Shown: positions 1-64,000 of the stretch, piece after piece | Position numbering within the stretch: the stretch's first letter is position 1 | Layout: every line of letters begins with the position of its first letter | NCBI RefSeq assembly: GCF_001426225.1 | Contig: NZ_LMRT01000001.1 | Coordinates: 400,648-464,647 of the forward strand | Direction: 5' to 3' | Source: Allobosea sp. Leaf344 | GTDB lineage: Bacteria; Pseudomonadota; Alphaproteobacteria; Rhizobiales; Beijerinckiaceae | Length of the DNA: 64,000 bases | Position numbers and translations under genes: made by a program | The notes under the pieces: generated by a model | What the model was told of the DNA's origin: nothing | Databases searched by the model: none | The model's input: only the letters and a program-made list of their open reading frames with translations

Positions 1-247
1 TCGGCAGGAAATGCTCGCCGATGATGTGCAGCCCCGAGCGCGGCAGGAGATGATGGATGTCGGCGACGCGGCCGGCGATCGAATTGTCGATCGGGATCAT
101 GCCATAGCGGGCCGAGCCGTCGCTGACGGCGGCGAGCGCGTCCTCGAAGGTGGCGCAGGGCAGGAGCTGGCAATCCGGGAAGGCCTGCAGCGCCGCCTGC
201 GAGGAGAAGGCGCCGGGTTCGCCCTGGTAGGATACGATGACGGACAT
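1..247 (-). CDS. pheA: Prephenate dehydratase, N-terminal part (cut by window edge)
   Basis: Reading leftward from the ATG at 247 gives a protein that begins MSVIVSYQGEPGAFSSQAAL, the characteristic start of prephenate dehydratase, and continues with the MIPIDNSIAGRV segment of the catalytic domain. The enzyme converts prephenate to phenylpyruvate in phenylalanine biosynthesis in the cytoplasm. Only about 82 codons are inside the window, so the C-terminal catalytic part and any ACT regulatory domain cannot be seen. It lies 5 bp downstream of kdsB on the same strand, so the two are probably co-transcribed. The identification rests on family motifs recognised by eye. Confidence 0.9.
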   Translation of the reverse strand, partial: MSVIVSYQGEPGAFSSQAALQAFPDCQLLPCATFEDALAAVSDGSARYGMIPIDNSIAGRVADIHHLLPRSGLHIIGEHFLP

Positions 248-252
248 GGTGT

Positions 253-996
253 TCAGGCTCCGGCGGCGGTTTTGAGGACCGCGCGGGCGCGGTCGAGATC
301 GGGCGGGGTGTCGACGCCGCGCGGGACATGGTCGATGATCATCGCATCGATGCGCATGCCATCCTCCAGCGCCCGCAGCTGCTCGAGGCTCTCGCGCTTT
401 TCCAGCGTCGATTGCGGCAGGCCGACGAAACGGTCGAGCGCGCGGCGGCGATAGGCGTAGATGCCGACGTGGTGGTAGAGCGGCCCTTCGCCATAGGGCG
501 CGGTCGCGCGCGTGAAGTACAGGGCGCGCAGCCGGCCCGGCGCGACGGGGCTGCCGATCAGCTTGACCACGCTCGGCGCCGTCTTCTCCTCCTCCTCCGT
601 GATCAGCCCGACCAGAGTGGCGATGTCGACCGCGGGGTCCGACAGCGGCAGGATCGAGGCGGCGATGGCCGCGGGTTCGAGCGTCGGGAAATCGCCCTGG
701 ACATTGACGATGACGTCGTGAAGCCCGTCGGGATCGAGAATGTCGGCGGCTTCCTTGATGCGGTCTGAGCCGGAGGGGTGGGCCTCGCTGGTCATCACCG
801 CGCGCCCGCCCGCGGCCTCCACGGCCGCGCAGATCTCCGCTGAATCGGTCGCGACCGCGACCGGGCCGATGCCGGCCGCCACCGCCTTGCGCCAGACGCG
901 GACGATCATCGGCTCGCCGTGAATGTCGGCCAGCGGCTTGCCGGGCAGGCGCGTCGCCTTCATGCGGGCGGGGATCAGGATCAGCGGGTCTGACAT
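253..996 (-). CDS. kdsB: 3-deoxy-manno-octulosonate cytidylyltransferase (CMP-KDO synthetase)
   Basis: This 247-residue protein activates KDO with CTP for lipid A-core assembly, a cytoplasmic step of lipopolysaccharide synthesis. The start [17 protein letters not shown] is the nucleotidyltransferase signature, and [12 protein letters not shown] and [11 protein letters not shown] are family blocks. I chose the ATG at 996 because it begins directly before the conserved core and gives the usual length of about 250. An upstream in-frame extension to 1080 is low-complexity and not conserved in character. pheA follows 5 bp downstream. Confidence 0.93.
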
Positions 997-1222
997 CGGC
1001 AGGGAGCTCGGCGGGGATGGCAGGGGCGACCACCGTCGAAGGCGGCGCGTAAGCGGCGGGGAGGCGTCAATAAGTCTCAAAGCGGATGGTGCTTATACGA
1101 GTTGCAAAGAAGCGCGCAAAGCGGTTAAGCAACGCGCGGGTGTCGGGGCTTTTCAGGCTTCGGCGAAGCCGTTGTCTAGCCTGCCGCGCTGTCGCGCCCG
1201 CAGGCCCGAGGGTTCGGACGCG

Positions 1223-1762
1223 ATGAATATCGAAGCCAACAAGATTGCCGGCGCGGTTCTCTCCACGCTGCTCGTGGTGATGGGTCTCAACATGGTCTCC
1301 GGCATCGTCTTCGCGCCCAAGAAGCCGGCGGTTCCCGGCTTCGACCTGCCCAGCGACGAGCCGACCACCGCGGCTGCCGGCCCGGCCGCCGCGGCCGAGG
1401 AGCCGATCGCGGTGCGCCTCGCCAAGGCCGATCCGGCGCGCGGCGAGAAGGCGATCGGCGCCTGCAAGGCCTGCCACACCTTCGAGAAGGGCGGCGCCAA
1501 CAAGGTCGGCCCGCATCTCTACGACGTCTATGCCCGCCCGAAGGGGTCCGTCGCCGGCTTCGGCTATTCCGCCGCGATGAAGTCCAAATCCGGCGAGGCC
1601 TGGGAGGCCGAGCAGCTCGACGGCTTCATCAAGAACCCCAAGGCCTATCTGCCCGGCACCTCGATGGCCTTCGCCGGCGTCGGCAAGCCCGATGCCCGCG
1701 CCGACATCGTCGCCTATCTCAACACGCTGGCGGATGCGCCGAAGCCGCTGCCGAAGCCCTGA
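1223..1762 (+). CDS. Membrane-anchored class I cytochrome c (CycM-like)
   Basis: The protein has 179 residues. An N-terminal hydrophobic segment (about residues 9-30) should act as an uncleaved signal anchor. It is followed by an Ala/Pro-rich linker and a single haem domain with CKACH as the CxxCH haem-binding motif. A Met axial ligand probably lies in the GTSMAF segment. This matches the CycM / cytochrome c552 type that passes electrons from the bc1 complex to terminal oxidases at the periplasmic face. The ATG at 1223 is preferred over the longer in-frame start at 923, which would run through kdsB antisense. It is divergent from kdsB with about 226 bp between them. Confidence 0.88.
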   Translation: MNIEANKIAGAVLSTLLVVMGLNMVSGIVFAPKKPAVPGFDLPSDEPTTAAAGPAAAAEEPIAVRLAKADPARGEKAIGACKACHTFEKGGANKVGPHLYDVYARPKGSVAGFGYSAAMKSKSGEAWEAEQLDGFIKNPKAYLPGTSMAFAGVGKPDARADIVAYLNTLADAPKPLPKP

Positions 1763-1931
1763 TCCCTCGCGGGCGGAAGTCCGGCGGCACGCCGATATGA
1801 CCCAGCCGGGCCCCTGCGCCCGGCTTTTTCATGCGCTCGCCTTGCTGCCGCCGCGAGGCCAGCGCACTGCCCATGGTGTCTTGGTCACTTCGCGACATAA
1901 TGAGACGCGAATCGCACGGGAGACGGGACCG

Positions 1932-3800
1932 ATGTTGAAGCGCCCCACACGCCGCGGCGTCCTGCAAAGCGGCGGCCTGCTGGCCGCTGCGGCCGCTTTG
2001 CCGCGATCTGTTCGACCCGCTTTCGCCGAAAGCGCCGAACTCCATGGTCTCTCGACCTTCGGCGAATTGGGGCTGCCGGCCGATTTCCCGCATTTCGGCT
2101 ATGTGAATCCGAAAGCCCCCAAGGGCGGCACGCTGACCATGCAGATCAAGCGCGGCAGCGGCAATCAGAGCTTCGACACTTTCAATACGCTCAACACCTT
2201 CGTGCTGCAGGGCGATGGTGCGGCGGGGATGGACGCCTGTTTCGACACGCTGATGACCGGCTCCGGCGACGAGCCGGGCGCGCTCTACGGGCTGCTGGCG
2301 AAGAGCGTCTCGGTCTCGGCCGACCGGCTGACCTACCGCTTCCGCCTGCGGCCCGAGGCGCGTTTCCATGACGGCTCGCCGGTGACGGCCGGCGACGTCG
2401 CCTTCTCGATGCTGCTGCTGAAGACGAAGGGCCATCCCTCCTACCGGCTGATCCTGAACGAGCTTGTCGCGGTGGCGGCCGAGAGCCCGGAGCTGGTCGT
2501 GGTGACATTGTCGCCGAAGCGCAGCCGCGACCTGCATCTGATCGTCGCCGGGCTGCCGGTGTTCTCGGAGAAATACTGGTCGTCGCGCAATTTCGAGGCC
2601 TCGACGCTGGAGCCGCCGCTCGGCTCCGGCCCCTATAAGGTCGGGCGCTTCGAGCAGGGCCGCTTCATCGAGTTCGACCGCGTGCCCGATTATTGGGGCA
2701 AGGACCTGCCGGTGAATATCGGCACCAATAATTTCGACCGGGTGCGCTGGGAGTATTTTCGCGACCGGCAGGTGGCGTTCGAGGCTTTCAAGAGCGGTGT
2801 CATCACCTTCCAGGAGGAGTTCACCTCGCGCATCTGGGCGACGGGCTATGATTTTCCCGCGCTGCATGAGGGCAAGGTCAAGAAGGAGGCGCTGCCGAAG
2901 ACCGAGCCCGTGGGCTCCCAGGGCTGGATCTTCAATCTGCGGCGGGAGAAATTCGCGGATCCGCGGATTCGCGAGGCGCTCGGCCTCTGCTTCGATTTCG
3001 AGTGGACGAATAAGAACATCATGTTCTCGTCCTTCAGCCGGATGACCTCCTATTTCGAGAATTCGGATTCCAAGGCGGTCGGCAAGCCCTCGCCGGACGA
3101 GCTGAAGCTGCTCGAGCCCTTCCGCGGCCAGGTGCCCGAGGAGGTCTTCGGCGAACCCTATCTGCCCCCGGTCTCGGACGGCTCCGGCAGCGACCGCGCC
3201 CTCTTGCGCCGGGCCGACGAGATGCTGCGCGCCGCCGGCTGCAAGCGCGAGGGCAATGTGCTGAAGCTGCCGAACGGCCAGCCCTTCGAGATCGAGTTCC
3301 TGGATTCGCAGGGCGCGCTGCAGCCGCACACCCAGCCCTTCCAGGCCAATCTCAAGCGGCTCGGCATCACCGCCACGTCGCGGATCGTCGACGCTTCGCA
3401 ATATCAGCGCCGGCTGGACGAGTTCGATTTCGACATCATCAGCCGGGCGCTGGGCGGCAGCGCCATCCCGAGCGATTCCCTGCGCATCGTCTACGGGTCG
3501 CAGGCGGCCAAGACCCGCGGCTCGCGCAATGTCGGGGGCATCGCCAGCCCGGCGATCGACGCGATGATCGACGCCATCGGCCAGGCCGACAGCTATGCCG
3601 AGGTGGTGGTGGCGGCGAAATGCCTCGACCGGCTGCTGCGGGCCGGCCGCTACTGGATCCCGATGTGGTGGAACGCCAGCGAATGGCTGGCCTATTGGAA
3701 CATGTTCGACCACCCGCAGACCAAGCCCAAATATTCGTCGGGCGCGCCGGGGCTGTGGTGGTACGATGCCGAGAAGGCAAAGCGGATCGGGAAAGCGTGA
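1932..3800 (+). CDS. yejA: ABC transporter substrate-binding protein, family 5 (YejA-like)
   Basis: This 622-residue periplasmic solute-binding protein resembles the YejA subunit of the microcin C / oligopeptide importer. The N-terminus has a twin-arginine-like TRRGVLQ motif followed by a hydrophobic stretch ending PAFA, so it is probably exported by Tat. The GYVNPKAPKGGTL segment and the late MWWNASEWLAYWNMFDHP block are typical of YejA rather than of DppA/OppA. The ATG at 1932 is chosen because it starts the signal peptide. Permease and ATPase genes follow on the same strand, separated first by a 352 bp repeat-filled gap. Confidence 0.9.
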   Translation: MLKRPTRRGVLQSGGLLAAAAALPRSVRPAFAESAELHGLSTFGELGLPADFPHFGYVNPKAPKGGTLTMQIKRGSGNQSFDTFNTLNTFVLQGDGAAGMDACFDTLMTGSGDEPGALYGLLAKSVSVSADRLTYRFRLRPEARFHDGSPVTAGDVAFSMLLLKTKGHPSYRLILNELVAVAAESPELVVVTLSPKRSRDLHLIVAGLPVFSEKYWSSRNFEASTLEPPLGSGPYKVGRFEQGRFIEFDRVPDYWGKDLPVNIGTNNFDRVRWEYFRDRQVAFEAFKSGVITFQEEFTSRIWATGYDFPALHEGKVKKEALPKTEPVGSQGWIFNLRREKFADPRIREALGLCFDFEWTNKNIMFSSFSRMTSYFENSDSKAVGKPSPDELKLLEPFRGQVPEEVFGEPYLPPVSDGSGSDRALLRRADEMLRAAGCKREGNVLKLPNGQPFEIEFLDSQGALQPHTQPFQANLKRLGITATSRIVDASQYQRRLDEFDFDIISRALGGSAIPSDSLRIVYGSQAAKTRGSRNVGGIASPAIDAMIDAIGQADSYAEVVVAAKCLDRLLRAGRYWIPMWWNASEWLAYWNMFDHPQTKPKYSSGAPGLWWYDAEKAKRIGKA

Positions 3801-3836
3801 GCATGACAAGGCGATCGACGCCACCCGCATGGCCTG

Positions 3837-3929
3837 CCGTCATTGCGAGGAGCGTCAGCGACGAAGCAACCCAGCGGCGGGCGGTGGGCGCTCACCCCCT
3901 GGGTTGCTTCGCTACGCTCGCAATGACGG
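3837..3929 (+). repeat. Palindromic interspersed repeat, copy 1
   Basis: A 93 bp element opens with CCGTCATTGCGAGGAGCG and closes with its inverted counterpart CGCTCGCAATGACGG. The arms also share GAAGCAACCCAG / CTGGGTTGCTTC and can form a long bulged hairpin around a GC-rich loop. Repeats of this form are known from many proteobacterial genomes. It sits just after the yejA stop and may stabilise or attenuate the transcript. Confidence 0.9.
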
Positions 3930-3938
3930 GGACCTCAA

Positions 3939-4028
3939 CCGTCATTGCGAGGAGCGATAGCGACGAAGCAAGCCAGCGGCGCGCGGTCGGCCACCCCCTG
4001 GGTTGCTTCGCTGCGCTCGCAATGACGG
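3939..4028 (+). repeat. Palindromic interspersed repeat, copy 2
   Basis: Second copy of the same palindrome, 10 bp after copy 1 and in the same orientation. The left arm differs slightly (GCGATAGCGACGAAGCAAGC) and the loop differs, while the outer ends CCGTCATTGCG / CAATGACGG are conserved. Confidence 0.9.
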
Positions 4029-4037
4029 GGTCCTACA

Positions 4038-4127
4038 CCGTCGTTGCGAGGAGCGTCAGCGACGAAGCAACCCAGGGGGACGCGGTGGATCACCCCCTGG
4101 GTTGCTTCGCTGCGCTCGCAATGACGG
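4038..4127 (+). repeat. Palindromic interspersed repeat, copy 3
   Basis: Third tandem copy, again spaced by about 10 bp. The left end reads CCGTCGTTGCGAGG, one substitution from the other copies, and the right end is identical. Together the three copies fill most of the 352 bp between yejA and yejB. No gene is seen in this gap. Confidence 0.9.
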
Positions 4128-4152
4128 GTCACGAGCCTGGAGCGACCCGCGC

Positions 4153-5247
4153 ATGCTGAGCTATATCGCAAGGCGCATCGCGCTGATGGTGCCGACGCTG
4201 TTCGGCATCCTGCTGATCTCCTTCGTCATCGTGCAATTCGCGCCCGGCGGCCCGGTCGAGCGGGTCATCGCCCAGTTGCAGGGACAGGGCGGCAACGCCT
4301 CGGACCGGGTCGGCGGCGGCTCTGGCGGCGATAGCGGGGCGCAGCTCGGCGGCGATTCCGGCAGCAGCTATCGCGGCGCCCAGGGGCTCGACCCGGCCTT
4401 CATCAAGGAGCTGGAAAAGCAGTTCGGCTTCGACAAGCCGGCGCATGAGCGCTTCCTGAAGATGCTCGGCGACTATGCGCGCTTCGATTTCGGGCGCAGC
4501 TATTTCCGCGACGCGCCGGTGCTGCAGCTGATCAGGGAGAAGCTGCCGGTCTCGATCTCGCTCGGCCTGTGGATGACGCTGCTGTCCTACGCCATTTCGA
4601 TCCCGCTCGGCATCCGCAAGGCGGTCAAGGACGGTTCGCGCTTCGATACCTGGACCAGCGCCGTCGTCATCGTCGGCTACGCCATTCCCGGCTTCCTGTT
4701 CGCGATCCTGCTGATCGTCCTGTTCGCGGGCGGGTCCTTCTGGCAGATCTTCCCGCTGAGGGGGCTGCATTCCGACAATTGGGAGCAGCTCAGCCTGATC
4801 GGCAAGGCCGTGGACTATCTCTGGCACATCGCCCTGCCGGTCACCGCCATGGCGCTGGGCGCCTTCGCCACCTCGACCCTGCTGACCAAGAACTCGTTCC
4901 TGGATGAGATCCGCAAGCAATATGTCCTGACCGCGCGGATGAAGGGGCTTTCGGAGCGCGGTGTGCTCTATGGCCATGTCTTCCGCAACGCGATGCTGAT
5001 CGTGATCGCCGGGTTTCCCGGCGCCTTCGTCAGCGCGCTCTTCGCCGGCTCGCTGCTGATCGAGACGATCTTCTCGCTGGACGGGCTGGGGCTTCTCTCC
5101 TTCGAGGCGATCGTCAACCGGGATTACCCGGTCGTCTTCGCCAATCTCTACATCTTCTCGCTGATCGGGCTGATCGTGCATCTCATCACCGACCTCACCT
5201 ATACCTGGGTCGATCCGCGCATCGATTTCGACACGCGGGAGGCCTGA
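4153..5247 (+). CDS. yejB: ABC transporter permease, microcin C/peptide importer (YejB-like)
   Basis: This 364-residue inner-membrane permease begins with the [19 protein letters not shown] transmembrane start typical of the DppB/YejB family. A Gly/Ser-rich insert at about residues 40-75 is characteristic of YejB-type permeases. The C-terminal half carries the coupling region [21 protein letters not shown], which matches the EAA motif that docks to the ATPase. The ATG at 4153 is chosen because an upstream in-frame extension would translate the repeat. The stop is 1 bp before the yejE start, so the pair is translationally linked. Confidence 0.93.
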
Positions 5248-5248
5248 G

Positions 5249-6427
5249 ATGAGCGAAGTCCTGCTCGAGGCCCCGCCCATTGCCCCGCGCCCGGTCGAGC
5301 GGGCCCATGCCCCGGCCGAACCCGGCCAGGGCTGGCTGAAACTGTCGCCGATCAATCGGCGCAGGCTCAACAACTTCAAGGCCAATCGCCGGGGCTGGTG
5401 GTCGCTCTGGATCTTCCTGACGCTGTTCGTCCTGTCGCTCTTCGCCGAATTCCTGGCCAATGACCGGCCCCTGCTGGTGCGCTACAAGGGCGAGTTCTTG
5501 TTCCCCATCGCGAAGACCTATCCGGAAGAGAAGTTCGGCGGCTTCCTGGCCACCACCGATTATCGCGACCCCGTCATCGCCAAGGAGATCGAGGCGAATG
5601 GCTGGGCGATCTGGCCGCCGATCCGCTACAGCTACCGCACCCATAATCTCGATCTGCCGGTGCCCGCCCCGGCGCCGCCGACCTGGATGCTCGAGGACGA
5701 GCAATGTCGCGCCGTCGCCGAGCGGCGCGGCGGCACCGGTTGCCGCGATCTCGAATGGAACTGGCTCGGCACCGACGACCAGGGGCGCGACGTGGTGGCG
5801 CGGCTGATCTACGGCTTCCGCATCTCGATCCTGTTCGGGCTGATCCTGTCCTCGCTCTCCTCGGTGGTCGGCATCGCGGCGGGGGCGATCCAGGGCTATT
5901 TCGGCGGCTGGACCGATCTCATCTTCCAGCGTTTCATCGAGATCTGGACCTCGATTCCCGCGCTCTATCTGCTGATCATCGTGGCCGCGATCATCACGCC
6001 GAGCTTCTTCGTGCTGCTCGGCATCCTGCTGCTGTTCTCCTGGGTCGCGCTGGTCGGCGTCGTCCGGGCAGAATTTCTGCGCGCCCGCAATTTCGAATAT
6101 GTGCGGGCGGCGCGCGCGCTCGGGCTCTCCAACCGCGCCATCATGGTGAAGCACCTGCTGCCCAACGCGATGGTGGCGACGCTGACCTTCCTGCCCTTCA
6201 TCCTCAACGGCTCGATCACCACCCTGACCTCGCTCGATTTCCTCGGCTTCGGCCTGCCGCCGGGCTCGCCCTCGCTCGGGGAGTTGCTGGCGCAGGGCAA
6301 GTCGAACCTGCAGGCGCCATGGCTCGGCCTGTCCGGTTTCGTCGTGATCGCGCTGATGCTCTCGCTGCTGATCTTCATCGGCGAGGCGGTCCGGGACGCC
6401 TTCGATCCGCGCAAGACCTTCGCGTGA
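5249..6427 (+). CDS. yejE: ABC transporter permease (YejE-like)
   Basis: This 392-residue second permease of the importer has a cytoplasmic N-terminal leader (LSPINRRRLNNFKANRRGWWSL is the family start) and a first transmembrane helix near residue 50. A periplasmic insert is followed by the DppC-type core with GTDDQGRDVVARLIYG. The EAA coupling motif is seen in RAARALGLSNRAIMVKHLLPNA. It starts 1 bp after the yejB stop. The expected ATPase partner is not next to it: two toxin-antitoxin-like genes lie between. Confidence 0.93.
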   Translation: MSEVLLEAPPIAPRPVERAHAPAEPGQGWLKLSPINRRRLNNFKANRRGWWSLWIFLTLFVLSLFAEFLANDRPLLVRYKGEFLFPIAKTYPEEKFGGFLATTDYRDPVIAKEIEANGWAIWPPIRYSYRTHNLDLPVPAPAPPTWMLEDEQCRAVAERRGGTGCRDLEWNWLGTDDQGRDVVARLIYGFRISILFGLILSSLSSVVGIAAGAIQGYFGGWTDLIFQRFIEIWTSIPALYLLIIVAAIITPSFFVLLGILLLFSWVALVGVVRAEFLRARNFEYVRAARALGLSNRAIMVKHLLPNAMVATLTFLPFILNGSITTLTSLDFLGFGLPPGSPSLGELLAQGKSNLQAPWLGLSGFVVIALMLSLLIFIGEAVRDAFDPRKTFA

Positions 6428-6464
6428 GGCCTGTGCTAGGATCGCCGCAGCGAGGATCGATGCG

Positions 6465-6701
6465 ATGAACAGGATCGTGAGGGAGCATTATCCGGTGGAG
6501 CGGCTGCCCGAGGATTTGCGGGCGGAGCTGGGCCTGGCCCGAACGGCGAAGATCGTCATCGAAGTGGAAGAGGATCGGTCCAGGAGCAAGGCTCGGGCGG
6601 ATGCGATCGCCGATCTGCTCGAGCATCGGCGTGGACTGGCGCCGTCCCCGGATGATTCAGTGGCGCGGGTGCGCAAACTTCGCGACGAGTGGGATGGCTA
6701 G
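6465..6701 (+). CDS. VapB-like antitoxin
   Basis: This 78-residue acidic protein begins MNRIVREHYPVERLPEDLRAELG and contains a short basic/acidic helical stretch, KARADAIADLLEHRR. Small size and its place 8 bp upstream of a PIN-domain gene indicate the antitoxin of a type II system, with an N-terminal DNA-binding part and a C-terminal toxin-neutralising part. It begins 37 bp after yejE on the same strand. The family of the DNA-binding fold is not obvious from the sequence, so the call relies mainly on context. Confidence 0.72.
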   Translation: MNRIVREHYPVERLPEDLRAELGLARTAKIVIEVEEDRSRSKARADAIADLLEHRRGLAPSPDDSVARVRKLRDEWDG

Positions 6702-6709
6702 CGGCATCG

Positions 6710-7228
6710 ATGGCGCTTCTTTACCTCGACGCTTGCGCGCTGATCGACGCGAGAGAAAAGTCCACGCCGGGCAGCCGCGCATTGGTCGATCTCATCGCTG
6801 AAGGCTCGGGCACCGAGACGCCGTTCATCACGAGCGACCTCACACTCCTCGAGGTCTTGACGAAACCCAATCAAGGCCTGATCGATCGCACGTCGGATCG
6901 AGAGGACCCGGCGAGCCGGGCGAACCACGACTGGTATCTGAAGAACCTCGTTCCAGACGGTCTGCTTTTCCGGACGATGCCTCTGCACCGGGAGATCTTG
7001 CTACATGCTGCGATCATGCGTGCCCGGATCCCATCTCTGAAGACGCCTGACGCCATCCACGCAGCCACCGCCCACCATTTCGGCTGCACTCATTTTCTGA
7101 CAGGAGACGCAAAGCTGATGCGGGGCATGGAACGGGATGCTGCTTGGCTGATGTCTCCAGATCGCTTCACCTTCGTGCAGTTGACGGCTGCCGCCCTGGA
7201 CGCCTTGAGAACCGAGCTCTTTTCGTGA
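6710..7228 (+). CDS. PIN-domain ribonuclease toxin (VapC-like)
   Basis: This 172-residue PIN-domain protein shows the expected acidic residues in order: Asp in YLDACALID near residue 5, Glu in LTLLEVLTKP near 45, Asp in TPDAIHAAT near 108 and Asp in FLTGDAKL near 126. PIN toxins cleave RNA, often tRNA or rRNA, in the cytoplasm and are held inactive by the cognate antitoxin. The ATG at 6710 follows the antitoxin stop by 8 bp. Its TGA stop overlaps the GTG start of the yejF ATPase gene as GTGA, so toxin and transporter translation appear coupled. Confidence 0.85.
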   Translation: MALLYLDACALIDAREKSTPGSRALVDLIAEGSGTETPFITSDLTLLEVLTKPNQGLIDRTSDREDPASRANHDWYLKNLVPDGLLFRTMPLHREILLHAAIMRARIPSLKTPDAIHAATAHHFGCTHFLTGDAKLMRGMERDAAWLMSPDRFTFVQLTAAALDALRTELFS

Positions 7229-8856
7229 CCCCCTCCCCGCTCCTCTCCGTCGAAAACCTCTCCGTCACCTTCCGCCAGGGTGGGCGCGAGACGCTCGCCG
7301 TCGACGGCGTCTCCTTCCATGTCGCCAAGGGCGAGACGCTCGCCATCGTCGGCGAGTCCGGCTCGGGCAAATCCGTCTCGGCCCTCTCCATCCTCAAGCT
7401 GCTGAACTACCCGGCCGCCCATCACCCGTCCGGCCAGATCCTGTTCCACGGCCGGGATCTGATCGCCGCCGATGAGGATGCGATGCGCAAGGTGCGCGGC
7501 AACGACATCACCATGGTGTTCCAGGAGCCGATGACCTCGCTCAACCCGCTGCACAGCATCGAGCGGCAGATCGGCGAGATCCTGGAGTTGCACAAGGGCC
7601 TGCGGGCCGAGGCGGCACGGGCGCGGACGCTGGAGTTGCTGGCGCTGGTCGGGATCCGCGACGCGGAATCGCGGCTGGGCGCCTATCCCCACCAATTATC
7701 GGGCGGGCAGCGCCAGCGCGTGATGATCGCCATGGCGCTGGCCAACGAGCCCGAGCTGTTGATCGCGGACGAGCCGACCACGGCGCTCGACGTCACGGTC
7801 CAGGCGCAGATCCTGGCGCTGCTGAAGGAGCTGCAGACCCGGCTGGGCATGGCGATGCTGTTCATCACCCATGATCTCGGCATCGTCCGGCGGATCGCGG
7901 ACCGGGTGGCGGTGATGCTGAAGGGCAAGATCGTCGAGCAGGGCCCGGTCTCGGAGATTTTCGGCCAGCCGCAGCATGAGTATACGCGGCGACTGCTCGC
8001 CGCCGAGCCGAAAGGCCGCCCCGCCCCGATCCCGGAGGGCGCCGCGACCCTGCTCGAGGCGGGGCCGATGAAGATCTGGTTCCCGATCAAATCGGGCTTC
8101 CTGCGCCGTACGACCGGCCATGTGAAAGCGGTCGACGGCATCGCCATCCGGGTGCGGGAGGGCGAGACGCTGGGCGTGGTCGGCGAATCCGGCTCCGGCA
8201 AGACGACGCTCGGCCTGGCGATCCTGCGGCTGATCTCCTCGGAAGGGCCGATCGTCTTTCTCGGCGACCGGATCGACGGGCTCAACGCGGCGCAGGTGCG
8301 GCCGCGCCGCAAGGACCTGCAGGTGGTGTTCCAGGACCCTTACGGCTCGCTCTCGCCGCGCATGTCGGTCGCCGAGATCGTGGCCGAGGGGCTGACGGTG
8401 CAGAAGCGCGGGCTGAGCTATCAGGACCGGCGCGAGGTGGTGGCGGGGGCGCTGCAGGATGTCGGGCTCGACCCCGCCGCGATGGACCGCTACCCGCATG
8501 AGTTCTCGGGCGGGCAGCGCCAGCGCATTGCGATCGCCCGCGCCATGGCGCTCGACCCCCGCTTCATCGTGCTGGACGAGCCGACCTCGGCGCTCGACAT
8601 GTCGGTCCAGGTGCAGATCGTCGAGCTGCTGCGGGATCTGCAGGCGCGGCGAAGGCTCGGCTACCTCTTCATCAGCCATGATCTGAAGGTCGTGCGTGCC
8701 ATGGCGCATCGGGTGCTGGTGATGCAGAACGGCAGGATCGTCGAGGAAGGGCCGGCGGAGGAGCTGTTCGCCGCGCCGCGCGAAGCCTATACGCGGGCGC
8801 TGCTCGCGGCGGCGCTGAATGTCGAGCATATCGGCGCCGTCGCCGTGAAGGAGTGA
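7225..8856 (+). CDS. yejF: Dual ATPase of the peptide/microcin C importer (YejF-like)
   Basis: This 543-residue protein has two ABC ATPase domains in tandem. The first has Walker A GESGSGKS, signature LSGGQRQRV and Walker [13 protein letters not shown]. The second has [23 protein letters not shown] and [11 protein letters not shown]. Fused ATPases are usual for YejF. I chose the GTG at 7225 because it overlaps the toxin stop and lies just before the first conserved strand; an upstream ATG at 7144 would overlap the toxin gene by 85 bp. It completes the importer begun by yejABE. Confidence 0.92.
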
Positions 8857-8858
8857 GC

Positions 8859-10079
8859 ATGGCGCGCGCCATCCTCATCGTGCTCGACTCCGTCGGCTGC
8901 GGCGCGGCGGCCGACGCCGATCTCTATGGCGATGCCGGGGCGGATACGCTCGGCCATATCGCGCAGGCCTGCCGCAACGGGCGCGGGGACCGCGAAAACC
9001 TGCGCCGGGGACCGCTGTATCTGCCGAACCTCACGCGGCTCGGTCTCGCCCAGGCCTATCGCGCCTCGACCGGCCGGGATCTGGCGGGCATCGTGCCGGC
9101 CGCGGCGCCGCAGGGGCGCCATGGCTTCGGCGTCGAGATCAGCCAGGGCAAGGACACGCCGTCCGGCCATTGGGAGATCGCCGGCTGCCCGGTGCCGTTC
9201 GATTGGGGCTATTTTCCGGATACGCGGCCGGCCTTCCCGCCGGCGCTGGTGGCCGGGATCGTCAGCGAGGGTGGGCTGCCCGGCATTCTCGGCGATCGCC
9301 ATGCCTCGGGCACGGCGATCATCGACGAACTCGGCGCCGAGCACATCCGCAGCGGCAAGCCGATCTGCTACACCTCGGTCGATTCCGTCTTCCAGATCGC
9401 CGCCCATGAGCAGCATTTCGGGCTGGAGCGGCTCTATGGGCTCTGCCGGATCGTGCGTCGCCTGGTCGATCCGCTCCGGATCGGGCGAGTGATCGCGAGG
9501 CCTTTCGTCGGCAGCCCCGAGACCGGTTTCAGCCGCACCGGCAATCGCAGGGATTTCGCCATCCCGCCACCCGGCGAGACGCTGCTCGACCGTCTGGCGG
9601 CGCAGGGGCGGAGCGTGGTCAGCGTCGGCAAGATCGGCGACATCTTCGCCCATCGCGCCACCGGGGAGGAGATCAAGGCCTTCGGAAACGCCGCCATGTT
9701 CGAGGCGGCCCTGTCGGCGCTGGAGCGCTTGCCGGAGGGTGGCTTCGTCTTCGTCAACCTCGTGGATTTCGATACGGAATTCGGCCATCGGCGCGACGTG
9801 CCGGGCTATGCCGCCGCGCTCGAAGCCTTCGACCGCACACTTCCGGCGCTCGAGAAGCGGCTGCGGCCGGGGGATCTGGCCGTCATCACCGCCGACCATG
9901 GCAATGACCCGACCTTCAGGGGCACGGACCATACGCGCGAACATGTGCCGATCCTGGCCTTCGGCCCCGGCCTCGCGGCGGGCGCGATCGGCCGGCGCGA
10001 CAGCTTCGCCGATATCGCCGCGAGCCTGGGCGACTGGCTGGGCGTGGGCTCGGTCGGGCCCGGCCGGAGCTTTCTGTGA
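8859..10079 (+). CDS. deoB: Phosphopentomutase
   Basis: This 406-residue cytoplasmic metalloenzyme interconverts ribose or deoxyribose 1- and 5-phosphates in nucleoside salvage. The start [18 protein letters not shown] carries the first metal-binding Asp. [23 protein letters not shown] near the C-terminus carries the remaining metal ligands of the alkaline-phosphatase-like fold. It begins 2 bp after the yejF stop on the same strand, so it may be read from the same transcript although the functions differ. It converges with the leftward phosphatase gene. Confidence 0.95.
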
Positions 10080-10106
10080 GGCCGCTCGGCTGCGCTCAAA
10101 GCCGGC

Positions 10107-10553
10107 TCAGCTCTTCAGCCGCTCCTTGATCCGCTTCATCAGCCCGTCGCGGACGTCACGATAGGCGTCCAGCACCTGCTCGCGCGATCCCTGGAAGGCC
10201 GTGGGATCGACGGTCGGCCAGTATTCCACCTCGGCGGCCGCGGTGCGCGTCAGATCCAGCGCCTTGTGATGGGCCTCCGGCGAGAGCGACACGATCAGGT
10301 CGAAATTCAGCCCCTCCCACTCCTCCAGCTCCTCGATCGATTTGGGTCGGTGCTTATGCGCGTCGATGCCGATCTCGTCGAGCACCGCCAGGGCGAAGCC
10401 GTCGACCTCGCCCTTGCGCGCGCCGGCGGATTGGACATAGACGGATTTGCCGAAGAAATGCTTGGCCATCGCCTCGGCCATCGGCGAACGCACCGCGTTC
10501 TGCGCGCACATGAAGAGCACGCTCTGCACCTTGCGGGGCGCCTTGGGCTCCAC
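10107..10553 (-). CDS. Low-molecular-weight protein-tyrosine phosphatase / arsenate reductase family
   Basis: The 148-residue protein has the catalytic P-loop CAQNAVRS (C-x5-R) near residue 14 and a general-acid Asp candidate in WPTVDPTAFQG. It belongs to the family that includes tyrosine phosphatases and thioredoxin-type arsenate reductases; which reaction it performs cannot be told. The GTG at 10553 is chosen because it is 2 bp from the stop of the UPF0262 gene and leads straight into the conserved VQSVLFMCAQN strand. It is the last gene of the leftward murA-hisD block. Confidence 0.82.
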   Translation of the reverse strand: MEPKAPRKVQSVLFMCAQNAVRSPMAEAMAKHFFGKSVYVQSAGARKGEVDGFALAVLDEIGIDAHKHRPKSIEELEEWEGLNFDLIVSLSPEAHHKALDLTRTAAAEVEYWPTVDPTAFQGSREQVLDAYRDVRDGLMKRIKERLKS

Positions 10554-10555
10554 TC

Positions 10556-11029
10556 TCAGCCCTTCCAGTGCAGGGCGTAGATCAGCGTAAAGAGACGCCT
10601 GGCGGTGTCGTGGTCGATCTCCACCTTGCTGGCCAGACGGTCGACCAGGATGCCGGCGGCCTCGTCGTGAAGCCCGCGGCGGCCCATGTCGATCGCCTCG
10701 ATCTGCGAGGGGGTGGCGGTGCGGATGGCGGCATAATAGCTTTCGCACACCATCTGGTAATCCTTGATGATGCGCTTGAACGGCGTCAGCGAGAGGTGAT
10801 GGGTGACCAGCGGCGCCCCATCCGCCTGCCTGATCTCGAAGACCAGCCGGCGCTCGACCACGGCGAGATGGGCGAGATAGGGCCCGCCCTCATGGCCCGG
10901 CACCACGAAATGGTTGCGCTCGATCAGATCGTAGATCGCGATGGCGCGCTCATGCTCCTGGTCGGGCGTGCCGCGCCCAAGCGAGGATTCGTCGAGCGTG
11001 ACGCCGATCAGGCACTGGGTCTGCGACAT
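10556..11029 (-). CDS. UPF0262 family protein
   Basis: The protein has 157 residues and begins [39 protein letters not shown], the conserved start of UPF0262, a family almost confined to Alphaproteobacteria with no known function. The segments [22 protein letters not shown] and [10 protein letters not shown] are also family-like. It lies between hisD and the phosphatase, its usual neighbours in this class. No transmembrane segment or catalytic motif is visible. Confidence 0.9.
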
Positions 11030-11080
11030 GCCGCCTCCGCTCGCTATCTGTCCGGGGGCATGCTGGCGCGCGGCCCGCCG

Positions 11081-12373
11081 TCAGAGATTGAGTCGGATGG
11101 TTACGGAACGCCCATGCGCCTGCAAGCCCTCCGCCTCCGCCAGCTTGACGGCGGCCGGCGCCAGAGCGCGCAGCGAGTCCGGCCCGCATTTCAGCAGCGA
11201 GGTCCGCTTCATGAAGTCGACGACGCCGAGCCCCGAGGAGAAGCGCGCCGAGCGGGCCGTGGGCAGGACGTGGTTGGGTCCGCCGACATAGTCGCCGATC
11301 GCCTCGGGCGTATGGCCGCCCAGGAAGATCGCGCCGGCATTGCGGATCAGGCCGGAGAGGCGCTCGGGATCGGCGGTCATGATCTCGAGATGCTCCGGCG
11401 CCAGCCGGTCGACCAGCGGCACCGCCGCCTCGAGATCGCGCACCAGCAGGATCGCGCCGAAATCCTGCCAGCTGCGGCCGGCGATATCGGCGCGGGGCAG
11501 CGTCGCGAGCTGCGCCTCGACCGCCTTCTCGACCTCCTCCGCGAGCCCGGCATCGCTCGTCATCAGGATCGATTGGGCGGAGACGTCATGCTCGGCCTGG
11601 GCCAGCAGATCCGCGGCGATCCAGTCGGGATTGGCGGTGCCGTCGGCGATGACCAGCACCTCGCTCGGACCCGCGATCATGTCGATGCCGACCTGCCCGA
11701 AGACGCGGCGCTTGGCGGCGGCGACATAGGCATTGCCGGGTCCGACGATCTTGGCGACCGGGGCGATGCTCTGCGTGCCATAGGCGAGCGCGGCCACGGC
11801 CTGCGCCCCGCCGATCCGATAGACCTCGTCGACGCCCGCGAGGCGCGCCGCGGCCAGGACGAGCGGATTGGTCTCGCCGCGCGGCGTCGGCGCCACCATC
11901 ACCACGCGCGGCACGCCCGCGACCTTGGCCGGCACGGCGTTCATCAGCACCGATGAGGGGTAGCTCGCGGTTCCGCCCGGCACATAGAGGCCGACGGCCT
12001 CGATCGCGCTCCAGCGCCAGCCGCTCTCGACGCCGAGCGCATCGCTAAACCAGGCATCCTCGGGCTTCTGCCTGGCGTGATAGGCCTCGATCCGCGCGCG
12101 CGCCGTCTCCAGCGCGACGAGCAGATCGCGCGGGCAGGAGGCGACGGCCTCGTCGATCTCGGCCTCGGTGACACGCAGCCTGTCGGGCGTCAGATCGAGC
12201 TGATCGAAACGGCTGGTGCAGGCGATCAGCGCCGCATCGCCCTGCTCGCGCACCTCGCCGATGATGGCGGCGACGATGCGGTCGACCTCCTCGGAAACTT
12301 CGCGCTTGGCGGAGAGCAGGGCCTGGAACTGCTGCTCGAAGCGAGCATCCCGGTCATCGAGCCTGATCGGCAT
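11081..12373 (-). CDS. hisD: Histidinol dehydrogenase
   Basis: This 430-residue zinc enzyme performs the last two oxidations of histidine biosynthesis using NAD. Recognisable blocks are [47 protein letters not shown], and the C-terminal [26 protein letters not shown], which contains His and Ser residues of the active site. Length matches the family. It is in the conserved leftward order after DUF2948 and before UPF0262, separated from DUF2948 by about 54 bp. Confidence 0.96.
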
Positions 12374-12427
12374 CGCATCGTCCTGATTGAAGTGTCGGGC
12401 TATTCCGGTGGCGAGGGCGGGCGGGGC

Positions 12428-12874
12428 TCAGGTCGCGGCGGGATGGTCGGGCGTCGCGACGGCTTCCCAGACCGGGCCGAGATCCTTCATCTGCGCCTCG
12501 ATGCATTCGACCTCGAGCCGGATCGCCGCGCCATCCGAGAAATGCAGCGTCACCGCGCCTGCCGGGGAGTCGGTTTCCTCGAAGGTGATGGCGAGCAGGT
12601 TCAGCACCGTGCCCTCCGCCTTCGGATCGATGCGGGACTGACGCGCCGCCGTGACCCGCTCGAAATGCAGGGCCGCGAGCCTGCGACGGCGGCTGCCCTT
12701 CTGCGAGCCCTGCCAGTCGAACCGGCGCAGGGCCAGCGCGAAGCGGCGCTCCGCCGGGCGATAGACGATATCCGACAGCTTGAGCACCGCATCCTGCAGA
12801 TGCGCGGAGACGATCGCGAGATCATCCGCGTCGAGCGCGATCAGTTTCAGCGGGTCGGCTTCTTCATGCGCCAT
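12428..12874 (-). CDS. DUF2948 family protein
   Basis: The protein has 148 residues with the family start PLKLIALDADDLAIVSAHLQDA and the LRRFDWQ segment. Function is unknown. The family is largely alphaproteobacterial and usually sits between murA and hisD, as here. The ATG at 12874 gives a start close to the conserved core, while a GTG at 12913 would overlap the murA stop. No signal peptide or membrane segment is seen. Confidence 0.88.
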   Translation of the reverse strand: MAHEEADPLKLIALDADDLAIVSAHLQDAVLKLSDIVYRPAERRFALALRRFDWQGSQKGSRRRRLAALHFERVTAARQSRIDPKAEGTVLNLLAITFEETDSPAGAVTLHFSDGAAIRLEVECIEAQMKDLGPVWEAVATPDHPAAT

Positions 12875-12905
12875 GCAGGCTATCTGGAGAGCGGCTGCGT
12901 CGACG

Positions 12906-14195
12906 TCAACCACTGATCCGTTCGACCAGCGCGCCGCACCGCGACAATTTCGCTTCGAGCGCCTCGAAACCGCGGTCGAGATGATAGACGCGGTTGATCA
13001 TGGTGTCGCCTTCGGCGGCGAGGCCGGCGATGACCAGCGAGACCGAGGCGCGCAGATCGGTCGCCATGACGGGGGCCCCGGTCAGTTTCGGCACGCCCTC
13101 GACGATCGCGACATCGCCGTCCAGCCGGATCCGCGCGCCGAGCCGGGCCAGTTCCTGCACATGCATGAAGCGGTTCTCGAAGATCGTCTCGCGAATGCGC
13201 GAGGTGCCCTTGGCCATGGTCATCAGCGCCATGAACTGGGCCTGCAGATCGGTCGGGAAACCGGGGAAGGGCTGCGTCTCGATATCGACGGCCGCGATAG
13301 CGGCGCCGTTGCGCCTCACCCTGATGCCTTCATTGGTCGCCGTGATGTCGACGCCGGCCCGGATCAGCGCATCGAGCGCCGCCTGCAGCAGATCGGGCGT
13401 CACCCCTTCGAGCACCACATCCCCGCCGGTCATTGCGACGGCCATGGCATAGGTGCCGGCCTCGATCCGATCGGGCAGGACGGTGTGATGCGCCCCGCCG
13501 AGGCGCGCCACGCCGGTGACGACGATGCGCGGCGTGCCGGCGCCCTCGATCCTGGCGCCCATCTTGGTCAGGCAGGCCGCGAGGTCGGTGACCTCCGGCT
13601 CGCAGGCCGCATTCTCGATGACGGTGGTACCCTGCGCCAGCACCGCGCCCATCAGCGCGGTATGGGTGCCGCCGACCGTCACCTTCGGGAAGACGATCTC
13701 GCCACCCTTCAAGCCCTTGGGCGCGCGCGCCAGGGCATAGCCGTTCTCGATCCTGATCTCGGCGCCGAGCCTTTCCAGCGCCATCAGCAGCAGGTCGACG
13801 GGGCGGGTGCCGATGGCGCAGCCGCCCGGCAGCGAGATCCGCGCCTCGCCCATGCGGGCCAGGATCGGCGCGATCACCCAGAAACTGGCGCGCATGGTGG
13901 AGACGAGTTCATAGGGCGCGCAGGTGTCGACGATCTGGCGCGCGGTGAGCGAGATCGTCTGGCCGCTCTCGGCCGACTGGCCGATGCGCTTGCCGGCCAC
14001 GGTGCGGTCGGCACCATGGTTCGAGAGGATGCGGGAGAGCGCGGTGACATCCGACAGACGCGGCACATTGACCAGGGTCAGCGTCTCATCCGTCAGCAGG
14101 CTCGCGATCATCAACGGCAGGGCCGCATTCTTGGCGCCGGAGATCGGGATGCTGCCATTCAGGCGCTGGCCGCCGGTGATGCGGATCTTGTCCAT
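12906..14195 (-). CDS. murA: UDP-N-acetylglucosamine 1-carboxyvinyltransferase
   Basis: This 429-residue cytoplasmic enzyme adds enolpyruvate from PEP to UDP-GlcNAc, the first committed step of peptidoglycan synthesis. It starts [27 protein letters not shown]. The active-site loop [13 protein letters not shown] keeps the Cys that is the fosfomycin target. Length is normal. It heads the leftward murA-DUF2948-hisD-UPF0262-phosphatase block. Confidence 0.97.
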
Positions 14196-14249
14196 CGATT
14201 CATCCTGCTGAACCGAACCCCAGGAGACGGGGCACGGCGAAATGGGAGG

Positions 14250-14414
14250 TCAGGACCGGCTGGTCTCGGCCTGGTTCTGCGACGCCGTCTCGTCCGCCGG
14301 CTCGGCCCCGTCACGACGGGCGCGAGCCTGCGCTTTGCGGCGCTTGAGGTTCTCGCGCAGCGCGGCGGCGAGCCTAGCCCGCTTTTCGTCATCGTCTCGA
14401 GGGGTACTGGTCAC
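14250..14414 (-). CDS. Small conserved-type hypothetical protein
   Basis: From the GTG at 14414 this encodes 54 residues with a strongly basic helix (DDDEKRARLAAALRENLKRRKAQARARR) and an acidic, Gln/Ser-rich tail. Short proteins with a KRARLAAALRxNLKRRKAQ core are common as hypothetical proteins beside murA in Hyphomicrobiales, which is why I accept it. It lies 54 bp upstream of murA on the same strand. A longer reading from 14537 is possible but its extra N-terminus looks non-coding. Confidence 0.6.
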   Translation of the reverse strand: MTSTPRDDDEKRARLAAALRENLKRRKAQARARRDGAEPADETASQNQAETSRS

Positions 14415-14616
14415 GACATCGACTCGACATGCTGCTTCAACGCCCGGATCACGGCGAATTCGCGGCGCATCGATAGCCCCCCGTGAGCCGTTCAACAAGC
14501 ACGCCCTGCCGGCCGGAGCCGCCGCCGGGCGCCGCATGCCGGATGCACCCGCTACGGCAAGTCTCTGACGTTAGGGAATAAAACTTAACGAAATTAACCA
14601 TTTCGCCCAGTTTTCG

Positions 14617-14632
14617 TTTACAGTCTGTTAAC
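14617..14632 (+). promoter_or_regulatory. Possible CtrA-type site upstream of the rpfF-like gene
   Basis: The bases TTTA-CAGTCTG-TTAAC lie 55 bp before the start at 14687 in an AT-rich stretch. They differ by one base from the CtrA consensus TTAA-N7-TTAAC known in Alphaproteobacteria. A second TTAA pair nearby has the wrong spacing (5 bp). This is a motif match by eye only. Confidence 0.3.
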
Positions 14633-14686
14633 TTCCCCTACCGTGCTGAGGCATCCACGCTGCGTCGCAACAGAGGATCTGCTCGC

Positions 14687-15658
14687 ATGCTCCAGCACCT
14701 GGCTTCAGCCATCAAGCGTCAGCCGATCCAGACGGTCGAAGCCTGCGAGGTGATCGACGCCATCCGGCACCAGGCCGGTTTTCTACCTGAAGTTGAACTG
14801 GCTTACGAGAGCGAAATCTGCACTTTGTGGGTGACGATCCGCCCAGAGCTCAAGCCGGTCTTCACGCTGCAGCTTCTCGACAGCCTGGGCAAGATCCAGC
14901 GCGCGATCATCGCGCTCTGGGGTGCGCCGGACCAGTATCACCGCACGCCGGTTCGCTTTCTGGCCTTTCGCGGCCAGGGTCCGTTCTTCACGCTCGGCGG
15001 CGATCTGGACTTCTATCTCGACTGCCTCGCCCGCAACGACCGCGCCGCCCTGACCGAATATGCCCGCCTCTCGACCGAAGGCGCGATCCTCAACGCCAAC
15101 GGCCTGAACGGGCTGGTCATCACCATGGCGACCATCCATGCCAAGGCGATCGGCGGCGGCATCGACGCGCCCCGCTCCTGCAACGTCATGATCGCGGAAG
15201 AACAGGCCTCGTTCGTCTATCCCGAGATCAAGTTCAACCATTTCCCGATCACCGCCGTCGCCATCCTGTCGCGCCGGATGGGCCAGCGGGCCGCGGAATC
15301 GATGCTGCTCTCGGGCGAGGAGATGAGCGCGACCGCCTTCATGGCCGCCGGCGCGCTGGAAGCGGTGGTCCCCGCCGGAACCGGCGAGGCCTGGCTGCGC
15401 AAATACGCCGCGGAGTCGCTGCCGATCCACGCGGCGAAGACCGCGCTGTTCTCGGCCTTCAACCGCCGCTCCGGCGATCTGCGGGAGGAGCTCGCCTATC
15501 TCGGCCAGATCTGGACCGATTGCATGCTGAGGCTGAGCCCCAGCGCCATCTCCAAGCTGCAGCGGATCGCGGCGACGCAGGACCGGATGCTGGCGCGCGT
15601 CTATCAGAGGATGTCGGACCCGACGCCGATGGCCTTCGCAAGATCAGCCGCAGGCTAG
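14687..15658 (+). CDS. RpfF-like crotonase (putative DSF-family signal synthase)
   Basis: This 323-residue crotonase-fold protein matches the layout of RpfF, the thioesterase/dehydratase that makes cis-2-enoic diffusible signal factors. It has the oxyanion region FTLGGDLDFYLDCLARNDR near residues 101-119 and GGGIDAPRSCNVMIAEE near 157-172. VYPEIKFNHFPITA near 178-190 is followed by LSRRMG. Of the two catalytic Glu residues of RpfF, the second is present (E180), but the first aligns with Asp (D160). Its neighbour 126 bp downstream is a GGDEF-EAL protein, as with RpfF/RpfR pairs in Burkholderia. Plain enoyl-CoA hydratase activity is the main alternative. Confidence 0.75.
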   Translation: MLQHLASAIKRQPIQTVEACEVIDAIRHQAGFLPEVELAYESEICTLWVTIRPELKPVFTLQLLDSLGKIQRAIIALWGAPDQYHRTPVRFLAFRGQGPFFTLGGDLDFYLDCLARNDRAALTEYARLSTEGAILNANGLNGLVITMATIHAKAIGGGIDAPRSCNVMIAEEQASFVYPEIKFNHFPITAVAILSRRMGQRAAESMLLSGEEMSATAFMAAGALEAVVPAGTGEAWLRKYAAESLPIHAAKTALFSAFNRRSGDLREELAYLGQIWTDCMLRLSPSAISKLQRIAATQDRMLARVYQRMSDPTPMAFARSAAG

Positions 15659-15784
15659 GTTTTTCGACACTGAAGGCGAGTTTTCACACCAAAAGTTTAC
15701 GTATGCGTATGTATCTTCGCCGAGGCATTCATCGCAGCAGGTCAGATTTTCGCTCCGATGAGGCCCCGGTGAAGGCTGGAGTGA

Positions 15785-18112
15785 ATGGCGGACGCTACCA
15801 AGCGATCTGAGGATGGCGAACTTCGCCGCGCGGGCATGGGCGACGACCTGCCGGCCTACCGACTGCTGGTCAGCTCCCTGTTTTCGTCACCGGGGTCGAT
15901 CATCCCAGGCGGTATCGCCGGCGTTCTGACGCCCTATCTCTGCTGGCTTTCCACCGGCATGCCGATCTTCGCGCAGCTGACGCAGGTCGTGCTGGCGGTG
16001 GTGGTCCTGCGCCTGCTGACGGTCATCAACTACCGCCGCCGCGACCATTCCGCCGATAGTTTCGTCCAGACGCGCCGCTGGGACCGGGAGTATTTCCTCG
16101 GCGCCACCGTGTTCAGCGCGGTGCTCGGCTACAGCTGCTACATCGCGCTCAGCATCACCGACGATCCCGCGGCGCACATCACCTCCGTCGCCTCGACGAT
16201 CGCGCTCGCCTCCGGCTATGTCTCGCGCAATGCCGGGCGCCCGAAATTCGTCGCCGTGCAGCTGATGACCTTCTGCATCCCGATGGCGCTCGGGCTGATC
16301 CAGGCCCATAACGACTATTACCATTACATCGGCTACTTCGCCTTCCTCTATCTCGCCGCCAATATCGCCATCACCAATTCGCTGCATCGCAACCTGCTGG
16401 CGCTCAGCGAGGCGAAGAAGCAGTCGGAGGCGCTCGCCGGCGCGCTGCACTCGCAGAACCTGACCCTCGACGCCGCCCTCAACACGATGATCCACGGGCT
16501 GGCGATGTTCGACAAGCGCCTCGATCTCGCGGTCTGCAACGCGCCGTTCCGCGCGCTCTACGGGATTCCCGAGCCGCTGGCGCTGACCGGGACGCCGATG
16601 GCGGCGATCGGGCGGTTCCTGATCGAGCGGCGGGTGATCGACGCCGATCAGGGGCGCGACCTCGCCAGGGCGCTGTCGCAGGTGCAGGATACGCAATCGA
16701 CCGTGACCCGCGAAGTCCAGACCCGGGTCGGCCGGCTCCTCGTCATCACCATCGCCCCGGCCGCCGAGGGCGGCGTGCTGATGCTCACGGAGGATGCGAC
16801 GGAGCGCAAGGCCACGGAGGCGCGCATCGAACGGATGGCGCGGTTCGACGAATTGACCGGGCTCGCCAACCGCTTCGAATTCAACCGGCTGCTGAACGAG
16901 GCCTTCTCCCGGCGCGAGCGCACGGCGGAAGCCTTCGCCCTGCTCTATCTCGATCTCGACGGCTTCAAGCAGGTCAATGACAGCCTGGGGCACGATGTCG
17001 GCGACCGCGTCCTGAAGGAGACGGCCAACCGGCTGCGCGACGTGCTGCGGCCCGGCGATGTCCTGGCGCGCTTCGGCGGCGACGAATTCCTGCTGATCCT
17101 GCCCTCGGCGAGCCGCAGCGTCGTGGCCGGCATCGCCCAGCGGCTGATCGACAGTCTCGCCAGGGTCTTCGCGATCGACACCAAGAACGTCTATGTCACC
17201 GCCAGCATCGGCATCGCGATGGCGCCCGAGGACGGCGCCGGCCCCGCCGACCTGCTGCGCCATGCCGATACCGCGCTCTACAAGGCGAAAGCGGCGGGCC
17301 GCAACACCCACACCTTCTTCAACCCCGGCATGGCCGAGGAGATGCTGGCCCGCCACGAGATCGAGGTGGAGCTGCGCACCGCCTGCACGGAAGGCACGCT
17401 CGAGCTCTACTACCAGCCGATCATCGATCTGAAGACGCAGGAGATCGTCACGCGCGAGGCGCTGATGCGCTGGCGCCACCCGCTGCGCGGGATGATCCCG
17501 CCCAACATCTTCATCCCGATCGCCGAGCAATCCGGGCTGATCGCGTCGATGGGCGATTGGGCCATCCGCCAGGCCTGCCGCGACGCCGCGAGCTGGGGCG
17601 GCCAGATCGGCGTCTCGGTCAATATTTCGCCGCTGCAGTTCCGCGAGCCGGAGCGCATCGTCAACACGGTCAAGGACGCGCTGATCCGCGCCAACCTGCC
17701 CTCGCACCGCCTGACCCTGGAGGTCACGGAATCGCTGCTGATCGAGGACAACAAGGTGACGCTGGAGGTGATCGACGAGTTGCGGGCGCTGGGCGTGAAA
17801 TTCGCGCTCGACGATTTCGGAACCGGCTATTCCTCGCTCGCCTATCTCTCCACCTACCCCTTCGCGCAGGTGAAGATCGACCAGAGCTTCACCCGCAACG
17901 TCCACACCAACGAGGCGTCCAAGGCGATCATCGAGGCGGTCTGCCAGCTGGCGCGCCGGCTCTCGATGAACGTCGTCGTCGAAGGCATCGAGACCGACCA
18001 GCAGCGCATCGCGGTGCAGCTCCTCGGCGCGCAGCGGGCCCAGGGCTACCTCTTCGGCAAGCCGGAGCCGATGGCGCAGTTCATGCCCAAGCGCTCGCGC
18101 GACGTCGCCTGA
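15785..18112 (+). CDS. Membrane sensor GGDEF-EAL protein (cyclic-di-GMP synthesis and breakdown)
   Basis: The protein has 775 residues. Several transmembrane helices occupy residues 30-205, and a PAS-like domain follows (about 225-345, LNTMIHGLAMFDKRLDLAVCN). The GGDEF domain has an intact FGGDEF near residue 430 and the inhibitory RxxD site (RPGD) five residues before it. The EAL domain has EALMRW near 558, DDFGTGYSSL and EGIET. All key residues of both activities look present, so it could both make and degrade c-di-GMP. It follows the rpfF-like gene on the same strand and may be the receptor for its product, though the N-terminus is a membrane sensor and not an RpfR-type domain. Confidence 0.88.
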   Translation: MADATKRSEDGELRRAGMGDDLPAYRLLVSSLFSSPGSIIPGGIAGVLTPYLCWLSTGMPIFAQLTQVVLAVVVLRLLTVINYRRRDHSADSFVQTRRWDREYFLGATVFSAVLGYSCYIALSITDDPAAHITSVASTIALASGYVSRNAGRPKFVAVQLMTFCIPMALGLIQAHNDYYHYIGYFAFLYLAANIAITNSLHRNLLALSEAKKQSEALAGALHSQNLTLDAALNTMIHGLAMFDKRLDLAVCNAPFRALYGIPEPLALTGTPMAAIGRFLIERRVIDADQGRDLARALSQVQDTQSTVTREVQTRVGRLLVITIAPAAEGGVLMLTEDATERKATEARIERMARFDELTGLANRFEFNRLLNEAFSRRERTAEAFALLYLDLDGFKQVNDSLGHDVGDRVLKETANRLRDVLRPGDVLARFGGDEFLLILPSASRSVVAGIAQRLIDSLARVFAIDTKNVYVTASIGIAMAPEDGAGPADLLRHADTALYKAKAAGRNTHTFFNPGMAEEMLARHEIEVELRTACTEGTLELYYQPIIDLKTQEIVTREALMRWRHPLRGMIPPNIFIPIAEQSGLIASMGDWAIRQACRDAASWGGQIGVSVNISPLQFREPERIVNTVKDALIRANLPSHRLTLEVTESLLIEDNKVTLEVIDELRALGVKFALDDFGTGYSSLAYLSTYPFAQVKIDQSFTRNVHTNEASKAIIEAVCQLARRLSMNVVVEGIETDQQRIAVQLLGAQRAQGYLFGKPEPMAQFMPKRSRDVA

Positions 18113-18124
18113 ACCGGGACCGCC

Positions 18125-21100
18125 TCACCAGCGTCCCCTGACACCCAGCGAAAAGCGATGGCTCGATGCGCCCTGGCGCAATTCGCCGTCATAGGAGGCG
18201 GCCAGGCGCAGCGCCCCGCTCAGCGGGCCCGACAGGTTGAGGCCCAACACCGCCGCGTCGCGCGATGCGCCGGCGCTGCGCACAGCGAAGCCTGCGCCGA
18301 GCAGGCTGGCGCGGGTGACGATCGCTCCATCGCCGAATTCATGTGCCCAATAGGCCCGCATATCGAGGCTGAGCGACGGGCTCCACGGCAGGGACAGGCT
18401 CATGCGCCCGCCGAGGAGGCTGCGCGCCGCCAGCACCGTGTCGCCGGAGACGGCCAGGCCCAGGACGGAGGCGCCGGTTTCGCGCAGGCTGGCGCGCTGC
18501 AACCTGTCGAAGCTGACCCCGGCCTCCGGCGTCAGCGCGACGCCGGCCATGAGCGGCAGGCGGTAGCCCAGCAGGGACTGGCCCGACAGCCCGAAGCCGG
18601 ACGCCTCGCCATGGGCCGAACGCGCCAGCGCGCCGACCATGACGCCGCGATCGACGATGGTGTCGGCATAGGCGGCGCCGAGCGAACCGCGGAGCGTCAC
18701 ATTGCCGAAAGACGCGCCGCCATAGGCCGTGGCATTGTAGCTTCCGACCGCGAAGCGGCTGAACACGGCGCTGCCCGTAGAGCCTTGGGTACGCAGATAG
18801 CCGCCGGCCAGGCCGAGCAGCGCGTCGTTGCCGAAGCGCCGCTCCACGCCGACGAGCGCGCCTGAGGAGGCGTGCGAGAGGCTCGCGGCTTCGGCGTCGC
18901 TCGCCTGCCGGCCGAAGCCATAGATCGCCTCGCCCCAGAGCTGCCCCTCGCGCACGGCCTGCGGCTTGACCGCATCGCCGTCGTTGCGTCCCGACAGCGC
19001 CGAGAAACCGGCTGCGCTCGCGGGCGCGGCGGCGATGTCCTGCGCCGGAGCGGCATCGACCAGGCGGCGGTCGATCGCGCCGGCGAGCAGGCGGCTGCCG
19101 CCGAGCTGGGCCTTCATGGCATCGGCATAGCTTTGGCCGGAGAGGCTGCCTATCGTCGCGGCAAGCGAAGTCGGCGTCGTCGTGTAGAGCGGATCGAACA
19201 GCTCACGCTGCGCCGAATCGGGCCGGGTCCCCGCCGCGGGGCGGGCCGCGTCGATGGCTGAACCGACGGCGCGGGCATTGCCGTTCTGGAACAGGCCGAG
19301 CGCCGACAGACCGGCATAGGATGCCGGCGTCACCACCAGATCCAGCCCTTGGGCCCGGTAGAGCGCGTCGAAGCGCGTGAAGCGCGGCAGCCCGTTGCTC
19401 GGCTGGTCGAGGCCGCTGAAGCTGCCCGAAAGTCCGCCGCCCGCCACGAGCACGGCGAAGGATTGGCCGAGCGCCGGGGTGAAGCTGTTGCTGGCCGAAC
19501 CGTCGATCCCGCGCAGGATGGGCGCGAGGCGTCCGCCGGCCGTTACGGAGGCGGAAGGGCCGAGACCGATCAGGCGCGAATAGTTCCCGGCGCCCGCCCC
19601 GGTCCCCGCGCCGTCGATGTCGAACGCCAGACGGCTGCTCGTGGCGAAGCCGATCGGGCCGGTCACGGTGAGCGTGCCCGGGGAATTGCCGGGCCGAACC
19701 GTGCCGAAGCTCGCGAGCGCGGCATCGATGCGGCCGGTCCCCCGCAAGGCGCCGTCGCGTTCCACCGTCACGGCCGAGGTCAGCGAGCCGTTGAGCGCCA
19801 GCGTTCCCCCGAGAATGGCGGTGCCGCCGGCATAGGTGTTGGCGCCGGTCAGTTCGAGACGCCCCTCGCCGCGCTTCACGAGGCGACCGACGCCGGAAAT
19901 ATCATTGGCGAAGGTTCCCGAGCCGCCCCTGGTATCGACGTTGAAGGTGCCGGCGAACTGGGCGGGACCGCGCAGCGCCTTGCCGACATTGACCAAGCCC
20001 CAGCCATAGATCGTCGGATCGCCCAGCGAGGTCGCCGTGGTCAGGAGCGTCGTGGCCACGTTGGGCGCGCTGAAGAAGGGGAACGCCTCGCGCACCAGCG
20101 CGGCCGCGCCCGCGACATGCGGCGCCGCCATCGACGTGCCGTTCTTCGCGTCGTAGTCGCCGCCCCCGGCGCCGCTGCCGCGCGGCATCGTCGAGACGAT
20201 GTCGACACCCGGCGCCGCCAGGCACCAGGCCGCGGCGACGCCGCAGCGGTTGCTGAAGGAGGCGATGCGGTTGTCCTTGTCGACCGCGACGACGACCAGC
20301 GTGTAGGGCTGAAGATCGGAGTAATCGAGGTTCTTGCCGTCGATCTCCTCGCGGTTGCGGAAGAATCCGTATTTTCCGGCGGCGTAATTGCCCGGGCGTA
20401 TGAACGCGTAGAACCCCGCGCCCGAGGGATCCTTGGCGATCGTCGGCTGGTCCTGGCCGTCATTGCCGGCGGCGAAGATGAGGAGCATGTCGGCGGCCAT
20501 CGCCTTTCGGATGGCCGCGACCTCCTTTTCGGTGTCGAGGATGCCGTAGGGCTGGGCGGGGAGCAGCTCGTAATCGGGGTTGACGCGGCCATCCAGGAGG
20601 AAGCGGCTCGGATAGGCCGGACCATAGCTGCCGTTCAGCACTTTCGCGCCGCGTTCGGCGGCGTAGGCGATCGCGGCGGCGGTGTCGCCGCCGACGTTGT
20701 TGACGATCGCCCGCAGGGCCAGGATCTCTGCATTATAGGCCACGCCATGCATGCCGACGCCGTCCCTCGCCGCGGCGATGGTGCCGGCGACATGGGTGCC
20801 GTGCGAGTCGATGTCGCGGATGTCGCTGGAGCCGATCGGGCGGTCGAAACCGAAATTGCGCGACCAGGGCGAGATCCGCCCGGCGAACTCCGGCAGGCTC
20901 GTGTCGAGCCCCGTGTCCACGACCGCGACCAGCACCCCCTTGCCGGTGTAGCCGAGGGCGTAGGCCTCGGCGGCGTTGATCTTGGCCAGCCCGTAATCGG
21001 CCCGGTATTCGGGGGTGGCGAAGCTCGCCTCCGCGCGCGGCGCGAACGCCGTCTGCGGCATGACGCGCAAGGCCGTGCCGCCGAAGCGGCCGTCGAGCCA

Positions 21101-21220
21101 ATCGTCGAGGCTGAAGGCAGAGGCCGGCGTCGCGGCCGCGAGGACCGTCACCATCGCCGCGCTCGCGAGCAAAGCGGCGACCAGCCGCCCGTTCGAATCC
21201 TGTTTCGTCGAAAGTCTCAT
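18125..21220 (-). CDS. Autotransporter serine protease (subtilisin S8 passenger)
   Basis: The protein has 1031 residues: a signal peptide (about 1-35, ending PASA), then an S8 protease domain with catalytic Asp in VVDTGLD (about 102), His in DSHGTHVAGT (about 140) and Ser in NGTSMAAPHVAG (about 362). A beta-helical passenger with a PATR-type repeat (GEGRLELTGANTYAGGT) is next. The last 270 residues form an outer-membrane autotransporter barrel, ending in an aromatic residue as is usual. It should be secreted through its own barrel and may shed or act at the cell surface. It is divergent from the AraC-type regulator and converges with the GGDEF-EAL gene, 12 bp apart. Confidence 0.92.
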   Translation of the reverse strand: MRLSTKQDSNGRLVAALLASAAMVTVLAAATPASAFSLDDWLDGRFGGTALRVMPQTAFAPRAEASFATPEYRADYGLAKINAAEAYALGYTGKGVLVAVVDTGLDTSLPEFAGRISPWSRNFGFDRPIGSSDIRDIDSHGTHVAGTIAAARDGVGMHGVAYNAEILALRAIVNNVGGDTAAAIAYAAERGAKVLNGSYGPAYPSRFLLDGRVNPDYELLPAQPYGILDTEKEVAAIRKAMAADMLLIFAAGNDGQDQPTIAKDPSGAGFYAFIRPGNYAAGKYGFFRNREEIDGKNLDYSDLQPYTLVVVAVDKDNRIASFSNRCGVAAAWCLAAPGVDIVSTMPRGSGAGGGDYDAKNGTSMAAPHVAGAAALVREAFPFFSAPNVATTLLTTATSLGDPTIYGWGLVNVGKALRGPAQFAGTFNVDTRGGSGTFANDISGVGRLVKRGEGRLELTGANTYAGGTAILGGTLALNGSLTSAVTVERDGALRGTGRIDAALASFGTVRPGNSPGTLTVTGPIGFATSSRLAFDIDGAGTGAGAGNYSRLIGLGPSASVTAGGRLAPILRGIDGSASNSFTPALGQSFAVLVAGGGLSGSFSGLDQPSNGLPRFTRFDALYRAQGLDLVVTPASYAGLSALGLFQNGNARAVGSAIDAARPAAGTRPDSAQRELFDPLYTTTPTSLAATIGSLSGQSYADAMKAQLGGSRLLAGAIDRRLVDAAPAQDIAAAPASAAGFSALSGRNDGDAVKPQAVREGQLWGEAIYGFGRQASDAEAASLSHASSGALVGVERRFGNDALLGLAGGYLRTQGSTGSAVFSRFAVGSYNATAYGGASFGNVTLRGSLGAAYADTIVDRGVMVGALARSAHGEASGFGLSGQSLLGYRLPLMAGVALTPEAGVSFDRLQRASLRETGASVLGLAVSGDTVLAARSLLGGRMSLSLPWSPSLSLDMRAYWAHEFGDGAIVTRASLLGAGFAVRSAGASRDAAVLGLNLSGPLSGALRLAASYDGELRQGASSHRFSLGVRGRW

Positions 21221-21385
21221 GGTCCATAATCCCGCCCGGCGGCGATCCCGCTTTTGCCAGCGCGTCAGTAGCGAGCAGGATCGGGGGCGTTAAGCAGCGG
21301 CATCCGGGCTTTGATCCCGGACATCGGGGATTTCGTCCCGCGGTGAATCCCGGCACGCATATGGCGCGTTTCAGGCTCCGCATTT

Positions 21386-22453
21386 ATGAAATGCTGCGTC
21401 GCCGAGGGGCGCCTGGGCGGGACTGGAAGGGCGGGCGGAGACAGAGGCGTGGAAGGCGACCAGCAGGGCCATGCGCCGGGTGAGGCGCAGTTCGCGCAAT
21501 GGCGCGAGAGCATCGCGAGCATCTTCGACGTGCGCCCGCTCGATCCCGATTATCGCGAGACATTCCAGGGCCGGATCGACCGGCATGACCTCGGCGTCGC
21601 CCTGGTCGGAGAGGTCTCCACCAGCGCGCAGAGCTACACCCGCAACGAAAGCCTGATCGGTGCGGTCGGCGTCGATCATCTGCTCGTCCAGCTTTACGAC
21701 CGTGGCAGCACCACGCTCGATCTCGACGCGACCGAGGTCCGGGTCGAACCCAACGACATCGTCGTGCTCGATCTCTCGCGGCCGCTCGCCTCGCACGCCA
21801 CGGCGATGCGCGCCTTCAACCTCGTGCTGCCGCGCGGGCTGCTGAATCTCAACCCTGCGAGCCTCGATCGCGTCCATGGCGCGGTCATCCCCCGCCACAG
21901 CGCCTTCGGCCGGATTGCGGGGGACTATCTGCGCAGCCTGGCGCTGACGGCTCCCGACCTGCCGGCGCAAGGAAGCGCAGATCTGATCGAGGCCACAGCG
22001 GCGTTGCTCTCGGCCTGCCTGGCGCCCAGCCTGCTGCGAGACCAGGATGCGCCGGTCTCGCTGACAGCGTCGGCGGCGCGGCTGCGGCGCTTCATCGACC
22101 ACCACCTGTCCGATCCCGGGCTCGGCCCGGAGCTGCTGATGCGCCGGTTCGCCGTGTCGCGTTCGGTGCTCTACCGGCTGTTTTCGCCGCTGGGCGGCGT
22201 ATCCGACTATATTCGCGAGCGGCGGCTGGAGCGCGCCAGCCTGATGATCAATGCGGGTACCCTGCAGCGCGGGGGCGTCGGCGCGATTGCGCGCCAGCTC
22301 GGCTTTCCGAGCGAGGACGCGTTCTCCCGCGCTTTCAAGAGCCGCTTCGGCCATACGCCCAGAGATGTCGCGCGGATGCGCAACGCCGCCCCGGCCCTGC
22401 CGCGCGACGGCGCGAGCCTGACGAGCTGGTTGACCCAACTCTCCTGCCGCTGA
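21386..22453 (+). CDS. AraC-family transcriptional regulator
   Basis: The protein has 355 residues. The N-terminal half (about 40-215) resembles the cupin-like AraC-binding domain that senses a ligand (FQGRIDRHDLGVALVGEVSTS, DIVVLDLSRPL). The C-terminal half has the double helix-turn-helix, with FAVSRSVLYRLFSPLGGVSDYIRERRLERA as the first and IARQLGFPSEDAFSRAFKSRFGHTPRD as the second. It is divergent from the autotransporter protease with 165 bp between starts, so it may control that gene. The first 30 residues are of low quality and a later start is possible. Confidence 0.88.
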   Translation: MKCCVAEGRLGGTGRAGGDRGVEGDQQGHAPGEAQFAQWRESIASIFDVRPLDPDYRETFQGRIDRHDLGVALVGEVSTSAQSYTRNESLIGAVGVDHLLVQLYDRGSTTLDLDATEVRVEPNDIVVLDLSRPLASHATAMRAFNLVLPRGLLNLNPASLDRVHGAVIPRHSAFGRIAGDYLRSLALTAPDLPAQGSADLIEATAALLSACLAPSLLRDQDAPVSLTASAARLRRFIDHHLSDPGLGPELLMRRFAVSRSVLYRLFSPLGGVSDYIRERRLERASLMINAGTLQRGGVGAIARQLGFPSEDAFSRAFKSRFGHTPRDVARMRNAAPALPRDGASLTSWLTQLSCR

Positions 22454-22555
22454 AACCGGACCCGCCGCGTCCCGGTTTTCTCACGAGGTGGTGACGGGGC
22501 GATGCGCGCGGGCGCGCCCGGCCCTATACCCTGTGCGGCACAGGGGAGCGGGCGG

Positions 22556-23368
22556 ATGACGGAAGAGGCGGGAGGGCGGGATGCCGCGAGCCCGGCGGGC
22601 AGGTCGCGCTGGCGCCGCCTCGCCCCGTTGCTCCTGCTGCTGGCGGCGATGGCGCTCGCCTATGCGCTCGGCCTGCATCGCTATCTCAGCCTCGACGCCC
22701 TGGTGGAGCATCGGGCCGCGCTCGGCCGTTTCGTGGCCGAAAACCGCGTGGTGGCGCTGCTCGGTTTCGCGGCCGCCTATGCCGCCAGCGTCGCCCTCTC
22801 CTTTCCCGGCGCCTCGCTGCTGACCCTGCTCGGGGGCTTTCTGTTCGGGGCCTGGCTCGGCGGAGCCGTCTCCGTGGTCGCGGCGACGATCGGCGCGATC
22901 GGGGTGTTCCTGGTGGCCCGCTCGGCTTTGGGCGAAGCGCTGCAGCGCCGGGCCGGGCCGGCGCTGACGAACCTCCTCTCGGGCTTCAAATCCGATGCGG
23001 TGTCGTATCTGCTGTTTCTCAGGCTCGTCCCCGCCTTCCCGTTCTGGCTGGTCAACCTGGCTGCCGCGCTCGGCGGCGTCGGCCTCGCCGTCTTCAGCTG
23101 GACGACGCTGATCGGCATCGTGCCGGGAACGCTGGCCCTGTCCTTCGCGGGCAAAGGGCTCGATTCGGTGATCGAGGCGCAGGCCGAAGCCCGCGCCGCC
23201 TGCCTCGCGCGCGGCGCCGCCGATTGCGGGGGCGGGCTCGAGCTGAGCCGGCTGCTGACGCCCGAATTGATCGCCGGCTTGGTGCTTCTGGGCTGCGTGG
23301 CCTTGATTCCGATGATCTGGCGACGCATCAGCAATCATCGGGCGGCGAAGCAGGGAGGCTCATCGTGA
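22556..23368 (+). CDS. TVP38/TMEM64 (DedA-like) family membrane protein
   Basis: This 270-residue inner-membrane protein has about five to six hydrophobic segments. It shows the SNARE-associated/VTT core: ALSFPGASLLTLLGGFLFGAW, the RSALGEAL helix and FLRLVPAFPFWLVNLAAALGGV. These proteins are proposed lipid or small-molecule transporters or scramblases. It is coupled by a GTGA overlap to a flavoprotein disulfide reductase, a pairing that also exists as a single fused protein in other bacteria. The ATG at 22556 is preferred over the one at 22502 because it gives a normal short cytoplasmic N-terminus. Confidence 0.87.
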   Translation: MTEEAGGRDAASPAGRSRWRRLAPLLLLLAAMALAYALGLHRYLSLDALVEHRAALGRFVAENRVVALLGFAAAYAASVALSFPGASLLTLLGGFLFGAWLGGAVSVVAATIGAIGVFLVARSALGEALQRRAGPALTNLLSGFKSDAVSYLLFLRLVPAFPFWLVNLAAALGGVGLAVFSWTTLIGIVPGTLALSFAGKGLDSVIEAQAEARAACLARGAADCGGGLELSRLLTPELIAGLVLLGCVALIPMIWRRISNHRAAKQGGSS

Positions 23369-24831
23369 GCGGGCAGGATTCAGGCGCGATGACCGGCAGC
23401 CCGGCGAAGCCCGAACCGCTGACCCCCGATCTGTGCATCATCGGAGCCGGCTCGGGCGGGCTTTCGGTCGCGGCGGCCGCGGCGATGTTCGGGGTCGGCG
23501 TCGTGCTGGTCGAGCGCGACCGGATGGGCGGGGACTGCCTGAATGTCGGCTGCGTGCCCTCCAAGGCGCTGATCGCCGCCGGGGCCCGCGCCCAGGCGCT
23601 GCGCGAGGCCGGGGCCTTCGGCATCGAGGCCGGCGAACCCCGGATCAATTTCGCGCGGGTGCATGATCATGTGCAGCGGGTCATCGCCGCGATCGCGCCC
23701 AATGATTCCGTCGAACGCTTCGGCGCCCTCGGCGTCACCGTGATCAAGGGCGAGGCCCGCTTCGTCAGCCGCAGCACCGTGATGGTCGGCGACCAGGCGA
23801 TCAAGGCGCGCCGCTTCGTCATCGCCACAGGCTCCCGCCCCTCCGCCCCGCCGATCCCGGGGCTGGACGCCCTGCCCTATCTCACCAATGAATCCGTGTT
23901 TTCCCTGACCAAACTGCCGGAGCGGCTGCTGGTGCTGGGCGGCGGCGCGGTCGGCGTCGAACTGTCCCAGGCGATGGCGCGGCTCGGCAGCCGGGTGACG
24001 CTGATCGAGGCGCAGAGCCTGCTGGCCCGCGAGGATGCGGAAGCCGTCGGGCTGGTGCGCCGGGCGCTGCTGCGCGAAGGCGTGACCGTGCTCGAACAGA
24101 CACGGGTGGCGCGGGCCGAGCCGAAGCGCGGCGGCCTGCGGCTGGTGCTGGAGGACGAGACCACGCTGGAGGGCACGCATCTCCTGGTGGCGGCGGGGCG
24201 CGAGCCCAATATCGAGGCGCTGGACCTCGAGCTGGCCGGGATCAGGAGCGATGCGAAGGGCGTCGTCGTCGACAAGGGGCTGCGCAGCACCAACCGCCGG
24301 GTCTTCGCGATCGGCGATTGCGCGAGCGGCCAGTCCGGCGGGCTGCAATTCACCCATGTCGCGAATTATCATGCGGGGCTCGTCCTGCGCAGCGCCCTGT
24401 TCCGGCTGCCGGTGCGGGTGCAGACGCTCGCGATCCCGCGCGTGACCTATTGCCAGCCGGAGCTGGCCAGCGTCGGCCTCTCCGAAGCCGAGGCGCGCGC
24501 GCGCGGCGCGGTCACGCTGCTGCGCTGGCCCTTCGCCGAGAACGACCGGGCGCAAGCGGACCGCAAGACGGACGGGTTCGTGAAGCTGGTGACGGACAAG
24601 AAGGGCCGCATTCTCGGCGCGACGATCGTCGGCGCCGGTGCCGGAGAGCTGATCGTGCCCTGGTGCATGGCGATCCAGAAGCGGATGTCGGTCAAGGACA
24701 TGGCGGGGCTCGTCTTCCCCTATCCCACCTTGTCCGAGGTCTCGAAACGCGCGGCGGTGTCCTTCTACGCGCCGCTCGCCGCGAAGCCGGGGATCCGCAG
24801 GCTCATCGCCTTCCTGCGCCGCTTCGGCTGA
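23365..24831 (+). CDS. FAD-dependent pyridine nucleotide-disulfide oxidoreductase (mercuric reductase-like)
   Basis: The protein has 488 residues. It has an FAD-binding GAGSGGLSVAAAAA near residue 25, the redox-active pair in GGDCLNVGCVPSK near residue 55, an NAD(P)-binding GGGAVGVELSQAMARLG in the middle, and a C-terminal dimerisation domain. Lipoamide dehydrogenases have a catalytic His in HxHPTxSE. Here the matching segment reads FPYPTLSE, so the base is Tyr or absent and it is unlikely to be a true E3 subunit. The N-terminal metal-binding domain of MerA is also missing. The GTG at 23365 overlaps the TVP38 stop; an ATG at 23389 is the alternative. Confidence 0.85.
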   Translation: MSGQDSGAMTGSPAKPEPLTPDLCIIGAGSGGLSVAAAAAMFGVGVVLVERDRMGGDCLNVGCVPSKALIAAGARAQALREAGAFGIEAGEPRINFARVHDHVQRVIAAIAPNDSVERFGALGVTVIKGEARFVSRSTVMVGDQAIKARRFVIATGSRPSAPPIPGLDALPYLTNESVFSLTKLPERLLVLGGGAVGVELSQAMARLGSRVTLIEAQSLLAREDAEAVGLVRRALLREGVTVLEQTRVARAEPKRGGLRLVLEDETTLEGTHLLVAAGREPNIEALDLELAGIRSDAKGVVVDKGLRSTNRRVFAIGDCASGQSGGLQFTHVANYHAGLVLRSALFRLPVRVQTLAIPRVTYCQPELASVGLSEAEARARGAVTLLRWPFAENDRAQADRKTDGFVKLVTDKKGRILGATIVGAGAGELIVPWCMAIQKRMSVKDMAGLVFPYPTLSEVSKRAAVSFYAPLAAKPGIRRLIAFLRRFG

Positions 24832-25040
24832 TCCGCCGGGCCGTGACCATGCCACTGCGCCAGCGGCGCCGGCCCGCCGATCTCAATTCTGATGTGTAGC
24901 CGAGCGCGGGATGATATGCGGTCGCAGGATTGCCAAGCAGGATTCAGGACCGGCGTTCCTGATCGCGCAAAAGGTGAGTGCATGATCACGTTCAGAAGCC
25001 GGCCTCCCCAGCTCGACCCATCGCTCTAGATCTTCTCGCG

Positions 25041-26498
25041 ATGCAGCAGCCCGATCCCACCGCCAGCAACCTCTCCGTCAGCGTCCCCCGAGGGCTGACC
25101 AGGCTGGGCTTGTCGGCGAAGCTGCTGCTGCTCACCGTTCTCTTCGTGATGCTGGCCGAAGTGCTGATCTATCTGCCTTCGGTCGCGAATTTCCGGATGA
25201 ACTGGCTGAACGACCGGCTCGCGGCGGCCCAGATCGCGGTGCTGGTGCTGGAAGGAGGGCCGCAGGAACGCCTGCCGGAGGGCAGCGAATCGCGGCTGCT
25301 GATGGGTGTCGGCGCCCGGGCGATCGCGGCCCGGGTGGGAGGCGCGCGGCGCCTGCTCAGCCTGGATTCGATGCCGGTCGCGGTGTCGCGGACGGTGGAT
25401 CTGCGTGATCCGAGCTGGGTCTCGGCCATCGGCGAAGCGCTCCAGCTCCTGCTCAGCCCGCCGAGCGAGATGCCGATCCGCGTCGTCGGACAGGCGATGG
25501 GCAGCGCCGATTTCGTCGAGATGGTGCTGGACGAGGCGCCTCTGCGCCGGGCCATGGTCACCTTCTCCATCAACATCCTGCTGCTGTCGCTGGTGATCTC
25601 GGGGCTGACGGCGGGGCTCGTCTACCTCGCGCTCAACTGGATGATCGTCGGACCGATCCGGCAATTGGCGGCCAATGTCATGGAGTTCGAGGTCGAGCCG
25701 GAAAATCCGCGCCGGATCATCGAGCCCTCGCAGCGCGCCGACGAGATCGGCGAGGCCGAGCGGGCGCTGGCCCGCATGCAGATGACGCTGGCCGACGAGC
25801 TGCGCGCGAAGAAGCATCTGGCCGAGCTCGGCCTGGCGGTCAGCAAGATCAACCATGATCTGCGCAACATGCTGGCGGCGGCGCAGCTGATGTCGGACCG
25901 GCTGGTCGAGACGCGCGACGCCAAGATCCGCCGCTTCGCGCCCCGGCTGATCGCGACGCTCGACCGCGCCATCGAATTCTGTCAGGCGACGCTGGCCTAT
26001 GGCCGGGCGGCGGAGGCGACGCCGGTGCTGCGCGACGTCGCGGTGCGCCAGCTCGTGGCCGAACAGGCGGAGATGCTCGGCCTGCCGGAGAACAAGCAGG
26101 TCCAGTTCGTCAACGAGGTTCCGGCCGAGCTGGTCGGCGCCTGCGATCCCGACCAGATGGCGCGGGTGCTGCTCAACCTGATGCGCAATTCGGTCCAGGC
26201 GCTGACCCAGGCGGGGGCGGAAGCCGGTGCCGTGCCGGTGCTGGTGGTCAGGGCCGAGGCGGTTGAAGGCATGCTGCTGCTGCGCGTCGCCGATAACGGG
26301 CCGGGTGTGCCGGAGCGGGCGCGCGCGCATCTGTTCCAGGCCTTTCGCGGCTCGGTCAATCCCGGCGGAACCGGGCTCGGCCTCGCCATCGCGGCCGAGC
26401 TCGTGCGGCTGCATGGCGGCACGATCGAGCTCGAACCCTCCGAGATCGGGGCGGTGTTCAAGGTGACGCTGCCGGCGCGGCGGGCGAGCGGGAACTGA
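25041..26498 (+). CDS. Orphan sensor histidine kinase
   Basis: This 485-residue inner-membrane kinase has a first transmembrane helix near residues 25-45, a periplasmic domain and a second helix near 180-200. A HAMP linker ending ALARMQMTLADELRAKKHLAELG leads to the phospho-acceptor block KINHDLRNMLAAAQLM. The ATPase domain follows, with NLMRNSVQAL (N box), VADNGPGVP (G1) and GGTGLGLAIA (G2). No response regulator gene is adjacent. The ATG at 25041 starts just before the membrane anchor. Upstream (24832-25040) there is no gene and no clear promoter motif. Confidence 0.9.
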   Translation: MQQPDPTASNLSVSVPRGLTRLGLSAKLLLLTVLFVMLAEVLIYLPSVANFRMNWLNDRLAAAQIAVLVLEGGPQERLPEGSESRLLMGVGARAIAARVGGARRLLSLDSMPVAVSRTVDLRDPSWVSAIGEALQLLLSPPSEMPIRVVGQAMGSADFVEMVLDEAPLRRAMVTFSINILLLSLVISGLTAGLVYLALNWMIVGPIRQLAANVMEFEVEPENPRRIIEPSQRADEIGEAERALARMQMTLADELRAKKHLAELGLAVSKINHDLRNMLAAAQLMSDRLVETRDAKIRRFAPRLIATLDRAIEFCQATLAYGRAAEATPVLRDVAVRQLVAEQAEMLGLPENKQVQFVNEVPAELVGACDPDQMARVLLNLMRNSVQALTQAGAEAGAVPVLVVRAEAVEGMLLLRVADNGPGVPERARAHLFQAFRGSVNPGGTGLGLAIAAELVRLHGGTIELEPSEIGAVFKVTLPARRASGN

Positions 26499-26504
26499 CG
26501 GACG

Positions 26505-27131
26505 CTACTGGCTGGCCCAGATCACCCTCGCCATGAATGCGATCTCGCCGAGGTTGAGGATGCGATCGGGATGGTCCGGGTTGAGCGAAGCGAGCTCCAC
26601 CGTCCGCGCCGTCTGCCGCTTCAGCTGCTTGACCAGGACCTCCCCCTCCAGCGTCTTGACCACGACCCGGTCGCCACGCCGGGTGGCGGCCGAGGGCGAC
26701 ACGACGATGGTATCGCCGTCGCGGTACAGGGGCAGCATGGAATCGCCGGCGATTTCCAGCGCATAGGCCTTGTCGTCGGCGCCGCCGGGGAAGGCCACCT
26801 CCTCCCAACCCGACCCGACCGGGAAGCCGCCATCGTCGAAGAAGCCGCCCGAGCCCGCCTGGGCGAAGCCGATCAGCGGAATGGTACGCGCCGGGGCCGG
26901 CCCGCTGCGCATCGCGCCCATGAACTCCTCGAGCGTGGCGCCCGTCGCCAGCAGGATCTTCGCGATCGATTCGGTCGAGGGCCAGCGCTCCCGGCCATCG
27001 GGGCCGACGCGCTTGGAGCGGTTGAACGTCGTCGCATCGAGCCCGGCCTTGCGCGCCAGCCCGGAGGCTGTGAAGCCATAGCGCTGGGCGAGCGCGTCGA
27101 TGGCGCTCCAGATCTGGTCATGGGACAGCAC
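26505..27131 (-). CDS. S24 LexA/CI-like regulator with helix-turn-helix
   Basis: The protein has 208 residues. The N-terminal HTH has the sequence LARKAGLDATTFNRSKR. A likely self-cleavage Ala-Gly lies in FAQAGSGG near residue 91, followed by a LexA-type peptidase domain with Ser in GDSMLPLY near 129 and Lys in GDRVVVKTLEGE near 166. Proteins of this kind are repressors that cleave themselves when RecA is activated, but this is not canonical LexA, whose winged HTH and length differ. It converges with the histidine kinase, 6 bp apart. Target genes are unknown. Confidence 0.85.
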   Translation of the reverse strand: MLSHDQIWSAIDALAQRYGFTASGLARKAGLDATTFNRSKRVGPDGRERWPSTESIAKILLATGATLEEFMGAMRSGPAPARTIPLIGFAQAGSGGFFDDGGFPVGSGWEEVAFPGGADDKAYALEIAGDSMLPLYRDGDTIVVSPSAATRRGDRVVVKTLEGEVLVKQLKRQTARTVELASLNPDHPDRILNLGEIAFMARVIWASQ

Positions 27132-27287
27132 GTCGGTCGCCTCGCCTTTGCGATGCCGGGGGCAGATCTAGGATTTATCCCCTATCGACTGAGACTGCAA
27201 TCCAAATTTCGCCATGATCAGGCCGGTTGCGGCTAAGGTGCGGCACGGGCTATGTCAGCCCCCGATCGGCCATCGAAGAGTGCTGCC

Positions 27288-27632
27288 ATGTCGCTCATCT
27301 ACAAGATCTGCCCGGAGGCTCTCTGGCGCGAGGCCGAGGCCTCCGGCCGCTTCGCCGGTGCGCCCGTCGACATCGCCGATGGCTATATCCACTTCTCGAC
27401 CGGATCGCAGGCGCGGGAGACGGCGGCGCGCCATTTCGCCGGGCAGCGCGACCTGCTGCTGATCGCGGTCGAGGCGAGGCGGCTGGGCGAGGCGCTGCGC
27501 CAGGAGCCCTCGCGCGGCGGCCAGCTCTTCCCGCATCTCTATGGCGAGCTCGCGCTCGATTGCGTGCGCTGGGTCCAGCCTTTGCCGCAGGCGGCCGATG
27601 GCGGCCATGTCTTTCCGGACGACGTCGCATGA
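27288..27632 (+). CDS. DUF952 family protein
   Basis: This 114-residue protein begins [27 protein letters not shown] and has the [11 protein letters not shown] motif that defines DUF952. Function is not established; the fold is small and cytoplasmic. The ATG at 27288 is chosen over 27252 because the family starts at this point. Its stop overlaps the pyrD start as ATGA, a common arrangement in Hyphomicrobiales. Confidence 0.9.
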
Positions 27633-28720
27633 TCGACAGGATCTTCAACCTCGCCCGGCCCTTGATCCACCGGCTCGATGCGGAGACGGCGCATCGGTTG
27701 AGCGTCGCCGCGCTGGCGGCCGCGCCGCGCCTCGCGCCGGCCCCTGACGATCCGGTGCTGGCGACGCAGGCTTTTGGCCTGGCCTTCCCCAATCCGGTCG
27801 GTCTGGCCGCCGGGTTCGACAAGAATGCCGAGGCGGTGGACGGGGCGCTGGGGCTGGGCTTCGGCTTCGTCGAGGTCGGCGGGGTGACGCCGCTGCCTCA
27901 GCCGGGCAATGCGAGGCCGCGGGTGTTCAGGCTGGTCGAGGACGAGGCGGTGATCAATCGCTACGGCCTCAACAGCGACGGCATGGAGGTGGTGGCGCAG
28001 CGGCTGGCGGCGCGCCGGGCGCGGGGCGGCATCGTCGGCGTCAATCTCGGCGCCAACAAGGATTCGCGCGATCGTTCGGCCGATTACGCGACGCTGACGC
28101 GCCGGCTGGCCGGGGTGGCGGATTTCCTGACGATCAACGTTTCCTCGCCCAATACGCCCGGGCTACGCGACCTGCAGGCCGAAGCGGCGCTGGACGATCT
28201 GGTGGCGCGCGCGCTCGCCGCCCGCGACGAGGCCGCGGCTGCGGGCGGCAAACCCACGCCGATGCTGCTCAAGATCGCGCCGGATCTGAGCCTGCCGGAG
28301 CTGGACGGGATGGTGGCCGTCGCCCGTCGCCGCGGCATAGACGGCATGATCGTCGCCAATACCACGGTGGCGCGGCCGGCGAGCCTGCGCAGCGCGTCAC
28401 GCGCCGAGGCGGGCGGGCTGTCGGGCCGCCCGCTGTTCAAGCCCTCGACGCAGCTGCTGGCTCAGAGCTTCCTGCGCGTCGAGCGGCAATTCCCGCTGAT
28501 CGGCGTCGGCGGCGTCGATTCCGCGGCGGCCGCCTTCGCCAAGATCAGGGCCGGTGCCGATCTGGTCCAGTTCTATTCGGCCATGGTGTTCCACGGGCCG
28601 GGGCTCGCGAAAACCGTCAAGGCCGGGCTCGTGGACGCGGTGCGCCGCGCCGGCGTCGCGAAGCTGGCGGATCTGGTCGGGCGCGATGCCGAGGCGCTGG
28701 CCCGCGGCGAAGGCTTCTAG
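27629..28720 (+). CDS. pyrD: Dihydroorotate dehydrogenase (quinone), class 2
   Basis: This 363-residue membrane-associated flavoenzyme oxidises dihydroorotate to orotate with quinone in pyrimidine synthesis. It has the N-terminal amphipathic extension of class 2 ([25 protein letters not shown]), [15 protein letters not shown], the [14 protein letters not shown] loop with the catalytic Ser, and [28 protein letters not shown] at the FMN phosphate site. It is translationally coupled to DUF952 upstream, and its stop overlaps the convergent DUF6460 stop. Confidence 0.96.
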
Positions 28721-28986
28721 CGGCGCGCGGCGAAGAGCCGGGCCAGCAGCCAGATCGGCACGACGACGAGCGCGCCGCCGATCAGCCATTGGCCGACCTC
28801 CTCGAGCGCGCCGAAGCCGAGATTGCCGAGCGAGCGCAGGAAGCGGGCTCCCGCCTCGTAGAGCCCGCGCGGCGACAGGCCGAGAAAGGCCATCGCCGCC
28901 CCGACGAGCAGCGAGATGAAGAGCAGGCGGACGAGCACGCCGAGAGGCGAGCCGCCCAGAAAGCGTTCCACCGAACCATTCGCCAT
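28717..28986 (-). CDS. DUF6460-type small membrane protein
   Basis: The protein has 89 residues with two hydrophobic helices ([20 protein letters not shown] and [19 protein letters not shown]) and the start [18 protein letters not shown] that resembles DUF6460. Function is unknown. The ATG at 28986 gives the conserved start; a longer reading to 29013 exists. It converges with pyrD and their stop codons overlap by 3 bp. Confidence 0.75.
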
Positions 28987-29127
28987 GACCAGAATCTCCA
29001 GATGCGTGCGCACCCTTATCGCATCCGCGGGGCGAGGAAAATGCGGCGGCCCTGACGCAACCGGAGCGCGGGGCGCGGCCGGTGACGGCGAAGCGCCCCC
29101 GGCGCAGTGCGGCAGCGATCCCGCCGT

Positions 29128-29808
29128 CTAGGCCGTGGCCGATGCGCCGGTGGTCGCCCAGGCCGTGCCGGCGATCTTGGAGGCGGCGATGACCGCCTGG
29201 GTGCGGCTGTCGACGTTGAGCTTGGTCAGGATCGCCGAGACATGGGCCTTCACCGTCGCCTCGGAGACGCCGAGCTCATAGGCGATCTGCTTGTTCAGCA
29301 GCCCCTCCGACAGCATCATCAGCACGCGCACCTGCTGCGGCGTCAGCGTCGAGAGGCGCCGCACCATGTCGGTGACCTCGGCATCGGCCGGGGTGGTGAG
29401 GTCGATGCCGGGCGGCGTCCAGACACCGCCGCCGAGCACGGCGCGGATCGCCTCGCCCATCTGGGCGACGTCGGTGGTCTTCGGCAGGAAGCCGAGCGCG
29501 CCGAATTCGATGCAGCGGCGGATCACCGCCGGGTCGTCATTGGCGGAGACGACGATGACCGGCACTTCGGGATGATCGGCGCGCAGGAAGAGCAGGCCCG
29601 AAAACCCCTGGACGCCCGGCATGGTGAGGTCCAGCAGGACGAGATCGGCGTCGCTGCCACCGTCCAGAGCCTCGGTCAGCGCCTCGAGCGAGCCGACCTC
29701 GCTGACATCCGCGCCCTCCAGCGCCGTCGATACGGCCTGCCGTAGGGCACCGCGGAAGAGCGGGTGGTCGTCGGCGATCACGATCCGTGTCGAAGGCTGC
29801 CGGCTCAT
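29128..29808 (-). CDS. LuxR/NarL-type response regulator
   Basis: The protein has 226 residues. The receiver domain begins TRIVIADDHPLFRGAL with the acidic pair, has the phospho-acceptor Asp in LVLLDLTMPG near 59 and Lys in GFLPKTTD near 107. A C-terminal GerE helix-turn-helix follows (LTPQQVRVLMMLSEGLLNKQIAYELGVSEATVKAHVSAILTKL). It is divergent from the DUF4212-symporter operon, about 300 bp away, which suggests it regulates that uptake system. No kinase gene is next to it. The ATG at 29808 fits the family start. Confidence 0.92.
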   Translation of the reverse strand: MSRQPSTRIVIADDHPLFRGALRQAVSTALEGADVSEVGSLEALTEALDGGSDADLVLLDLTMPGVQGFSGLLFLRADHPEVPVIVVSANDDPAVIRRCIEFGALGFLPKTTDVAQMGEAIRAVLGGGVWTPPGIDLTTPADAEVTDMVRRLSTLTPQQVRVLMMLSEGLLNKQIAYELGVSEATVKAHVSAILTKLNVDSRTQAVIAASKIAGTAWATTGASATA

Positions 29809-30109
29809 TGTTTTCGGTCCCCGCTCGCAAGCGCCGCCACTGTGCCTCGAATCGGGCACCGGCCTCAAGGCGCACCTTGGTCAGGGGGCAGGGATACGGC
29901 ATGCGCTCGCCCAGGTAATTGTTGCAGCGCAATAAAAGCGCGAAGAGTTTTCACGGAGTTCTACGCCTTTAGTTCACATTCTTTCGACAGCGGGCTTGGC
30001 TTACCCTGCCATGGGGGCAGCTGAGTCAACGGCCAGACACGCTCGAAGGACCCGGCAACCGCCACGAGGACCAAAAGGCCCGTCAAACCGCGCTGAGGGA
30101 GCGAAATCG

Positions 30110-30367
30110 ATGAATCCGACACCTGATGACGAACATTGGAAGAGAACCAGCCGCCTCATGCTGACCATGATGGGGCTGTGGTTCTTCTTCGGCTACGTGA
30201 TCCACGCCTTCGTCGTTCCGCTGAACGCGATCAAGATCTTCGGCTTTCCGCTCGGCTTCTACATGGCCGCGCAGGGTTCGCTGATCGTCTTCGTGGCGAT
30301 GCTGTTCTGGTTCGCCAAGGCGCAGGACAGGATCGACCGCGACGCCGGCTTCGCTGAAGACGAATGA
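30110..30367 (+). CDS. DUF4212 small subunit of sodium:solute symporter
   Basis: The 85-residue protein has two transmembrane helices and the DUF4212 core WKRTSRLMLTMMGLWFFFGYVIHAF. It is the small partner of large symporters of the VC_2705 type and is found directly upstream of them, as here (16 bp gap). Its role in transport is not known in detail. The 240 bp upstream region is shared with the divergent response regulator and should hold both promoters; no clear consensus element was found. Confidence 0.92.
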   Translation: MNPTPDDEHWKRTSRLMLTMMGLWFFFGYVIHAFVVPLNAIKIFGFPLGFYMAAQGSLIVFVAMLFWFAKAQDRIDRDAGFAEDE

Positions 30368-30383
30368 GCGGGGGCATCGCATC

Positions 30384-32369
30384 ATGACAACGCAAGTGCA
30401 ATCGAGCGGCGGTGACTTCACCTCCAATCTCGGCAGGATCTACGGGATCTACACCGGGGGCTTCGCCGCCTTCGTCATCCTCATCGCCATTCTGGAGAAG
30501 GTCGGGGTTCCCAACCAGATCCTCGGCTACATGTTCGTCGGCTTCACCATTCTGGTCTACGCCTTCATCGGCATCGTCTCGCGCACCGTCCAGGTGTCGG
30601 AGTATTATGTCGCCGGCCGCAAGGTCCCGGCCTTCTACAACGGCATGGCGACGGGCGCGGACTGGATGTCCGGCGCCTCCTTCGTCGGCATGGCCGGCTC
30701 GCTCTTCCTGCTGGGCTATGACGGTCTCGCCTTCGTGCTCGGCTGGACCGGCGGCTATGTGCTGGTCGCGGTGCTGGTCGCGCCGTTCCTGCGGAAATTC
30801 GGCGCCTATACCGTGCCGGACTTTCTGGCGGCCCGCTATGGCGGCAACACGGCGCGCATGCTCGGCGTCATGGTGCTGCTGGCCTGCTCCTTCACCTATG
30901 TGGTGGCGCAGATCTTCGCGACCGGCCTGATCGCCCAGCGCTTCCTCGGCATGGACTTCGTCGTCGCGGTCTATGTCGGCCTGTTCGGCATCCTGGTCTG
31001 CTCGATGCTGGGCGGCATGCGCGCCGTGACCTGGACGCAGGTGGCCCAGTACATCGTGCTGATCGTCGCCTATCTGATCCCGGTGATCATCCTCTCCGCC
31101 CAGAAATACGGGCTGCCGCTTCCGCAGCTGACCTATGGCGCGGCCATCGCGGAGATCACCGCGTTGGAACAGGGCTTCGTCGCCAAGGGTCTCGCCACCG
31201 AGGCGGTGATGACGGCGAAGTCGCATGTGCAGCCCTTCACCTCCTACAGCCCGGCGAATTACTTCGCCCTGATCCTGTGCCTGATGGTCGGCACGGCCTC
31301 GCTGCCGCACGTCCTGATGCGCTACTTCACCACCCCCTCGGTGCGTGACGCGCGCATGTCGGTGGCCTGGTCGCTGCTCTTCATCTTCCTGCTCTACTTC
31401 ACCGCCCCGGCCTATGCGGCGTTCTCCAAGCTCGAGGTCTATTCGACCCTGATCGGCCGGAACATCGCGGATATGCCGGCCTGGGTCTTCACCTATGGCA
31501 AGCTCGGGCTGGTGACGATCTGCGGCAAGGCCGCCGACAGCGTCGCCACCATCACCGCCGCCTGCTCGGCACTCGCCGGCCATACCGGCGTGCTGCGCCT
31601 GCAGGATTTCGGCATCAACACCGACGTGGTCGTCCTCTCCACGCCGGAAATCGCGGGCCTGCCCTATGTCATCGCCGGCCTCGTCGCCGCCGGTGGCCTC
31701 GCGGCCGCGCTCTCGACCGCCGACGGGCTGCTGCTCGCCATCGCCAACGCGCTCTCGCACGACATCTACTACAAGGTGATCGATCCGAAGGCGCCTGCGG
31801 CACGCCGCCTCGTCATCTCGCGCATCCTGCTTGTGCTCGTGGCGCTGGCGGCGGCGTGGACGGCCTCGAAACGTCCCGCCGACATCCTGGCCATGGTGTC
31901 CTGGGCGTTCTCGCTGGCGGCCGCGGGGCTCTTCCCGGCGCTGGTGCTGGGCATCTGGGACAAGCGCACGAACCGGGCCGGTGCCATCGCCGGCATCATC
32001 GCCGGCTTCGGCGTGACCCTGTTCTACCTCGTCGTGACCCGCTACTTCCCGGGCTTCGGCGTGAGCTATGCCGGGATGTCCTCGCTGCTCAACCCGGTCA
32101 CCAACGCGCCGCTGGTCGATCTCGCCAAGGCGATGGCCGCGCCCAACGCCATGGAAGGCTGGGTGGCCGGCACCCACCCGCTCGCCTCCAAGGTGGGCTG
32201 GTTCAACATCAACAACATCTCCTCGGCGATCTTCGGCCTGCCGATCGGGTTCGCGGTGATGTTCATCGTGTCGCGCATGACGACGGCGCCGTCCAAGGAG
32301 CTGCAGGACTTCGTCGATTCCTGCCGGCGTCCGCGTGGCGGCACCCTGATGGAAGAGAAGACCGCCTGA
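30384..32369 (+). CDS. Sodium:solute symporter, large subunit (acetate/organic acid type)
   Basis: This 661-residue inner-membrane transporter of the SSS family has about 13 hydrophobic helices. Family blocks include EYYVAGRKVPAFYNGMATGADWMSGASFVGMAG, GWTGGYVLVAVLVAPFLRKFGAYTVPDFLAARYG and LPHVLMRYFTTPSVRDARMS, as in ActP-like acetate permeases. A long loop at about residues 250-285 is usual for the DUF4212-associated group. The substrate is probably acetate or another small carboxylate, which is inference from family. It forms an operon with DUF4212 and perhaps the two small membrane genes downstream. Confidence 0.92.
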   Translation: MTTQVQSSGGDFTSNLGRIYGIYTGGFAAFVILIAILEKVGVPNQILGYMFVGFTILVYAFIGIVSRTVQVSEYYVAGRKVPAFYNGMATGADWMSGASFVGMAGSLFLLGYDGLAFVLGWTGGYVLVAVLVAPFLRKFGAYTVPDFLAARYGGNTARMLGVMVLLACSFTYVVAQIFATGLIAQRFLGMDFVVAVYVGLFGILVCSMLGGMRAVTWTQVAQYIVLIVAYLIPVIILSAQKYGLPLPQLTYGAAIAEITALEQGFVAKGLATEAVMTAKSHVQPFTSYSPANYFALILCLMVGTASLPHVLMRYFTTPSVRDARMSVAWSLLFIFLLYFTAPAYAAFSKLEVYSTLIGRNIADMPAWVFTYGKLGLVTICGKAADSVATITAACSALAGHTGVLRLQDFGINTDVVVLSTPEIAGLPYVIAGLVAAGGLAAALSTADGLLLAIANALSHDIYYKVIDPKAPAARRLVISRILLVLVALAAAWTASKRPADILAMVSWAFSLAAAGLFPALVLGIWDKRTNRAGAIAGIIAGFGVTLFYLVVTRYFPGFGVSYAGMSSLLNPVTNAPLVDLAKAMAAPNAMEGWVAGTHPLASKVGWFNINNISSAIFGLPIGFAVMFIVSRMTTAPSKELQDFVDSCRRPRGGTLMEEKTA

Positions 32370-32481
32370 TCGCGGCCTGATCCGATCCTCGCAGCGAGGG
32401 GGCGGGACTTGCGTCCTGCCCCTTCGTCATTCACACCCGGCGGCGCAAGGCCGCACCTCATCCGCCTTCGGAGATTCGCGC

Positions 32482-32793
32482 GTGGCTCAGGAAGCCGGAT
32501 TCTGGCTCTACCATATCCCCAACCTCATGATGGCGGCGGCGATCTACACGCTGCTCGGCCGCTACATCCTGTCCCTGCTGTTCCCGCCCGACAGCGACAA
32601 GGTCGTCTGGCGCGTGTTCAAGCAGATCACCGACCCGATCCTGCACGGCGTACGCCTGGTGACGCCGGCCATCGTGCCGCCGCCGCTGCTCAACCTGTTC
32701 GCGATCATCTGGCTGCTGCTGCTGCGGGTCGCCTTCTATTTCCTCATCCGTTCCCTCGGCCTGTTGCCGATCGTGCCTGGAGTGGCGCCATGA
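32482..32793 (+). CDS. YggT-like small membrane protein
   Basis: The protein is 103 residues from a GTG start, with two main hydrophobic segments (MMAAAIYTLLGRYILSLLF and LNLFAIIWLLLLRVAFYFLI) and a WRVFKQITDPILHGVRLVTPAIVP linker. This resembles the YggT repeat (ITDPILxPxR) of integral membrane proteins. It begins 112 bp after the symporter stop and overlaps the next gene by ATGA. Function is unknown; co-location with the symporter suggests an accessory role. Confidence 0.72.
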   Translation: MAQEAGFWLYHIPNLMMAAAIYTLLGRYILSLLFPPDSDKVVWRVFKQITDPILHGVRLVTPAIVPPPLLNLFAIIWLLLLRVAFYFLIRSLGLLPIVPGVAP

Positions 32794-33131
32794 GCGACGA
32801 GCGCGAAACCCTGATCCGCCAGGACGGGCTGCTGATCGGCATCGCCGGCGCCTCGCTCCTGTCCGGCATGCATTTCTCGCCCTTCTTCGATCCGGCCTTC
32901 GTGATCGTGAAGTTCCTGATCGCGCCGACCTTCTACATCTCCTCGCCGCTCCTGCTGTTCTACTTCACCTCGCTCCTGGTCTCGCTCTCCTGCCTGATCG
33001 TCGCCGGCGCGGGCGCCGCGATCTTCGAGAGGGTCACCGGACGCACGCAGAGCGACGCGACCTCGCTCGGGGTCTGGCTCGGGCTGCTGCTGGTGTTGGC
33101 CATCCCGGTCTTCGTCGGCATGGCGCGGTAG
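32790..33131 (+). CDS. Small membrane protein of the symporter operon
   Basis: This protein has 113 residues with about three hydrophobic helices (LLIGIAGASLLSG, YFTSLLVSLSCLIVAGAGAAIF and LGVWLGLLLVLAIPVFVGMA). I do not recognise a family. The ATG overlaps the stop of the YggT-like gene, so the two are translated together. It ends the run of genes that begins with DUF4212. Confidence 0.7.
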   Translation: MSDERETLIRQDGLLIGIAGASLLSGMHFSPFFDPAFVIVKFLIAPTFYISSPLLLFYFTSLLVSLSCLIVAGAGAAIFERVTGRTQSDATSLGVWLGLLLVLAIPVFVGMAR

Positions 33132-33207
33132 GGCCGCTCACGAAACGGTGATTTAGCGGCGCTCGCGGCGCCGGGACATTTTGGGCTCGTTGCTGGTTGC
33201 AAGGTCC

Positions 33208-33594
33208 ATGTCGAACGATTCCCACCGCCGCCTCCGGCTGCTCGCCGAGATTTCGACAGCCCGCGGCTGCGGATTCGCCGGGCTGGCGACGCTGTGCCTG
33301 ATGATCGGGCTCTCGGCCAATCTCGCGGCGACGCTGAAGGCCGGGGGCTATAGTGCCCTGCTGGTGATGAGCGTGCTGCTGCTGATGGCGCAGCGCGCGC
33401 CGAGCAAGCCCTTCCGCCGCACGGAGGTCTGGCTGATGCTGGACGAGGCGGAGCGCCCGCCCGAGCCGCTGGCGCAGCGCATGCTGGCCGCGGTCCGGCG
33501 CGCCGTGTTCCTGCGCTTCGCCTGCTATCACGCCTTTGCGGCGGCGCTGCTTTTGGCCGGCTCCTTCGCCGCCAGCATTCCCGGCCGCGTCTGA
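33208..33594 (+). CDS. Hypothetical membrane protein
   Basis: The protein is 128 residues from the ATG at 33208. Two hydrophobic segments (GFAGLATLCLMIGLSANLAATL and YSALLVMSVLLLMAQ) are near residues 25-65 and one is near the C-terminus (AFAAALLLAGSFAASI). Between them is a polar stretch with LMLDEAERPPEPLAQRML. No family is recognised. It converges with the next gene; the stops abut at 33594/33595. Confidence 0.65.
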   Translation: MSNDSHRRLRLLAEISTARGCGFAGLATLCLMIGLSANLAATLKAGGYSALLVMSVLLLMAQRAPSKPFRRTEVWLMLDEAERPPEPLAQRMLAAVRRAVFLRFACYHAFAAALLLAGSFAASIPGRV

Positions 33595-33906
33595 TCAGCC
33601 CGCGCGGCGCGCGGCGCCGAGACGACCGAGACCCCTGAACGCCAGCCAGAGCAACGGCACCAGGCTGCCGAGGCCGAGCGTCGCCACGATCAGCAGCAGC
33701 GCCAGCGGGCGCGACGGCTCGAAGCGCCAGATCAGGATGCCCGACACCAGGAAGGCGCAATACAGATCGATCAGCGTGACGACGCCCCAGGGGTCGTTGG
33801 TGATCTTCGAGAAGCTCGCGCTGAAAGAGGCCGTCGCGCCGGCCCAGACAATGGCCAGAGCGAGGAGCGCGGCGGCGGCGAGACAGGCCAGGCGGATCGG
33901 GGTCAT
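33595..33906 (-). CDS. Small membrane protein (DUF1475-like)
   Basis: The protein has 103 residues with three hydrophobic helices. The block DPWGVVTLIDLYCAFLVSGILIWRFEPSRP resembles the conserved core of small membrane proteins assigned to DUF1475, but this assignment is tentative. It is 20 bp upstream of the ligase gene on the same strand, so it could be the last gene read before, or independent of, the repair genes. Confidence 0.65.
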   Translation of the reverse strand: MTPIRLACLAAAALLALAIVWAGATASFSASFSKITNDPWGVVTLIDLYCAFLVSGILIWRFEPSRPLALLLIVATLGLGSLVPLLWLAFRGLGRLGAARRAG

Positions 33907-33926
33907 GAAACAATCCTCGACGGAGA

Positions 33927-35600
33927 TCAGGCGCCCGAAGCGGGCAGGAGCTGTTCGAGCGCGGCAATGCGGTCCGCCTCCGCGGGCGGCTTGTCCCAGC
34001 GGATGCGGTTGATCCGGGGGAACCGCATCGCGACGCCCGATTTATGGCGGGTGGAGCGCTGCAGCCCCTCGAAGGCCACCTCGAAGACCAGGCCGCTGTC
34101 GCGGCTGTGCCGCACCTCCCGGACCGGGCCGAAACGGTTCAGCGTATGCTTGCGGACATAGCGGTCGAGCTCGACCAGCTCCTCGTCCGTGAAGCCGAAA
34201 TAGGCCTTGCCGACCGGCACCAGCTCCTCCCCGGCCTCCCCTTCGCGCCAGACACCGAAAGTGAAGTCGGAGTAGAAGGAGGAGCGCTTGCCATGCCCGC
34301 GCTGGGCGTACATCAGTACGCAATCGACGAGGCGGGCCTCGCGTTTCCATTTCCACCAATAGCCTTTCGGCCGGCCGGGCAGATAGGGCGCGTCGCGGCG
34401 CTTGATCATGCAGCCCTCGACCGCCTCGGCATCGGCGCCCGCGCCCGCCGCGGCCGGGTCGGCACGGGCGGCGGCGAGCTCGTCCCAGCTGGCGAAGGGG
34501 ATGGTCGGCGAGAGGTCGAAACGTCCAGGCCCCAACCTCTCCAGGAAGGCGGTGAGGCGCTGGCGGCGCTCTTCCAGCGGCAGCCCGCGAATATCCTCCT
34601 CCCCATCGACCAGCAGGTCGTAGACGCGGATATGGGCGGGATGCTCGGCCAGCATCTTCGCGGTCACCGTCTTGCGGTTGAGGCGCTGCTGCAAGGTGTT
34701 GAAGCTCTGCACCGTCTCTTCGCGCATCACCAGCAATTCGCCGTCGAGCGCGCCGTCCTGCGTCAAGGCCTCGACCAGATCGGGGAAGGCCGGGCCGATA
34801 TCCTCGCCGGTGCGCGAATAGAGCCGGGTGACGCGGCGGCCGTCTGCGTCGCAGCCGCTGACGGCCTGGACGCGGATGCCGTCCCATTTCCATTCCGCGG
34901 TGCAGGCGGCGGGATCGAGCTTCTCGAAATCGCCGTCCTCGATCGGGTGCGACAGCATCACCGGCCGGAAGGGCGCGGGGTCGGTCGCCTCGGGACGCGG
35001 GCCGCGGCCCTCCAGCCAGGCAAAGAGCGCGACATAGGGCGGCTCCAGCCCATGCCAGACATGCTCGACCTCGTCGGCCGGGACGCCGCCCAGGCTCGCG
35101 GCCGCCGTCTTGGCGAGACGGGCGGAGACGCCGATGCGCAGGCTGCCGGTGATCAGCTTCAGCAGCGCCCAGCGGCCGGTCTCGTCGAGCAGGTCGAGCC
35201 AGGACGCGACGAGGCGCGGCAATTCGCTGCGGCCGGCATTGTGCAGGCCATGCACCACCTCCGGCAGGGTCAGCGGCGGGCGGTTGTGCCCGGGCGTTGC
35301 CGTCTCCCCGGCCGCCTCCGGCGCCTGGCCGTCGCCCCACATCAGCGCCACCGTCTCCGAGAGATCGCCGACATAATCATACGACAGCGCGAACAGGACC
35401 GGGTCGGTGCGTTCGGCGATCAGGGAGCGGATCAGCGCCGGCTTCGCGTTGCGGAAGACGAGGCCGCCGGTCATCGCGGCGAGCGCCAGGCCGCGGTCGG
35501 GATCCGGCGTGCTGCGCAGATAATCCGCGATCAGCGCCAGCTTGGCGTTGCGGCGCGGCTCATAGGCGAGGCGGTCGAGCAGCCAGGCGAAGCGGTTCAT
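33927..35600 (-). CDS. ATP-dependent DNA ligase (ligase-associated repair cluster)
   Basis: This 557-residue ligase has an N-terminal DNA-binding domain (LKLITGSLRIGVSARLAKTA) and the adenylation lysine in EWKWDGIRVQ near residue 237, the KxDG motif. Later nucleotidyltransferase motifs GELLVMRE and EGCMIKRRDAPY and a C-terminal OB-fold complete it. Ligases of this type are not LigD and lack polymerase and phosphoesterase parts. The ATG overlaps the stop of the upstream exonuclease gene, and the two act in the same predicted DNA-damage response together with the helicase and PdeM nearby. Confidence 0.93.
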   Translation of the reverse strand: MNRFAWLLDRLAYEPRRNAKLALIADYLRSTPDPDRGLALAAMTGGLVFRNAKPALIRSLIAERTDPVLFALSYDYVGDLSETVALMWGDGQAPEAAGETATPGHNRPPLTLPEVVHGLHNAGRSELPRLVASWLDLLDETGRWALLKLITGSLRIGVSARLAKTAAASLGGVPADEVEHVWHGLEPPYVALFAWLEGRGPRPEATDPAPFRPVMLSHPIEDGDFEKLDPAACTAEWKWDGIRVQAVSGCDADGRRVTRLYSRTGEDIGPAFPDLVEALTQDGALDGELLVMREETVQSFNTLQQRLNRKTVTAKMLAEHPAHIRVYDLLVDGEEDIRGLPLEERRQRLTAFLERLGPGRFDLSPTIPFASWDELAAARADPAAAGAGADAEAVEGCMIKRRDAPYLPGRPKGYWWKWKREARLVDCVLMYAQRGHGKRSSFYSDFTFGVWREGEAGEELVPVGKAYFGFTDEELVELDRYVRKHTLNRFGPVREVRHSRDSGLVFEVAFEGLQRSTRHKSGVAMRFPRINRIRWDKPPAEADRIAALEQLLPASGA

Positions 35601-36655
35601 GACACGGCCTCGGCCCGCGCCGGCTCGCCGCCCGGCAGGTCCGGCTCCGCCTCGCCCTCGTCGCCATAGCCGACGAGATGCAGCGGCTTGGCCTTGAGCC
35701 CGATCGTGCCGCACCAATGCGCCAGCGCGTCGGCTTCGCCATGGGTGATCCAGATCTCGCCCGCCCCCACCTCCCGGATCGTCGCCTGGAGATCGGCCCA
35801 ATCGGCATGGTCGGAGATGATCAGCGGCAGTTCGACACCCTTCTGGCGCGCCCTGGCGCGCACCCGCATCCAGCCGGAAGCGAAAGCGGTGACCGGATCG
35901 GGAAATTTCCGGGCCCAGAGATCCTGGATGGCGCTGGGCGGGCAGATCACGATCTCGCCGCCCAGTGTCTTGCGTTCGGCCGCGACGACCTTGCGGGTCT
36001 CGCCCAGGGAGACGCCTTCCTCGCGATAGAAATCCGTCAGCTTCTCCATGGCGCCGTGCAGATAAAGCGGGCGGTCATAGCCACCCTCCCGGATCAGGGC
36101 CATGACGCGCTGCGCCTTGCCCAGGGAATAGGCGCCGACGATATGCGTCCGCTCCGGGAACAGCCTGACCGATTCCAGCAATTTGGCGACTTCGGCATGC
36201 GCCGGCGGGTGGCGAAACACGGGCAGCCCGAAAGTCGCCTCGGTGATGAAGACGTCGCAGGGCACCGGCTCGAAACCGGCGCAGGTCGGATCGCGCTCGC
36301 GCTTGTAGTCGCCGGAGACGACGATCCGCAGCCCGCGCCACTCCACCACGATCTGGGCCGAGCCGAGGACGTGGCCGGCGGGAACGAAGCGGATCGTGAC
36401 ATCGCCGATGCGCGTCGTCTCGCCCGGCACCGCGACCTGCCGCGATCCGGTGAAGGCCTCGCCATAGCGCAGCGCCATGATCGCCAGCGTCTCCCGCGTC
36501 GCCAGGACGGAGCCGTGACCGGCGCGGGCATGGTCGGAATGCCCATGGGTGATCAGCGCCCGCGGCACTGGCCGGACGGGATCGATATGGATGTCGGCCG
36601 GCGGGCAGAACAGGCCGGCCGGCGTCGGGATCAGCAATTCGGACGGACGCATCAT
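35597..36655 (-). CDS. Ligase-associated DNA exonuclease (metallo-beta-lactamase fold)
   Basis: This 352-residue protein has the metal-binding ITHGHSDHAR (HxHxDH) near residue 35, then VPAGHVLGSAQIVVEW, VVSGDYKRERDP and a late ISDHADWADL, matching the Snm1/beta-CASP-like nucleases linked to ATP-dependent ligases. It probably trims DNA ends for the ligase. The start at 36655 (or 36652) gives the family opening RPSELLIPTPAGLFCPPADIHIDP. It is divergent from the methyltransferase with only 37 bp between starts. Confidence 0.92.
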   Translation of the reverse strand: MMRPSELLIPTPAGLFCPPADIHIDPVRPVPRALITHGHSDHARAGHGSVLATRETLAIMALRYGEAFTGSRQVAVPGETTRIGDVTIRFVPAGHVLGSAQIVVEWRGLRIVVSGDYKRERDPTCAGFEPVPCDVFITEATFGLPVFRHPPAHAEVAKLLESVRLFPERTHIVGAYSLGKAQRVMALIREGGYDRPLYLHGAMEKLTDFYREEGVSLGETRKVVAAERKTLGGEIVICPPSAIQDLWARKFPDPVTAFASGWMRVRARARQKGVELPLIISDHADWADLQATIREVGAGEIWITHGEADALAHWCGTIGLKAKPLHLVGYGDEGEAEPDLPGGEPARAEAVS

Positions 36656-36692
36656 CTGGCCAGCACCATCCTGCTCAGATAGACCGGCCGGG

Positions 36693-37712
36693 ATGATCGA
36701 AAAGCCCGACAGCGCGGAAATCGGCGAGAGCGTTCCCAGCGCCCTGCCGCGGCACGCCGCCGGATCGGGCGACGTCACGCTCGACCGCCGCTATGGCTGG
36801 GCGCGGGCCGCCTTCGAGGATGGCGATGCCGCGGCCTGTGTCGAGATCCTCGACCAGACCCTGTCGCTGGCCTATCATTTCACCGCTGCCTGGCATCTCT
36901 ACGGCCTCGCCCAGGAAAGCCTGGGGCATCATGAGGAGGCCGCAACCGCCTGGCGGCAATGCCTCGAGCTCGATCCCGGCGACCATTTCGGGGCGCGGCT
37001 GGATCTGGCGCGGATCGGGGCGCTGGCGGCGGAAGAGGCGACATCGGAAAACTTCTCCGGCGTGCTGTTCGATGGCTATGCGGAGCGTTTCGACAGCCAT
37101 CTGGTCGAGACGCTGCGATACAACGCGCCGACCCTTCTGAAGGATGCATTGGCACGCGATCGTCAGCAGGCGGGCGGGGAATTGCGCTTCGGCACCGCCT
37201 ATGATCTCGGCTGCGGGACCGGGCTGATGGGCGCGGCGATCCGCGGCGAAACCGGCTTCCTCGCCGGTTGCGACGTCTCCCCCCGCATGGTCGAGCAGGC
37301 CCGGGCCAAGCGCCGGGACGATGGCACGCCGCTCTACGACAAGCTCGCCATAGCCGGGCTCACCGCCTTTCTCGCCAGCCGCCCCGACGCCTCCTGCGAT
37401 CTCGTCGTCGCGGCCGACGTCTTCGTCTATCTCGGCGATCTGCTGCCGGTCTTCGCCCAGAGCGCCCGGGTGCTGGGCCCCGGCGGCAGGCTCGCCTTCA
37501 CGGTTCAGGATCACCCAGGTGCCGGCGTCGTCGTCGGGCCGGACCGCCGCTTCGCGCATGGCGAGGCCTATCTGCGCGAGACGCTGCAGGCTGCGGGCCT
37601 GATGCCGCGGCTCGTCGCGCCGGCCAGCACGCGGCAGGATCGCGGGCAGCCGGTGCCCGGCCTGCTCATCGTCGCGGCGCGGCCCGATGGCGGGCGGCAG
37701 GCCGCGACCTGA
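36693..37712 (+). CDS. TPR-containing class I methyltransferase
   Basis: The protein has 339 residues. The N-terminal part (about 45-115) has tetratricopeptide-like helices (AAWHLYGLAQESLGHHEEAATAWRQCLELDPGD). The C-terminal part is a SAM-dependent methyltransferase with motif I YDLGCGTGLMGAAI near 168 and an acidic D at GCDVSPRMVEQA. The substrate is not known. It is placed between the divergent nuclease-ligase pair and the helicase-PdeM pair, so it might be a fifth member of that repair set or simply a neighbour. Confidence 0.85.
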   Translation: MIEKPDSAEIGESVPSALPRHAAGSGDVTLDRRYGWARAAFEDGDAAACVEILDQTLSLAYHFTAAWHLYGLAQESLGHHEEAATAWRQCLELDPGDHFGARLDLARIGALAAEEATSENFSGVLFDGYAERFDSHLVETLRYNAPTLLKDALARDRQQAGGELRFGTAYDLGCGTGLMGAAIRGETGFLAGCDVSPRMVEQARAKRRDDGTPLYDKLAIAGLTAFLASRPDASCDLVVAADVFVYLGDLLPVFAQSARVLGPGGRLAFTVQDHPGAGVVVGPDRRFAHGEAYLRETLQAAGLMPRLVAPASTRQDRGQPVPGLLIVAARPDGGRQAAT

Positions 37713-37806
37713 GCCCGTCCTCGACGCGCGCCGGCCGACCGGATCCCGAGAGGCCTGCTCCGCAGCGCCATTCCCCTCGGCGCATGGACCGCCTATCTCT
37801 GGCGGG

Positions 37807-40308
37807 ATGACCGCCCTTCCCGCTTTGCCCGATGCCTTCTCCGACTGGTTCGCCAGCCGGGGCTGGCAGGCGCGGCCGCATCAGCTCGCACTGCTGGCGG
37901 AAGCCCGCGCCGGTCGCTCGACCCTGCTGGTCGCCCCCACCGGGGCGGGCAAGACCCTGGCCGGCTTCCTGCCTTCGCTGGTCGAGCTGACCGAGCGCGC
38001 GCCGCTGCGGGTGGCGAAAGGGGAGCGGAGCCTGCATACGCTCTATGTCTCGCCGCTGAAGGCGCTGGCCGTCGACATCGCGCGCAATCTCGATACGCCG
38101 ATCCGCGAGATGGGGCTGCCGGTCAGCGTCGAAACCCGGACCGGCGACACCTCCGCCGCCAAGCGAACGCGCCAGATCCAGCGCCCACCCGACATCCTGC
38201 TCACGACGCCCGAGCAGCTCGCCTTGCTGGTCTCGCATCGCGATGCGGCGAGCTTCTTCGCCGGGCTGCGGCGCATCGTCCTGGACGAGCTGCACGCGCT
38301 GGTCACCTCGAAACGCGGCGATCTTCTGGCGCTCGATCTCGCCCGGCTGCGCGTGCTGGCGCCCGGCGTCAGCGCCGTCGGCCTCTCTGCGACCGTGCGC
38401 GCGCCGCGGGATCTGCAGCTTTATCTCGGCGGCGCCGAGACGCCGGCCGGGCTGGTAACGGTCGAGGGCGGCGCCAGCCCGCGCATCGGCATTCTCGACA
38501 CCGATACGCGCCTGCCGATCGCGGGGCACACGACGGCCCATGCGATGCGCGACATCTACAGGGCAATCGCCTCGCACAAGCTCACTCTGGTCTTCGTCAA
38601 CACGCGGATGCAGGCGGAATTCGCCTTCCAGGCGCTGTGGAGCATCAATGACGAGAACCTCCCGATCGCGCTGCATCACGGCTCGCTCGACGCGACCCAG
38701 CGCCGCAAGGTCGAGGCGGCGATGGCGGAGGGCCGGCTGAAGGCGGTGGTCTGCACCGCGACGCTCGATCTCGGCATCGATTGGGGCGATGTCGATCTCG
38801 TCGTCAATCTCGGCGCGCCCAAGGGGGCGAGCCGCCTGATGCAGCGCATCGGCCGCTCCAACCACCGCATGGACGAGCCGTCGCAAGCGCTGCTGGTGCC
38901 CTCCAACCGCTTCGAGCTGCTGGAATGCCGGGCCGCGCTGGAGGCGGTGCAGGAAGCGGCGCAGGACACGGCTCCGGCCCGCATCGGCGGGCTCGACGTG
39001 CTGGCCCAGCATGTGCTCGGCATCGCCTGCTCCGACGGTTTCGATGCCGATTCGCTCTATCGCGAGGTCTGCACCGCCGCCCCCTATGCCGAACTCAGCC
39101 GCGCCGATTTCGACGCCGTCCTGCATTTCGTCGCCACCGGCGGCTATGCGCTCGCCTCCTATGAGCGCTTCGCCAAGCTGCGGCAGGACAAGGCCGGGCA
39201 TTGGCGCGCCAGCCACGCCCGGGTGATCCAGCAATACCGGATGAATGTCGGCACCATCGTCGAATCCTCGATGCTGAAGGTGCGCCTCTCGCGCCAGCGC
39301 GCCGCGAGACCCGGCCAGCCCAAGCTGGTGACGCGCGGCGGGCGCGTGCTCGGCGAGGTGGAGGAGTATTTCGCGGAAACGCTGACCCCGGGCGATACCT
39401 TCATCTTCGCCGGCGAGGTGCTGCGCTTCGAAGGCATCAGCGAGAACGAGGCGCTGTGCTCGCGCGCGCCGCCGGGCACGGACCCGAAAATCCCCTCCTA
39501 TGCCGGCGGCAAATTCCCGCTTTCGACCTTCCTGGCGGCGCGGGTCCGCCGGCTCCTGGCCAATCCCGCGGAATGGGCCGCGCTACCGGAGGAGGTCGCG
39601 TCCTGGCTGCATGCGCAGCGGCTGAAATCGCGCCTGCCGAAATCCGGCGAGCTCCTGGTCGAGACCTTCCCGCGGGCCGGGCGCTTCTATCTCGTCGCCT
39701 ATCCCTTCGAGGGGCGGCTCGCCCACCAGACGCTCGGCATGCTGCTGACCCGCCGGCTCGAACGGGCGCGGATGAAGCCGCTCGGCTTCGTCTGCAATGA
39801 TTACGGCATCGCCGTCTGGACGCTCGCCGATATGAGCGCGGCGATCGCGCGCGGCGCGCTGTCGCTGGGCGATCTCTTCGACCAGGACATGCTGGGCGAC
39901 GATCTCGAGGCGTGGCTGGCGGAATCGGCGCTGATGAAGCGCACCTTCCGTGCCTGCGCGATCATCGCCGGGCTGATCGAGCGGCGTTTCCCGGGCCAGG
40001 AGAAGAGCGGCCGCCAGGTCACCATGTCGACCGATCTGGTCTATGACGTGCTGCGCCGGCACGAGCCGGAGCATGTGCTGCTGAAAGCCGCACGCGCCGA
40101 TGCCGCGACAGGCTTGCTCGACATCCAGCGACTGGGTCAGATGCTGACACGAATCAGCGGGCACATCGTGCATCAGCCGCTGGAGCGTGTTTCGCCGCTC
40201 GGCATCTCGGTGATGCTCGAGATCGGGCGCGAGGCCGTCTATGGCGAGGCGGCGGACGATATTCTGGCGGAGGCGGAAGCGGTGCTGATCGAGGAGGCGA
40301 TGGCGTGA
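37807..40308 (+). CDS. Ligase-associated DEXH-box helicase (Lhr-like)
   Basis: This 833-residue superfamily 2 helicase has motif I APTGAGKTLAGFLPSL near residue 45, motif II LDELHAL near 160, motif III LSATVR near 195, and motif VI QRIGRSNHRMDEP near 345. A long C-terminal Lhr-type region with a winged helix follows. It unwinds DNA or RNA-DNA hybrids 3' to 5' in studied relatives. The stop overlaps the PdeM start (GTGA), so the two are co-translated. Confidence 0.94.
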   Translation: MTALPALPDAFSDWFASRGWQARPHQLALLAEARAGRSTLLVAPTGAGKTLAGFLPSLVELTERAPLRVAKGERSLHTLYVSPLKALAVDIARNLDTPIREMGLPVSVETRTGDTSAAKRTRQIQRPPDILLTTPEQLALLVSHRDAASFFAGLRRIVLDELHALVTSKRGDLLALDLARLRVLAPGVSAVGLSATVRAPRDLQLYLGGAETPAGLVTVEGGASPRIGILDTDTRLPIAGHTTAHAMRDIYRAIASHKLTLVFVNTRMQAEFAFQALWSINDENLPIALHHGSLDATQRRKVEAAMAEGRLKAVVCTATLDLGIDWGDVDLVVNLGAPKGASRLMQRIGRSNHRMDEPSQALLVPSNRFELLECRAALEAVQEAAQDTAPARIGGLDVLAQHVLGIACSDGFDADSLYREVCTAAPYAELSRADFDAVLHFVATGGYALASYERFAKLRQDKAGHWRASHARVIQQYRMNVGTIVESSMLKVRLSRQRAARPGQPKLVTRGGRVLGEVEEYFAETLTPGDTFIFAGEVLRFEGISENEALCSRAPPGTDPKIPSYAGGKFPLSTFLAARVRRLLANPAEWAALPEEVASWLHAQRLKSRLPKSGELLVETFPRAGRFYLVAYPFEGRLAHQTLGMLLTRRLERARMKPLGFVCNDYGIAVWTLADMSAAIARGALSLGDLFDQDMLGDDLEAWLAESALMKRTFRACAIIAGLIERRFPGQEKSGRQVTMSTDLVYDVLRRHEPEHVLLKAARADAATGLLDIQRLGQMLTRISGHIVHQPLERVSPLGISVMLEIGREAVYGEAADDILAEAEAVLIEEAMA

Positions 40309-41012
40309 CCCTGGCGGCGGCCGAAACGGGCGCGGCGCAGCGCGTGGTCATGCTCGGCCGGCTGGCGCTGGTGCCGGATCTGTCCGGCGCGCTCTGGCTG
40401 CCGGAGGAGCGCACGCTGGTGGTGGCCGATCTGCATCTCGAGAAGGGCTCGGCCTATGCCAGCCGCGGCGTCTTCCTGCCGCCCTATGATTCCGCCGCGA
40501 CGCTCTCCGCCCTCACCGCCGCCGTGCTGCGGCACAGGCCGCGCCGGGTGATCGCGCTCGGCGACAGCTTCCATGACGAGCCCGGCCAGGCCCGGCTGGC
40601 GGAGGGCTGCCGGAACGCCTTGCGCGGCCTGCAGCAGGGCCGCGACTGGCTCTGGATCACCGGCAATCACGACCGCAGCATCCTGCCGCGGCTCGGCGGC
40701 GACAGCGCGGCGGCAGCCGAGATCGCAGGCGTCCAGCTGCGCCACGAACCCTCCGCTTCTCCCGAAGCGCCGGAGATCGCCGGGCATCTCCACCCGGTGG
40801 CCAAGCTGCGGCTGCGCGGCCGGGCTTTGCGCCGCCGCTGTTTCGCCCTGTCGCCGCTGCGCTGCATCATGCCGGCGATGGGCGCCTATGCCGGCGGGCT
40901 GAACCTGCGCGACCGTGCCTTCGCGCCGCTGTTCGGCCAGGGGCTGAGCGCGCATATGCTGGGGGACGGACGGGTTTTTCGCATCGACCCGCGGCTGCTG
41001 CTGCCGGATTAG
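40305..41012 (+). CDS. pdeM: Ligase-associated DNA-damage phosphoesterase PdeM
   Basis: This 235-residue calcineurin-like metallophosphoesterase has the metal motifs in order: VVADLHLEKG (DxH), ALGDSFHDE (GDxxH), ITGNHDRS (GNHD) and AGHLHPVAK (GHxH). It belongs to the family found with Lhr-like helicases and ATP-dependent ligases. The GTG start lies inside the helicase stop. About 147 bp without a gene separate it from the tRNA; nothing notable is seen there. Confidence 0.93.
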   Translation: MTLAAAETGAAQRVVMLGRLALVPDLSGALWLPEERTLVVADLHLEKGSAYASRGVFLPPYDSAATLSALTAAVLRHRPRRVIALGDSFHDEPGQARLAEGCRNALRGLQQGRDWLWITGNHDRSILPRLGGDSAAAAEIAGVQLRHEPSASPEAPEIAGHLHPVAKLRLRGRALRRRCFALSPLRCIMPAMGAYAGGLNLRDRAFAPLFGQGLSAHMLGDGRVFRIDPRLLLPD

Positions 41013-41159
41013 CGAATTCTCGACATTGATGTGACGAGGATCACGCTTGCCGGGTTGCGTCGGCGCGGGGCATGTGGCATCAGGACGCCGCTTCGGAACG
41101 ACGCCCAGCGCCCGCCCGCCTCACGGCACCGGCTGACGCTTCTCAAGGCCGACGATCCT

Positions 41160-41234
41160 GCTGCGGTAGCTCAGTGGTAGAGCACTCCATTGGTAATGGA
41201 GAGGTCGAGAGTTCAATCCTCTCTCGCAGCACCA
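41160..41234 (+). tRNA. tRNA-Thr (anticodon GGT)
   Basis: All arms fold. The acceptor GCTGCGG pairs with TCGCAGC (last pair G-T), the D stem is GCTC/GAGC, and the anticodon stem CTCCA/TGGAG frames the loop TTGGTAA. The T stem GAGAG/CTCTC has loop TTCAATC. The discriminator A is at 41231 and the encoded CCA at 41232-41234. The anticodon GGT reads threonine codons. Its 3' part is the attachment site of the integrated element. Confidence 0.97.
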
Positions 41235-41237
41235 GCC
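41212..41237 (+). repeat. attL: left attachment core of the integrated element
   Basis: 26 bp running from the T loop of the tRNA-Thr to 3 bp past CCA (TTCAATCCTCTCTCGCAGCA then CCAGCC) are repeated exactly at 59908-59933. The intact tRNA is kept on this side, as is usual when an integrase uses a tRNA 3' end. Confidence 0.95.
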
Positions 41238-41289
41238 CTTCCGGACTTAACCCCTTGAAATCGCAAAAATCGCTTGATTTTGGGCCGTT

Positions 41290-42903
41290 ATGCCCATTTC
41301 ACTACCGCAAAGCTTACCGAAAAATGGTGCGCAAATGGCCGGTAGTGTGCGACATATCATCGAGCGCGATGGGCGCTTCAGAGCCCGTCTCATCGTGCCT
41401 GTCCGGCTACGGCCGATCATCGGCAAGCGTGAACTGTCCGAAGCACTCGGCGGCGATCGACGTGCAGCAGAGCGTCGCGCGCATGCCGTCATCGCAAAAT
41501 TCCAGAACGAGCTTGCCCGCGCCGAGCGCCAACTTGAGCTTCAGGGCGGTGTTATCCCCAAGCGTCGTTTCAGCGAAGACGAGATCGCCCACGCCCACTA
41601 CGGCGAGGAACTGGCGATCGATGACGCTGTGCGGAACATCCCCGGCAAGCGGCCGAACCTGTCATTCACTCGCCCCGCCTATGTCGCCGCCCTCAAGCGT
41701 GTAGCCGCTGGCTCGACTTCGACAGAGGAAGCCGAGGCCGTGATCGGTTGGGCCGTCACGAAGTTCTCTGAGCGCGAAAGCCGCGAGATCATTACCGACA
41801 CGCCGGAATGGCAAAAGACCGCTCGCATGCTGGCGCTGGTGCAGCTTGAACTCATCGCGCGCGAGACAGAGCGGGACCAGGGCAACTTCAATGGCACCCC
41901 TGACCTGCCGATTCTTAAGAAAGAGCCCGCGCAGCCTGCCCCCGACCCGGTGAGGCTGAAGACACTATTCGACGGCTACTTCCGCGAGCTGCGCGCGCAG
42001 AACCGTGGCGCAGAAGCCGAGCGCCGTTGGCGTCCGGTATTCGAGGACCTGCGCGACTTCCTGAAACATGACGACGCCCTGCGGATCACGAAGCAGCGGC
42101 TTCAAGATTGGAAGGATGACCTGATCGCGCGTTATGCTGCGAAGACCATCCGCGACTCGTATTTCGGAGCTGTTAAGGCCATCTTCGCATGGGCAGCCGA
42201 CACCGGCCGCATCCCGTCGAATCCGACGGTCGGGCTCAAGATTAAGGTGCCGAAGCCGATCCTGGCCCGAGAGAAGGGCTACAATGACGAGGAAGCGATT
42301 GCCGTCCTTAAGGCCGCTACCAACTACAAGCCAAAGGTGTCGGATAATCCCGCCACGACCGAACAGCCCGCCCTCACGGCTGCGAAGCGCTGGACGCCAT
42401 GGCTATGCGCTTACACCGGTGCGCGCATCAGCGAGATGACGCAGCTCCGCAAGGAGGACGTGAAGGTCAAGGACGGCATCCACTATCTGCGGATCACGTC
42501 CGACGCCGGCAGCGTGAAGACCGGCCAATACCGCGACGTGCCGATCCACCCGCACTTGATCGAGCAAGGCTTCCTCGAATTCGTAAAGGGGTCGGCGGCC
42601 GGCCCGCTATTCTATCGCCCCTCGCCTCGCACAACCTCGGCAAGGCCGTGGCGCACGGTTTCCGGCCGCATGAGCGATTGGGTTCGATCTCTTAAGTTAA
42701 TCGACCCGCGAGTAAGTCCTAACCATGGGTGGCGCGACCGCTTCAAAACCATCGCAATTGAAGTTGGCATGAATCCACGCTCGGCGGACGCTATACAGGG
42801 ACATGCGGCGAGGACAGCCGGCGAGAACTACGGGGATGTAACTCTTAAAGCGCGTAAGGTAGCGATTGACAAAATACCGGACTACGCTGCTGGGATGGCT
42901 TAG
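41290..42903 (+). CDS. int: Tyrosine recombinase / phage integrase
   Basis: The protein has 537 residues. The N-terminus (VRHIIERDGRFRARLIVPVRLRPIIGK) is like the DUF6538 opening of many proteobacterial integrases. A SAM-like core-binding domain lies at about 255-330. The catalytic domain has Arg in YTGARISEMTQL near 379, His-x-x-Arg in NHGWRDRFKT near 480, His in IQGHAART near 505 and Tyr in GENYGDVT near 514. It sits at the left end next to attL. ATG codons at 41290 and 41335 are both possible starts. Confidence 0.94.
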   Translation: MPISLPQSLPKNGAQMAGSVRHIIERDGRFRARLIVPVRLRPIIGKRELSEALGGDRRAAERRAHAVIAKFQNELARAERQLELQGGVIPKRRFSEDEIAHAHYGEELAIDDAVRNIPGKRPNLSFTRPAYVAALKRVAAGSTSTEEAEAVIGWAVTKFSERESREIITDTPEWQKTARMLALVQLELIARETERDQGNFNGTPDLPILKKEPAQPAPDPVRLKTLFDGYFRELRAQNRGAEAERRWRPVFEDLRDFLKHDDALRITKQRLQDWKDDLIARYAAKTIRDSYFGAVKAIFAWAADTGRIPSNPTVGLKIKVPKPILAREKGYNDEEAIAVLKAATNYKPKVSDNPATTEQPALTAAKRWTPWLCAYTGARISEMTQLRKEDVKVKDGIHYLRITSDAGSVKTGQYRDVPIHPHLIEQGFLEFVKGSAAGPLFYRPSPRTTSARPWRTVSGRMSDWVRSLKLIDPRVSPNHGWRDRFKTIAIEVGMNPRSADAIQGHAARTAGENYGDVTLKARKVAIDKIPDYAAGMA

Positions 42904-42918
42904 CAGATTGATATTGCG

Positions 42919-44214
42919 TCAATCTTTTTGACCTACTTTTTCGATCTGCTTCTGAACAATCTCGATAACTTGCTGAACCCAGGGCGCTCCTGCCTTCGTC
43001 GCCGCCGGCCCGATACCGGTTGCACCGGCGAGAGCGATCGTCAGGTAACTCATGATTACCAGCGTTCCTGCTTGCGCAAGACGTTCTTTGGTTTTGTCTA
43101 TAGTCTTGTTAACAAGGTCAGCTGAATGTCTCAGTATAACGGAGATCAAATTCTCGATGGTTCTAATCATCGCGAATGCAGCCCGCTTTGATGATTTACC
43201 GGGAGAGTTGAGGAACTGCCTGACAAACTCGATTGTTTCAGGGACTTCCGGCTCTGCTACGGCGGGGTTTTTCGCGAGCTCGCTTACAACTGAAATAGCC
43301 GCTTCATCGACAGTTGTGACGTCTGATTGATCCAGCGCAGTAAGCGCTGCTTTCTGAGAGAACTGCTCCCATTCAGGAAACTGAGCGACATACAGAGAGA
43401 CCGCAGAATTATAGGAGCTAAACATGGCGGCCACCGCCTCTGGTAGTTCAGCATCGAATTTTTCCCCCATCATGGAACACGCCATGTTGGTTAAGCCTAT
43501 CTTGACAACATTCCCCCCCTCGATCAATTGCGACTGCAGCTCTCGGACAGTGTCCAAAAGCCGCTTGTCACAGTTCGAATTAGCCAAATTTTCGATAAGC
43601 CTCTGACCGCTGCCCTGAATATATTCTAAAGACGCCGCGATATTATCTCTATCCTCAGCCAATGACTTCGGCGGCTTCGATGAGACAGCGATCTTTCCAT
43701 TGACGATTTCAAATTGAACCGGTGCGATCTGCTGTTCTGGAACTATCTTCTTGATCTCTTCGAAATCCATCGACGTCTGACCGCCGAGTGGGTTACTGGA
43801 AATGAAGCCGAGATATGACCGAAATTTCAACAAGGCATCAGACACGGTGACATCAGCATCATCGTGTATAGATTTAAGAAACGGCGTAAGAGTTTCGCGC
43901 TCTCGCGACGGCATAGGCGCCAGCCGGAATTTTCGCTGAAACAATTGCGGCTCGATGAGCGGAGAGTGCAGAAATTTATCCACAAAGTTCTGAATATGAC
44001 TTACGGCCTCAAGCCATTCCTCGTCTGTTACTTTTTGAGATGCTCTTGTTATTGTAACGAATCTTATTCTGGCCTCCTCTATCATAAACAGAATCTGCAC
44101 TACATTTTCACGCTCCACCTTACCCAGACGAGCCGCGCGTATTCTGTTATCTAAAATGAATCGGAGAGACGAAAGTAGTGAAATCACGTCTCTGCGTAAC
44201 TCCGCCTCATTCAT
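42919..44214 (-). CDS. Cargo protein of unknown function, AT-rich
   Basis: I do not recognise this 431-residue protein. It is mostly alpha-helical and polar, with LRFILDNRIRAARLGKVERENV near the start. One clear hydrophobic segment lies near the C-terminus (LVIMSYLTIALAGATGIGPAAT, about 385-408), followed by a Lys/Gln-rich tail. Base composition is clearly more AT-rich than the genes on either side, and it runs against the phage operon, ending 16 bp from the integrase stop. The ATG at 44214 has an AAGAGA ribosome site. Its place and composition suggest an acquired cargo gene, perhaps for defence; that is inference from context. Confidence 0.75.
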   Translation of the reverse strand: MNEAELRRDVISLLSSLRFILDNRIRAARLGKVERENVVQILFMIEEARIRFVTITRASQKVTDEEWLEAVSHIQNFVDKFLHSPLIEPQLFQRKFRLAPMPSRERETLTPFLKSIHDDADVTVSDALLKFRSYLGFISSNPLGGQTSMDFEEIKKIVPEQQIAPVQFEIVNGKIAVSSKPPKSLAEDRDNIAASLEYIQGSGQRLIENLANSNCDKRLLDTVRELQSQLIEGGNVVKIGLTNMACSMMGEKFDAELPEAVAAMFSSYNSAVSLYVAQFPEWEQFSQKAALTALDQSDVTTVDEAAISVVSELAKNPAVAEPEVPETIEFVRQFLNSPGKSSKRAAFAMIRTIENLISVILRHSADLVNKTIDKTKERLAQAGTLVIMSYLTIALAGATGIGPAATKAGAPWVQQVIEIVQKQIEKVGQKD

Positions 44215-44350
44215 GAAAATCATCTCTTATCCCAGCAATAATCTCAAATTGGAAAGAACAGGTAGGGTGATTCGGCACGGTGGTCGAACCTCAGGCTACC
44301 AACAAAAGGAAGCGGTTGCCATCGCAGCACCGGCGCGGCAAGCGCGTCGA

Positions 44351-44372
44351 TAATTCCTATTAAATAGGATTA
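44351..44372 (+). promoter_or_regulatory. Imperfect inverted repeat upstream of the portal gene
   Basis: TAATTCCTAT-TAA-ATAGGATTA forms a near-perfect palindrome in an AT-rich stretch about 77 bp before the portal start and is followed by TTTT. It could be an operator for the head operon or a terminator. It lies between two divergent transcripts, so an operator is the more likely role. Confidence 0.35.
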
Positions 44373-44448
44373 TTTTCACAAAAAACTGTTGCAATGCCGT
44401 CCCGCATATGAGATTCTCGTGGTCAGTTGATGTCACGAAAGTCGAGTT

Positions 44449-45687
44449 GTGTTCCGAGAATTTGTCGGCAGCGTAACGAAATCGCTTGGTTTTGGATTGT
44501 ATCAGAAGACGATCCCCCTCTCTGATACTGCTATTGTAGAGCTATTCAGCACGCTGCCGACTGTCTCCGGTATTTCGCTCGGCGCTCACACCGCCCTCCG
44601 CGTCCCCGCAGTTCTTCAGGCTGCGCGCCTGATCGCCGAGACAGTCGGCACGCTCCCCTGCAAGCTCTATCGCGACGCAGGCGACAGCAAGGAAGCTGCA
44701 AAGGATCATGCCGGCCATCGGCTCACCCACAACCGCGTCAACGGCTGGACCAGCGCTGGCCATCTCCGCACACTCCTAACGACCGACGCCCTGCTTCACG
44801 GCGCCGGCTATGCCCATGTCGTCCGCACCGGCGATGGCCGGCCTGTCGAGATGCACCGCCTTGCACCCGGCAGCGTGCAGCGCCGCTTCGAAGACGACGG
44901 CGAACCCTTCTACATCGTCACCGACGCGCAGAACCGGCAGCGCCGGCTCGCCTTCAGCGACGTGCTCTACATTCCCACCTTCGGCGAAGTCTCCCCCGTG
45001 CAGCTCGGCAAGGAAGCCATTGGCGTCGCGATGCTCTTGGAGCGCCACGCCGCGCAGTTCTTCGGCTCTGGTGCCCGTCCCGCTGCCGTCCTCTCGAATG
45101 AGAAGCCGCAGGGCGGCGAACAGGGCGCCACGACCATCACGAACATCCGCAAGTCGTTCCGCAACTGGCTCGCCGGTGGCAGCAGCGATCCACTCATTCT
45201 GGACGCCGGCTGGAAATACGAACAGCCGGCCATGACCTCGACCGATGCCCAGTTCCTTGAGCATCGCCTCGAGCAGGTCCGCGAGATCGCCCGCATCTTC
45301 GGCGTCCCGCCTTCCATGCTGTTCGAACTGAGCCGGGCCACTTGGTCCAACGCGGAGCAGATGGCCGCGAGCTTCCTTCAGCTCTGCCTTCGCCCGTGGC
45401 TGGACCGTTGGCAGGACGCCTACGCGACCGTGCTGCTCACCGAAGACGAACAGGACATCCTCTATTTCGAGTTCGTCATCGACGACCTTCAGCGCGCCGA
45501 TGCGGCGGGCCGGGCCGAGATCTTCGGCAAGCTGGTCGCGATGCGCGCCATGACCCCCAACGAAGTCCGCGCCGCGATGAACCTCCCCGCGATCGAGGGC
45601 GGCGACGAACTGGCAAATCCCTACACCACGACCGGCCCTGCTGCCGGCGCCAACGACAATCCCAGCACTGACAAGGAAGCCGCGTGA
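44449..45687 (+). CDS. Phage portal protein, HK97 family
   Basis: This 412-residue protein, from a GTG start, is the dodecameric portal through which DNA enters the capsid. Family blocks are ALRVPAVLQAARLIAETVGTLPCKLY, LLTTDALLHGAGYAHVVR, REIARIFGVPPSMLFELSRATWSNAEQ and the late MTPNEVRAAMNLPAIEGGDEL. It is the first gene of the head operon here; in most HK97-like phages the terminase genes come before it. The stop overlaps the next gene start. Confidence 0.93.
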   Translation: MFREFVGSVTKSLGFGLYQKTIPLSDTAIVELFSTLPTVSGISLGAHTALRVPAVLQAARLIAETVGTLPCKLYRDAGDSKEAAKDHAGHRLTHNRVNGWTSAGHLRTLLTTDALLHGAGYAHVVRTGDGRPVEMHRLAPGSVQRRFEDDGEPFYIVTDAQNRQRRLAFSDVLYIPTFGEVSPVQLGKEAIGVAMLLERHAAQFFGSGARPAAVLSNEKPQGGEQGATTITNIRKSFRNWLAGGSSDPLILDAGWKYEQPAMTSTDAQFLEHRLEQVREIARIFGVPPSMLFELSRATWSNAEQMAASFLQLCLRPWLDRWQDAYATVLLTEDEQDILYFEFVIDDLQRADAAGRAEIFGKLVAMRAMTPNEVRAAMNLPAIEGGDELANPYTTTGPAAGANDNPSTDKEAA

Positions 45688-46016
45688 AGCACGTCGCCTA
45701 CTTCGGTGACGGCGAGCACAGCTTCGCCCTCACCGACACCATGATCCGCGAGCTTGAGCACAAGGCAGGCGTCGGCATCGGCCTGTTCTATCAGCGCGTC
45801 GTCGCCATGCAGTTCTTCGTCACCGACCTTGTCGAGACGATCCGGCTTGGCCTCATCGGAGCCGGCACGTCCCCCTCCGATGCTCAGCGTCTTGTCGATA
45901 CCTACGCGACCGACCGGCCGCTTGCTGAGACTGTGCCGCTCGCACTGGACATTTTGATCGCCCGTTGGGGTGGCGAGACCACCGCCGACGAAGCCCAGGA
46001 CGACGCCGATGTCTGA
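45684..46016 (+). CDS. Tail assembly chaperone-like protein (gene transfer agent type)
   Basis: The 110-residue protein resembles the Phage_TAC_11 / gene-transfer-agent small proteins that open with a beta-hairpin (YFGDGEHSFALTDTMIRELEHKAG) followed by helices. Such proteins usually lie between the tail tube and tape-measure genes. Here the gene sits between portal and capsid, overlapping both by a few bases (GTGA at the start, ATG of the capsid inside its end). Confidence 0.65.
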   Translation: MKHVAYFGDGEHSFALTDTMIRELEHKAGVGIGLFYQRVVAMQFFVTDLVETIRLGLIGAGTSPSDAQRLVDTYATDRPLAETVPLALDILIARWGGETTADEAQDDADV

Positions 46017-47529
46017 GCGGCTAGAGATCAAGGCCAGCATCAGCGTTGACGACGCAGGCACCATCACCGGCACGGCATGGCCGTTCGGCACCCCGGATAG
46101 AGTCAATGACGTGATCGAGAAAGGCGCCTTCGGTGCGCCGGCCCGGCTCCCGATGCTTTGGGCACACGATCAAGCCCAGGCGATCGGCGTCTGGGATTCC
46201 GTCACCGAAACCGACGCCGGCCTCACCGTGAAGGGCCGGCTGCTCATCGATGACGTGGCGCGTGCCCGCGAGGTTCGCGCCCTTGTCCGCGAGGGCGCCG
46301 TTTCCGGCCTCTCGATCGGCTTCGTCAGTCAGAAGGCCACGGCCCGCGCTCGCGGCGGCCGGACCATCAGCAAGCTCGACCTGCACGAAATCTCCATCGT
46401 CGCCGTTCCCTGCCATCCCGGCGCGACCATCACCTCAATGAAAGCCGCGATTGATGGCCCGGCTACTGCACAGGAACAGAACGTGAATCAGGAAGAGAAG
46501 ACCGAAACCAAGGACGCCCCGGCGTTCGACCAGAAGGCGTTCGACGCCCTTCAGGCCCGTCTCGACAAGCTGGAAGCCAAGGGCAACCGCCTGCCTGCTG
46601 CGAACGACAACCTTCGCGCCGACAACGACAATCACCAGACCAAGGCCTTCGCCGACTTCGTCCGCTCGGGCGATGCAAGCGAGGTGAAGTCGCTCGGCTA
46701 CAGTTCGCCCTCGACTGGTGGCATTCTGGCGCCCGAAAAGGTCGCGACCTCGATCCTCGAAAAGGTCGCGGAGTTCTCGCCGGTTCGCTCGCTGGCGCAG
46801 ACCATCAGCATGGCCGGCCCGCTGCTCCAGCTTCCCCGGCTGGTCGATGAGGTTGCCGTTGGTGAGGTTGCCGAGACGGCGACGCGCCCGTCAAGCGAGC
46901 CGTCTTTCGACCAGATCGACCTGAAGGCCTTCGAGATGGCCGTGACCGTGCCGGTGACGCGCATTCTGCTCGAAGACGCTCAGATCGACCTCGCCAGCTA
47001 TCTCGGCAATCACATCGCCCGTCGCTTCGGCCAGAAGGAAGCGGCTTGGTTCGTCAACGGAAACGGCACGACGCAGGCTGAAGGCGTTCTCACTTCCGGC
47101 GACGTTGCCGAAGTCGAAGCCGACATTACCGGCGATGACCTCATCGACCTCTTCTACAGTATCAAGACCGCCTATTCGAGCAACGGCGCGTGGCTGATGA
47201 ACCGCAAGACCATGGCCGTGGTCCGCAAGCTCAAGGACGCTGATGGCGCCTACATCTGGGAGCGCAGCATCGCGGCTGGCCAGCCGCCGCTGATCCTCGG
47301 GCGCCCCGTCTATGAGGCCGTCGATATGCCCGATCCGGCCGCCGGCAATACGGCGATCGTCTTCGGCGACTTCGCGACTGGCTATGCCATCGCTGACCGC
47401 GTCGGGTTCGACATCTTCCGCGACGAATACACCGGCGCCGACAACGGCATCATCAAGCTGCGCGCCCGGCGCCGCGTCGGTGGCCGCATCGTCATGGGCG
47501 AGGCCCTGACGAAGCTGAAGGTGGCGTAA
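46009..47529 (+). CDS. Fused HK97 prohead protease and major capsid protein
   Basis: The protein has 506 residues. Residues 1-155 are an S78-type prohead protease (TGTAWPFGTPDRVNDVIEKGAFG, His in MLWAHDQAQAIGVWD, Ser in GAVSGLSIGFVSQKA). A charged delta-like linker follows (about 160-235). The rest is an HK97-fold capsid (GILAPEKVATSILEKVAEFSPVRSLAQTISM and YEAVDMPDPAAGNTAIVFGDFATGYAIADR). Self-cleavage during maturation would release the capsid subunit. Protease and capsid are more often separate genes, but fusions are known. Confidence 0.92.
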   Translation: MSERLEIKASISVDDAGTITGTAWPFGTPDRVNDVIEKGAFGAPARLPMLWAHDQAQAIGVWDSVTETDAGLTVKGRLLIDDVARAREVRALVREGAVSGLSIGFVSQKATARARGGRTISKLDLHEISIVAVPCHPGATITSMKAAIDGPATAQEQNVNQEEKTETKDAPAFDQKAFDALQARLDKLEAKGNRLPAANDNLRADNDNHQTKAFADFVRSGDASEVKSLGYSSPSTGGILAPEKVATSILEKVAEFSPVRSLAQTISMAGPLLQLPRLVDEVAVGEVAETATRPSSEPSFDQIDLKAFEMAVTVPVTRILLEDAQIDLASYLGNHIARRFGQKEAAWFVNGNGTTQAEGVLTSGDVAEVEADITGDDLIDLFYSIKTAYSSNGAWLMNRKTMAVVRKLKDADGAYIWERSIAAGQPPLILGRPVYEAVDMPDPAAGNTAIVFGDFATGYAIADRVGFDIFRDEYTGADNGIIKLRARRRVGGRIVMGEALTKLKVA

Positions 47530-47532
47530 GCA

Positions 47533-48156
47533 ATGAGCTTCCGGCCCGCGTATGACGAGATCGTTTTGGAGCACGGCAGCAATGTCGTGATCCTGCGCCC
47601 GTCATTGCGGGCCGCGAGCACCCTTGAGCGCTCGCATGACAGCTTCGCACTGTTGGCCCGTCGCATTGACGAGTTCCACACCGGCACCCTCCGCGAGATT
47701 ATCACGACGGCAGCAACCGACCGCAAGGACGCCGCTGCCTTCCTCACTGCTATGTCGCGGGAGCCGCTTCGGCGCTTTGTCGAGATCGCCCAGGCACCGC
47801 TGTTCCGGCTCTGTGCGGGCTTCATCCCGGCATCCGATTCCAACGCCACGCCGTCATCGAACGCCAAACCCATGCCGTGGCGTGAGGTTTATCGTGAGCT
47901 GTTCCGCACCGCGACCGGCTGGCTTCACTGGACGCCGGAAGCTGCATGGAACTCCACGCCGACCGAGATCAACGAAGCCTTTGCCGGCCACGTCGCCATG
48001 CTGAAGGCCCTTCACGGTGGCGAAGACGACGAGCCCGCCGAGCGCCAGCCCAGCCCCGAACAGGCCGCGCGCAACGTCGCCGATGGCCTCGATCCTGAGT
48101 TTGACCGAGCTGGCCTGCACGCCCTCAAGGCCCGCCATCAGGGGACGCGGCAATGA
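47533..48156 (+). CDS. Tail assembly chaperone-like protein, two-part
   Basis: The protein has 207 residues. The N-terminal part (VVILRPSLRAASTLERSHDSFALLARRIDEF) resembles TAC_11-type chaperones. The C-terminal part, TGWLHWTPEAAWNSTPTEINEAFAGHV, resembles the Phage_TAC_6 motif (LGWTPxxFWxxTPxEL). Such pairs are often joined by a ribosomal frameshift in phages; here they read through as one protein. The assignment is by motif likeness only. It starts 3 bp after the capsid stop and overlaps the HNH gene. Confidence 0.6.
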   Translation: MSFRPAYDEIVLEHGSNVVILRPSLRAASTLERSHDSFALLARRIDEFHTGTLREIITTAATDRKDAAAFLTAMSREPLRRFVEIAQAPLFRLCAGFIPASDSNATPSSNAKPMPWREVYRELFRTATGWLHWTPEAAWNSTPTEINEAFAGHVAMLKALHGGEDDEPAERQPSPEQAARNVADGLDPEFDRAGLHALKARHQGTRQ

Positions 48157-48503
48157 GCCGGCCCGCCCGCATCTGCGCCTGCGGCAATCGCGTTCCGCGT
48201 GGCATCCCCTGCCGTTGCCAGCGTGAGGCCACTCGGCTGCGTGTTGCGCGTCACGATCGACGGCGCCCGCAGGCCCGTGAGCGCGGCTATGACCATGAAT
48301 GGCGCAAGGCCCGTATCGAATATCTCGCGACGCGTCCGAACTGCGCCATGCCCGGTTGCGATGCCACGGCCACGACCGTCGATCATATCATCCCGCATCG
48401 CGGCGATCGCGCCCTATTCTGGAACTGCGCGAATTGGCAGCCGCTCTGCACCCATTGCCACAATAGCGCGAAGCAGCGCCTTGAGCGGAGCCCTAGCCGG
48501 TGA
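48153..48503 (+). CDS. Phage HNH endonuclease
   Basis: This 116-residue protein has the zinc-stabilised HNH fold: paired cysteines in NCAMPGCDAT, the VDHIIPHRGDRALFWNCANWQPLCTHCHNSAKQ core with His, Asn and His, and a basic N-terminus. Small HNH proteins of this type assist terminase in cos cleavage in HK97-like phages. They usually lie next to the terminase genes, which here are 2.4 kb away. The ATG overlaps the preceding stop. Confidence 0.92.
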   Translation: MSRPARICACGNRVPRGIPCRCQREATRLRVARHDRRRPQARERGYDHEWRKARIEYLATRPNCAMPGCDATATTVDHIIPHRGDRALFWNCANWQPLCTHCHNSAKQRLERSPSR

Positions 48504-48511
48504 GCCAAGCC

Positions 48512-49309
48512 TTAGCCTTCGATAACTGCCATCTTGCGAAACAATTCGGCATTGAACTGCATGGCATCGAAACTCGAATGCGCCCGCCTATGGCAGTTCG
48601 GGCAAAGCGCAATCACAAACCTGGGGTCATCGGGCCCGCCGTCACTAAGACGACGGATATGATGTGGCTCAAGATACGGCTGCCCATTCGCCCGGACGAA
48701 GGGAGCCGCATTCGCGCATGCCTCGCAGATGCCGACCGACCGCGCGACAACGTAGTCACGGACGTCGCGACTGCGCTCAAATATCGTGCGGGTCGATTGG
48801 CTTCGCGTCGGCTCAGATTTCGCCGCCGCCAGCGCACGGGCCCGAAGTTCTTCCAACGGCAAGACAACAGGCTCGCTAGCTTCAGTTGCCTCAATCACCG
48901 CCTCGATGGGTCGCAGCTCAAAAACGATCGCTTCGCGCATCTGCTTAAGACTATCGGGCGCGATCTCGATACGATGCCCCTCGCACACAAATTGTCCCTC
49001 AAACTGGTGGCCATCACGCACCTTTTTGAAGACCAACAGGTCATTGCCGTCGATCAAGTGGTCGCGGATCGCCTTATTCCCGCGTTCAAATTTCATCGGA
49101 CCAGCCTGGCCCTGGCCAAAATATTCGAACACGCCGTCAGGACGCGTCCTGTCCGCATAACCATGCGTCATACCGATCTCGGATGTGATCGCGACAATCA
49201 GCGGATACCGGCCGAACGTGATGATGCCGGCTTGCTCGCTGCCTCCAAAGCGACCGTGGATATCCTTCTTGCGGTTGTAAATGCGGCCTCGCTGGTAGTC
49301 CCAGGTCAT
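48512..49309 (-). CDS. Modified-DNA restriction endonuclease (ScoMcrA-like SRA domain plus HNH)
   Basis: The protein has 265 residues. The N-terminal half (GRIYNRKKDIHGRFGGSEQAGI, DGVFEYFGQGQAGPMKFERGNKAIRDHLIDGNDLLVF) matches the SRA-like reader of ScoMcrA-type enzymes, which recognise modified cytosine. The C-terminal HNH domain has EACANAAPF, LEPHHIRRLSDGG and ALCPNCHRRAH with all metal and catalytic positions. It should act as a type IV enzyme that cuts modified phage or foreign DNA. It runs against the head operon inside it, which marks it as inserted cargo. Confidence 0.85.
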   Translation of the reverse strand: MTWDYQRGRIYNRKKDIHGRFGGSEQAGIITFGRYPLIVAITSEIGMTHGYADRTRPDGVFEYFGQGQAGPMKFERGNKAIRDHLIDGNDLLVFKKVRDGHQFEGQFVCEGHRIEIAPDSLKQMREAIVFELRPIEAVIEATEASEPVVLPLEELRARALAAAKSEPTRSQSTRTIFERSRDVRDYVVARSVGICEACANAAPFVRANGQPYLEPHHIRRLSDGGPDDPRFVIALCPNCHRRAHSSFDAMQFNAELFRKMAVIEG

Positions 49310-49333
49310 CGAATCCTCCTCAGCCCCCGCGGC

Positions 49334-49477
49334 ATGTTCGCCACGACCGCACAAGCTGTCGAGCTAATCCCCAGGGGGGTGGTCTCCAATTTCGACGTGG
49401 TTGCGGGGACCGGCGCGGGGAGCACCGCGCAAGAGACGACCGAAATAACTTTTTCTGAGAAGGCTAATTCCTCATGA
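49334..49477 (+). other. Possible 3' remnant of a head-operon gene split by the restriction gene
   Basis: A 47-codon stretch reads in the operon direction (ending STAQETTEITFSEKANSS) and its TGA overlaps the connector ATG as ATGA, exactly as real neighbours in this operon do. In the same frame a GTG at 48500 overlaps the HNH stop as GTGA. The restriction gene lies between these two ends, so one small phage gene may have been split. I do not recognise the protein. Confidence 0.4.
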
Positions 49478-49779
49478 GGAGCGTCACGCTTTCGCTCGCG
49501 AAGGCGCATCTGAATATCGACCATTCCACCGATGACGAGCTTCTTCAGCTCTATATCGACGCCGCTGAAGCCTATCTCGGCAACTACATCGGCAAGGCCC
49601 TTGCCGATCTCGGCACCGTCCCGGCTGACCTCAAGCTCGCGGCGCTGCGGCTTGTCGCCTTCTATTACGAGCACCGCGAGGCCGTTTCATTCGGCGATGC
49701 GATGCGTTTGGCGCCCTATGGCGTGCTCAGCATCGCCAATTCCTACCGCGATCGGTGGTTCGGGGAGGATGCCGCGTGA
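49474..49779 (+). CDS. Phage head-tail connector, gp6-like
   Basis: The 101-residue protein has the adaptor signature SLAKAHLNIDHSTDDELLQLYIDAAEAYLGNYIG followed by PADLKLAALRLVAFYYEHRE. gp6-like proteins form the ring below the portal. The stop overlaps the next start as GTGA. Confidence 0.93.
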   Translation: MRSVTLSLAKAHLNIDHSTDDELLQLYIDAAEAYLGNYIGKALADLGTVPADLKLAALRLVAFYYEHREAVSFGDAMRLAPYGVLSIANSYRDRWFGEDAA

Positions 49780-50192
49780 TTGACAACGGCCTCGATCGCA
49801 TGAATCGCCGCTTCGCTGCCGTGCTGGCGAATGTCCGCGAGGTGGTGCAGCCGGCCCTTGTGAAGGGCGCGGAAGAGATCGCCGCGACGCAGCGCCAGCT
49901 TGCGCCCGAAGATACCGGCGCACTGAAGGATTCCATCACCGTCACCCCGCCCGGCCAGACGACGCCGGCCTATTCCCAGCCGGGCGGGAGCCGCACGGCG
50001 AAGGACGGCGAGGCGCTGGTCACGGCCGGCAATGTCGCCGTCCGGTATCCGCACCTTGTCGAATACGGCACCTCTGATGCGCCCGCGCAGCCGTTCTTCT
50101 GGCCGGGCTTCCGGCTGAAGCGGAAGCGGGCGCAGGACCGGATCAAGCGCGCCATCAGTAAGGCCGTCCGCACCGGATGGGACGCGCCGTGA
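49776..50192 (+). CDS. HK97 gp10-like minor structural protein
   Basis: The protein has 138 residues from the GTG that overlaps the connector stop. It shows the gp10 pattern: an N-terminal helix (VVQPALVKGAEEIAATQRQLAPEDTGALKDSI), then VRYPHLVEYGTSDAPAQPFFWPGFRLKRKRAQDRIKRAI. Members complete the head-tail joint or the tail end. It is coupled to DUF3168 downstream. Confidence 0.92.
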   Translation: MIDNGLDRMNRRFAAVLANVREVVQPALVKGAEEIAATQRQLAPEDTGALKDSITVTPPGQTTPAYSQPGGSRTAKDGEALVTAGNVAVRYPHLVEYGTSDAPAQPFFWPGFRLKRKRAQDRIKRAISKAVRTGWDAP

Positions 50193-50602
50193 TCGACCCC
50201 AGCCTTGCCCTTCAGACCGCCTTGCGGGCGCACCTCATCGCCGACCCGGCCGTCACTCCGCTTGTCGATCCCGCGAGCATCCGCGACGGCGCCATGCGTC
50301 CCGATGAGCTGCCGGCGATCCTGTTCGGCGCCGGCTCGATCATGATGCACGGCAGGGCCTCCGGTGGGCAGTTCGTCGCGACGGTGTTCCTAGACCTGCA
50401 TGTGTGGGCAATCGAAGACGGCCTCGACCGGGCCAAGCACATCGGCGCCGCTGTAGCGCGTCGCCTGATGGATTGGCCGACTGGCGACGGCTTCGCCCTG
50501 GACGATTTCAAGCACAGCCGCACGGTTTGGCCGCGCGATCCCGATCCGAAGTTCGGGCACGGCGTCTTGTCGATCGAAGCCGTTGTCCGGTGGAGCATCT
50601 GA
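50189..50602 (+). CDS. DUF3168 tail-completion protein
   Basis: The 137-residue protein begins VIDPSLALQTALRAHLIADPAVTPLV and contains TVFLDLHVWAIEDGLDRAKHIGAAVARRL, the DUF3168 pattern of tail terminator proteins that cap the tail tube. The GTG start overlaps the previous stop. A tail-tube gene would normally follow but none does. Confidence 0.9.
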   Translation: MIDPSLALQTALRAHLIADPAVTPLVDPASIRDGAMRPDELPAILFGAGSIMMHGRASGGQFVATVFLDLHVWAIEDGLDRAKHIGAAVARRLMDWPTGDGFALDDFKHSRTVWPRDPDPKFGHGVLSIEAVVRWSI

Positions 50603-50603
50603 C

Positions 50604-50918
50604 ATGCAGGCCGGGAAGCTCGATCGCATCATCACCATCGAACGGCAGACGAAGACCGTGACGCCTTCCGGTGGCACCGTAACCGCCTGGACGATCATTG
50701 CCACGCCGCGCGCTGAGATCGTGAAGCAGTCGGCGAGCGAGTTCCTGACTGGCTTCGGCGAGGCCGAGAACGGCAGCGCAGTCTTCCGCATCCGCTGGCG
50801 CGCCGACATCACGACCGCAGACCGCATCGTTCATGACGGCGTCGCCCACGACATCAAGGAGATCGCCGAGATCGGGCGCCGTCGCGGCCTCAAGCTGCGC
50901 GCGGTGGCTACGTCGTGA
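50604..50918 (+). CDS. Phage head closure protein (gp16-like)
   Basis: The 104-residue beta-rich protein starts MQAGKLDRIITIERQTKTVTPSGGTVTAWTIIATPRAEIV, the standard opening of SPP1 gp16 / HK97 head closure proteins. It closes the head-tail connector after packaging. It begins 2 bp after the DUF3168 stop, and its stop overlaps the terminase small subunit start. Confidence 0.93.
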   Translation: MQAGKLDRIITIERQTKTVTPSGGTVTAWTIIATPRAEIVKQSASEFLTGFGEAENGSAVFRIRWRADITTADRIVHDGVAHDIKEIAEIGRRRGLKLRAVATS

Positions 50919-51304
50919 CGCATCTTCGCGGCGTGAAGCCGGCCCTCTCCCCCGATCGCGAGCCCCTGACGAAGTCCCCGGCAGCGCCGAAGTGGATGAC
51001 GGCAGAGGCGCGCGCAGAGTGGAAGCGGATCATGCCGCGCCTCATTGCCGGCCGCATCATCACGCGAGCCGACCTCACCGGCGTTGAGAACTACTGCGTT
51101 GCGACGGGCCGCGTTCGCGAGATCGAGGCCATCTTCGCTGCGTCCGGCACGCTCGATAAGACGCTTTTCGGCATGCAGAACCGGGCCATGCAGACCGCCC
51201 GGCAGCTCGCGGCCGAATATGGCCTGTCACCGGTGTCGCGTGCCCGCGTCGGCAGCGGTGCGACCGATGACGATGACGACGACAACCCGCTGGCGGTGCG
51301 CTGA
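50915..51304 (+). CDS. Terminase small subunit, P27 family
   Basis: The 129-residue protein, from a GTG start, has the P27 family pattern: a Pro-rich opening with KSPAAPKWMTAEARAEWKRIMPRL, ITRADLTGVENYCVATGRVREIEA, then AMQTARQLAAEYGLSPVSRARV. The C-terminus is a run of aspartates. It recognises viral DNA for packaging. Its stop overlaps the large subunit start. Confidence 0.92.
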   Translation: MTHLRGVKPALSPDREPLTKSPAAPKWMTAEARAEWKRIMPRLIAGRIITRADLTGVENYCVATGRVREIEAIFAASGTLDKTLFGMQNRAMQTARQLAAEYGLSPVSRARVGSGATDDDDDDNPLAVR

Positions 51305-52926
51305 TGGCGAGCACCTATCCGGCATGGATTTTTGACGGCAGCCCGATCGACGACCCGTTCGGCTATGGCGAGCGCGCCGTGCGCTTCCTGCGCGCCCTGA
51401 AGCATCCCAGCAGCACCGCGCCGAAGAACGCTTTCCAGCTTCACGACTGGCAAGAGCGGATCGTGCGCCGGATTTACGGCCCGCGTCATGCTGACGGCCG
51501 GCGTATCGTAGAAACCGTCTTTTGGATGATTCCCCGCGGCAACCGGAAGACCAGCCTCGCCGCAGCGTTGGCCCTGCTTCACACCATCGGGCCGGAAGCT
51601 GTTCCGGCCGGGCAAGTCATCTTCGCGGCGTCCGATCGCGAACAGGCCGGGCTCGGCTTCAAGGAAGCGGCCAACATCGTCCGCATGGACAAGCGCGTTG
51701 TCGCAGCGACGCGCATCTATGACGCCCACAACAGCGCGAAAAAGATCGTCTATCCGAAGTTGGGCGCCGAGCTTCAGGCGATCTCCAGCGACGGCGCTGC
51801 CCAGCATGGCAAGACGCCGTCATTCGTGCTGGTAGACGAGATCCATGTCTGGAAAGGCCGCGACCTATGGGAAGCGCTCAAGTCCGGGATGGTCAAGACG
51901 AGCGGCACACTCATGGTCATCGCGACCACGGCCGGGCGCGGTGCCGAGAACATCGGCTTCGAACAGTATGACTACGCCCGGCGCGTTGCGTGCGGCGAGA
52001 TCGATAATCGGGCCTATCTGCCGATCATTTTTGAGGCCGATCCGGCTGCCGATTGGCAGGACGAAGCCGATTGGCATCGCGTCAATCCCGGCCTGAAGCA
52101 CGGCTTCCCGAATCTCAACGCCCTGCGCACGGCCGCGAAGGAAGCTGAGCACCGGCCCGCCGACCGCTACGCCTTCAAGCAGTTTAACCTCAATGTGTGG
52201 ATGGCGCACTCGCGCGACCCTCTGTTCGACATGGGCGTCTATGACGAAGGCCAGGACGATCTCGACCTTGCCGACCTCGCCGATCTGCCGTGCTTCATAG
52301 GCGTCGATATGTCGGTGAACGGCGATCTCACGGCCGTCGTCGCCGCGTGGCGTCACGGCGACGGCCGCATCAGTGTGCATCCGTGGTTCTTCATTCCCGG
52401 AAACGACCTGAAGGGCCGCTCAGAGCGCGACCGCGTGCCCTATGAGCAGTGGCGCGATGACGGCCATGTCATCGCCGTTCCCGGCCCGGTCATCGATCCG
52501 GAGACGGTCGAAGCCCATATCCGCGAGCTGTGTGCGGCGAACGACAACGTGCAGGAGATCGCCTTCGATCCGCACCTTGCCCGCATGACCATGCAGCGCC
52601 TTCACGACGACGGCTTGCCGGCAATCGAGATGCGGCAGGGGCCGCTCACGATGGGGCCGGCGATCGGCACGCTTGAGCGCATCGTCAACGGCCGGATGCT
52701 TCGCCACGGCGGGCACCCCGTCCTGCGTCATCACTTCGATAGCGTCGTCGCCAGCCGCAACGACACCGGCCTTGTCCGCATGCACAAGGGCAAGAATACC
52801 GATCGCATTGACGGCGCCGTCGCCGCTGCGATGGCCGTGGCCCGCGCCGCCATGAACGACAACCGGCGCAGCTTCCTCGACATGGACCCCGACGAACTGG
52901 ACCGGCTCTGGTCCGAAGCAGCATAG
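51304..52926 (+). CDS. Terminase large subunit
   Basis: The 540-residue packaging motor has an ATPase domain with a Walker A variant (PRGNRKTSLAAALAL near residue 78) and Walker B VLVDEIHVW near 178, then ITTAAGRG-like coupling (VIATTAGRGAEN). The nuclease domain contains FIGVDMSVNGDLTAVVAAW with the first metal Asp, EIAFDPHLARMTMQRL, and NTDRIDGAVAAAMAV with the last Asp. In this element it lies after the connector genes instead of before the portal. Confidence 0.94.
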   Translation: MASTYPAWIFDGSPIDDPFGYGERAVRFLRALKHPSSTAPKNAFQLHDWQERIVRRIYGPRHADGRRIVETVFWMIPRGNRKTSLAAALALLHTIGPEAVPAGQVIFAASDREQAGLGFKEAANIVRMDKRVVAATRIYDAHNSAKKIVYPKLGAELQAISSDGAAQHGKTPSFVLVDEIHVWKGRDLWEALKSGMVKTSGTLMVIATTAGRGAENIGFEQYDYARRVACGEIDNRAYLPIIFEADPAADWQDEADWHRVNPGLKHGFPNLNALRTAAKEAEHRPADRYAFKQFNLNVWMAHSRDPLFDMGVYDEGQDDLDLADLADLPCFIGVDMSVNGDLTAVVAAWRHGDGRISVHPWFFIPGNDLKGRSERDRVPYEQWRDDGHVIAVPGPVIDPETVEAHIRELCAANDNVQEIAFDPHLARMTMQRLHDDGLPAIEMRQGPLTMGPAIGTLERIVNGRMLRHGGHPVLRHHFDSVVASRNDTGLVRMHKGKNTDRIDGAVAAAMAVARAAMNDNRRSFLDMDPDELDRLWSEAA

Positions 52927-52938
52927 GAACTAAGATCA

Positions 52939-55128
52939 ATGGCCGGTGAGGCAGAACAGCTTGTCGTAAGCCTTGAAGCGCGCATCCGCGAATTTGAACG
53001 CAATTTCCAGCGCGCGAACCGCACGGCGAACGACAACTTCCGCAGCATCGAGCGGCGTGCCCGCACGGCCGGGAAGAACCTCGAAAGCGCGATGGCGACC
53101 AGCAGCAACGCCATGACGCGCAGCTTGGACGGTTTCGGCAGGGCTGCCGCTGGCAAGGTCGGCGCGGCCTTTGCCGCGATCACGGCCGGCGCCGGCTTAA
53201 ACGAGCTCCGCAAAACGGCCGACGAATACACCAAGATCATGAACACGCTAAAGGTGGCCGGCGTGAAGGACGCCGATCTCGGCAGCACCTTCGATAAGCT
53301 CTTCGCCAGCGCCCAGCGCAACTATGCGCCGCTGGACGCGCTCGCGACCCTCTACGGCCGCGTCTCAGCTGCCCAGACCACGCTGAAGGCTTCCTCGCAG
53401 GAAGTCATGCAGATGACGGACATCGTCGCACAGTCGCTTCGCGTCGGCGGCACGTCGGCATCAGCGGCGTCTGGCGCCCTGCTTCAACTCGGCCAGGCAC
53501 TCGCGGGCGGCAAGGTGCAGGCAGAGGAATACAACAGCCTGCTCGACGGCATGCGCCCGCTCTTGGAAGCGGCAGCGGCCGGCATGGTGGAAGCCGGTGG
53601 CGACGTTGCCAAGCTAACCTCGCTTGTGAAGGATGGGCAGGTTTCGAGCGAAGCGTTCTTCCGCGCAATTCAGGCCGGCGCCGCGATCCTTGAAGAAAAG
53701 CTGGCCGGTGCCGCGATCACGACGGAACAGGCATGGCAGAGCTTGCAGAACGAGCTGGTCAAGGCCGTTGGCGAGTTCGACAAGGCGACCGGCGCCAGCG
53801 CTGCGCTCGCTGGCGCCATCGACGGTCTTGCGGGTAGCATCGGCGGGATTGGCCGTGCAGCAACCGGCGCCGTTGTCGGGGTGCAATCGCTCATCAAAGC
53901 AGTCGGTGATCTGGCACAGGCCCATGCCGGCGCGCAGCGCGCGCAGGCTCTCACCTATCAGAACGAGCGCGCTGATCGTGTCGCCGCAGCGCGCGAGATG
54001 GGGCTGGCGAACGCCGGTGGCCGGGACAAGCTCGCGCCGGAGCGCGCAGCCGCCGATAGCGCAGCGACGCAGCGCAGCCGTCAGGCCGTGTCTAGCTTCC
54101 GGGCATCTGAGATCGATTACGCCAATCGCCTTCGCGAAGCGCCGCTGCCGCCCGCGCGTCCTAAGGGGGCCGGAAGCGCGATCAAGCCCATCAGCCTCGC
54201 CGACTACGCCGTCCCCGATAACGAAGGTAAGGGCGGCGGTGGCGGTGGTGGTTCGGGCGCTGAGAAACAGGGCCGTTATGATCGCGACCTTGAGGCAATC
54301 CAGCGTCGCACCGAAGCCCTGCGCCTTGAAGCCGAGATGGTCGGCAAGAGCAAGCGGGAGGTTGAGCAGTCCAAGATCGCCCTTCAGCTGGAGCAGGCAG
54401 CGAAGCGCGACGGCATCACGATTACGGACCAGATGCGAACGGCGATCGACGCAGCCGCGCAGGGTTACGCCAACGCGAAGCTCAGGGTCGAAGACCTGAA
54501 GAACGCCATGGAAGGCACCCGGGACGCGGCGAAGTTCTTCGGCCAGGAGATCACCGACGGCCTTGTCGATATGGTGGTTGAGGGTAAATCCGCGACCGAG
54601 GTTATCCAGTCGCTCGGCAAGGCGATGCTGAAGGCCGCGCTTCAGGGTGCGCTTATGGGCTCCGGCCCGTTCGGCAAGCTCTTCGGCGGCGGCATCTTCG
54701 GCTCGCTCTTTGGCGGGCTCGGCTTCGCGGACGGTGGCTACACCGGGCACGGTGGCAAGTATGAGCCGGCCGGTATCGTCCATAGGGGCGAGTATGTGAT
54801 GTCCAAGGCCGCGACGAACCGGATCGGCGTCGGCAATCTCGAATCCCTGCACCGGGGCGCCCTGAAGGGCTTCGCTGCCGGAGGCTATGTCGGCGACGCG
54901 CCCGCAATCCGCAGGCCGGACGTTGCCAGCGCCAACGCCGCACCGATGCAGACCATCAGTATCAACGCACCCGTGACGGTGAACGCAAGCGGTGGGACGC
55001 CGGAAGACAATGCAGATTTGGCTGCCAAGATGGCTCGCGAAATGGAAATTTCGCTGCGGTCGGTGGTCGCGGACGAGGTTCGGCGCATGAGCAGGCCCGG
55101 CGCGTTTCTACAGACCCGTTCGCGATAG
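52939..55128 (+). CDS. Phage tail tape-measure protein
   Basis: The protein has 729 residues with a coiled-coil N-terminus (VVSLEARIREFERNFQRANRTANDNF). A conserved tape-measure domain is seen in LYGRVSAAQTTLKASSQEVMQMTDIVAQSLRVGGTSASAASGALLQLGQALAGGKVQAEEYNSLLDGMRPL. Then come a Gly-rich linker near 430, a second coiled coil, and a hydrophobic C-terminal part. Length of this protein sets tail length in siphoviruses. It is the last structural gene; no tail-tip genes follow. Confidence 0.9.
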   Translation: MAGEAEQLVVSLEARIREFERNFQRANRTANDNFRSIERRARTAGKNLESAMATSSNAMTRSLDGFGRAAAGKVGAAFAAITAGAGLNELRKTADEYTKIMNTLKVAGVKDADLGSTFDKLFASAQRNYAPLDALATLYGRVSAAQTTLKASSQEVMQMTDIVAQSLRVGGTSASAASGALLQLGQALAGGKVQAEEYNSLLDGMRPLLEAAAAGMVEAGGDVAKLTSLVKDGQVSSEAFFRAIQAGAAILEEKLAGAAITTEQAWQSLQNELVKAVGEFDKATGASAALAGAIDGLAGSIGGIGRAATGAVVGVQSLIKAVGDLAQAHAGAQRAQALTYQNERADRVAAAREMGLANAGGRDKLAPERAAADSAATQRSRQAVSSFRASEIDYANRLREAPLPPARPKGAGSAIKPISLADYAVPDNEGKGGGGGGGSGAEKQGRYDRDLEAIQRRTEALRLEAEMVGKSKREVEQSKIALQLEQAAKRDGITITDQMRTAIDAAAQGYANAKLRVEDLKNAMEGTRDAAKFFGQEITDGLVDMVVEGKSATEVIQSLGKAMLKAALQGALMGSGPFGKLFGGGIFGSLFGGLGFADGGYTGHGGKYEPAGIVHRGEYVMSKAATNRIGVGNLESLHRGALKGFAAGGYVGDAPAIRRPDVASANAAPMQTISINAPVTVNASGGTPEDNADLAAKMAREMEISLRSVVADEVRRMSRPGAFLQTRSR

Positions 55129-55130
55129 CC

Positions 55131-55160
55131 CCGCCCTGACTCTGGGAAGACCCAGGGCGG
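55131..55160 (+). terminator. Possible terminator after the tape-measure gene
   Basis: CCGCCCTG at 55131 pairs with CAGGGCGG ending at 55160. A competing inner stem, CTGGG/CCCAG, has loop AAGA. It starts 2 bp after the stop. No T-run follows, so it would be an incomplete intrinsic terminator. Confidence 0.35.
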
Positions 55161-55625
55161 CCATCGCCGGTGTGGCCGGCACTGTGACGCGGTCGAAATC
55201 TGCCGGCCGCTGGTGACTCTCCAAACCGTTCGGGCCGGAACGGTCCCCGCTCGCCTTGAGATCGGGCTTCCGGGGACAGGGAGCGAAGCGACCGTCCCCG
55301 GAGCCCTCTCTGTCCCGACATGGGATGCCCGACGCCTTCGGCTACCGGAGGAGCATTCCCTGAAACTCTCTCCGGGCGCGTGAGAAAACCGTCGCGGGAG
55401 CGTAGCGACCGCGCCGGGGAGCGCGAGGGGCGGAGCCCCTCGTAATGCTGCAAACACAGTCCGCTCTCTGCGAGGCCTTTTTCCGACGTTTATCTGTATT
55501 TGATTATGTGTATCTAGTTATTGATATACCTATATGGGAAATCGGCCTCGCAGAACGCAGAACACACAGCTTGCTTTCATCTAGTTAACATGTTATAAAC
55601 TTAACCAGTTGAAACAGGAGCCCAG
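55161..55625. other. Long non-coding stretch with repeats and hairpins
   Basis: About 460 bp without a credible gene. A near-identical 16 bp direct repeat (GGGAGCGAAGCGACCG and GGGAGCGTAGCGACCG) is at 55279 and 55396. Perfect inverted repeats are CCGGGGAC/GTCCCCGG (55270-55301) and CGAGGGGC/GCCCCTCG (55424-55442). An 11 bp inverted repeat flanks an AT-rich core at 55467-55554. The layout could be a packaging site, an origin or a control region. Confidence 0.6.
55467..55554. repeat. 11 bp inverted repeat around an AT-rich core
   Basis: TCTGCGAGGCC (55467-55477) and its exact inverse GGCCTCGCAGA (55544-55554) frame 66 bp that are strongly AT-rich for this genome. It lies 72 bp before the next gene start. 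It may be a promoter-operator region or an unwinding element. Confidence 0.6.
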
Positions 55626-56093
55626 ATGCCTAACCCGTTCTCGCCGTCCGCGAACGCCGTTCGCCTTGATCCTCGCCGGGTCGCCCAGTTGAAGGCCATC
55701 GCCGAGGCCGTTGGCACGACCTCGGCCGGCGTCATCGCGCAGTGGATTCGCTCTTGCACCGATCAGGGCATCATCGCCCCCGATATTCCCGGCATTGTCA
55801 TCGACAAGGTTCCGGCAGGCGTGACCATCGCCATCGACGGCGCGACCCCGGTGACGCTCGACCCGGATATGACCGGCAAGGTGGTCGGCGCCCTGCGCCG
55901 CGCTATCAAGACCGGCGCGGGCACGATCGAACCGTTTGAGGCTGTCCCCTATGGCGTCGTGAAGAAGGGGCCGGGTATTCGCCTCATGCTGCCCTTCCAT
56001 GGCACCGGCGCGCAGAAGTTCGACAACTCGCCTTCGTTCCCGGTGGATCTGGCCGAAGACCTGGCCGACTTGATCGAGAAAGCCGCAGCTTAA
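55626..56093 (+). CDS. Hypothetical protein with ribbon-helix-helix-like start
   Basis: The 155-residue protein is not recognised as a family. Residues 10-42 (NAVRLDPRRVAQLKAIAEAVGTTSAGVIAQWIR) have the strand-helix-helix pattern of ribbon-helix-helix DNA-binding proteins, so it may regulate the element. The rest is a mixed domain with GVTIAIDGATPVTLDPDM. An AACAGGAG ribosome site precedes the ATG. It follows the AT-rich control-like region. Confidence 0.65.
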   Translation: MPNPFSPSANAVRLDPRRVAQLKAIAEAVGTTSAGVIAQWIRSCTDQGIIAPDIPGIVIDKVPAGVTIAIDGATPVTLDPDMTGKVVGALRRAIKTGAGTIEPFEAVPYGVVKKGPGIRLMLPFHGTGAQKFDNSPSFPVDLAEDLADLIEKAAA

Positions 56094-56099
56094 GAGAAA

Positions 56100-56127
56100 A
56101 GGCTCGAACGCGGGAACGTTCGAGCCT
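56100..56127. terminator. Strong hairpin terminator
   Basis: AGGCTCGAACG pairs with CGTTCGAGCCT through 11 bp with a 6-base loop, 6 bp after the preceding stop. The A-run on its left (GAGAAAA) gives a T-run on the minus strand, so it would end leftward transcripts best and may act in both directions. Confidence 0.65.
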
Positions 56128-56177
56128 CATATTCTCTAGATCCAATCAACACGACCACCAAAGCGATATGTAATTGT

Positions 56178-56582
56178 ATGGCTGACAACAATAATATGCA
56201 ACCTCCCGGCTGCGCTAAACTTCCTTTCCGGGCCGCGATCGAAGCTTGGCAGAACAAATTTGCTGTTGAACGCAACGCGAGGTTTGAGCCGATGCGCGAG
56301 GAACAGCGGCTCGCTTATGTCGAATTGATCCGAACTACTGAAGGCCGTGACGTTCGCGGTTACGAGCGGAACATGACGCCTGCGCGCCGCAAGGAAAAGA
56401 AGGCGGCGAAGTCGAAAGACGAGCGCGCGCGTCGCACCCCTGAGAAGATCGAGGCCGACAAGATTGCCGCGCGGGAGCGCGCTGCCGCGAGCTACCAGCG
56501 GAAGAAGGATAGGGAGGCGCAGGCCGAGGCCAGCGCGCCGGCGCCGCGCATGCAGGATGATCCGAACTTCGGCAAGTTCTGA
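56178..56582 (+). CDS. Hypothetical phage-element protein, Lys/Arg/Glu-rich
   Basis: The protein has 134 residues, is strongly charged and is probably helical in its second half (RRKEKKAAKSKDERARRTPEKIEADKIAARERAAASYQRKKDREAQAEA). The first half has WQNKFAVERNARFEPMREEQRLAYVEL. No family is recognised. The hydrophilic, nucleic-acid-like composition suggests an early gene, but this is only a guess. Confidence 0.6.
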   Translation: MADNNNMQPPGCAKLPFRAAIEAWQNKFAVERNARFEPMREEQRLAYVELIRTTEGRDVRGYERNMTPARRKEKKAAKSKDERARRTPEKIEADKIAARERAAASYQRKKDREAQAEASAPAPRMQDDPNFGKF

Positions 56583-56881
56583 TCGCGCTCACGACGTTCT
56601 GCACCGTCTCCGGTGTCCCGCTATAACGAACATGCCAGCCCCAGTTAGAAGCGGCAGGCTGGCGCGGCGCCTCGCGGACCTTCAGAGTAAGCGCACCGCG
56701 AGGCGCCAAATAGAAGCCCCTCGCGGACTAGTCACCCGCGAGGGCTTTTGCTTCAGCGGGAAGTAAATAAGAGCTTACTTACTTTAAATTGTAGCGCTGC
56801 GCGTAAAACAACTCTTGCGCGATTTAGTTCCTGCGTGCGATTCTCTGCTTCGCCTCATCCCGACGCAGCAGAGAACCCACG
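56583..56881. other. Non-coding gap with terminator
   Basis: No convincing gene is seen in these 299 bp. The left part is GC-rich, a terminator-like hairpin is at 56718-56750, and the right part (about 56760-56820) is AT-rich and may hold the promoter of the next small genes. Confidence 0.5.
56718..56750 (+). terminator. Intrinsic terminator
   Basis: CCCTCGCGG and CCGCGAGGG form a 9 bp perfect stem with a 9-base loop, followed by CTTTTG. It should end the transcript of the charged protein gene upstream. Confidence 0.7.
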
Positions 56882-57103
56882 ATGTCCCCGATCAACATCC
56901 CCGCCTACATCCCCACTAACATTTACCGCGCGATGGTCGACCAGCTCATGGTCGCCCCTGCCGCACCCGGCCATGACCTCCGCACCCGCCTTGTCGAAAT
57001 ATTGGGCGCGGCCGGTGTCTGGCCGATCTCCTGCTTAGAGGATCGCCTGGACGAACGGCGTCGGCGCCTTGAGCGCGAGAAAAAGGACAACGGCGAAAAA
57101 TAG
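56882..57103 (+). CDS. Small hypothetical protein
   Basis: The 73-residue protein begins MSPINIPAYIPTNIYRAMVDQ and ends in a very basic/acidic helix (LEDRLDERRRRLEREKKDNGEK). No family is recognised. An upstream AT-rich stretch may carry its promoter. Coding is supported by GC-rich third positions and position in a row of small rightward genes. Confidence 0.55.
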   Translation: MSPINIPAYIPTNIYRAMVDQLMVAPAAPGHDLRTRLVEILGAAGVWPISCLEDRLDERRRRLEREKKDNGEK

Positions 57104-57131
57104 GGGTTGATTGTTAAGGTGCAGCGATTTA

Positions 57132-57151
57132 GGTAACGGCATCGCGTTACC
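57132..57151 (+). promoter_or_regulatory. Inverted repeat just upstream of the next gene
   Basis: GGTAACG-GCATCG-CGTTACC is a perfect 7 bp inverted repeat ending 13 bp before the ATG at 57165. It overlaps the expected ribosome-site region, so it could be an operator or a translational hairpin. Confidence 0.4.
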
Positions 57152-57164
57152 GAGATTCAGGCAG

Positions 57165-57665
57165 ATGGCACTTTCACCCGCAGAGAAACAGAAGCGCTAC
57201 CGCGACCGCAAGCGCGCCGCGACCAAAGGTCCTGGCGATGCCAGCGTGGCCGCGCAGGCCGTCCCGTTCTTCCAGTTCTATGTCGAGGACGGGAATACGG
57301 ATGGCGTGGTCATTCCGCTGCGGCTTGCCGGCATCAAGCCGCCCGAGTTTCTGAACGACCAGCCGGCGCAGTTTCCGCACGATCTCGCCGGCGTTGATCT
57401 ACCGGCGGCCTCGAATTCGATAGCTCGCGCGGAACTGACGATCGAGTGCCTGCTAGATGCCGCCGGCGCGCTGGCCGGCATCGTGCACCGATACAAGCAA
57501 TCCGAGATCAAAGCCCGGATCGCTGAAATCGAACAAGCCGACCTGTCGGACCCGATCGCCAAGAAGCAGGCGCTCGCAGACATCGTGCGGCTTCAGAAGA
57601 TGCTGGACCAGCTATCGAAGCAGGTTCGGTGGACCTTCCCGCAATGGAAGGTGGCGGGCGATTGA
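57165..57665 (+). CDS. Hypothetical phage protein
   Basis: The protein is 166 residues from the ATG at 57165. It opens MALSPAEKQKRYRDRKRAA, a basic start seen in many small phage and plasmid proteins that may bind nucleic acid. It ends in a helical stretch with KARIAEIEQADLSDPIAKKQALADIVRLQKMLDQL. Function is unknown. It is the longest of the small genes in the right arm. Confidence 0.7.
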   Translation: MALSPAEKQKRYRDRKRAATKGPGDASVAAQAVPFFQFYVEDGNTDGVVIPLRLAGIKPPEFLNDQPAQFPHDLAGVDLPAASNSIARAELTIECLLDAAGALAGIVHRYKQSEIKARIAEIEQADLSDPIAKKQALADIVRLQKMLDQLSKQVRWTFPQWKVAGD

Positions 57666-57748
57666 GCCCCAAGCAGCGACCGGCCCGACTCCGCTACCAC
57701 ACTTCGTCAGGCCGGCCATCCGTGACCATCGCAAGCAAAGGACAAGCG

Positions 57749-58081
57749 ATGACCAGCAACCTTACCACGCATACCAGCGAAGCGAAAACGGCTTCGCTGG
57801 ACAAGACCATCACGCGCATGGGACGGAAGGAGTTCAATTCCTTCCTCTATGACCTTTATGGGTGCTCTGGCCGGAACGATGTAACCGCCGACGCGTGCTA
57901 TACGTCGGAAGACTTTTACATCGAAGTGTTCAGCCACTCGCCGGCCGGATTGATAATCGCTGCGCATCACGGCTTCGTCGGAATTGACCATCAGCTTGTA
58001 GATCTGATGCGTCCGGATACCGACTCGCGTTCCGGCTCCCCCGGTGAGGTCGCAGTGACTTTCGAGAGTGAGGCCGCGTGA
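57749..58081 (+). CDS. Hypothetical protein
   Basis: The protein is 110 residues from the ATG at 57749, which follows an AAAGGA ribosome site. It contains TITRMGRKEFNSFLYDLYGCSGRNDV and CYTSEDFYIEVFSHSPAGLIIAAHHGF. No family is recognised. Its TGA overlaps the ATG of the next gene. Confidence 0.6.
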   Translation: MTSNLTTHTSEAKTASLDKTITRMGRKEFNSFLYDLYGCSGRNDVTADACYTSEDFYIEVFSHSPAGLIIAAHHGFVGIDHQLVDLMRPDTDSRSGSPGEVAVTFESEAA

Positions 58082-58293
58082 TGAGCATCGTAAAGGACTA
58101 TGGCCCGCTGATCGAGACGGGCGCTATCGAGGGCGGCGGCAACTACGAGGTTCGCGGCGACAGCCATCCGATGGTCTATGTCTATCTGAGGATCGGCAAG
58201 GGCTACGTCGAAAAGGCGACCCATCAGGGCGAATTGTCCGGCGCAGTGGTGGCGGCCATGCTTGCAAGCGAGATCAGGAGGGCAGCCAAGTGA
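58081..58293 (+). CDS. Small hypothetical protein
   Basis: The 70-residue protein is MSIVKDYGPLIETGAIEGGG followed by a beta-rich middle and a helix ending ASEIRRAAK. It overlaps the previous stop by its ATG and the next gene by its own stop (GTGA), so the three form a coupled run. Function is unknown. Confidence 0.55.
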   Translation: MSIVKDYGPLIETGAIEGGGNYEVRGDSHPMVYVYLRIGKGYVEKATHQGELSGAVVAAMLASEIRRAAK

Positions 58294-58499
58294 CGGCGCT
58301 CAATCCCGCCCTTCGCACCCTGATAGCAGCAGCGGCCGCAAGGTATCAGCCGCCCGACAACTACGTTGACGGCCCGAACCCCGTTGAGCTGCCGGCTTCG
58401 CTGCTTGCTTCAGAACTGATCGAGTTCGCCCTTGACCGGGCAACGAAGGCCGATCTGTTAGGCATCATCAGGACGACGCTCGCCCTCGAAGCGCAGTAG
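58290..58499 (+). CDS. Small hypothetical protein
   Basis: The protein is 69 residues from the GTG at 58290, which follows a strong AGGAGG ribosome site. It is mainly helical (LRTLIAAAAARYQPP and LLASELIEFALDRATKADLLGIIRTTLALEA). No family is recognised. It is the last rightward gene of the element. Confidence 0.55.
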   Translation: MTALNPALRTLIAAAAARYQPPDNYVDGPNPVELPASLLASELIEFALDRATKADLLGIIRTTLALEAQ

Positions 58500-58566
58500 C
58501 GCCGAAGCCCAGGACGATCAACGACATGAGGCCCGCCGGTGCAGATCTGCGGGCCTTCACAATGGA

Positions 58567-59247
58567 TCAGCCCGGATACTTGAATTCAGCGAAATAAATG
58601 AAAGCAAATCCCAATCCGGCGACCAATACAACGGTAACGTAGGCAGGCCACATTCGCTGCATGCCACTATACCTGGCTTGTCGATATGAGAAAAATGACA
58701 TTGCCGCCGTTATTAATAAAATAATACCACTAAATACTAGTGAAGCTGTATGATATCTTTCTGTTTTGTTTGTTAAAGAAATTTGCGGGCCGAAATTTCC
58801 CGAGACTACAAATTGCTTTGGTGAGCCAGTGTGAAGAACTGAGACCTTGAATCCCATCCCGGGGTCGAAAACTTTCCAATCGAAATATATATCTTTATCT
58901 ATGGATAGCTTGATATTGTTGTCAATCGGACGCGCCTGACTCGAAATTACCGTATGCAATACAGATATATTTTCACTAGGCGCTATTGTCAATTTTCTCC
59001 GCACATCTTCTAGTTTTAAAGATACATTTCCTGCATTCCAAAAACTGAAAACGGTTTCACTCACCTTATCCAAGATCATTTTCTTGTCAGTATCATTTAA
59101 CATGCTTACCGGCATGTCGCCGCGTTCAAATACAAGCCTCGTGCTTGAATCGTAGGCCAATACGCCAAACGGCTTCGTATCAATCCAAAAATATATGGAT
59201 AGGGCAATACTTACGGCCCAGCCCAGCCACTGCATCGCTTCTTTCAT
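58567..59247 (-). CDS. AT-rich cargo membrane protein
   Basis: The 226-residue protein has one N-terminal hydrophobic segment (LGWAVSIALSIYFWI), an extracytoplasmic-looking beta-rich domain of about 140 residues, and two C-terminal hydrophobic segments (ASLVFSGIILLITAAMSFF and VTVVLVAGLGFAFIYFA). No family is recognised. The base composition is far more AT-rich than its neighbours, so it was probably acquired recently. It is the third gene of the leftward run behind the SOS box and may be SOS-induced. Confidence 0.75.
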   Translation of the reverse strand: MKEAMQWLGWAVSIALSIYFWIDTKPFGVLAYDSSTRLVFERGDMPVSMLNDTDKKMILDKVSETVFSFWNAGNVSLKLEDVRRKLTIAPSENISVLHTVISSQARPIDNNIKLSIDKDIYFDWKVFDPGMGFKVSVLHTGSPKQFVVSGNFGPQISLTNKTERYHTASLVFSGIILLITAAMSFFSYRQARYSGMQRMWPAYVTVVLVAGLGFAFIYFAEFKYPG

Positions 59248-59291
59248 GCACAGTGCCTCTTACTCGACAGATTCGACCGGGCTGCGGGGGC

Positions 59292-59528
59292 TCATTCAAT
59301 CCCCCCCTCACCATAGCGGCGCTCAAAGTCTCCGCCATCCTTTTCCCTGTTCAAGATGCGCATCATCAACCCAAGCGAGTGGTTGAGCGGGTCCAGTCCA
59401 AGATAGACAGCGCTGCCGATCGGCACTTCGGCGGCCCAGCCGCGCACCTTCCATTCGAAGGCCCTTACCTCGCGCTGCATTTCGTCGACCTTGCCGAGTG
59501 ACAAAGAGCGCTTCGATCGCTGGACCAT
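59292..59528 (-). CDS. Small hypothetical protein of the leftward right-end operon
   Basis: The 78-residue protein begins MVQRSKRSLSLGKVDEMQREVRAFEWKVRG and is mostly helical and charged. The ATG at 59528 overlaps the stop of the upstream frameshifted gene as TGATG. It lies 44 bp before the membrane protein gene on the same strand. Function is unknown. Confidence 0.6.
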   Translation of the reverse strand: MVQRSKRSLSLGKVDEMQREVRAFEWKVRGWAAEVPIGSAVYLGLDPLNHSLGLMMRILNREKDGGDFERRYGEGGIE

Positions 59529-59751
59529 CACACATCCTCCCCGGCGTCACCTAGGCGCCGGGCGCCCTCGGAGAACACACCGCGCAGGAAGCCCCGCGAG
59601 ACGGCCTTGTCGGCGTCCGCCAACAGCACATGGAAGTCATGCAGGAGCGCCCGGAGCGCCTGTCGTTCGCTGCCGTGCTCTTCGACTAGCTCGATCAGCT
59701 CCCACTCGTCGAACCCTGATCGTTATCGATTTCGGCTGGCTTGGCTGACAT
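59528..59751 (-). pseudogene. Frameshifted small gene behind the SOS box
   Basis: The ATG at 59751 (MSAKPAEIDNDQG) runs into a stop after 18 codons. The -1/+1 alternative frame continues as FDEWELIELVEEHGSERQAL and so on to a TGA at 59530-59528 that overlaps the next ATG. Together they would give one natural protein of about 74 residues, but the span is 224 bp, not a multiple of three. The break is near the GGGTTC at about 59711-59716. It could be a mutation, a sequencing error or a programmed shift. Confidence 0.6.
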
Positions 59752-59771
59752 GACCTCTGTCCTCGTTATGA

Positions 59772-59786
59772 GAACGAAATAGGAAC
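59772..59786 (-). promoter_or_regulatory. SOS box (LexA site, alphaproteobacterial type)
   Basis: GAAC-GAAATAG-GAAC on the plus strand (GTTC-N7-GTTC on the minus strand) is a perfect match to the LexA operator established for Alphaproteobacteria. It lies 20 bp upstream of the leftward start at 59751, where a promoter would be. It should place the right-end operon under DNA-damage control. Confidence 0.75.
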
Positions 59787-59907
59787 ACAAACAGTGGGAG
59801 AGTCAAGGCGAACGCGCGCCCGCTCCCAGCGCATTTACCGCAAAAACTACCCATCACACTACCGCAATGTCTATTGTAAAATATTGATTTATAATAGCTA
59901 TTCTGAA

Positions 59908-59933
59908 TTCAATCCTCTCTCGCAGCACCAGCC
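59908..59933 (+). repeat. attR: right attachment core
   Basis: Exact 26 bp copy of 41212-41237, the tRNA-Thr 3' end including CCA and three more bases. No tRNA is formed here because the 5' half is missing. It marks the right end of the integrated element. Confidence 0.95.
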
Positions 59934-60053
59934 TCGCTCATCCTCCTCGATATCGCCGGATTTGCGCGCGTTCCTGCCTCTGGAGCCCGCGCCGGGGTGC
60001 CTGGTGCTGTCCCGGCTCGTCGTCTCGCCTGCCGGAGGAGTTGTCCCGTGCCG

Positions 60054-60473
60054 ATGCCGATGGAGTATCAACGCGCTTCCGAGGAGTTCGAGCGGTTTCT
60101 CGGCCTCGCGCGGGAGCGGGCCGGGCTGTCCACCCGCAACCAGACCTATACGATGGTGCAGGCGGTGCTGCAGGTCTTCCGGCGCCGGCTCGACATGCGC
60201 CAGGCCATCGCCTTCGCCGCCGTGCTGCCGCCCGTGCTGCGGGCGATCTTCGTCGCCGATTGGGATCTCGACGCGCCGGCGCTGCCCTTCGGCGCCCGCG
60301 CGGCGATGACGAGGGAGGTGCAGTCCTTAAGGCGCGACCATAATTTCGCGCCCGACACCGCCATCGCCGATGTCGCCTTCGCCCTGTGGCAGGTGGTCGA
60401 CCGGGCGGCGCTGCAGGCCTGCCTGTCGGCCCTGCCCGCCGAGGCGGCCTCGTTCTGGAATGAGGCGGGCTGA
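60054..60473 (+). CDS. DUF2267 family protein
   Basis: The 139-residue protein opens MPMEYQRASEEFERFLGLARERAGLSTRNQTYTMVQAVLQVFRRRL and has LPPVLRAIFVADWD, the DUF2267 pattern. The family is small, helical, cytoplasmic and of unknown function. Before integration this gene lay directly downstream of the tRNA-Thr. ATG codons at 60054 and 60060 are both possible. Confidence 0.88.
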   Translation: MPMEYQRASEEFERFLGLARERAGLSTRNQTYTMVQAVLQVFRRRLDMRQAIAFAAVLPPVLRAIFVADWDLDAPALPFGARAAMTREVQSLRRDHNFAPDTAIADVAFALWQVVDRAALQACLSALPAEAASFWNEAG

Positions 60474-60633
60474 CCGGCCGCGCGCCGGCGAGCCACCGCC
60501 GGGTGGCCGGCGACGCTGTGCCGCCGGGCCCAGAAACCTCCGCATCGTCGCGAAAAGGCGCGCGACTGTCGCGCGGTCGCGCGCGGCCCTATGATCGGCC
60601 GCGGCCCGACCGGGTCGAGGGGATCAAACCACC

Positions 60634-61539
60634 TTGCTGCATCATGATCTGCAATCGCTCCGGCTCTTCGTCGCGCTGTGCGAGCTGCGCAGCCTGAGCC
60701 GCGCCTCGGACAGGATGAACATCGCGATCTCGGCGGCGAGCCGCAGGCTCGCTCTGCTGGAGCAGGAGGTGGGGGCGCAGCTGATGAAGCGGCTGCCGCA
60801 TGGGGTGGAGCCGACCCATGCCGGTGTGACCACGCTGCGCTATGCGCAATCGGTGCTGCGCCTCGCCGACCAGCTGGTGTCCAATATGGACGAGCACCGC
60901 TCCGGGGTGCGCGGCCGCGTCCGCGTCTTCGCCTCGAGCTCGGCCCTGGTGCAGAGGCTGGCGCAGGATCTCGCGTCCTTCATGCGCGACAACCCGCAGA
61001 TCAAGGTCGATCTGGAGGAGCGGCCGACGGCCGAGACCATGGAGGCGCTGACCCGCGGCCAGGCCGATCTCGGCGTGATCGTGCGCGGCATCGTCACCCA
61101 TGGGCTGACCACCCTGCCCTATTCGCAGGACCGGCTGGCCGTGGCAGTGTTTCCGGAACACAGGCTGTTCGAACGCGCCTCGGTGCGCTTCGGCGAGATT
61201 TTGGACGAGGAATTCGTCGCGCTGGATGCCGGGACCGCGATCCATCGGCTGCTGGTCGAGAAGGCGCGCGAGCAGGCGGCGGTGATGCGGCTGCGCGTCC
61301 AGGTCCGCAGCTTCGAGGTGATGTGCCAGATGGTCGGCCAGGGGCTCGGCATCGGCGTGCTGCCCGAGGCGGCGCTACGGCCGCTGGCCGAGGCGCTCGG
61401 TCTGCGCCTGATCCGCCTCGACGAAAGCTGGGCGCGGCGCCATATCGACATCTGCGTGCCGCAGGCCGGAGAGCAGGATCCGCCCACCGCCCGCCTGCTC
61501 GCCGCGCTGCAGGACAACGCCACGACGATTTCTGATTAG
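60634..61539 (+). CDS. LysR-family transcriptional regulator
   Basis: The protein has 301 residues. The N-terminal helix-turn-helix LQSLRLFVALCELRSLSRASDRMNIAISAASRRLALLEQEVGAQL is followed by a periplasmic-binding-like effector domain (LADLGVIVRG-type strand, VAVFPEHRLF, CQMVGQGLGIGVLPEAA). The start is TTG at 60634 after a GAGGGGAT ribosome site; no in-frame ATG lies near. It is 80 bp upstream of the amidase on the same strand and probably regulates the amidase/CoA-transferase genes. Confidence 0.9.
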   Translation: MLHHDLQSLRLFVALCELRSLSRASDRMNIAISAASRRLALLEQEVGAQLMKRLPHGVEPTHAGVTTLRYAQSVLRLADQLVSNMDEHRSGVRGRVRVFASSSALVQRLAQDLASFMRDNPQIKVDLEERPTAETMEALTRGQADLGVIVRGIVTHGLTTLPYSQDRLAVAVFPEHRLFERASVRFGEILDEEFVALDAGTAIHRLLVEKAREQAAVMRLRVQVRSFEVMCQMVGQGLGIGVLPEAALRPLAEALGLRLIRLDESWARRHIDICVPQAGEQDPPTARLLAALQDNATTISD

Positions 61540-61619
61540 TCGAAATCAGAATTGTCGGATTTCTCATTCCGCAAAGGCGGTTTCTGTCACAGTCTCCTTG
61601 CAGGAGGGCTTCACCAGCC

Positions 61620-62882
61620 ATGCTCGTTGCCGCGCTCGACGCCCAGGCTGCCACGACCCGCTTCGGCGAGGCGGCGAAGCGTCTGCGGCTTCTGGTCGAG
61701 GCGGAGGCGGCGGCGCCCGCGCAGGGCGTGCTGGCGGGGCTGAGCTATCTGGCGAAGGATCTGTTCGCGACACCCGGCCGTGCGCCGACATTGGGGCTGG
61801 CGCAGGCGAACTCGCCGCCGTCGCAGATGAAGGCCGCTTTGCTCGCCGCGCTGGACGGGGCCGGCGCGCAACGTCTCGGCTTCTGCGAGATGACCGCGCT
61901 GGCCTGCGAACCCTCGGGCGGCAACCCTTTGCGGCAGAGGCCGCTCAACCCCTGGGATCCGTCCCGGATCTGCGGAGGGTCCTCCTCCGGTTCCGCTGTC
62001 GCGGTGGCGGCAGGGCTGGTCGATTTCGCCATCGGCTCGGATACTGCCGGCTCGCTGCGCATCCCGGCGCATTGCTGCGGCGTCACCGCCTGGAAGCCGA
62101 GCTTCGGCCTGCTGCCGGTCGAGGGCGCGATGGCGCTCGCTCCCTCGCTGGACGTGCTGGGGTTCCTGGCGCGCGATGCCGAGACGCTGGTGAGGCTGGC
62201 GCGCTGCCTGCTGCCGCAGCCGGCGCCCGCCCCGCTGCGCCGGATCGCCCATGCCGCGGATGTGAGCGCCGCCGCGGCCACTTCCATCGCCGCCGCCTGC
62301 AGCGGATTGGCGGGGCAGCTGAAGGCGAGCGGGCTGCAGCTGGAAGAGGAGCCGCTCGGCGCGCTGCTGCAGGCCTGTGACAGGCTGGTGCTCGACGTAC
62401 TGCAGGGCGAGATGGCGGCCGAGCATGGCTGGCGGATCGGCAGCGGAACGCTCGACCCGACGCTCGAGACGCGGCTGCGCAAGGGCCTGTCGATGCCGCA
62501 GGAGCGGCTCGCCGAGGCGCGAGAGCGCCTGCAGGCGATCGCGCGGGCGCTGACCCTGTTCCGCCATCACGACGCCGTCCTGCTGCCGGTGATGCCGATC
62601 GAGACGCCCGATATCGCCAGCTGCGACCCGGAGTCCCCGGGCTTCGCCCCGCGCTCGCTCTATGCGCTCTCGTCCTTCACCCGCTTCGTCAACGGGCTCG
62701 GGCTGCCTGCCGTCGCCCTGCCCTGCGGTTTCGATGGCCATGGCCTGCCGATCGGCGCACAATTGGTCGGGCCGCGCGGCAGCGATCTCGCTCTGCTCAC
62801 CCTGGCGGCACGGATACAGGGTGAAACCGCCTGGCATGGCCGCGAACCCTCGGCACTCGCTGGACTTCTGGAGGCCGCATGA
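61620..62882 (+). CDS. Amidase signature family hydrolase
   Basis: The 420-residue protein has the Ser-cisSer-Lys triad: Lys in LSYLAKDLFATPG near residue 46, cis-Ser in CGGSSSGSAVAVAAG near 120 and the nucleophile Ser in IGSDTAGSLRIPAHCCG near 143. It hydrolyses an amide bond; the substrate is unknown. GatA-type function is unlikely without gatB/C neighbours and at this length. The stop overlaps the CoA-transferase start (ATGA), so a joint catabolic pathway is likely. Confidence 0.9.
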   Translation: MLVAALDAQAATTRFGEAAKRLRLLVEAEAAAPAQGVLAGLSYLAKDLFATPGRAPTLGLAQANSPPSQMKAALLAALDGAGAQRLGFCEMTALACEPSGGNPLRQRPLNPWDPSRICGGSSSGSAVAVAAGLVDFAIGSDTAGSLRIPAHCCGVTAWKPSFGLLPVEGAMALAPSLDVLGFLARDAETLVRLARCLLPQPAPAPLRRIAHAADVSAAAATSIAAACSGLAGQLKASGLQLEEEPLGALLQACDRLVLDVLQGEMAAEHGWRIGSGTLDPTLETRLRKGLSMPQERLAEARERLQAIARALTLFRHHDAVLLPVMPIETPDIASCDPESPGFAPRSLYALSSFTRFVNGLGLPAVALPCGFDGHGLPIGAQLVGPRGSDLALLTLAARIQGETAWHGREPSALAGLLEAA

Positions 62883-64000
62883 TCCATCCCGGCGCATCAT
62901 CCGCCAAGGCGCTGTCGCATCTGCGCGTGCTCGATCTGACGCGTGTGCGGGCGGGGCCGACCTGCTGCCGCGTGCTGGCCGATTTCGGCGCGGACGTCAT
63001 CAAGATCGAGGCGCCGGACGGGGTCGATCCGAATGAGGGCATGTCGGGCGCGCGCGACGGCTACGACATGCTCAACCTGCACCGCAACAAGCGCTCGATG
63101 ACGCTCAACTTGAAGACGCCGCAGGGTCTGGCGGTGTTCATGCGCATGGTCGAGACGGCCGATATCGTCGTCGAGAACTACCGGCCGGACGTGAAGGAGC
63201 GGCTCGGCATCGCCTATGAGGATTTGCGGGCCGTCAATGCGCGGATCATCCTGGCGTCGGTGTCGGGTTTCGGGCAGGACGGGCCCTATCGCGAGCGCGC
63301 CGGCTTCGACCAGATCGCCCAGGGGATGGGCGGGCTGATGTGGATCACCGGGCTGCCGGGCCAGGGACCGGTCCGGGCCGGGGCCGCCGTGGCCGATTCG
63401 ACGGCCGGGCTCTATGCGGTCACCGGCATCCTCGTGGCGCTGGCCGAGCGCGAGCGCTCCGGCGAGGGGCAATGGGTCCATACCTCGCTGCTCGAGGCGC
63501 AGATCGCGCTCTGCGATTTCCAGGCGGCGCGCTACCTCGTCGACGGCGTCGCCCCCGCCCAGGCCGGCAACGACCATCCCTATGCGACGCCGATGGGCGT
63601 GCTCGCCACGGCCGATGGCTACATCAATATCGGCGTCGGCGGCGAGGGCCAGTGGCAGGCGCTGTGCCGGGTTCTGGACCGGCCCGACCTCGCCAACCAT
63701 CCGGATTACGCGAAAATGCCCGACAGGCTGCGCAACCGGCCGGCCTTGATGGGGCTGCTCACGCAGATCTTCTCCGCCGCGACATCCGATGAATGGCTGG
63801 AGCGGCTGGCCGCCGCCGGGGTGCCGGCGGGGCCGATCTACAAGATGGACGAGGTCTTCGACGATCCGCAGGTGCGCCATCTCGGCATCGCCCAGCCGGT
63901 GCCGCATGGCGCGCGCGGCGAGATCAGGCTGGTGGGCCAGCCGGTCACGCTGTCGCGGACGCCGGCGGTGCTCGAGACCCCACTGCCGGAGAAGGGCGAG
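62879..64000 (+). CDS. CaiB/BaiF-type CoA-transferase, cut by window end
   Basis: The reading frame from the ATG at 62879 stays open to the window edge (374 codons seen). It begins MIHPGASSAKALSHLRVLDL and continues with AGPTCCRVLADFGADVIKIE, the family III CoA-transferase opening. YDMLNLHRNKRSMTLNLKTPQG, DIVVENYRPDVKERLGI and SVSGFGQDGPYRERAGFDQIAQGMGG follow. The catalytic Asp should be in this last region. It moves CoA between acids. It overlaps the amidase stop, and the missing C-terminus is expected to be short. Confidence 0.93.
   Translation, partial: MIHPGASSAKALSHLRVLDLTRVRAGPTCCRVLADFGADVIKIEAPDGVDPNEGMSGARDGYDMLNLHRNKRSMTLNLKTPQGLAVFMRMVETADIVVENYRPDVKERLGIAYEDLRAVNARIILASVSGFGQDGPYRERAGFDQIAQGMGGLMWITGLPGQGPVRAGAAVADSTAGLYAVTGILVALAERERSGEGQWVHTSLLEAQIALCDFQAARYLVDGVAPAQAGNDHPYATPMGVLATADGYINIGVGGEGQWQALCRVLDRPDLANHPDYAKMPDRLRNRPALMGLLTQIFSAATSDEWLERLAAAGVPAGPIYKMDEVFDDPQVRHLGIAQPVPHGARGEIRLVGQPVTLSRTPAVLETPLPEKGE

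Follow-up and report, generated by a model that had tools for sequence, protein, structure and literature searches.

Capsid-forming PICIs (cf-PICIs) are reportedly to be credited to Alqurainy (2023). PICIs carry a regulator (AlpA or Stl) together with a primase or replication module. The cf-PICIs encode their own capsid, protease, portal, connectors, HNH protein, TerS and TerL, receive their tails from a helper, and are called widely distributed across Bacteria (PMC10690885). They are integrated islands of 14 kb on average, and the list of their main hosts in PMC10803314 does not name Alphaproteobacteria; some of them carry putative tmp genes (PMC12987554). Vibrio PLEs insert their own tape measure protein (TMP) and BhuB, with a tail assembly chaperone (TAC), into helper tails; the chimeric tail was shown, and deletion of the PLE tmp lowers transduction (PMC12987554).

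We analysed a window of 64,000 nucleotides from Allobosea sp. Leaf344. It contains an 18.7 kb element (41212-59933) inserted in tRNA-Thr and flanked by exact 26 bp repeats, which carries a complete head and packaging set of HK97 type among the following features:

41160..41234, plus strand: tRNA-Thr (GGT), integration target (ARAGORN)
41212..41237, unstranded: left att repeat, 26 bp exact (core of direct repeat)
41290..42903, plus: integrase, 537 aa (Phage_integrase, phrog_1)
42919..44223, minus: u434, no assigned function, likely cargo (no family match above cut-off; GC 0.49)
44449..45687, plus: portal (PF04860, Phage_portal)
45684..46016, plus: TAC11/GTA-gp10, tail assembly chaperone (PF11836, Phage_TAC_11)
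46009..47529, plus: protease-major capsid fusion (Peptidase_S78 and Phage_capsid)
47533..48156, plus: u207, predicted fused tail assembly chaperone (weak TAC_6; profile, model and fold matches)
48153..48503, plus: HNH endonuclease of the packaging set (PF01844, phrog_2323)
48512..49354, minus: second HNH protein, accessory (PF01844, phrog_15103)
49474..49779, plus: gp6-like head-tail connector (PF05135)
49755..50192, plus: HK97-gp10-like tail completion/neck protein (PF04883, phrog_5)
50177..50602, plus: DUF3168/gp17, tail terminator (tail completion) (PF11367, phrog_176)
50583..50918, plus: head closure (PF05521, phrog_25)
50915..51304, plus: terminase small subunit, TerS (PF05119)
51304..52926, plus: terminase large subunit, TerL (PF03354, PF20441)
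52939..55128, plus: TMP, 729 aa (PF20155, TMP_3; phrog_17300)
55626..56093, plus: u155, conserved post-TMP gene (family of 31 loci; alignment)
56178..58499, plus: small genes u134, u73, u184, u110, u71 and a 69-aa ORF, no assigned function (no Pfam match)
58567..59247, minus: u226, right-end cargo slot, no assigned function (no Pfam/PHROGs match)
59908..59933, unstranded: right att repeat, 26 bp exact (core of direct repeat)

The att repeats lie within a longer direct repeat (41209-41237 and 59905-59933, 97% over 29 nt). GC content, in 1 kb steps, was 0.49-0.67 within the element vs 0.63-0.72 outside, mostly about 0.69. The ATG of the capsid fusion at 46009 was checked as its start, in a frame open from 45970. 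The left flank of the element was matched in 41/41 genomes of the genus. An empty site was sought in the right-of-tRNA regions from 20 of these 41 genomes; the right-flank genes of the window were absent up to 15 kb right of the tRNA in 20/20 congeners, which counts against a satellite.

Window ORFs were scanned with Pfam and PHROGs at E<=0.01 (20 ORFs) and with Pfam at E<=1 (6 ORFs). The original prediction, made from this DNA, of an integrase and exact att repeats at tRNA-Thr, of a head and packaging set (portal, protease-capsid, gp6, gp10, DUF3168, head closure, TerS, TerL) and of a tape measure was borne out by the family matches and repeat coordinates listed above. Tail tube, tip, host-recognition, lysis, replication and repressor genes, which it had reported missing, were indeed unmatched in the scanned ORFs, as were fibre and primase genes, save for the GTA-gp10 label; the lack of any recognised replication or regulator gene counts against the satellite reading. 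The GTA-gp10 gene is described as 'tail tube' by both Pfam and PHROGs; we take it for a chaperone because the same gene adjoins a separate tube or major tail gene in two complete phages. There is a small chance that the small genes without assigned function include an unrelated tube gene, a point counted against the satellite reading.

The gene directly after the capsid gene, u207, gave a weak TAC_6 match in Pfam, and its profile matches two adjacent ORFs in other genomes. Its predicted model is helical and TAC-like, with supporting fold matches; by these predictions u207 is a fused TAC. The element carries two TACs (u207 and GTA-gp10) plus a TMP. The two chaperones, which are relevant to the mechanism, had not been named in the original prediction. 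dN/dS values of 0.17, 0.18 and 0.27 indicate that the TMP is under selective constraint; constraint on the capsid was weaker (0.55-0.69), a point counted against the satellite reading.

Related loci were fetched by TerL, and the best 80 of 243 comprised 57 type A loci, which have the same cassette, 14 type B loci and 9 cut or deleted copies. One 12-gene order was common to 50/57 type A loci. In 38/57, exact repeats at seven kinds of tRNA gene delimited spans of 16,485-18,874 bp; repeats had to be exact over at least 16 bp and to overlap the tRNA, and such repeats exceed chance, since any was found in only 1/57 loci when the downstream side was reversed. In the TerL tree, 54/58 type A copies formed one clade (support 100/100); the four copies outside it count against a satellite. 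A near-identical cassette with TMP was found on a 17.5 kb circular plasmid of a Paracoccus marcusii strain. Recurrence of the same cassette in these 57/80 loci shows that the element is not an isolated case of prophage decay. Its distribution is sparse: the u207 profile matched over its full length in 1/385 genomes drawn across the class (its own genome only) and gave any match in 17/385, which we also count against the satellite reading; in the same family, 7/99 genomes matched, two besides its own near full length.

The TMP profile matched 58/58 elements (57 type A and the window), whereas a profile search for a related tail tube gave 0/58, and relaxing the cut-off to E<=10 still yielded no match in type A. 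Searches with proteins from two rhizobial phages (tube, distal, hub, peptidase, megatron, fibre and lysozyme), and with three tip proteins from the GTA-like cluster in the element's own genome, likewise gave 0/58 elements. The tube, tip and lysis genes expected of a complete siphophage prophage were not found in the element. All 23 non-type-A loci were searched for tube and TMP: a tube gene was present in six more distantly related loci, 6/14 of type B, between the capsid and neck genes and together with a TMP, and in 0/9 cut or deleted copies. Eight type B loci had no TMP in the main search, of which L114 and L135 end at contig ends; type B locus L123 gave a TMP match in a smaller search. The existence of tube-bearing relatives is counted against the satellite reading; three of them have att repeats, with spans of only 17.3-17.6 kb, and therefore resemble islands with a tube gene rather than full phages.

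These relatives would fit a reduced prophage, that is, an ordinary siphophage that has become immobile and is stripped of its genes for tube, tip and lysis, as would loci L090, L091 and L095, in which several core genes are missing, apparently through internal deletion, and the failure to find a helper in the own genome by TMP-homologue and HK97-type portal searches. However, chance decay should delete different genes in different copies, whereas the absences are the same in 58/58 elements; att repeats at seven tRNA kinds, a steady size and a constrained TMP also argue against decay, and the relatives with a tube gene are element-sized islands rather than 40 kb phages. We consider this explanation unlikely. 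The original prediction had proposed a satellite, with reduced prophage as the plain alternative; close relatives equipped with a normal tail and lysis module were to be its refutation. Such relatives were sought, and the search yielded the six tube-bearing type B loci, island-like where att repeats delimit them; the uniform absences and these island-sized relatives much weaken the alternative, and the recurrence at tRNA genes of the same genes and absences in 57/80 loci supports the satellite.

A further alternative is a self-sufficient small phage, with a complete tail whose tube and tip proteins no library recognises. Several post-TMP genes of the window indeed have no family match. However, u207, the best conserved of the unassigned genes in the structural block, is helical and resembles TACs, no lysis gene was recognised, and the post-TMP families vary among elements: in BLAST searches with the proteins of the window, u155 was found in 24/57 type A loci, u184 in 17/57 and u73 in 12/57, the last two being recurrent families. 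The N-terminus of u155 looks like a ribbon-helix-helix regulator in the alignment. A homologue of the second HNH protein was found in 2/57 type A loci and of u434 in 0/57. In relatives the right-end slot (the u226 position) holds defence genes, among the families listed (first 25 of 32, 67, 74, 94 and 64); defence genes are a known cargo of satellites. Family-library scans of relatives ran outside the integrase-portal and HNH-gp6 stretches, and protein sets A2 and A5 comprised 120 of 150 listed ORFs (551 called) and 87 of 97 listed, respectively. We consider a self-sufficient phage very unlikely.

Two helper searches of the own genome count against the satellite reading: no other TMP homologue was found, and the only other HK97-type portal lies in a GTA-like cluster. 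The TAC_6-like ORF of this cluster matches the u207 profile, as it might if element heads took tails made by the gene transfer agent (GTA) of the host. However, the ORF at the TMP place of the GTA has 199 aa vs 638-969 aa for element TMPs, and searches for GTA tip proteins found none in 2/5 and 6/15 host genomes of relatives, so that use of GTA tails cannot be general; we regard it as extremely improbable. Some satellites and prophages are able to stop tails from being assembled (Tai, PMC11364771), and Rta acts on phage TMP (PMC12987554); the element might similarly take whole helper tails and use its TMP and TACs to prevent or mistime the building of tails by rival phages. We give this little credence: the genes for TMP, TACs, terminator and neck lie together in a block conserved in 50/57 loci, as for parts of one particle, and the PLE TMP is built into virions (PMC12987554).

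In conclusion, sequence comparison establishes the gene content, the att sites, the presence of such elements in many hosts with the same genes missing, and selective constraint on the TMP. The element is likely a phage satellite: it would form heads from its own proteins, package its own genome of about 18 kb, supply a tail-initiation kit (two TACs, TMP, tail completion protein and terminator) and rely on a helper for tube, tip and lysis, giving a chimeric tail. Being without tail tube, tip and cell-bursting genes, it probably spreads by completing particles with parts of another virus. With an active siphophage in the cell, the element would excise, then build and fill its own heads. Its chaperone-coated TMP would be seated on the helper tip complex and the helper tube protein recruited around it, so that the satellite would set tail length; its terminator and neck proteins would join this tail to its head, and helper lysis would release the chimeric particles. 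We guess that the helper has the tail type of vB_MseS-P1 and RHph_TM3_3_14B.

If so, capsid-forming satellites extend to Alphaproteobacteria, and two strategies so far known from separate systems, a self-made head and a borrowed tail fitted with the satellite's tape measure, are joined. More tentatively, Alphaproteobacteria may host a satellite superfamily of near-constant size (about 15.5-19 kb) with graded tail ownership: head only; head, TACs and TMP; head, tube and TMP. The grade of the window would keep the parts for tail start and length and delegate tube and tip; it would impose the length of the tail on its helper, and it could switch helpers by matching tube and tip contacts alone. 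The dozens of natural variants (TMPs of 638-969 aa), with the tube-bearing sister elements, are a ready test set for satellite takeover of tail assembly and for the modularity of siphophage tails.

Among known systems, the rhizobial siphophages vB_MseS-P1 and RHph_TM3_3_14B share with the element a homologous TMP (724 and 729 aa; 729 in the window), TAC11 and neck genes; in contrast, they are complete phages with separate tube, distal tail, hub or fibre genes and TerS-TerL first in order, and vB_MseS-P1 has lysozymes. GTAs have a full tail including the tip and a host-fixed cluster with no integrase or att sites. The element shares GTA-gp10 (TAC11) and TAC_6-type chaperones with RcGTA-like agents, but has an integrase and att sites, and lacks matches to the GTA tip proteins. 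The Streptomyces satellites MulchRoom and MiniFlayer also have their own capsid and packaging genes, with a helper tail for MulchRoom, but they have direct terminal repeats and virulent helpers, and no tape measure is named for them in the text of PMC10690885. PLEs, like the element, encode TMP and TAC, and they leave the tube to the helper, as the element would; unlike it, they use helper capsid proteins, where the element has its own capsid and terminase, and PLE11 also supplies a baseplate hub, of which the element has none (PMC12987554). By analogy, the element would work like a PLE in its TMP and TACs without being a member of that group. It resembles cf-PICIs as an integrated island in which their capsid, protease, portal, connectors, HNH, TerS and TerL are all present, together with an integrase and a chromosomal att site. 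It differs in that AlpA, Stl and a primase or replication module were not recognised in the scanned window ORFs, small regulators being easily missed, in its two TACs and a TMP in 58/58, in spans of 16.5-18.9 kb vs the 14 kb average, and in a host outside the main host list of PMC10803314. Likened by gene content, not by capsid descent, the element is best read as cf-PICI-like, with its own TMP and TACs, in Alphaproteobacteria.

The element is bounded by an exact repeat at a tRNA gene:

41160-41234, tRNA-Thr
41212-41237 and 59908-59933, exact 26 bp repeat pair, bounding 18.7 kb

Its genes follow the order integrase, u434 (minus strand; element proteins are named by length), portal, TAC11 (the GTA-gp10 gene), protease-capsid, u207, HNH, HNH (minus strand), gp6, gp10, DUF3168, head closure, TerS, TerL, tape measure protein (TMP), small genes and u226 (minus strand). 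The capsid gene is thus flanked on both sides by a tail assembly chaperone (TAC) gene, TAC11 and u207.

Scanning viral contigs with the element capsid gave 44 loci, many of them short contigs. All 12 core genes were present in identical order in 19, including one record (L011) 100% identical to the element, which was taken as that of its own genome. Searching the genome collection with a TerL alignment yielded 243 relatives; the 80 best were retained, and the hosts named are mostly Rhizobiales and Rhodobacterales. Portal, TAC11, u207 and TerL were all present in 57 of these 80 loci (type A, a definition that ignores both TMP and tube). A single 12-gene order was observed in 50 type A loci, and three of the remaining seven deviate solely in the order of the TerS and head closure starts, probably through overlap of the called ORFs.

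Exact repeats of at least 16 bp overlapping a tRNA gene bound 38 of the 57 type A loci (1 of 57 in the reversed control), with a repeat-to-repeat span of 16,485-18,874 bp (median 17,946). The tRNA genes concerned are those for Val (11), Gln (9), Pro (7), Thr (5), Ser (4), Gly (1) and Met (1). In two congeners (L160 and L163), the surroundings of the tRNA-Thr used by the element contain att core copies and stretches 75-81% identical to the element right end (window ~59290-59790); this tRNA is therefore a hot spot for other islands. In a TerL tree, a single clade (support 100/100) holds 54 of the 58 copies (57 type A plus the window) together with seven that are cut or unclear; it leaves out four of type A (L124, L129, L131, L132). 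Compared with IMG/VR locus L034, the window is 91% identical in portal, 98% in TerS and 58% in TerL. The element modules thus recombine, so no single tree represents the element.

The 58 loci were searched by tblastn (E<=1e-3) with the proteins of two complete rhizobial siphophages, vB_MseS-P1 and RHph_TM3_3_14B, and of the GTA-like cluster of the host. Matches were obtained for portal (58/58), TAC11 (57), TMP (54), tail completion (52) and terminator (22), and in 0/58 for tube, distal, hub, peptidase, megatron, fibres, lysozymes and GTA tip proteins. A TMP profile matched 58/58. A tube profile from related elements matched 0/58, and relaxing the cut-off to E<=10 brought in no type A row; it matched 6 of 14 more distant relatives (type B), five IMG/VR loci and one plasmid. 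Since this profile also misses the tubes of both rhizobial phages, an unrelated tube could slip past it; further evidence on tube absence comes from inventorying the window gene by gene. These results agree with the observation that the element has its own tape measure and no recognised tail tube, tip or lysis gene; relatives share its gene set and its gaps.

A minor tail protein follows TMP in 6 of the 58 loci, the window not among them. Among the families listed for 120 downstream proteins of relatives (set A2), minor tail protein accounted for 2, none was a lysis family, and defence was abundant (AIPR, BglII, methylases, Abi families, GmrSD, TIR, Mrr). The slot after u155 (window 56178-56582; also L058, L065, L076, L079, L081 and L108) holds basic proteins of differing sequence, often ending in FG(K/R)F or similar. 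In 16 relatives (set A6) the protein encoded in this slot has HxHG and Y as invariant residues and a near-invariant K three residues on. From these motifs we take it to be perhaps an HUH replication initiator; the family gave no match in a PDB profile search, and the window has no such protein.

TMP dN/dS was 0.17, 0.18 and 0.27 for the window versus L034, L081 and L079, and the corresponding values were 0.14, 0.13 and 0.24 for portal and 0.59, 0.55 and 0.69 for capsid; TAC11 gave ~0.47-0.55. By these ratios TMP is clearly retained, and capsid and TAC11 evolve faster, perhaps by exchange.

For u207, the second chaperone, the match to TAC_6 was weak and below cut-off (E 0.0027). This protein resembles the fused product of two adjoining chaperone genes, because its profile falls on two adjoining ORFs in three genomes (G317, G512, G381) and on a TAC_6-like ORF in the GTA-like cluster of the host. 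Its AlphaFold2 model (mean pLDDT 88.8) consists of a hairpin and helices, and tail assembly proteins were among its structural matches, E<=0.001 being reached in just 2 of 121. A profile comparison of u207 with TAC11 (probability 49, E 1.7e-4) is only suggestive of relatedness.

Type B elements appear likewise to be small tRNA islands, a tRNA-associated repeat being present in 7 of 14 loci (spans 15,469-17,561 bp). Tube and TMP were found in six; neither was found in L134, which looks head-only. On Methylorubrum populi plasmid pMPOP02 (L208; NC_010721.1, 23,392 bp), a related cassette carries a tube gene, located between those for capsid and chaperone; the plasmid also encodes a TMP of 1074 aa and a MipZ-type ATPase and bears a Tn3-like insertion. 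Because of these tube-bearing or head-only islands and this plasmid, differences in tube ownership seem to reflect loss or gain among satellites, and not decay of the window copy. As tube-bearing relatives themselves look like small tRNA islands, the proposal of a candidate satellite is favoured over the plain alternative of a reduced prophage. A Paracoccus marcusii plasmid (L205; NZ_CP157016.1, 17,494 bp, circular) has the type A head cassette together with a replication initiation protein and a TMP that runs across the record start, with integrase absent from the gene listing; it is an episomal version of equal size. A Sinorhizobium meliloti pSymB element has a TMP (L209, 13644-16361) that is annotated as a D-Ala-D-Ala carboxypeptidase and entered by PLSDB as a glycopeptide resistance gene (30.7% identity); the carboxypeptidase label more likely denotes a muralytic domain inside the tape measure protein.

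In the host genome, the Pfam portal model has two matches, the element and an RcGTA-like gene cluster (G000:C14, ~106-122 kb; L055, L056), and no second TMP homologue was found. The GTA is ruled out as a general tail donor because searches for GTA tip proteins came up empty in 2 of 5 and in 6 of 15 hosts of relatives. In the phage collection, the TMP C-terminus was matched best by RHph_TM3_3_14B (TMP 729 aa) and vB_MseS-P1 (TMP 724 aa), and a helper with a tail of this kind is our guess.

In conclusion, gene content indicates a real, recurrent, tube-less and capsid-forming element, which is very likely a satellite. Our literature search, mostly of titles and abstract starts, revealed no described alphaproteobacterial capsid-forming satellite family; key papers lay outside it and such a family may be published. 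Compared with vB_MseS-P1 and RHph_TM3_3_14B, the element has its terminases after the head genes, whereas TerS-TerL come first in both phages, and its TACs lie on either side of the capsid gene, whereas phage TAC11 lies between tube and TMP. Chimeric tail assembly is the best-supported mechanism, with experimental precedent from another system only. The cf-PICIs, with their own heads and borrowed tails, are described as widespread across Bacteria (PMC10690885), and Alphaproteobacteria do not appear in one list of their main hosts (PMC10803314). A figure legend gives putative tmp genes in sampled cf-PICIs, and in the same article PLEs, termed the first such family, form chimeric tails using a TMP, TAC and BhuB of their own (PMC12987554).
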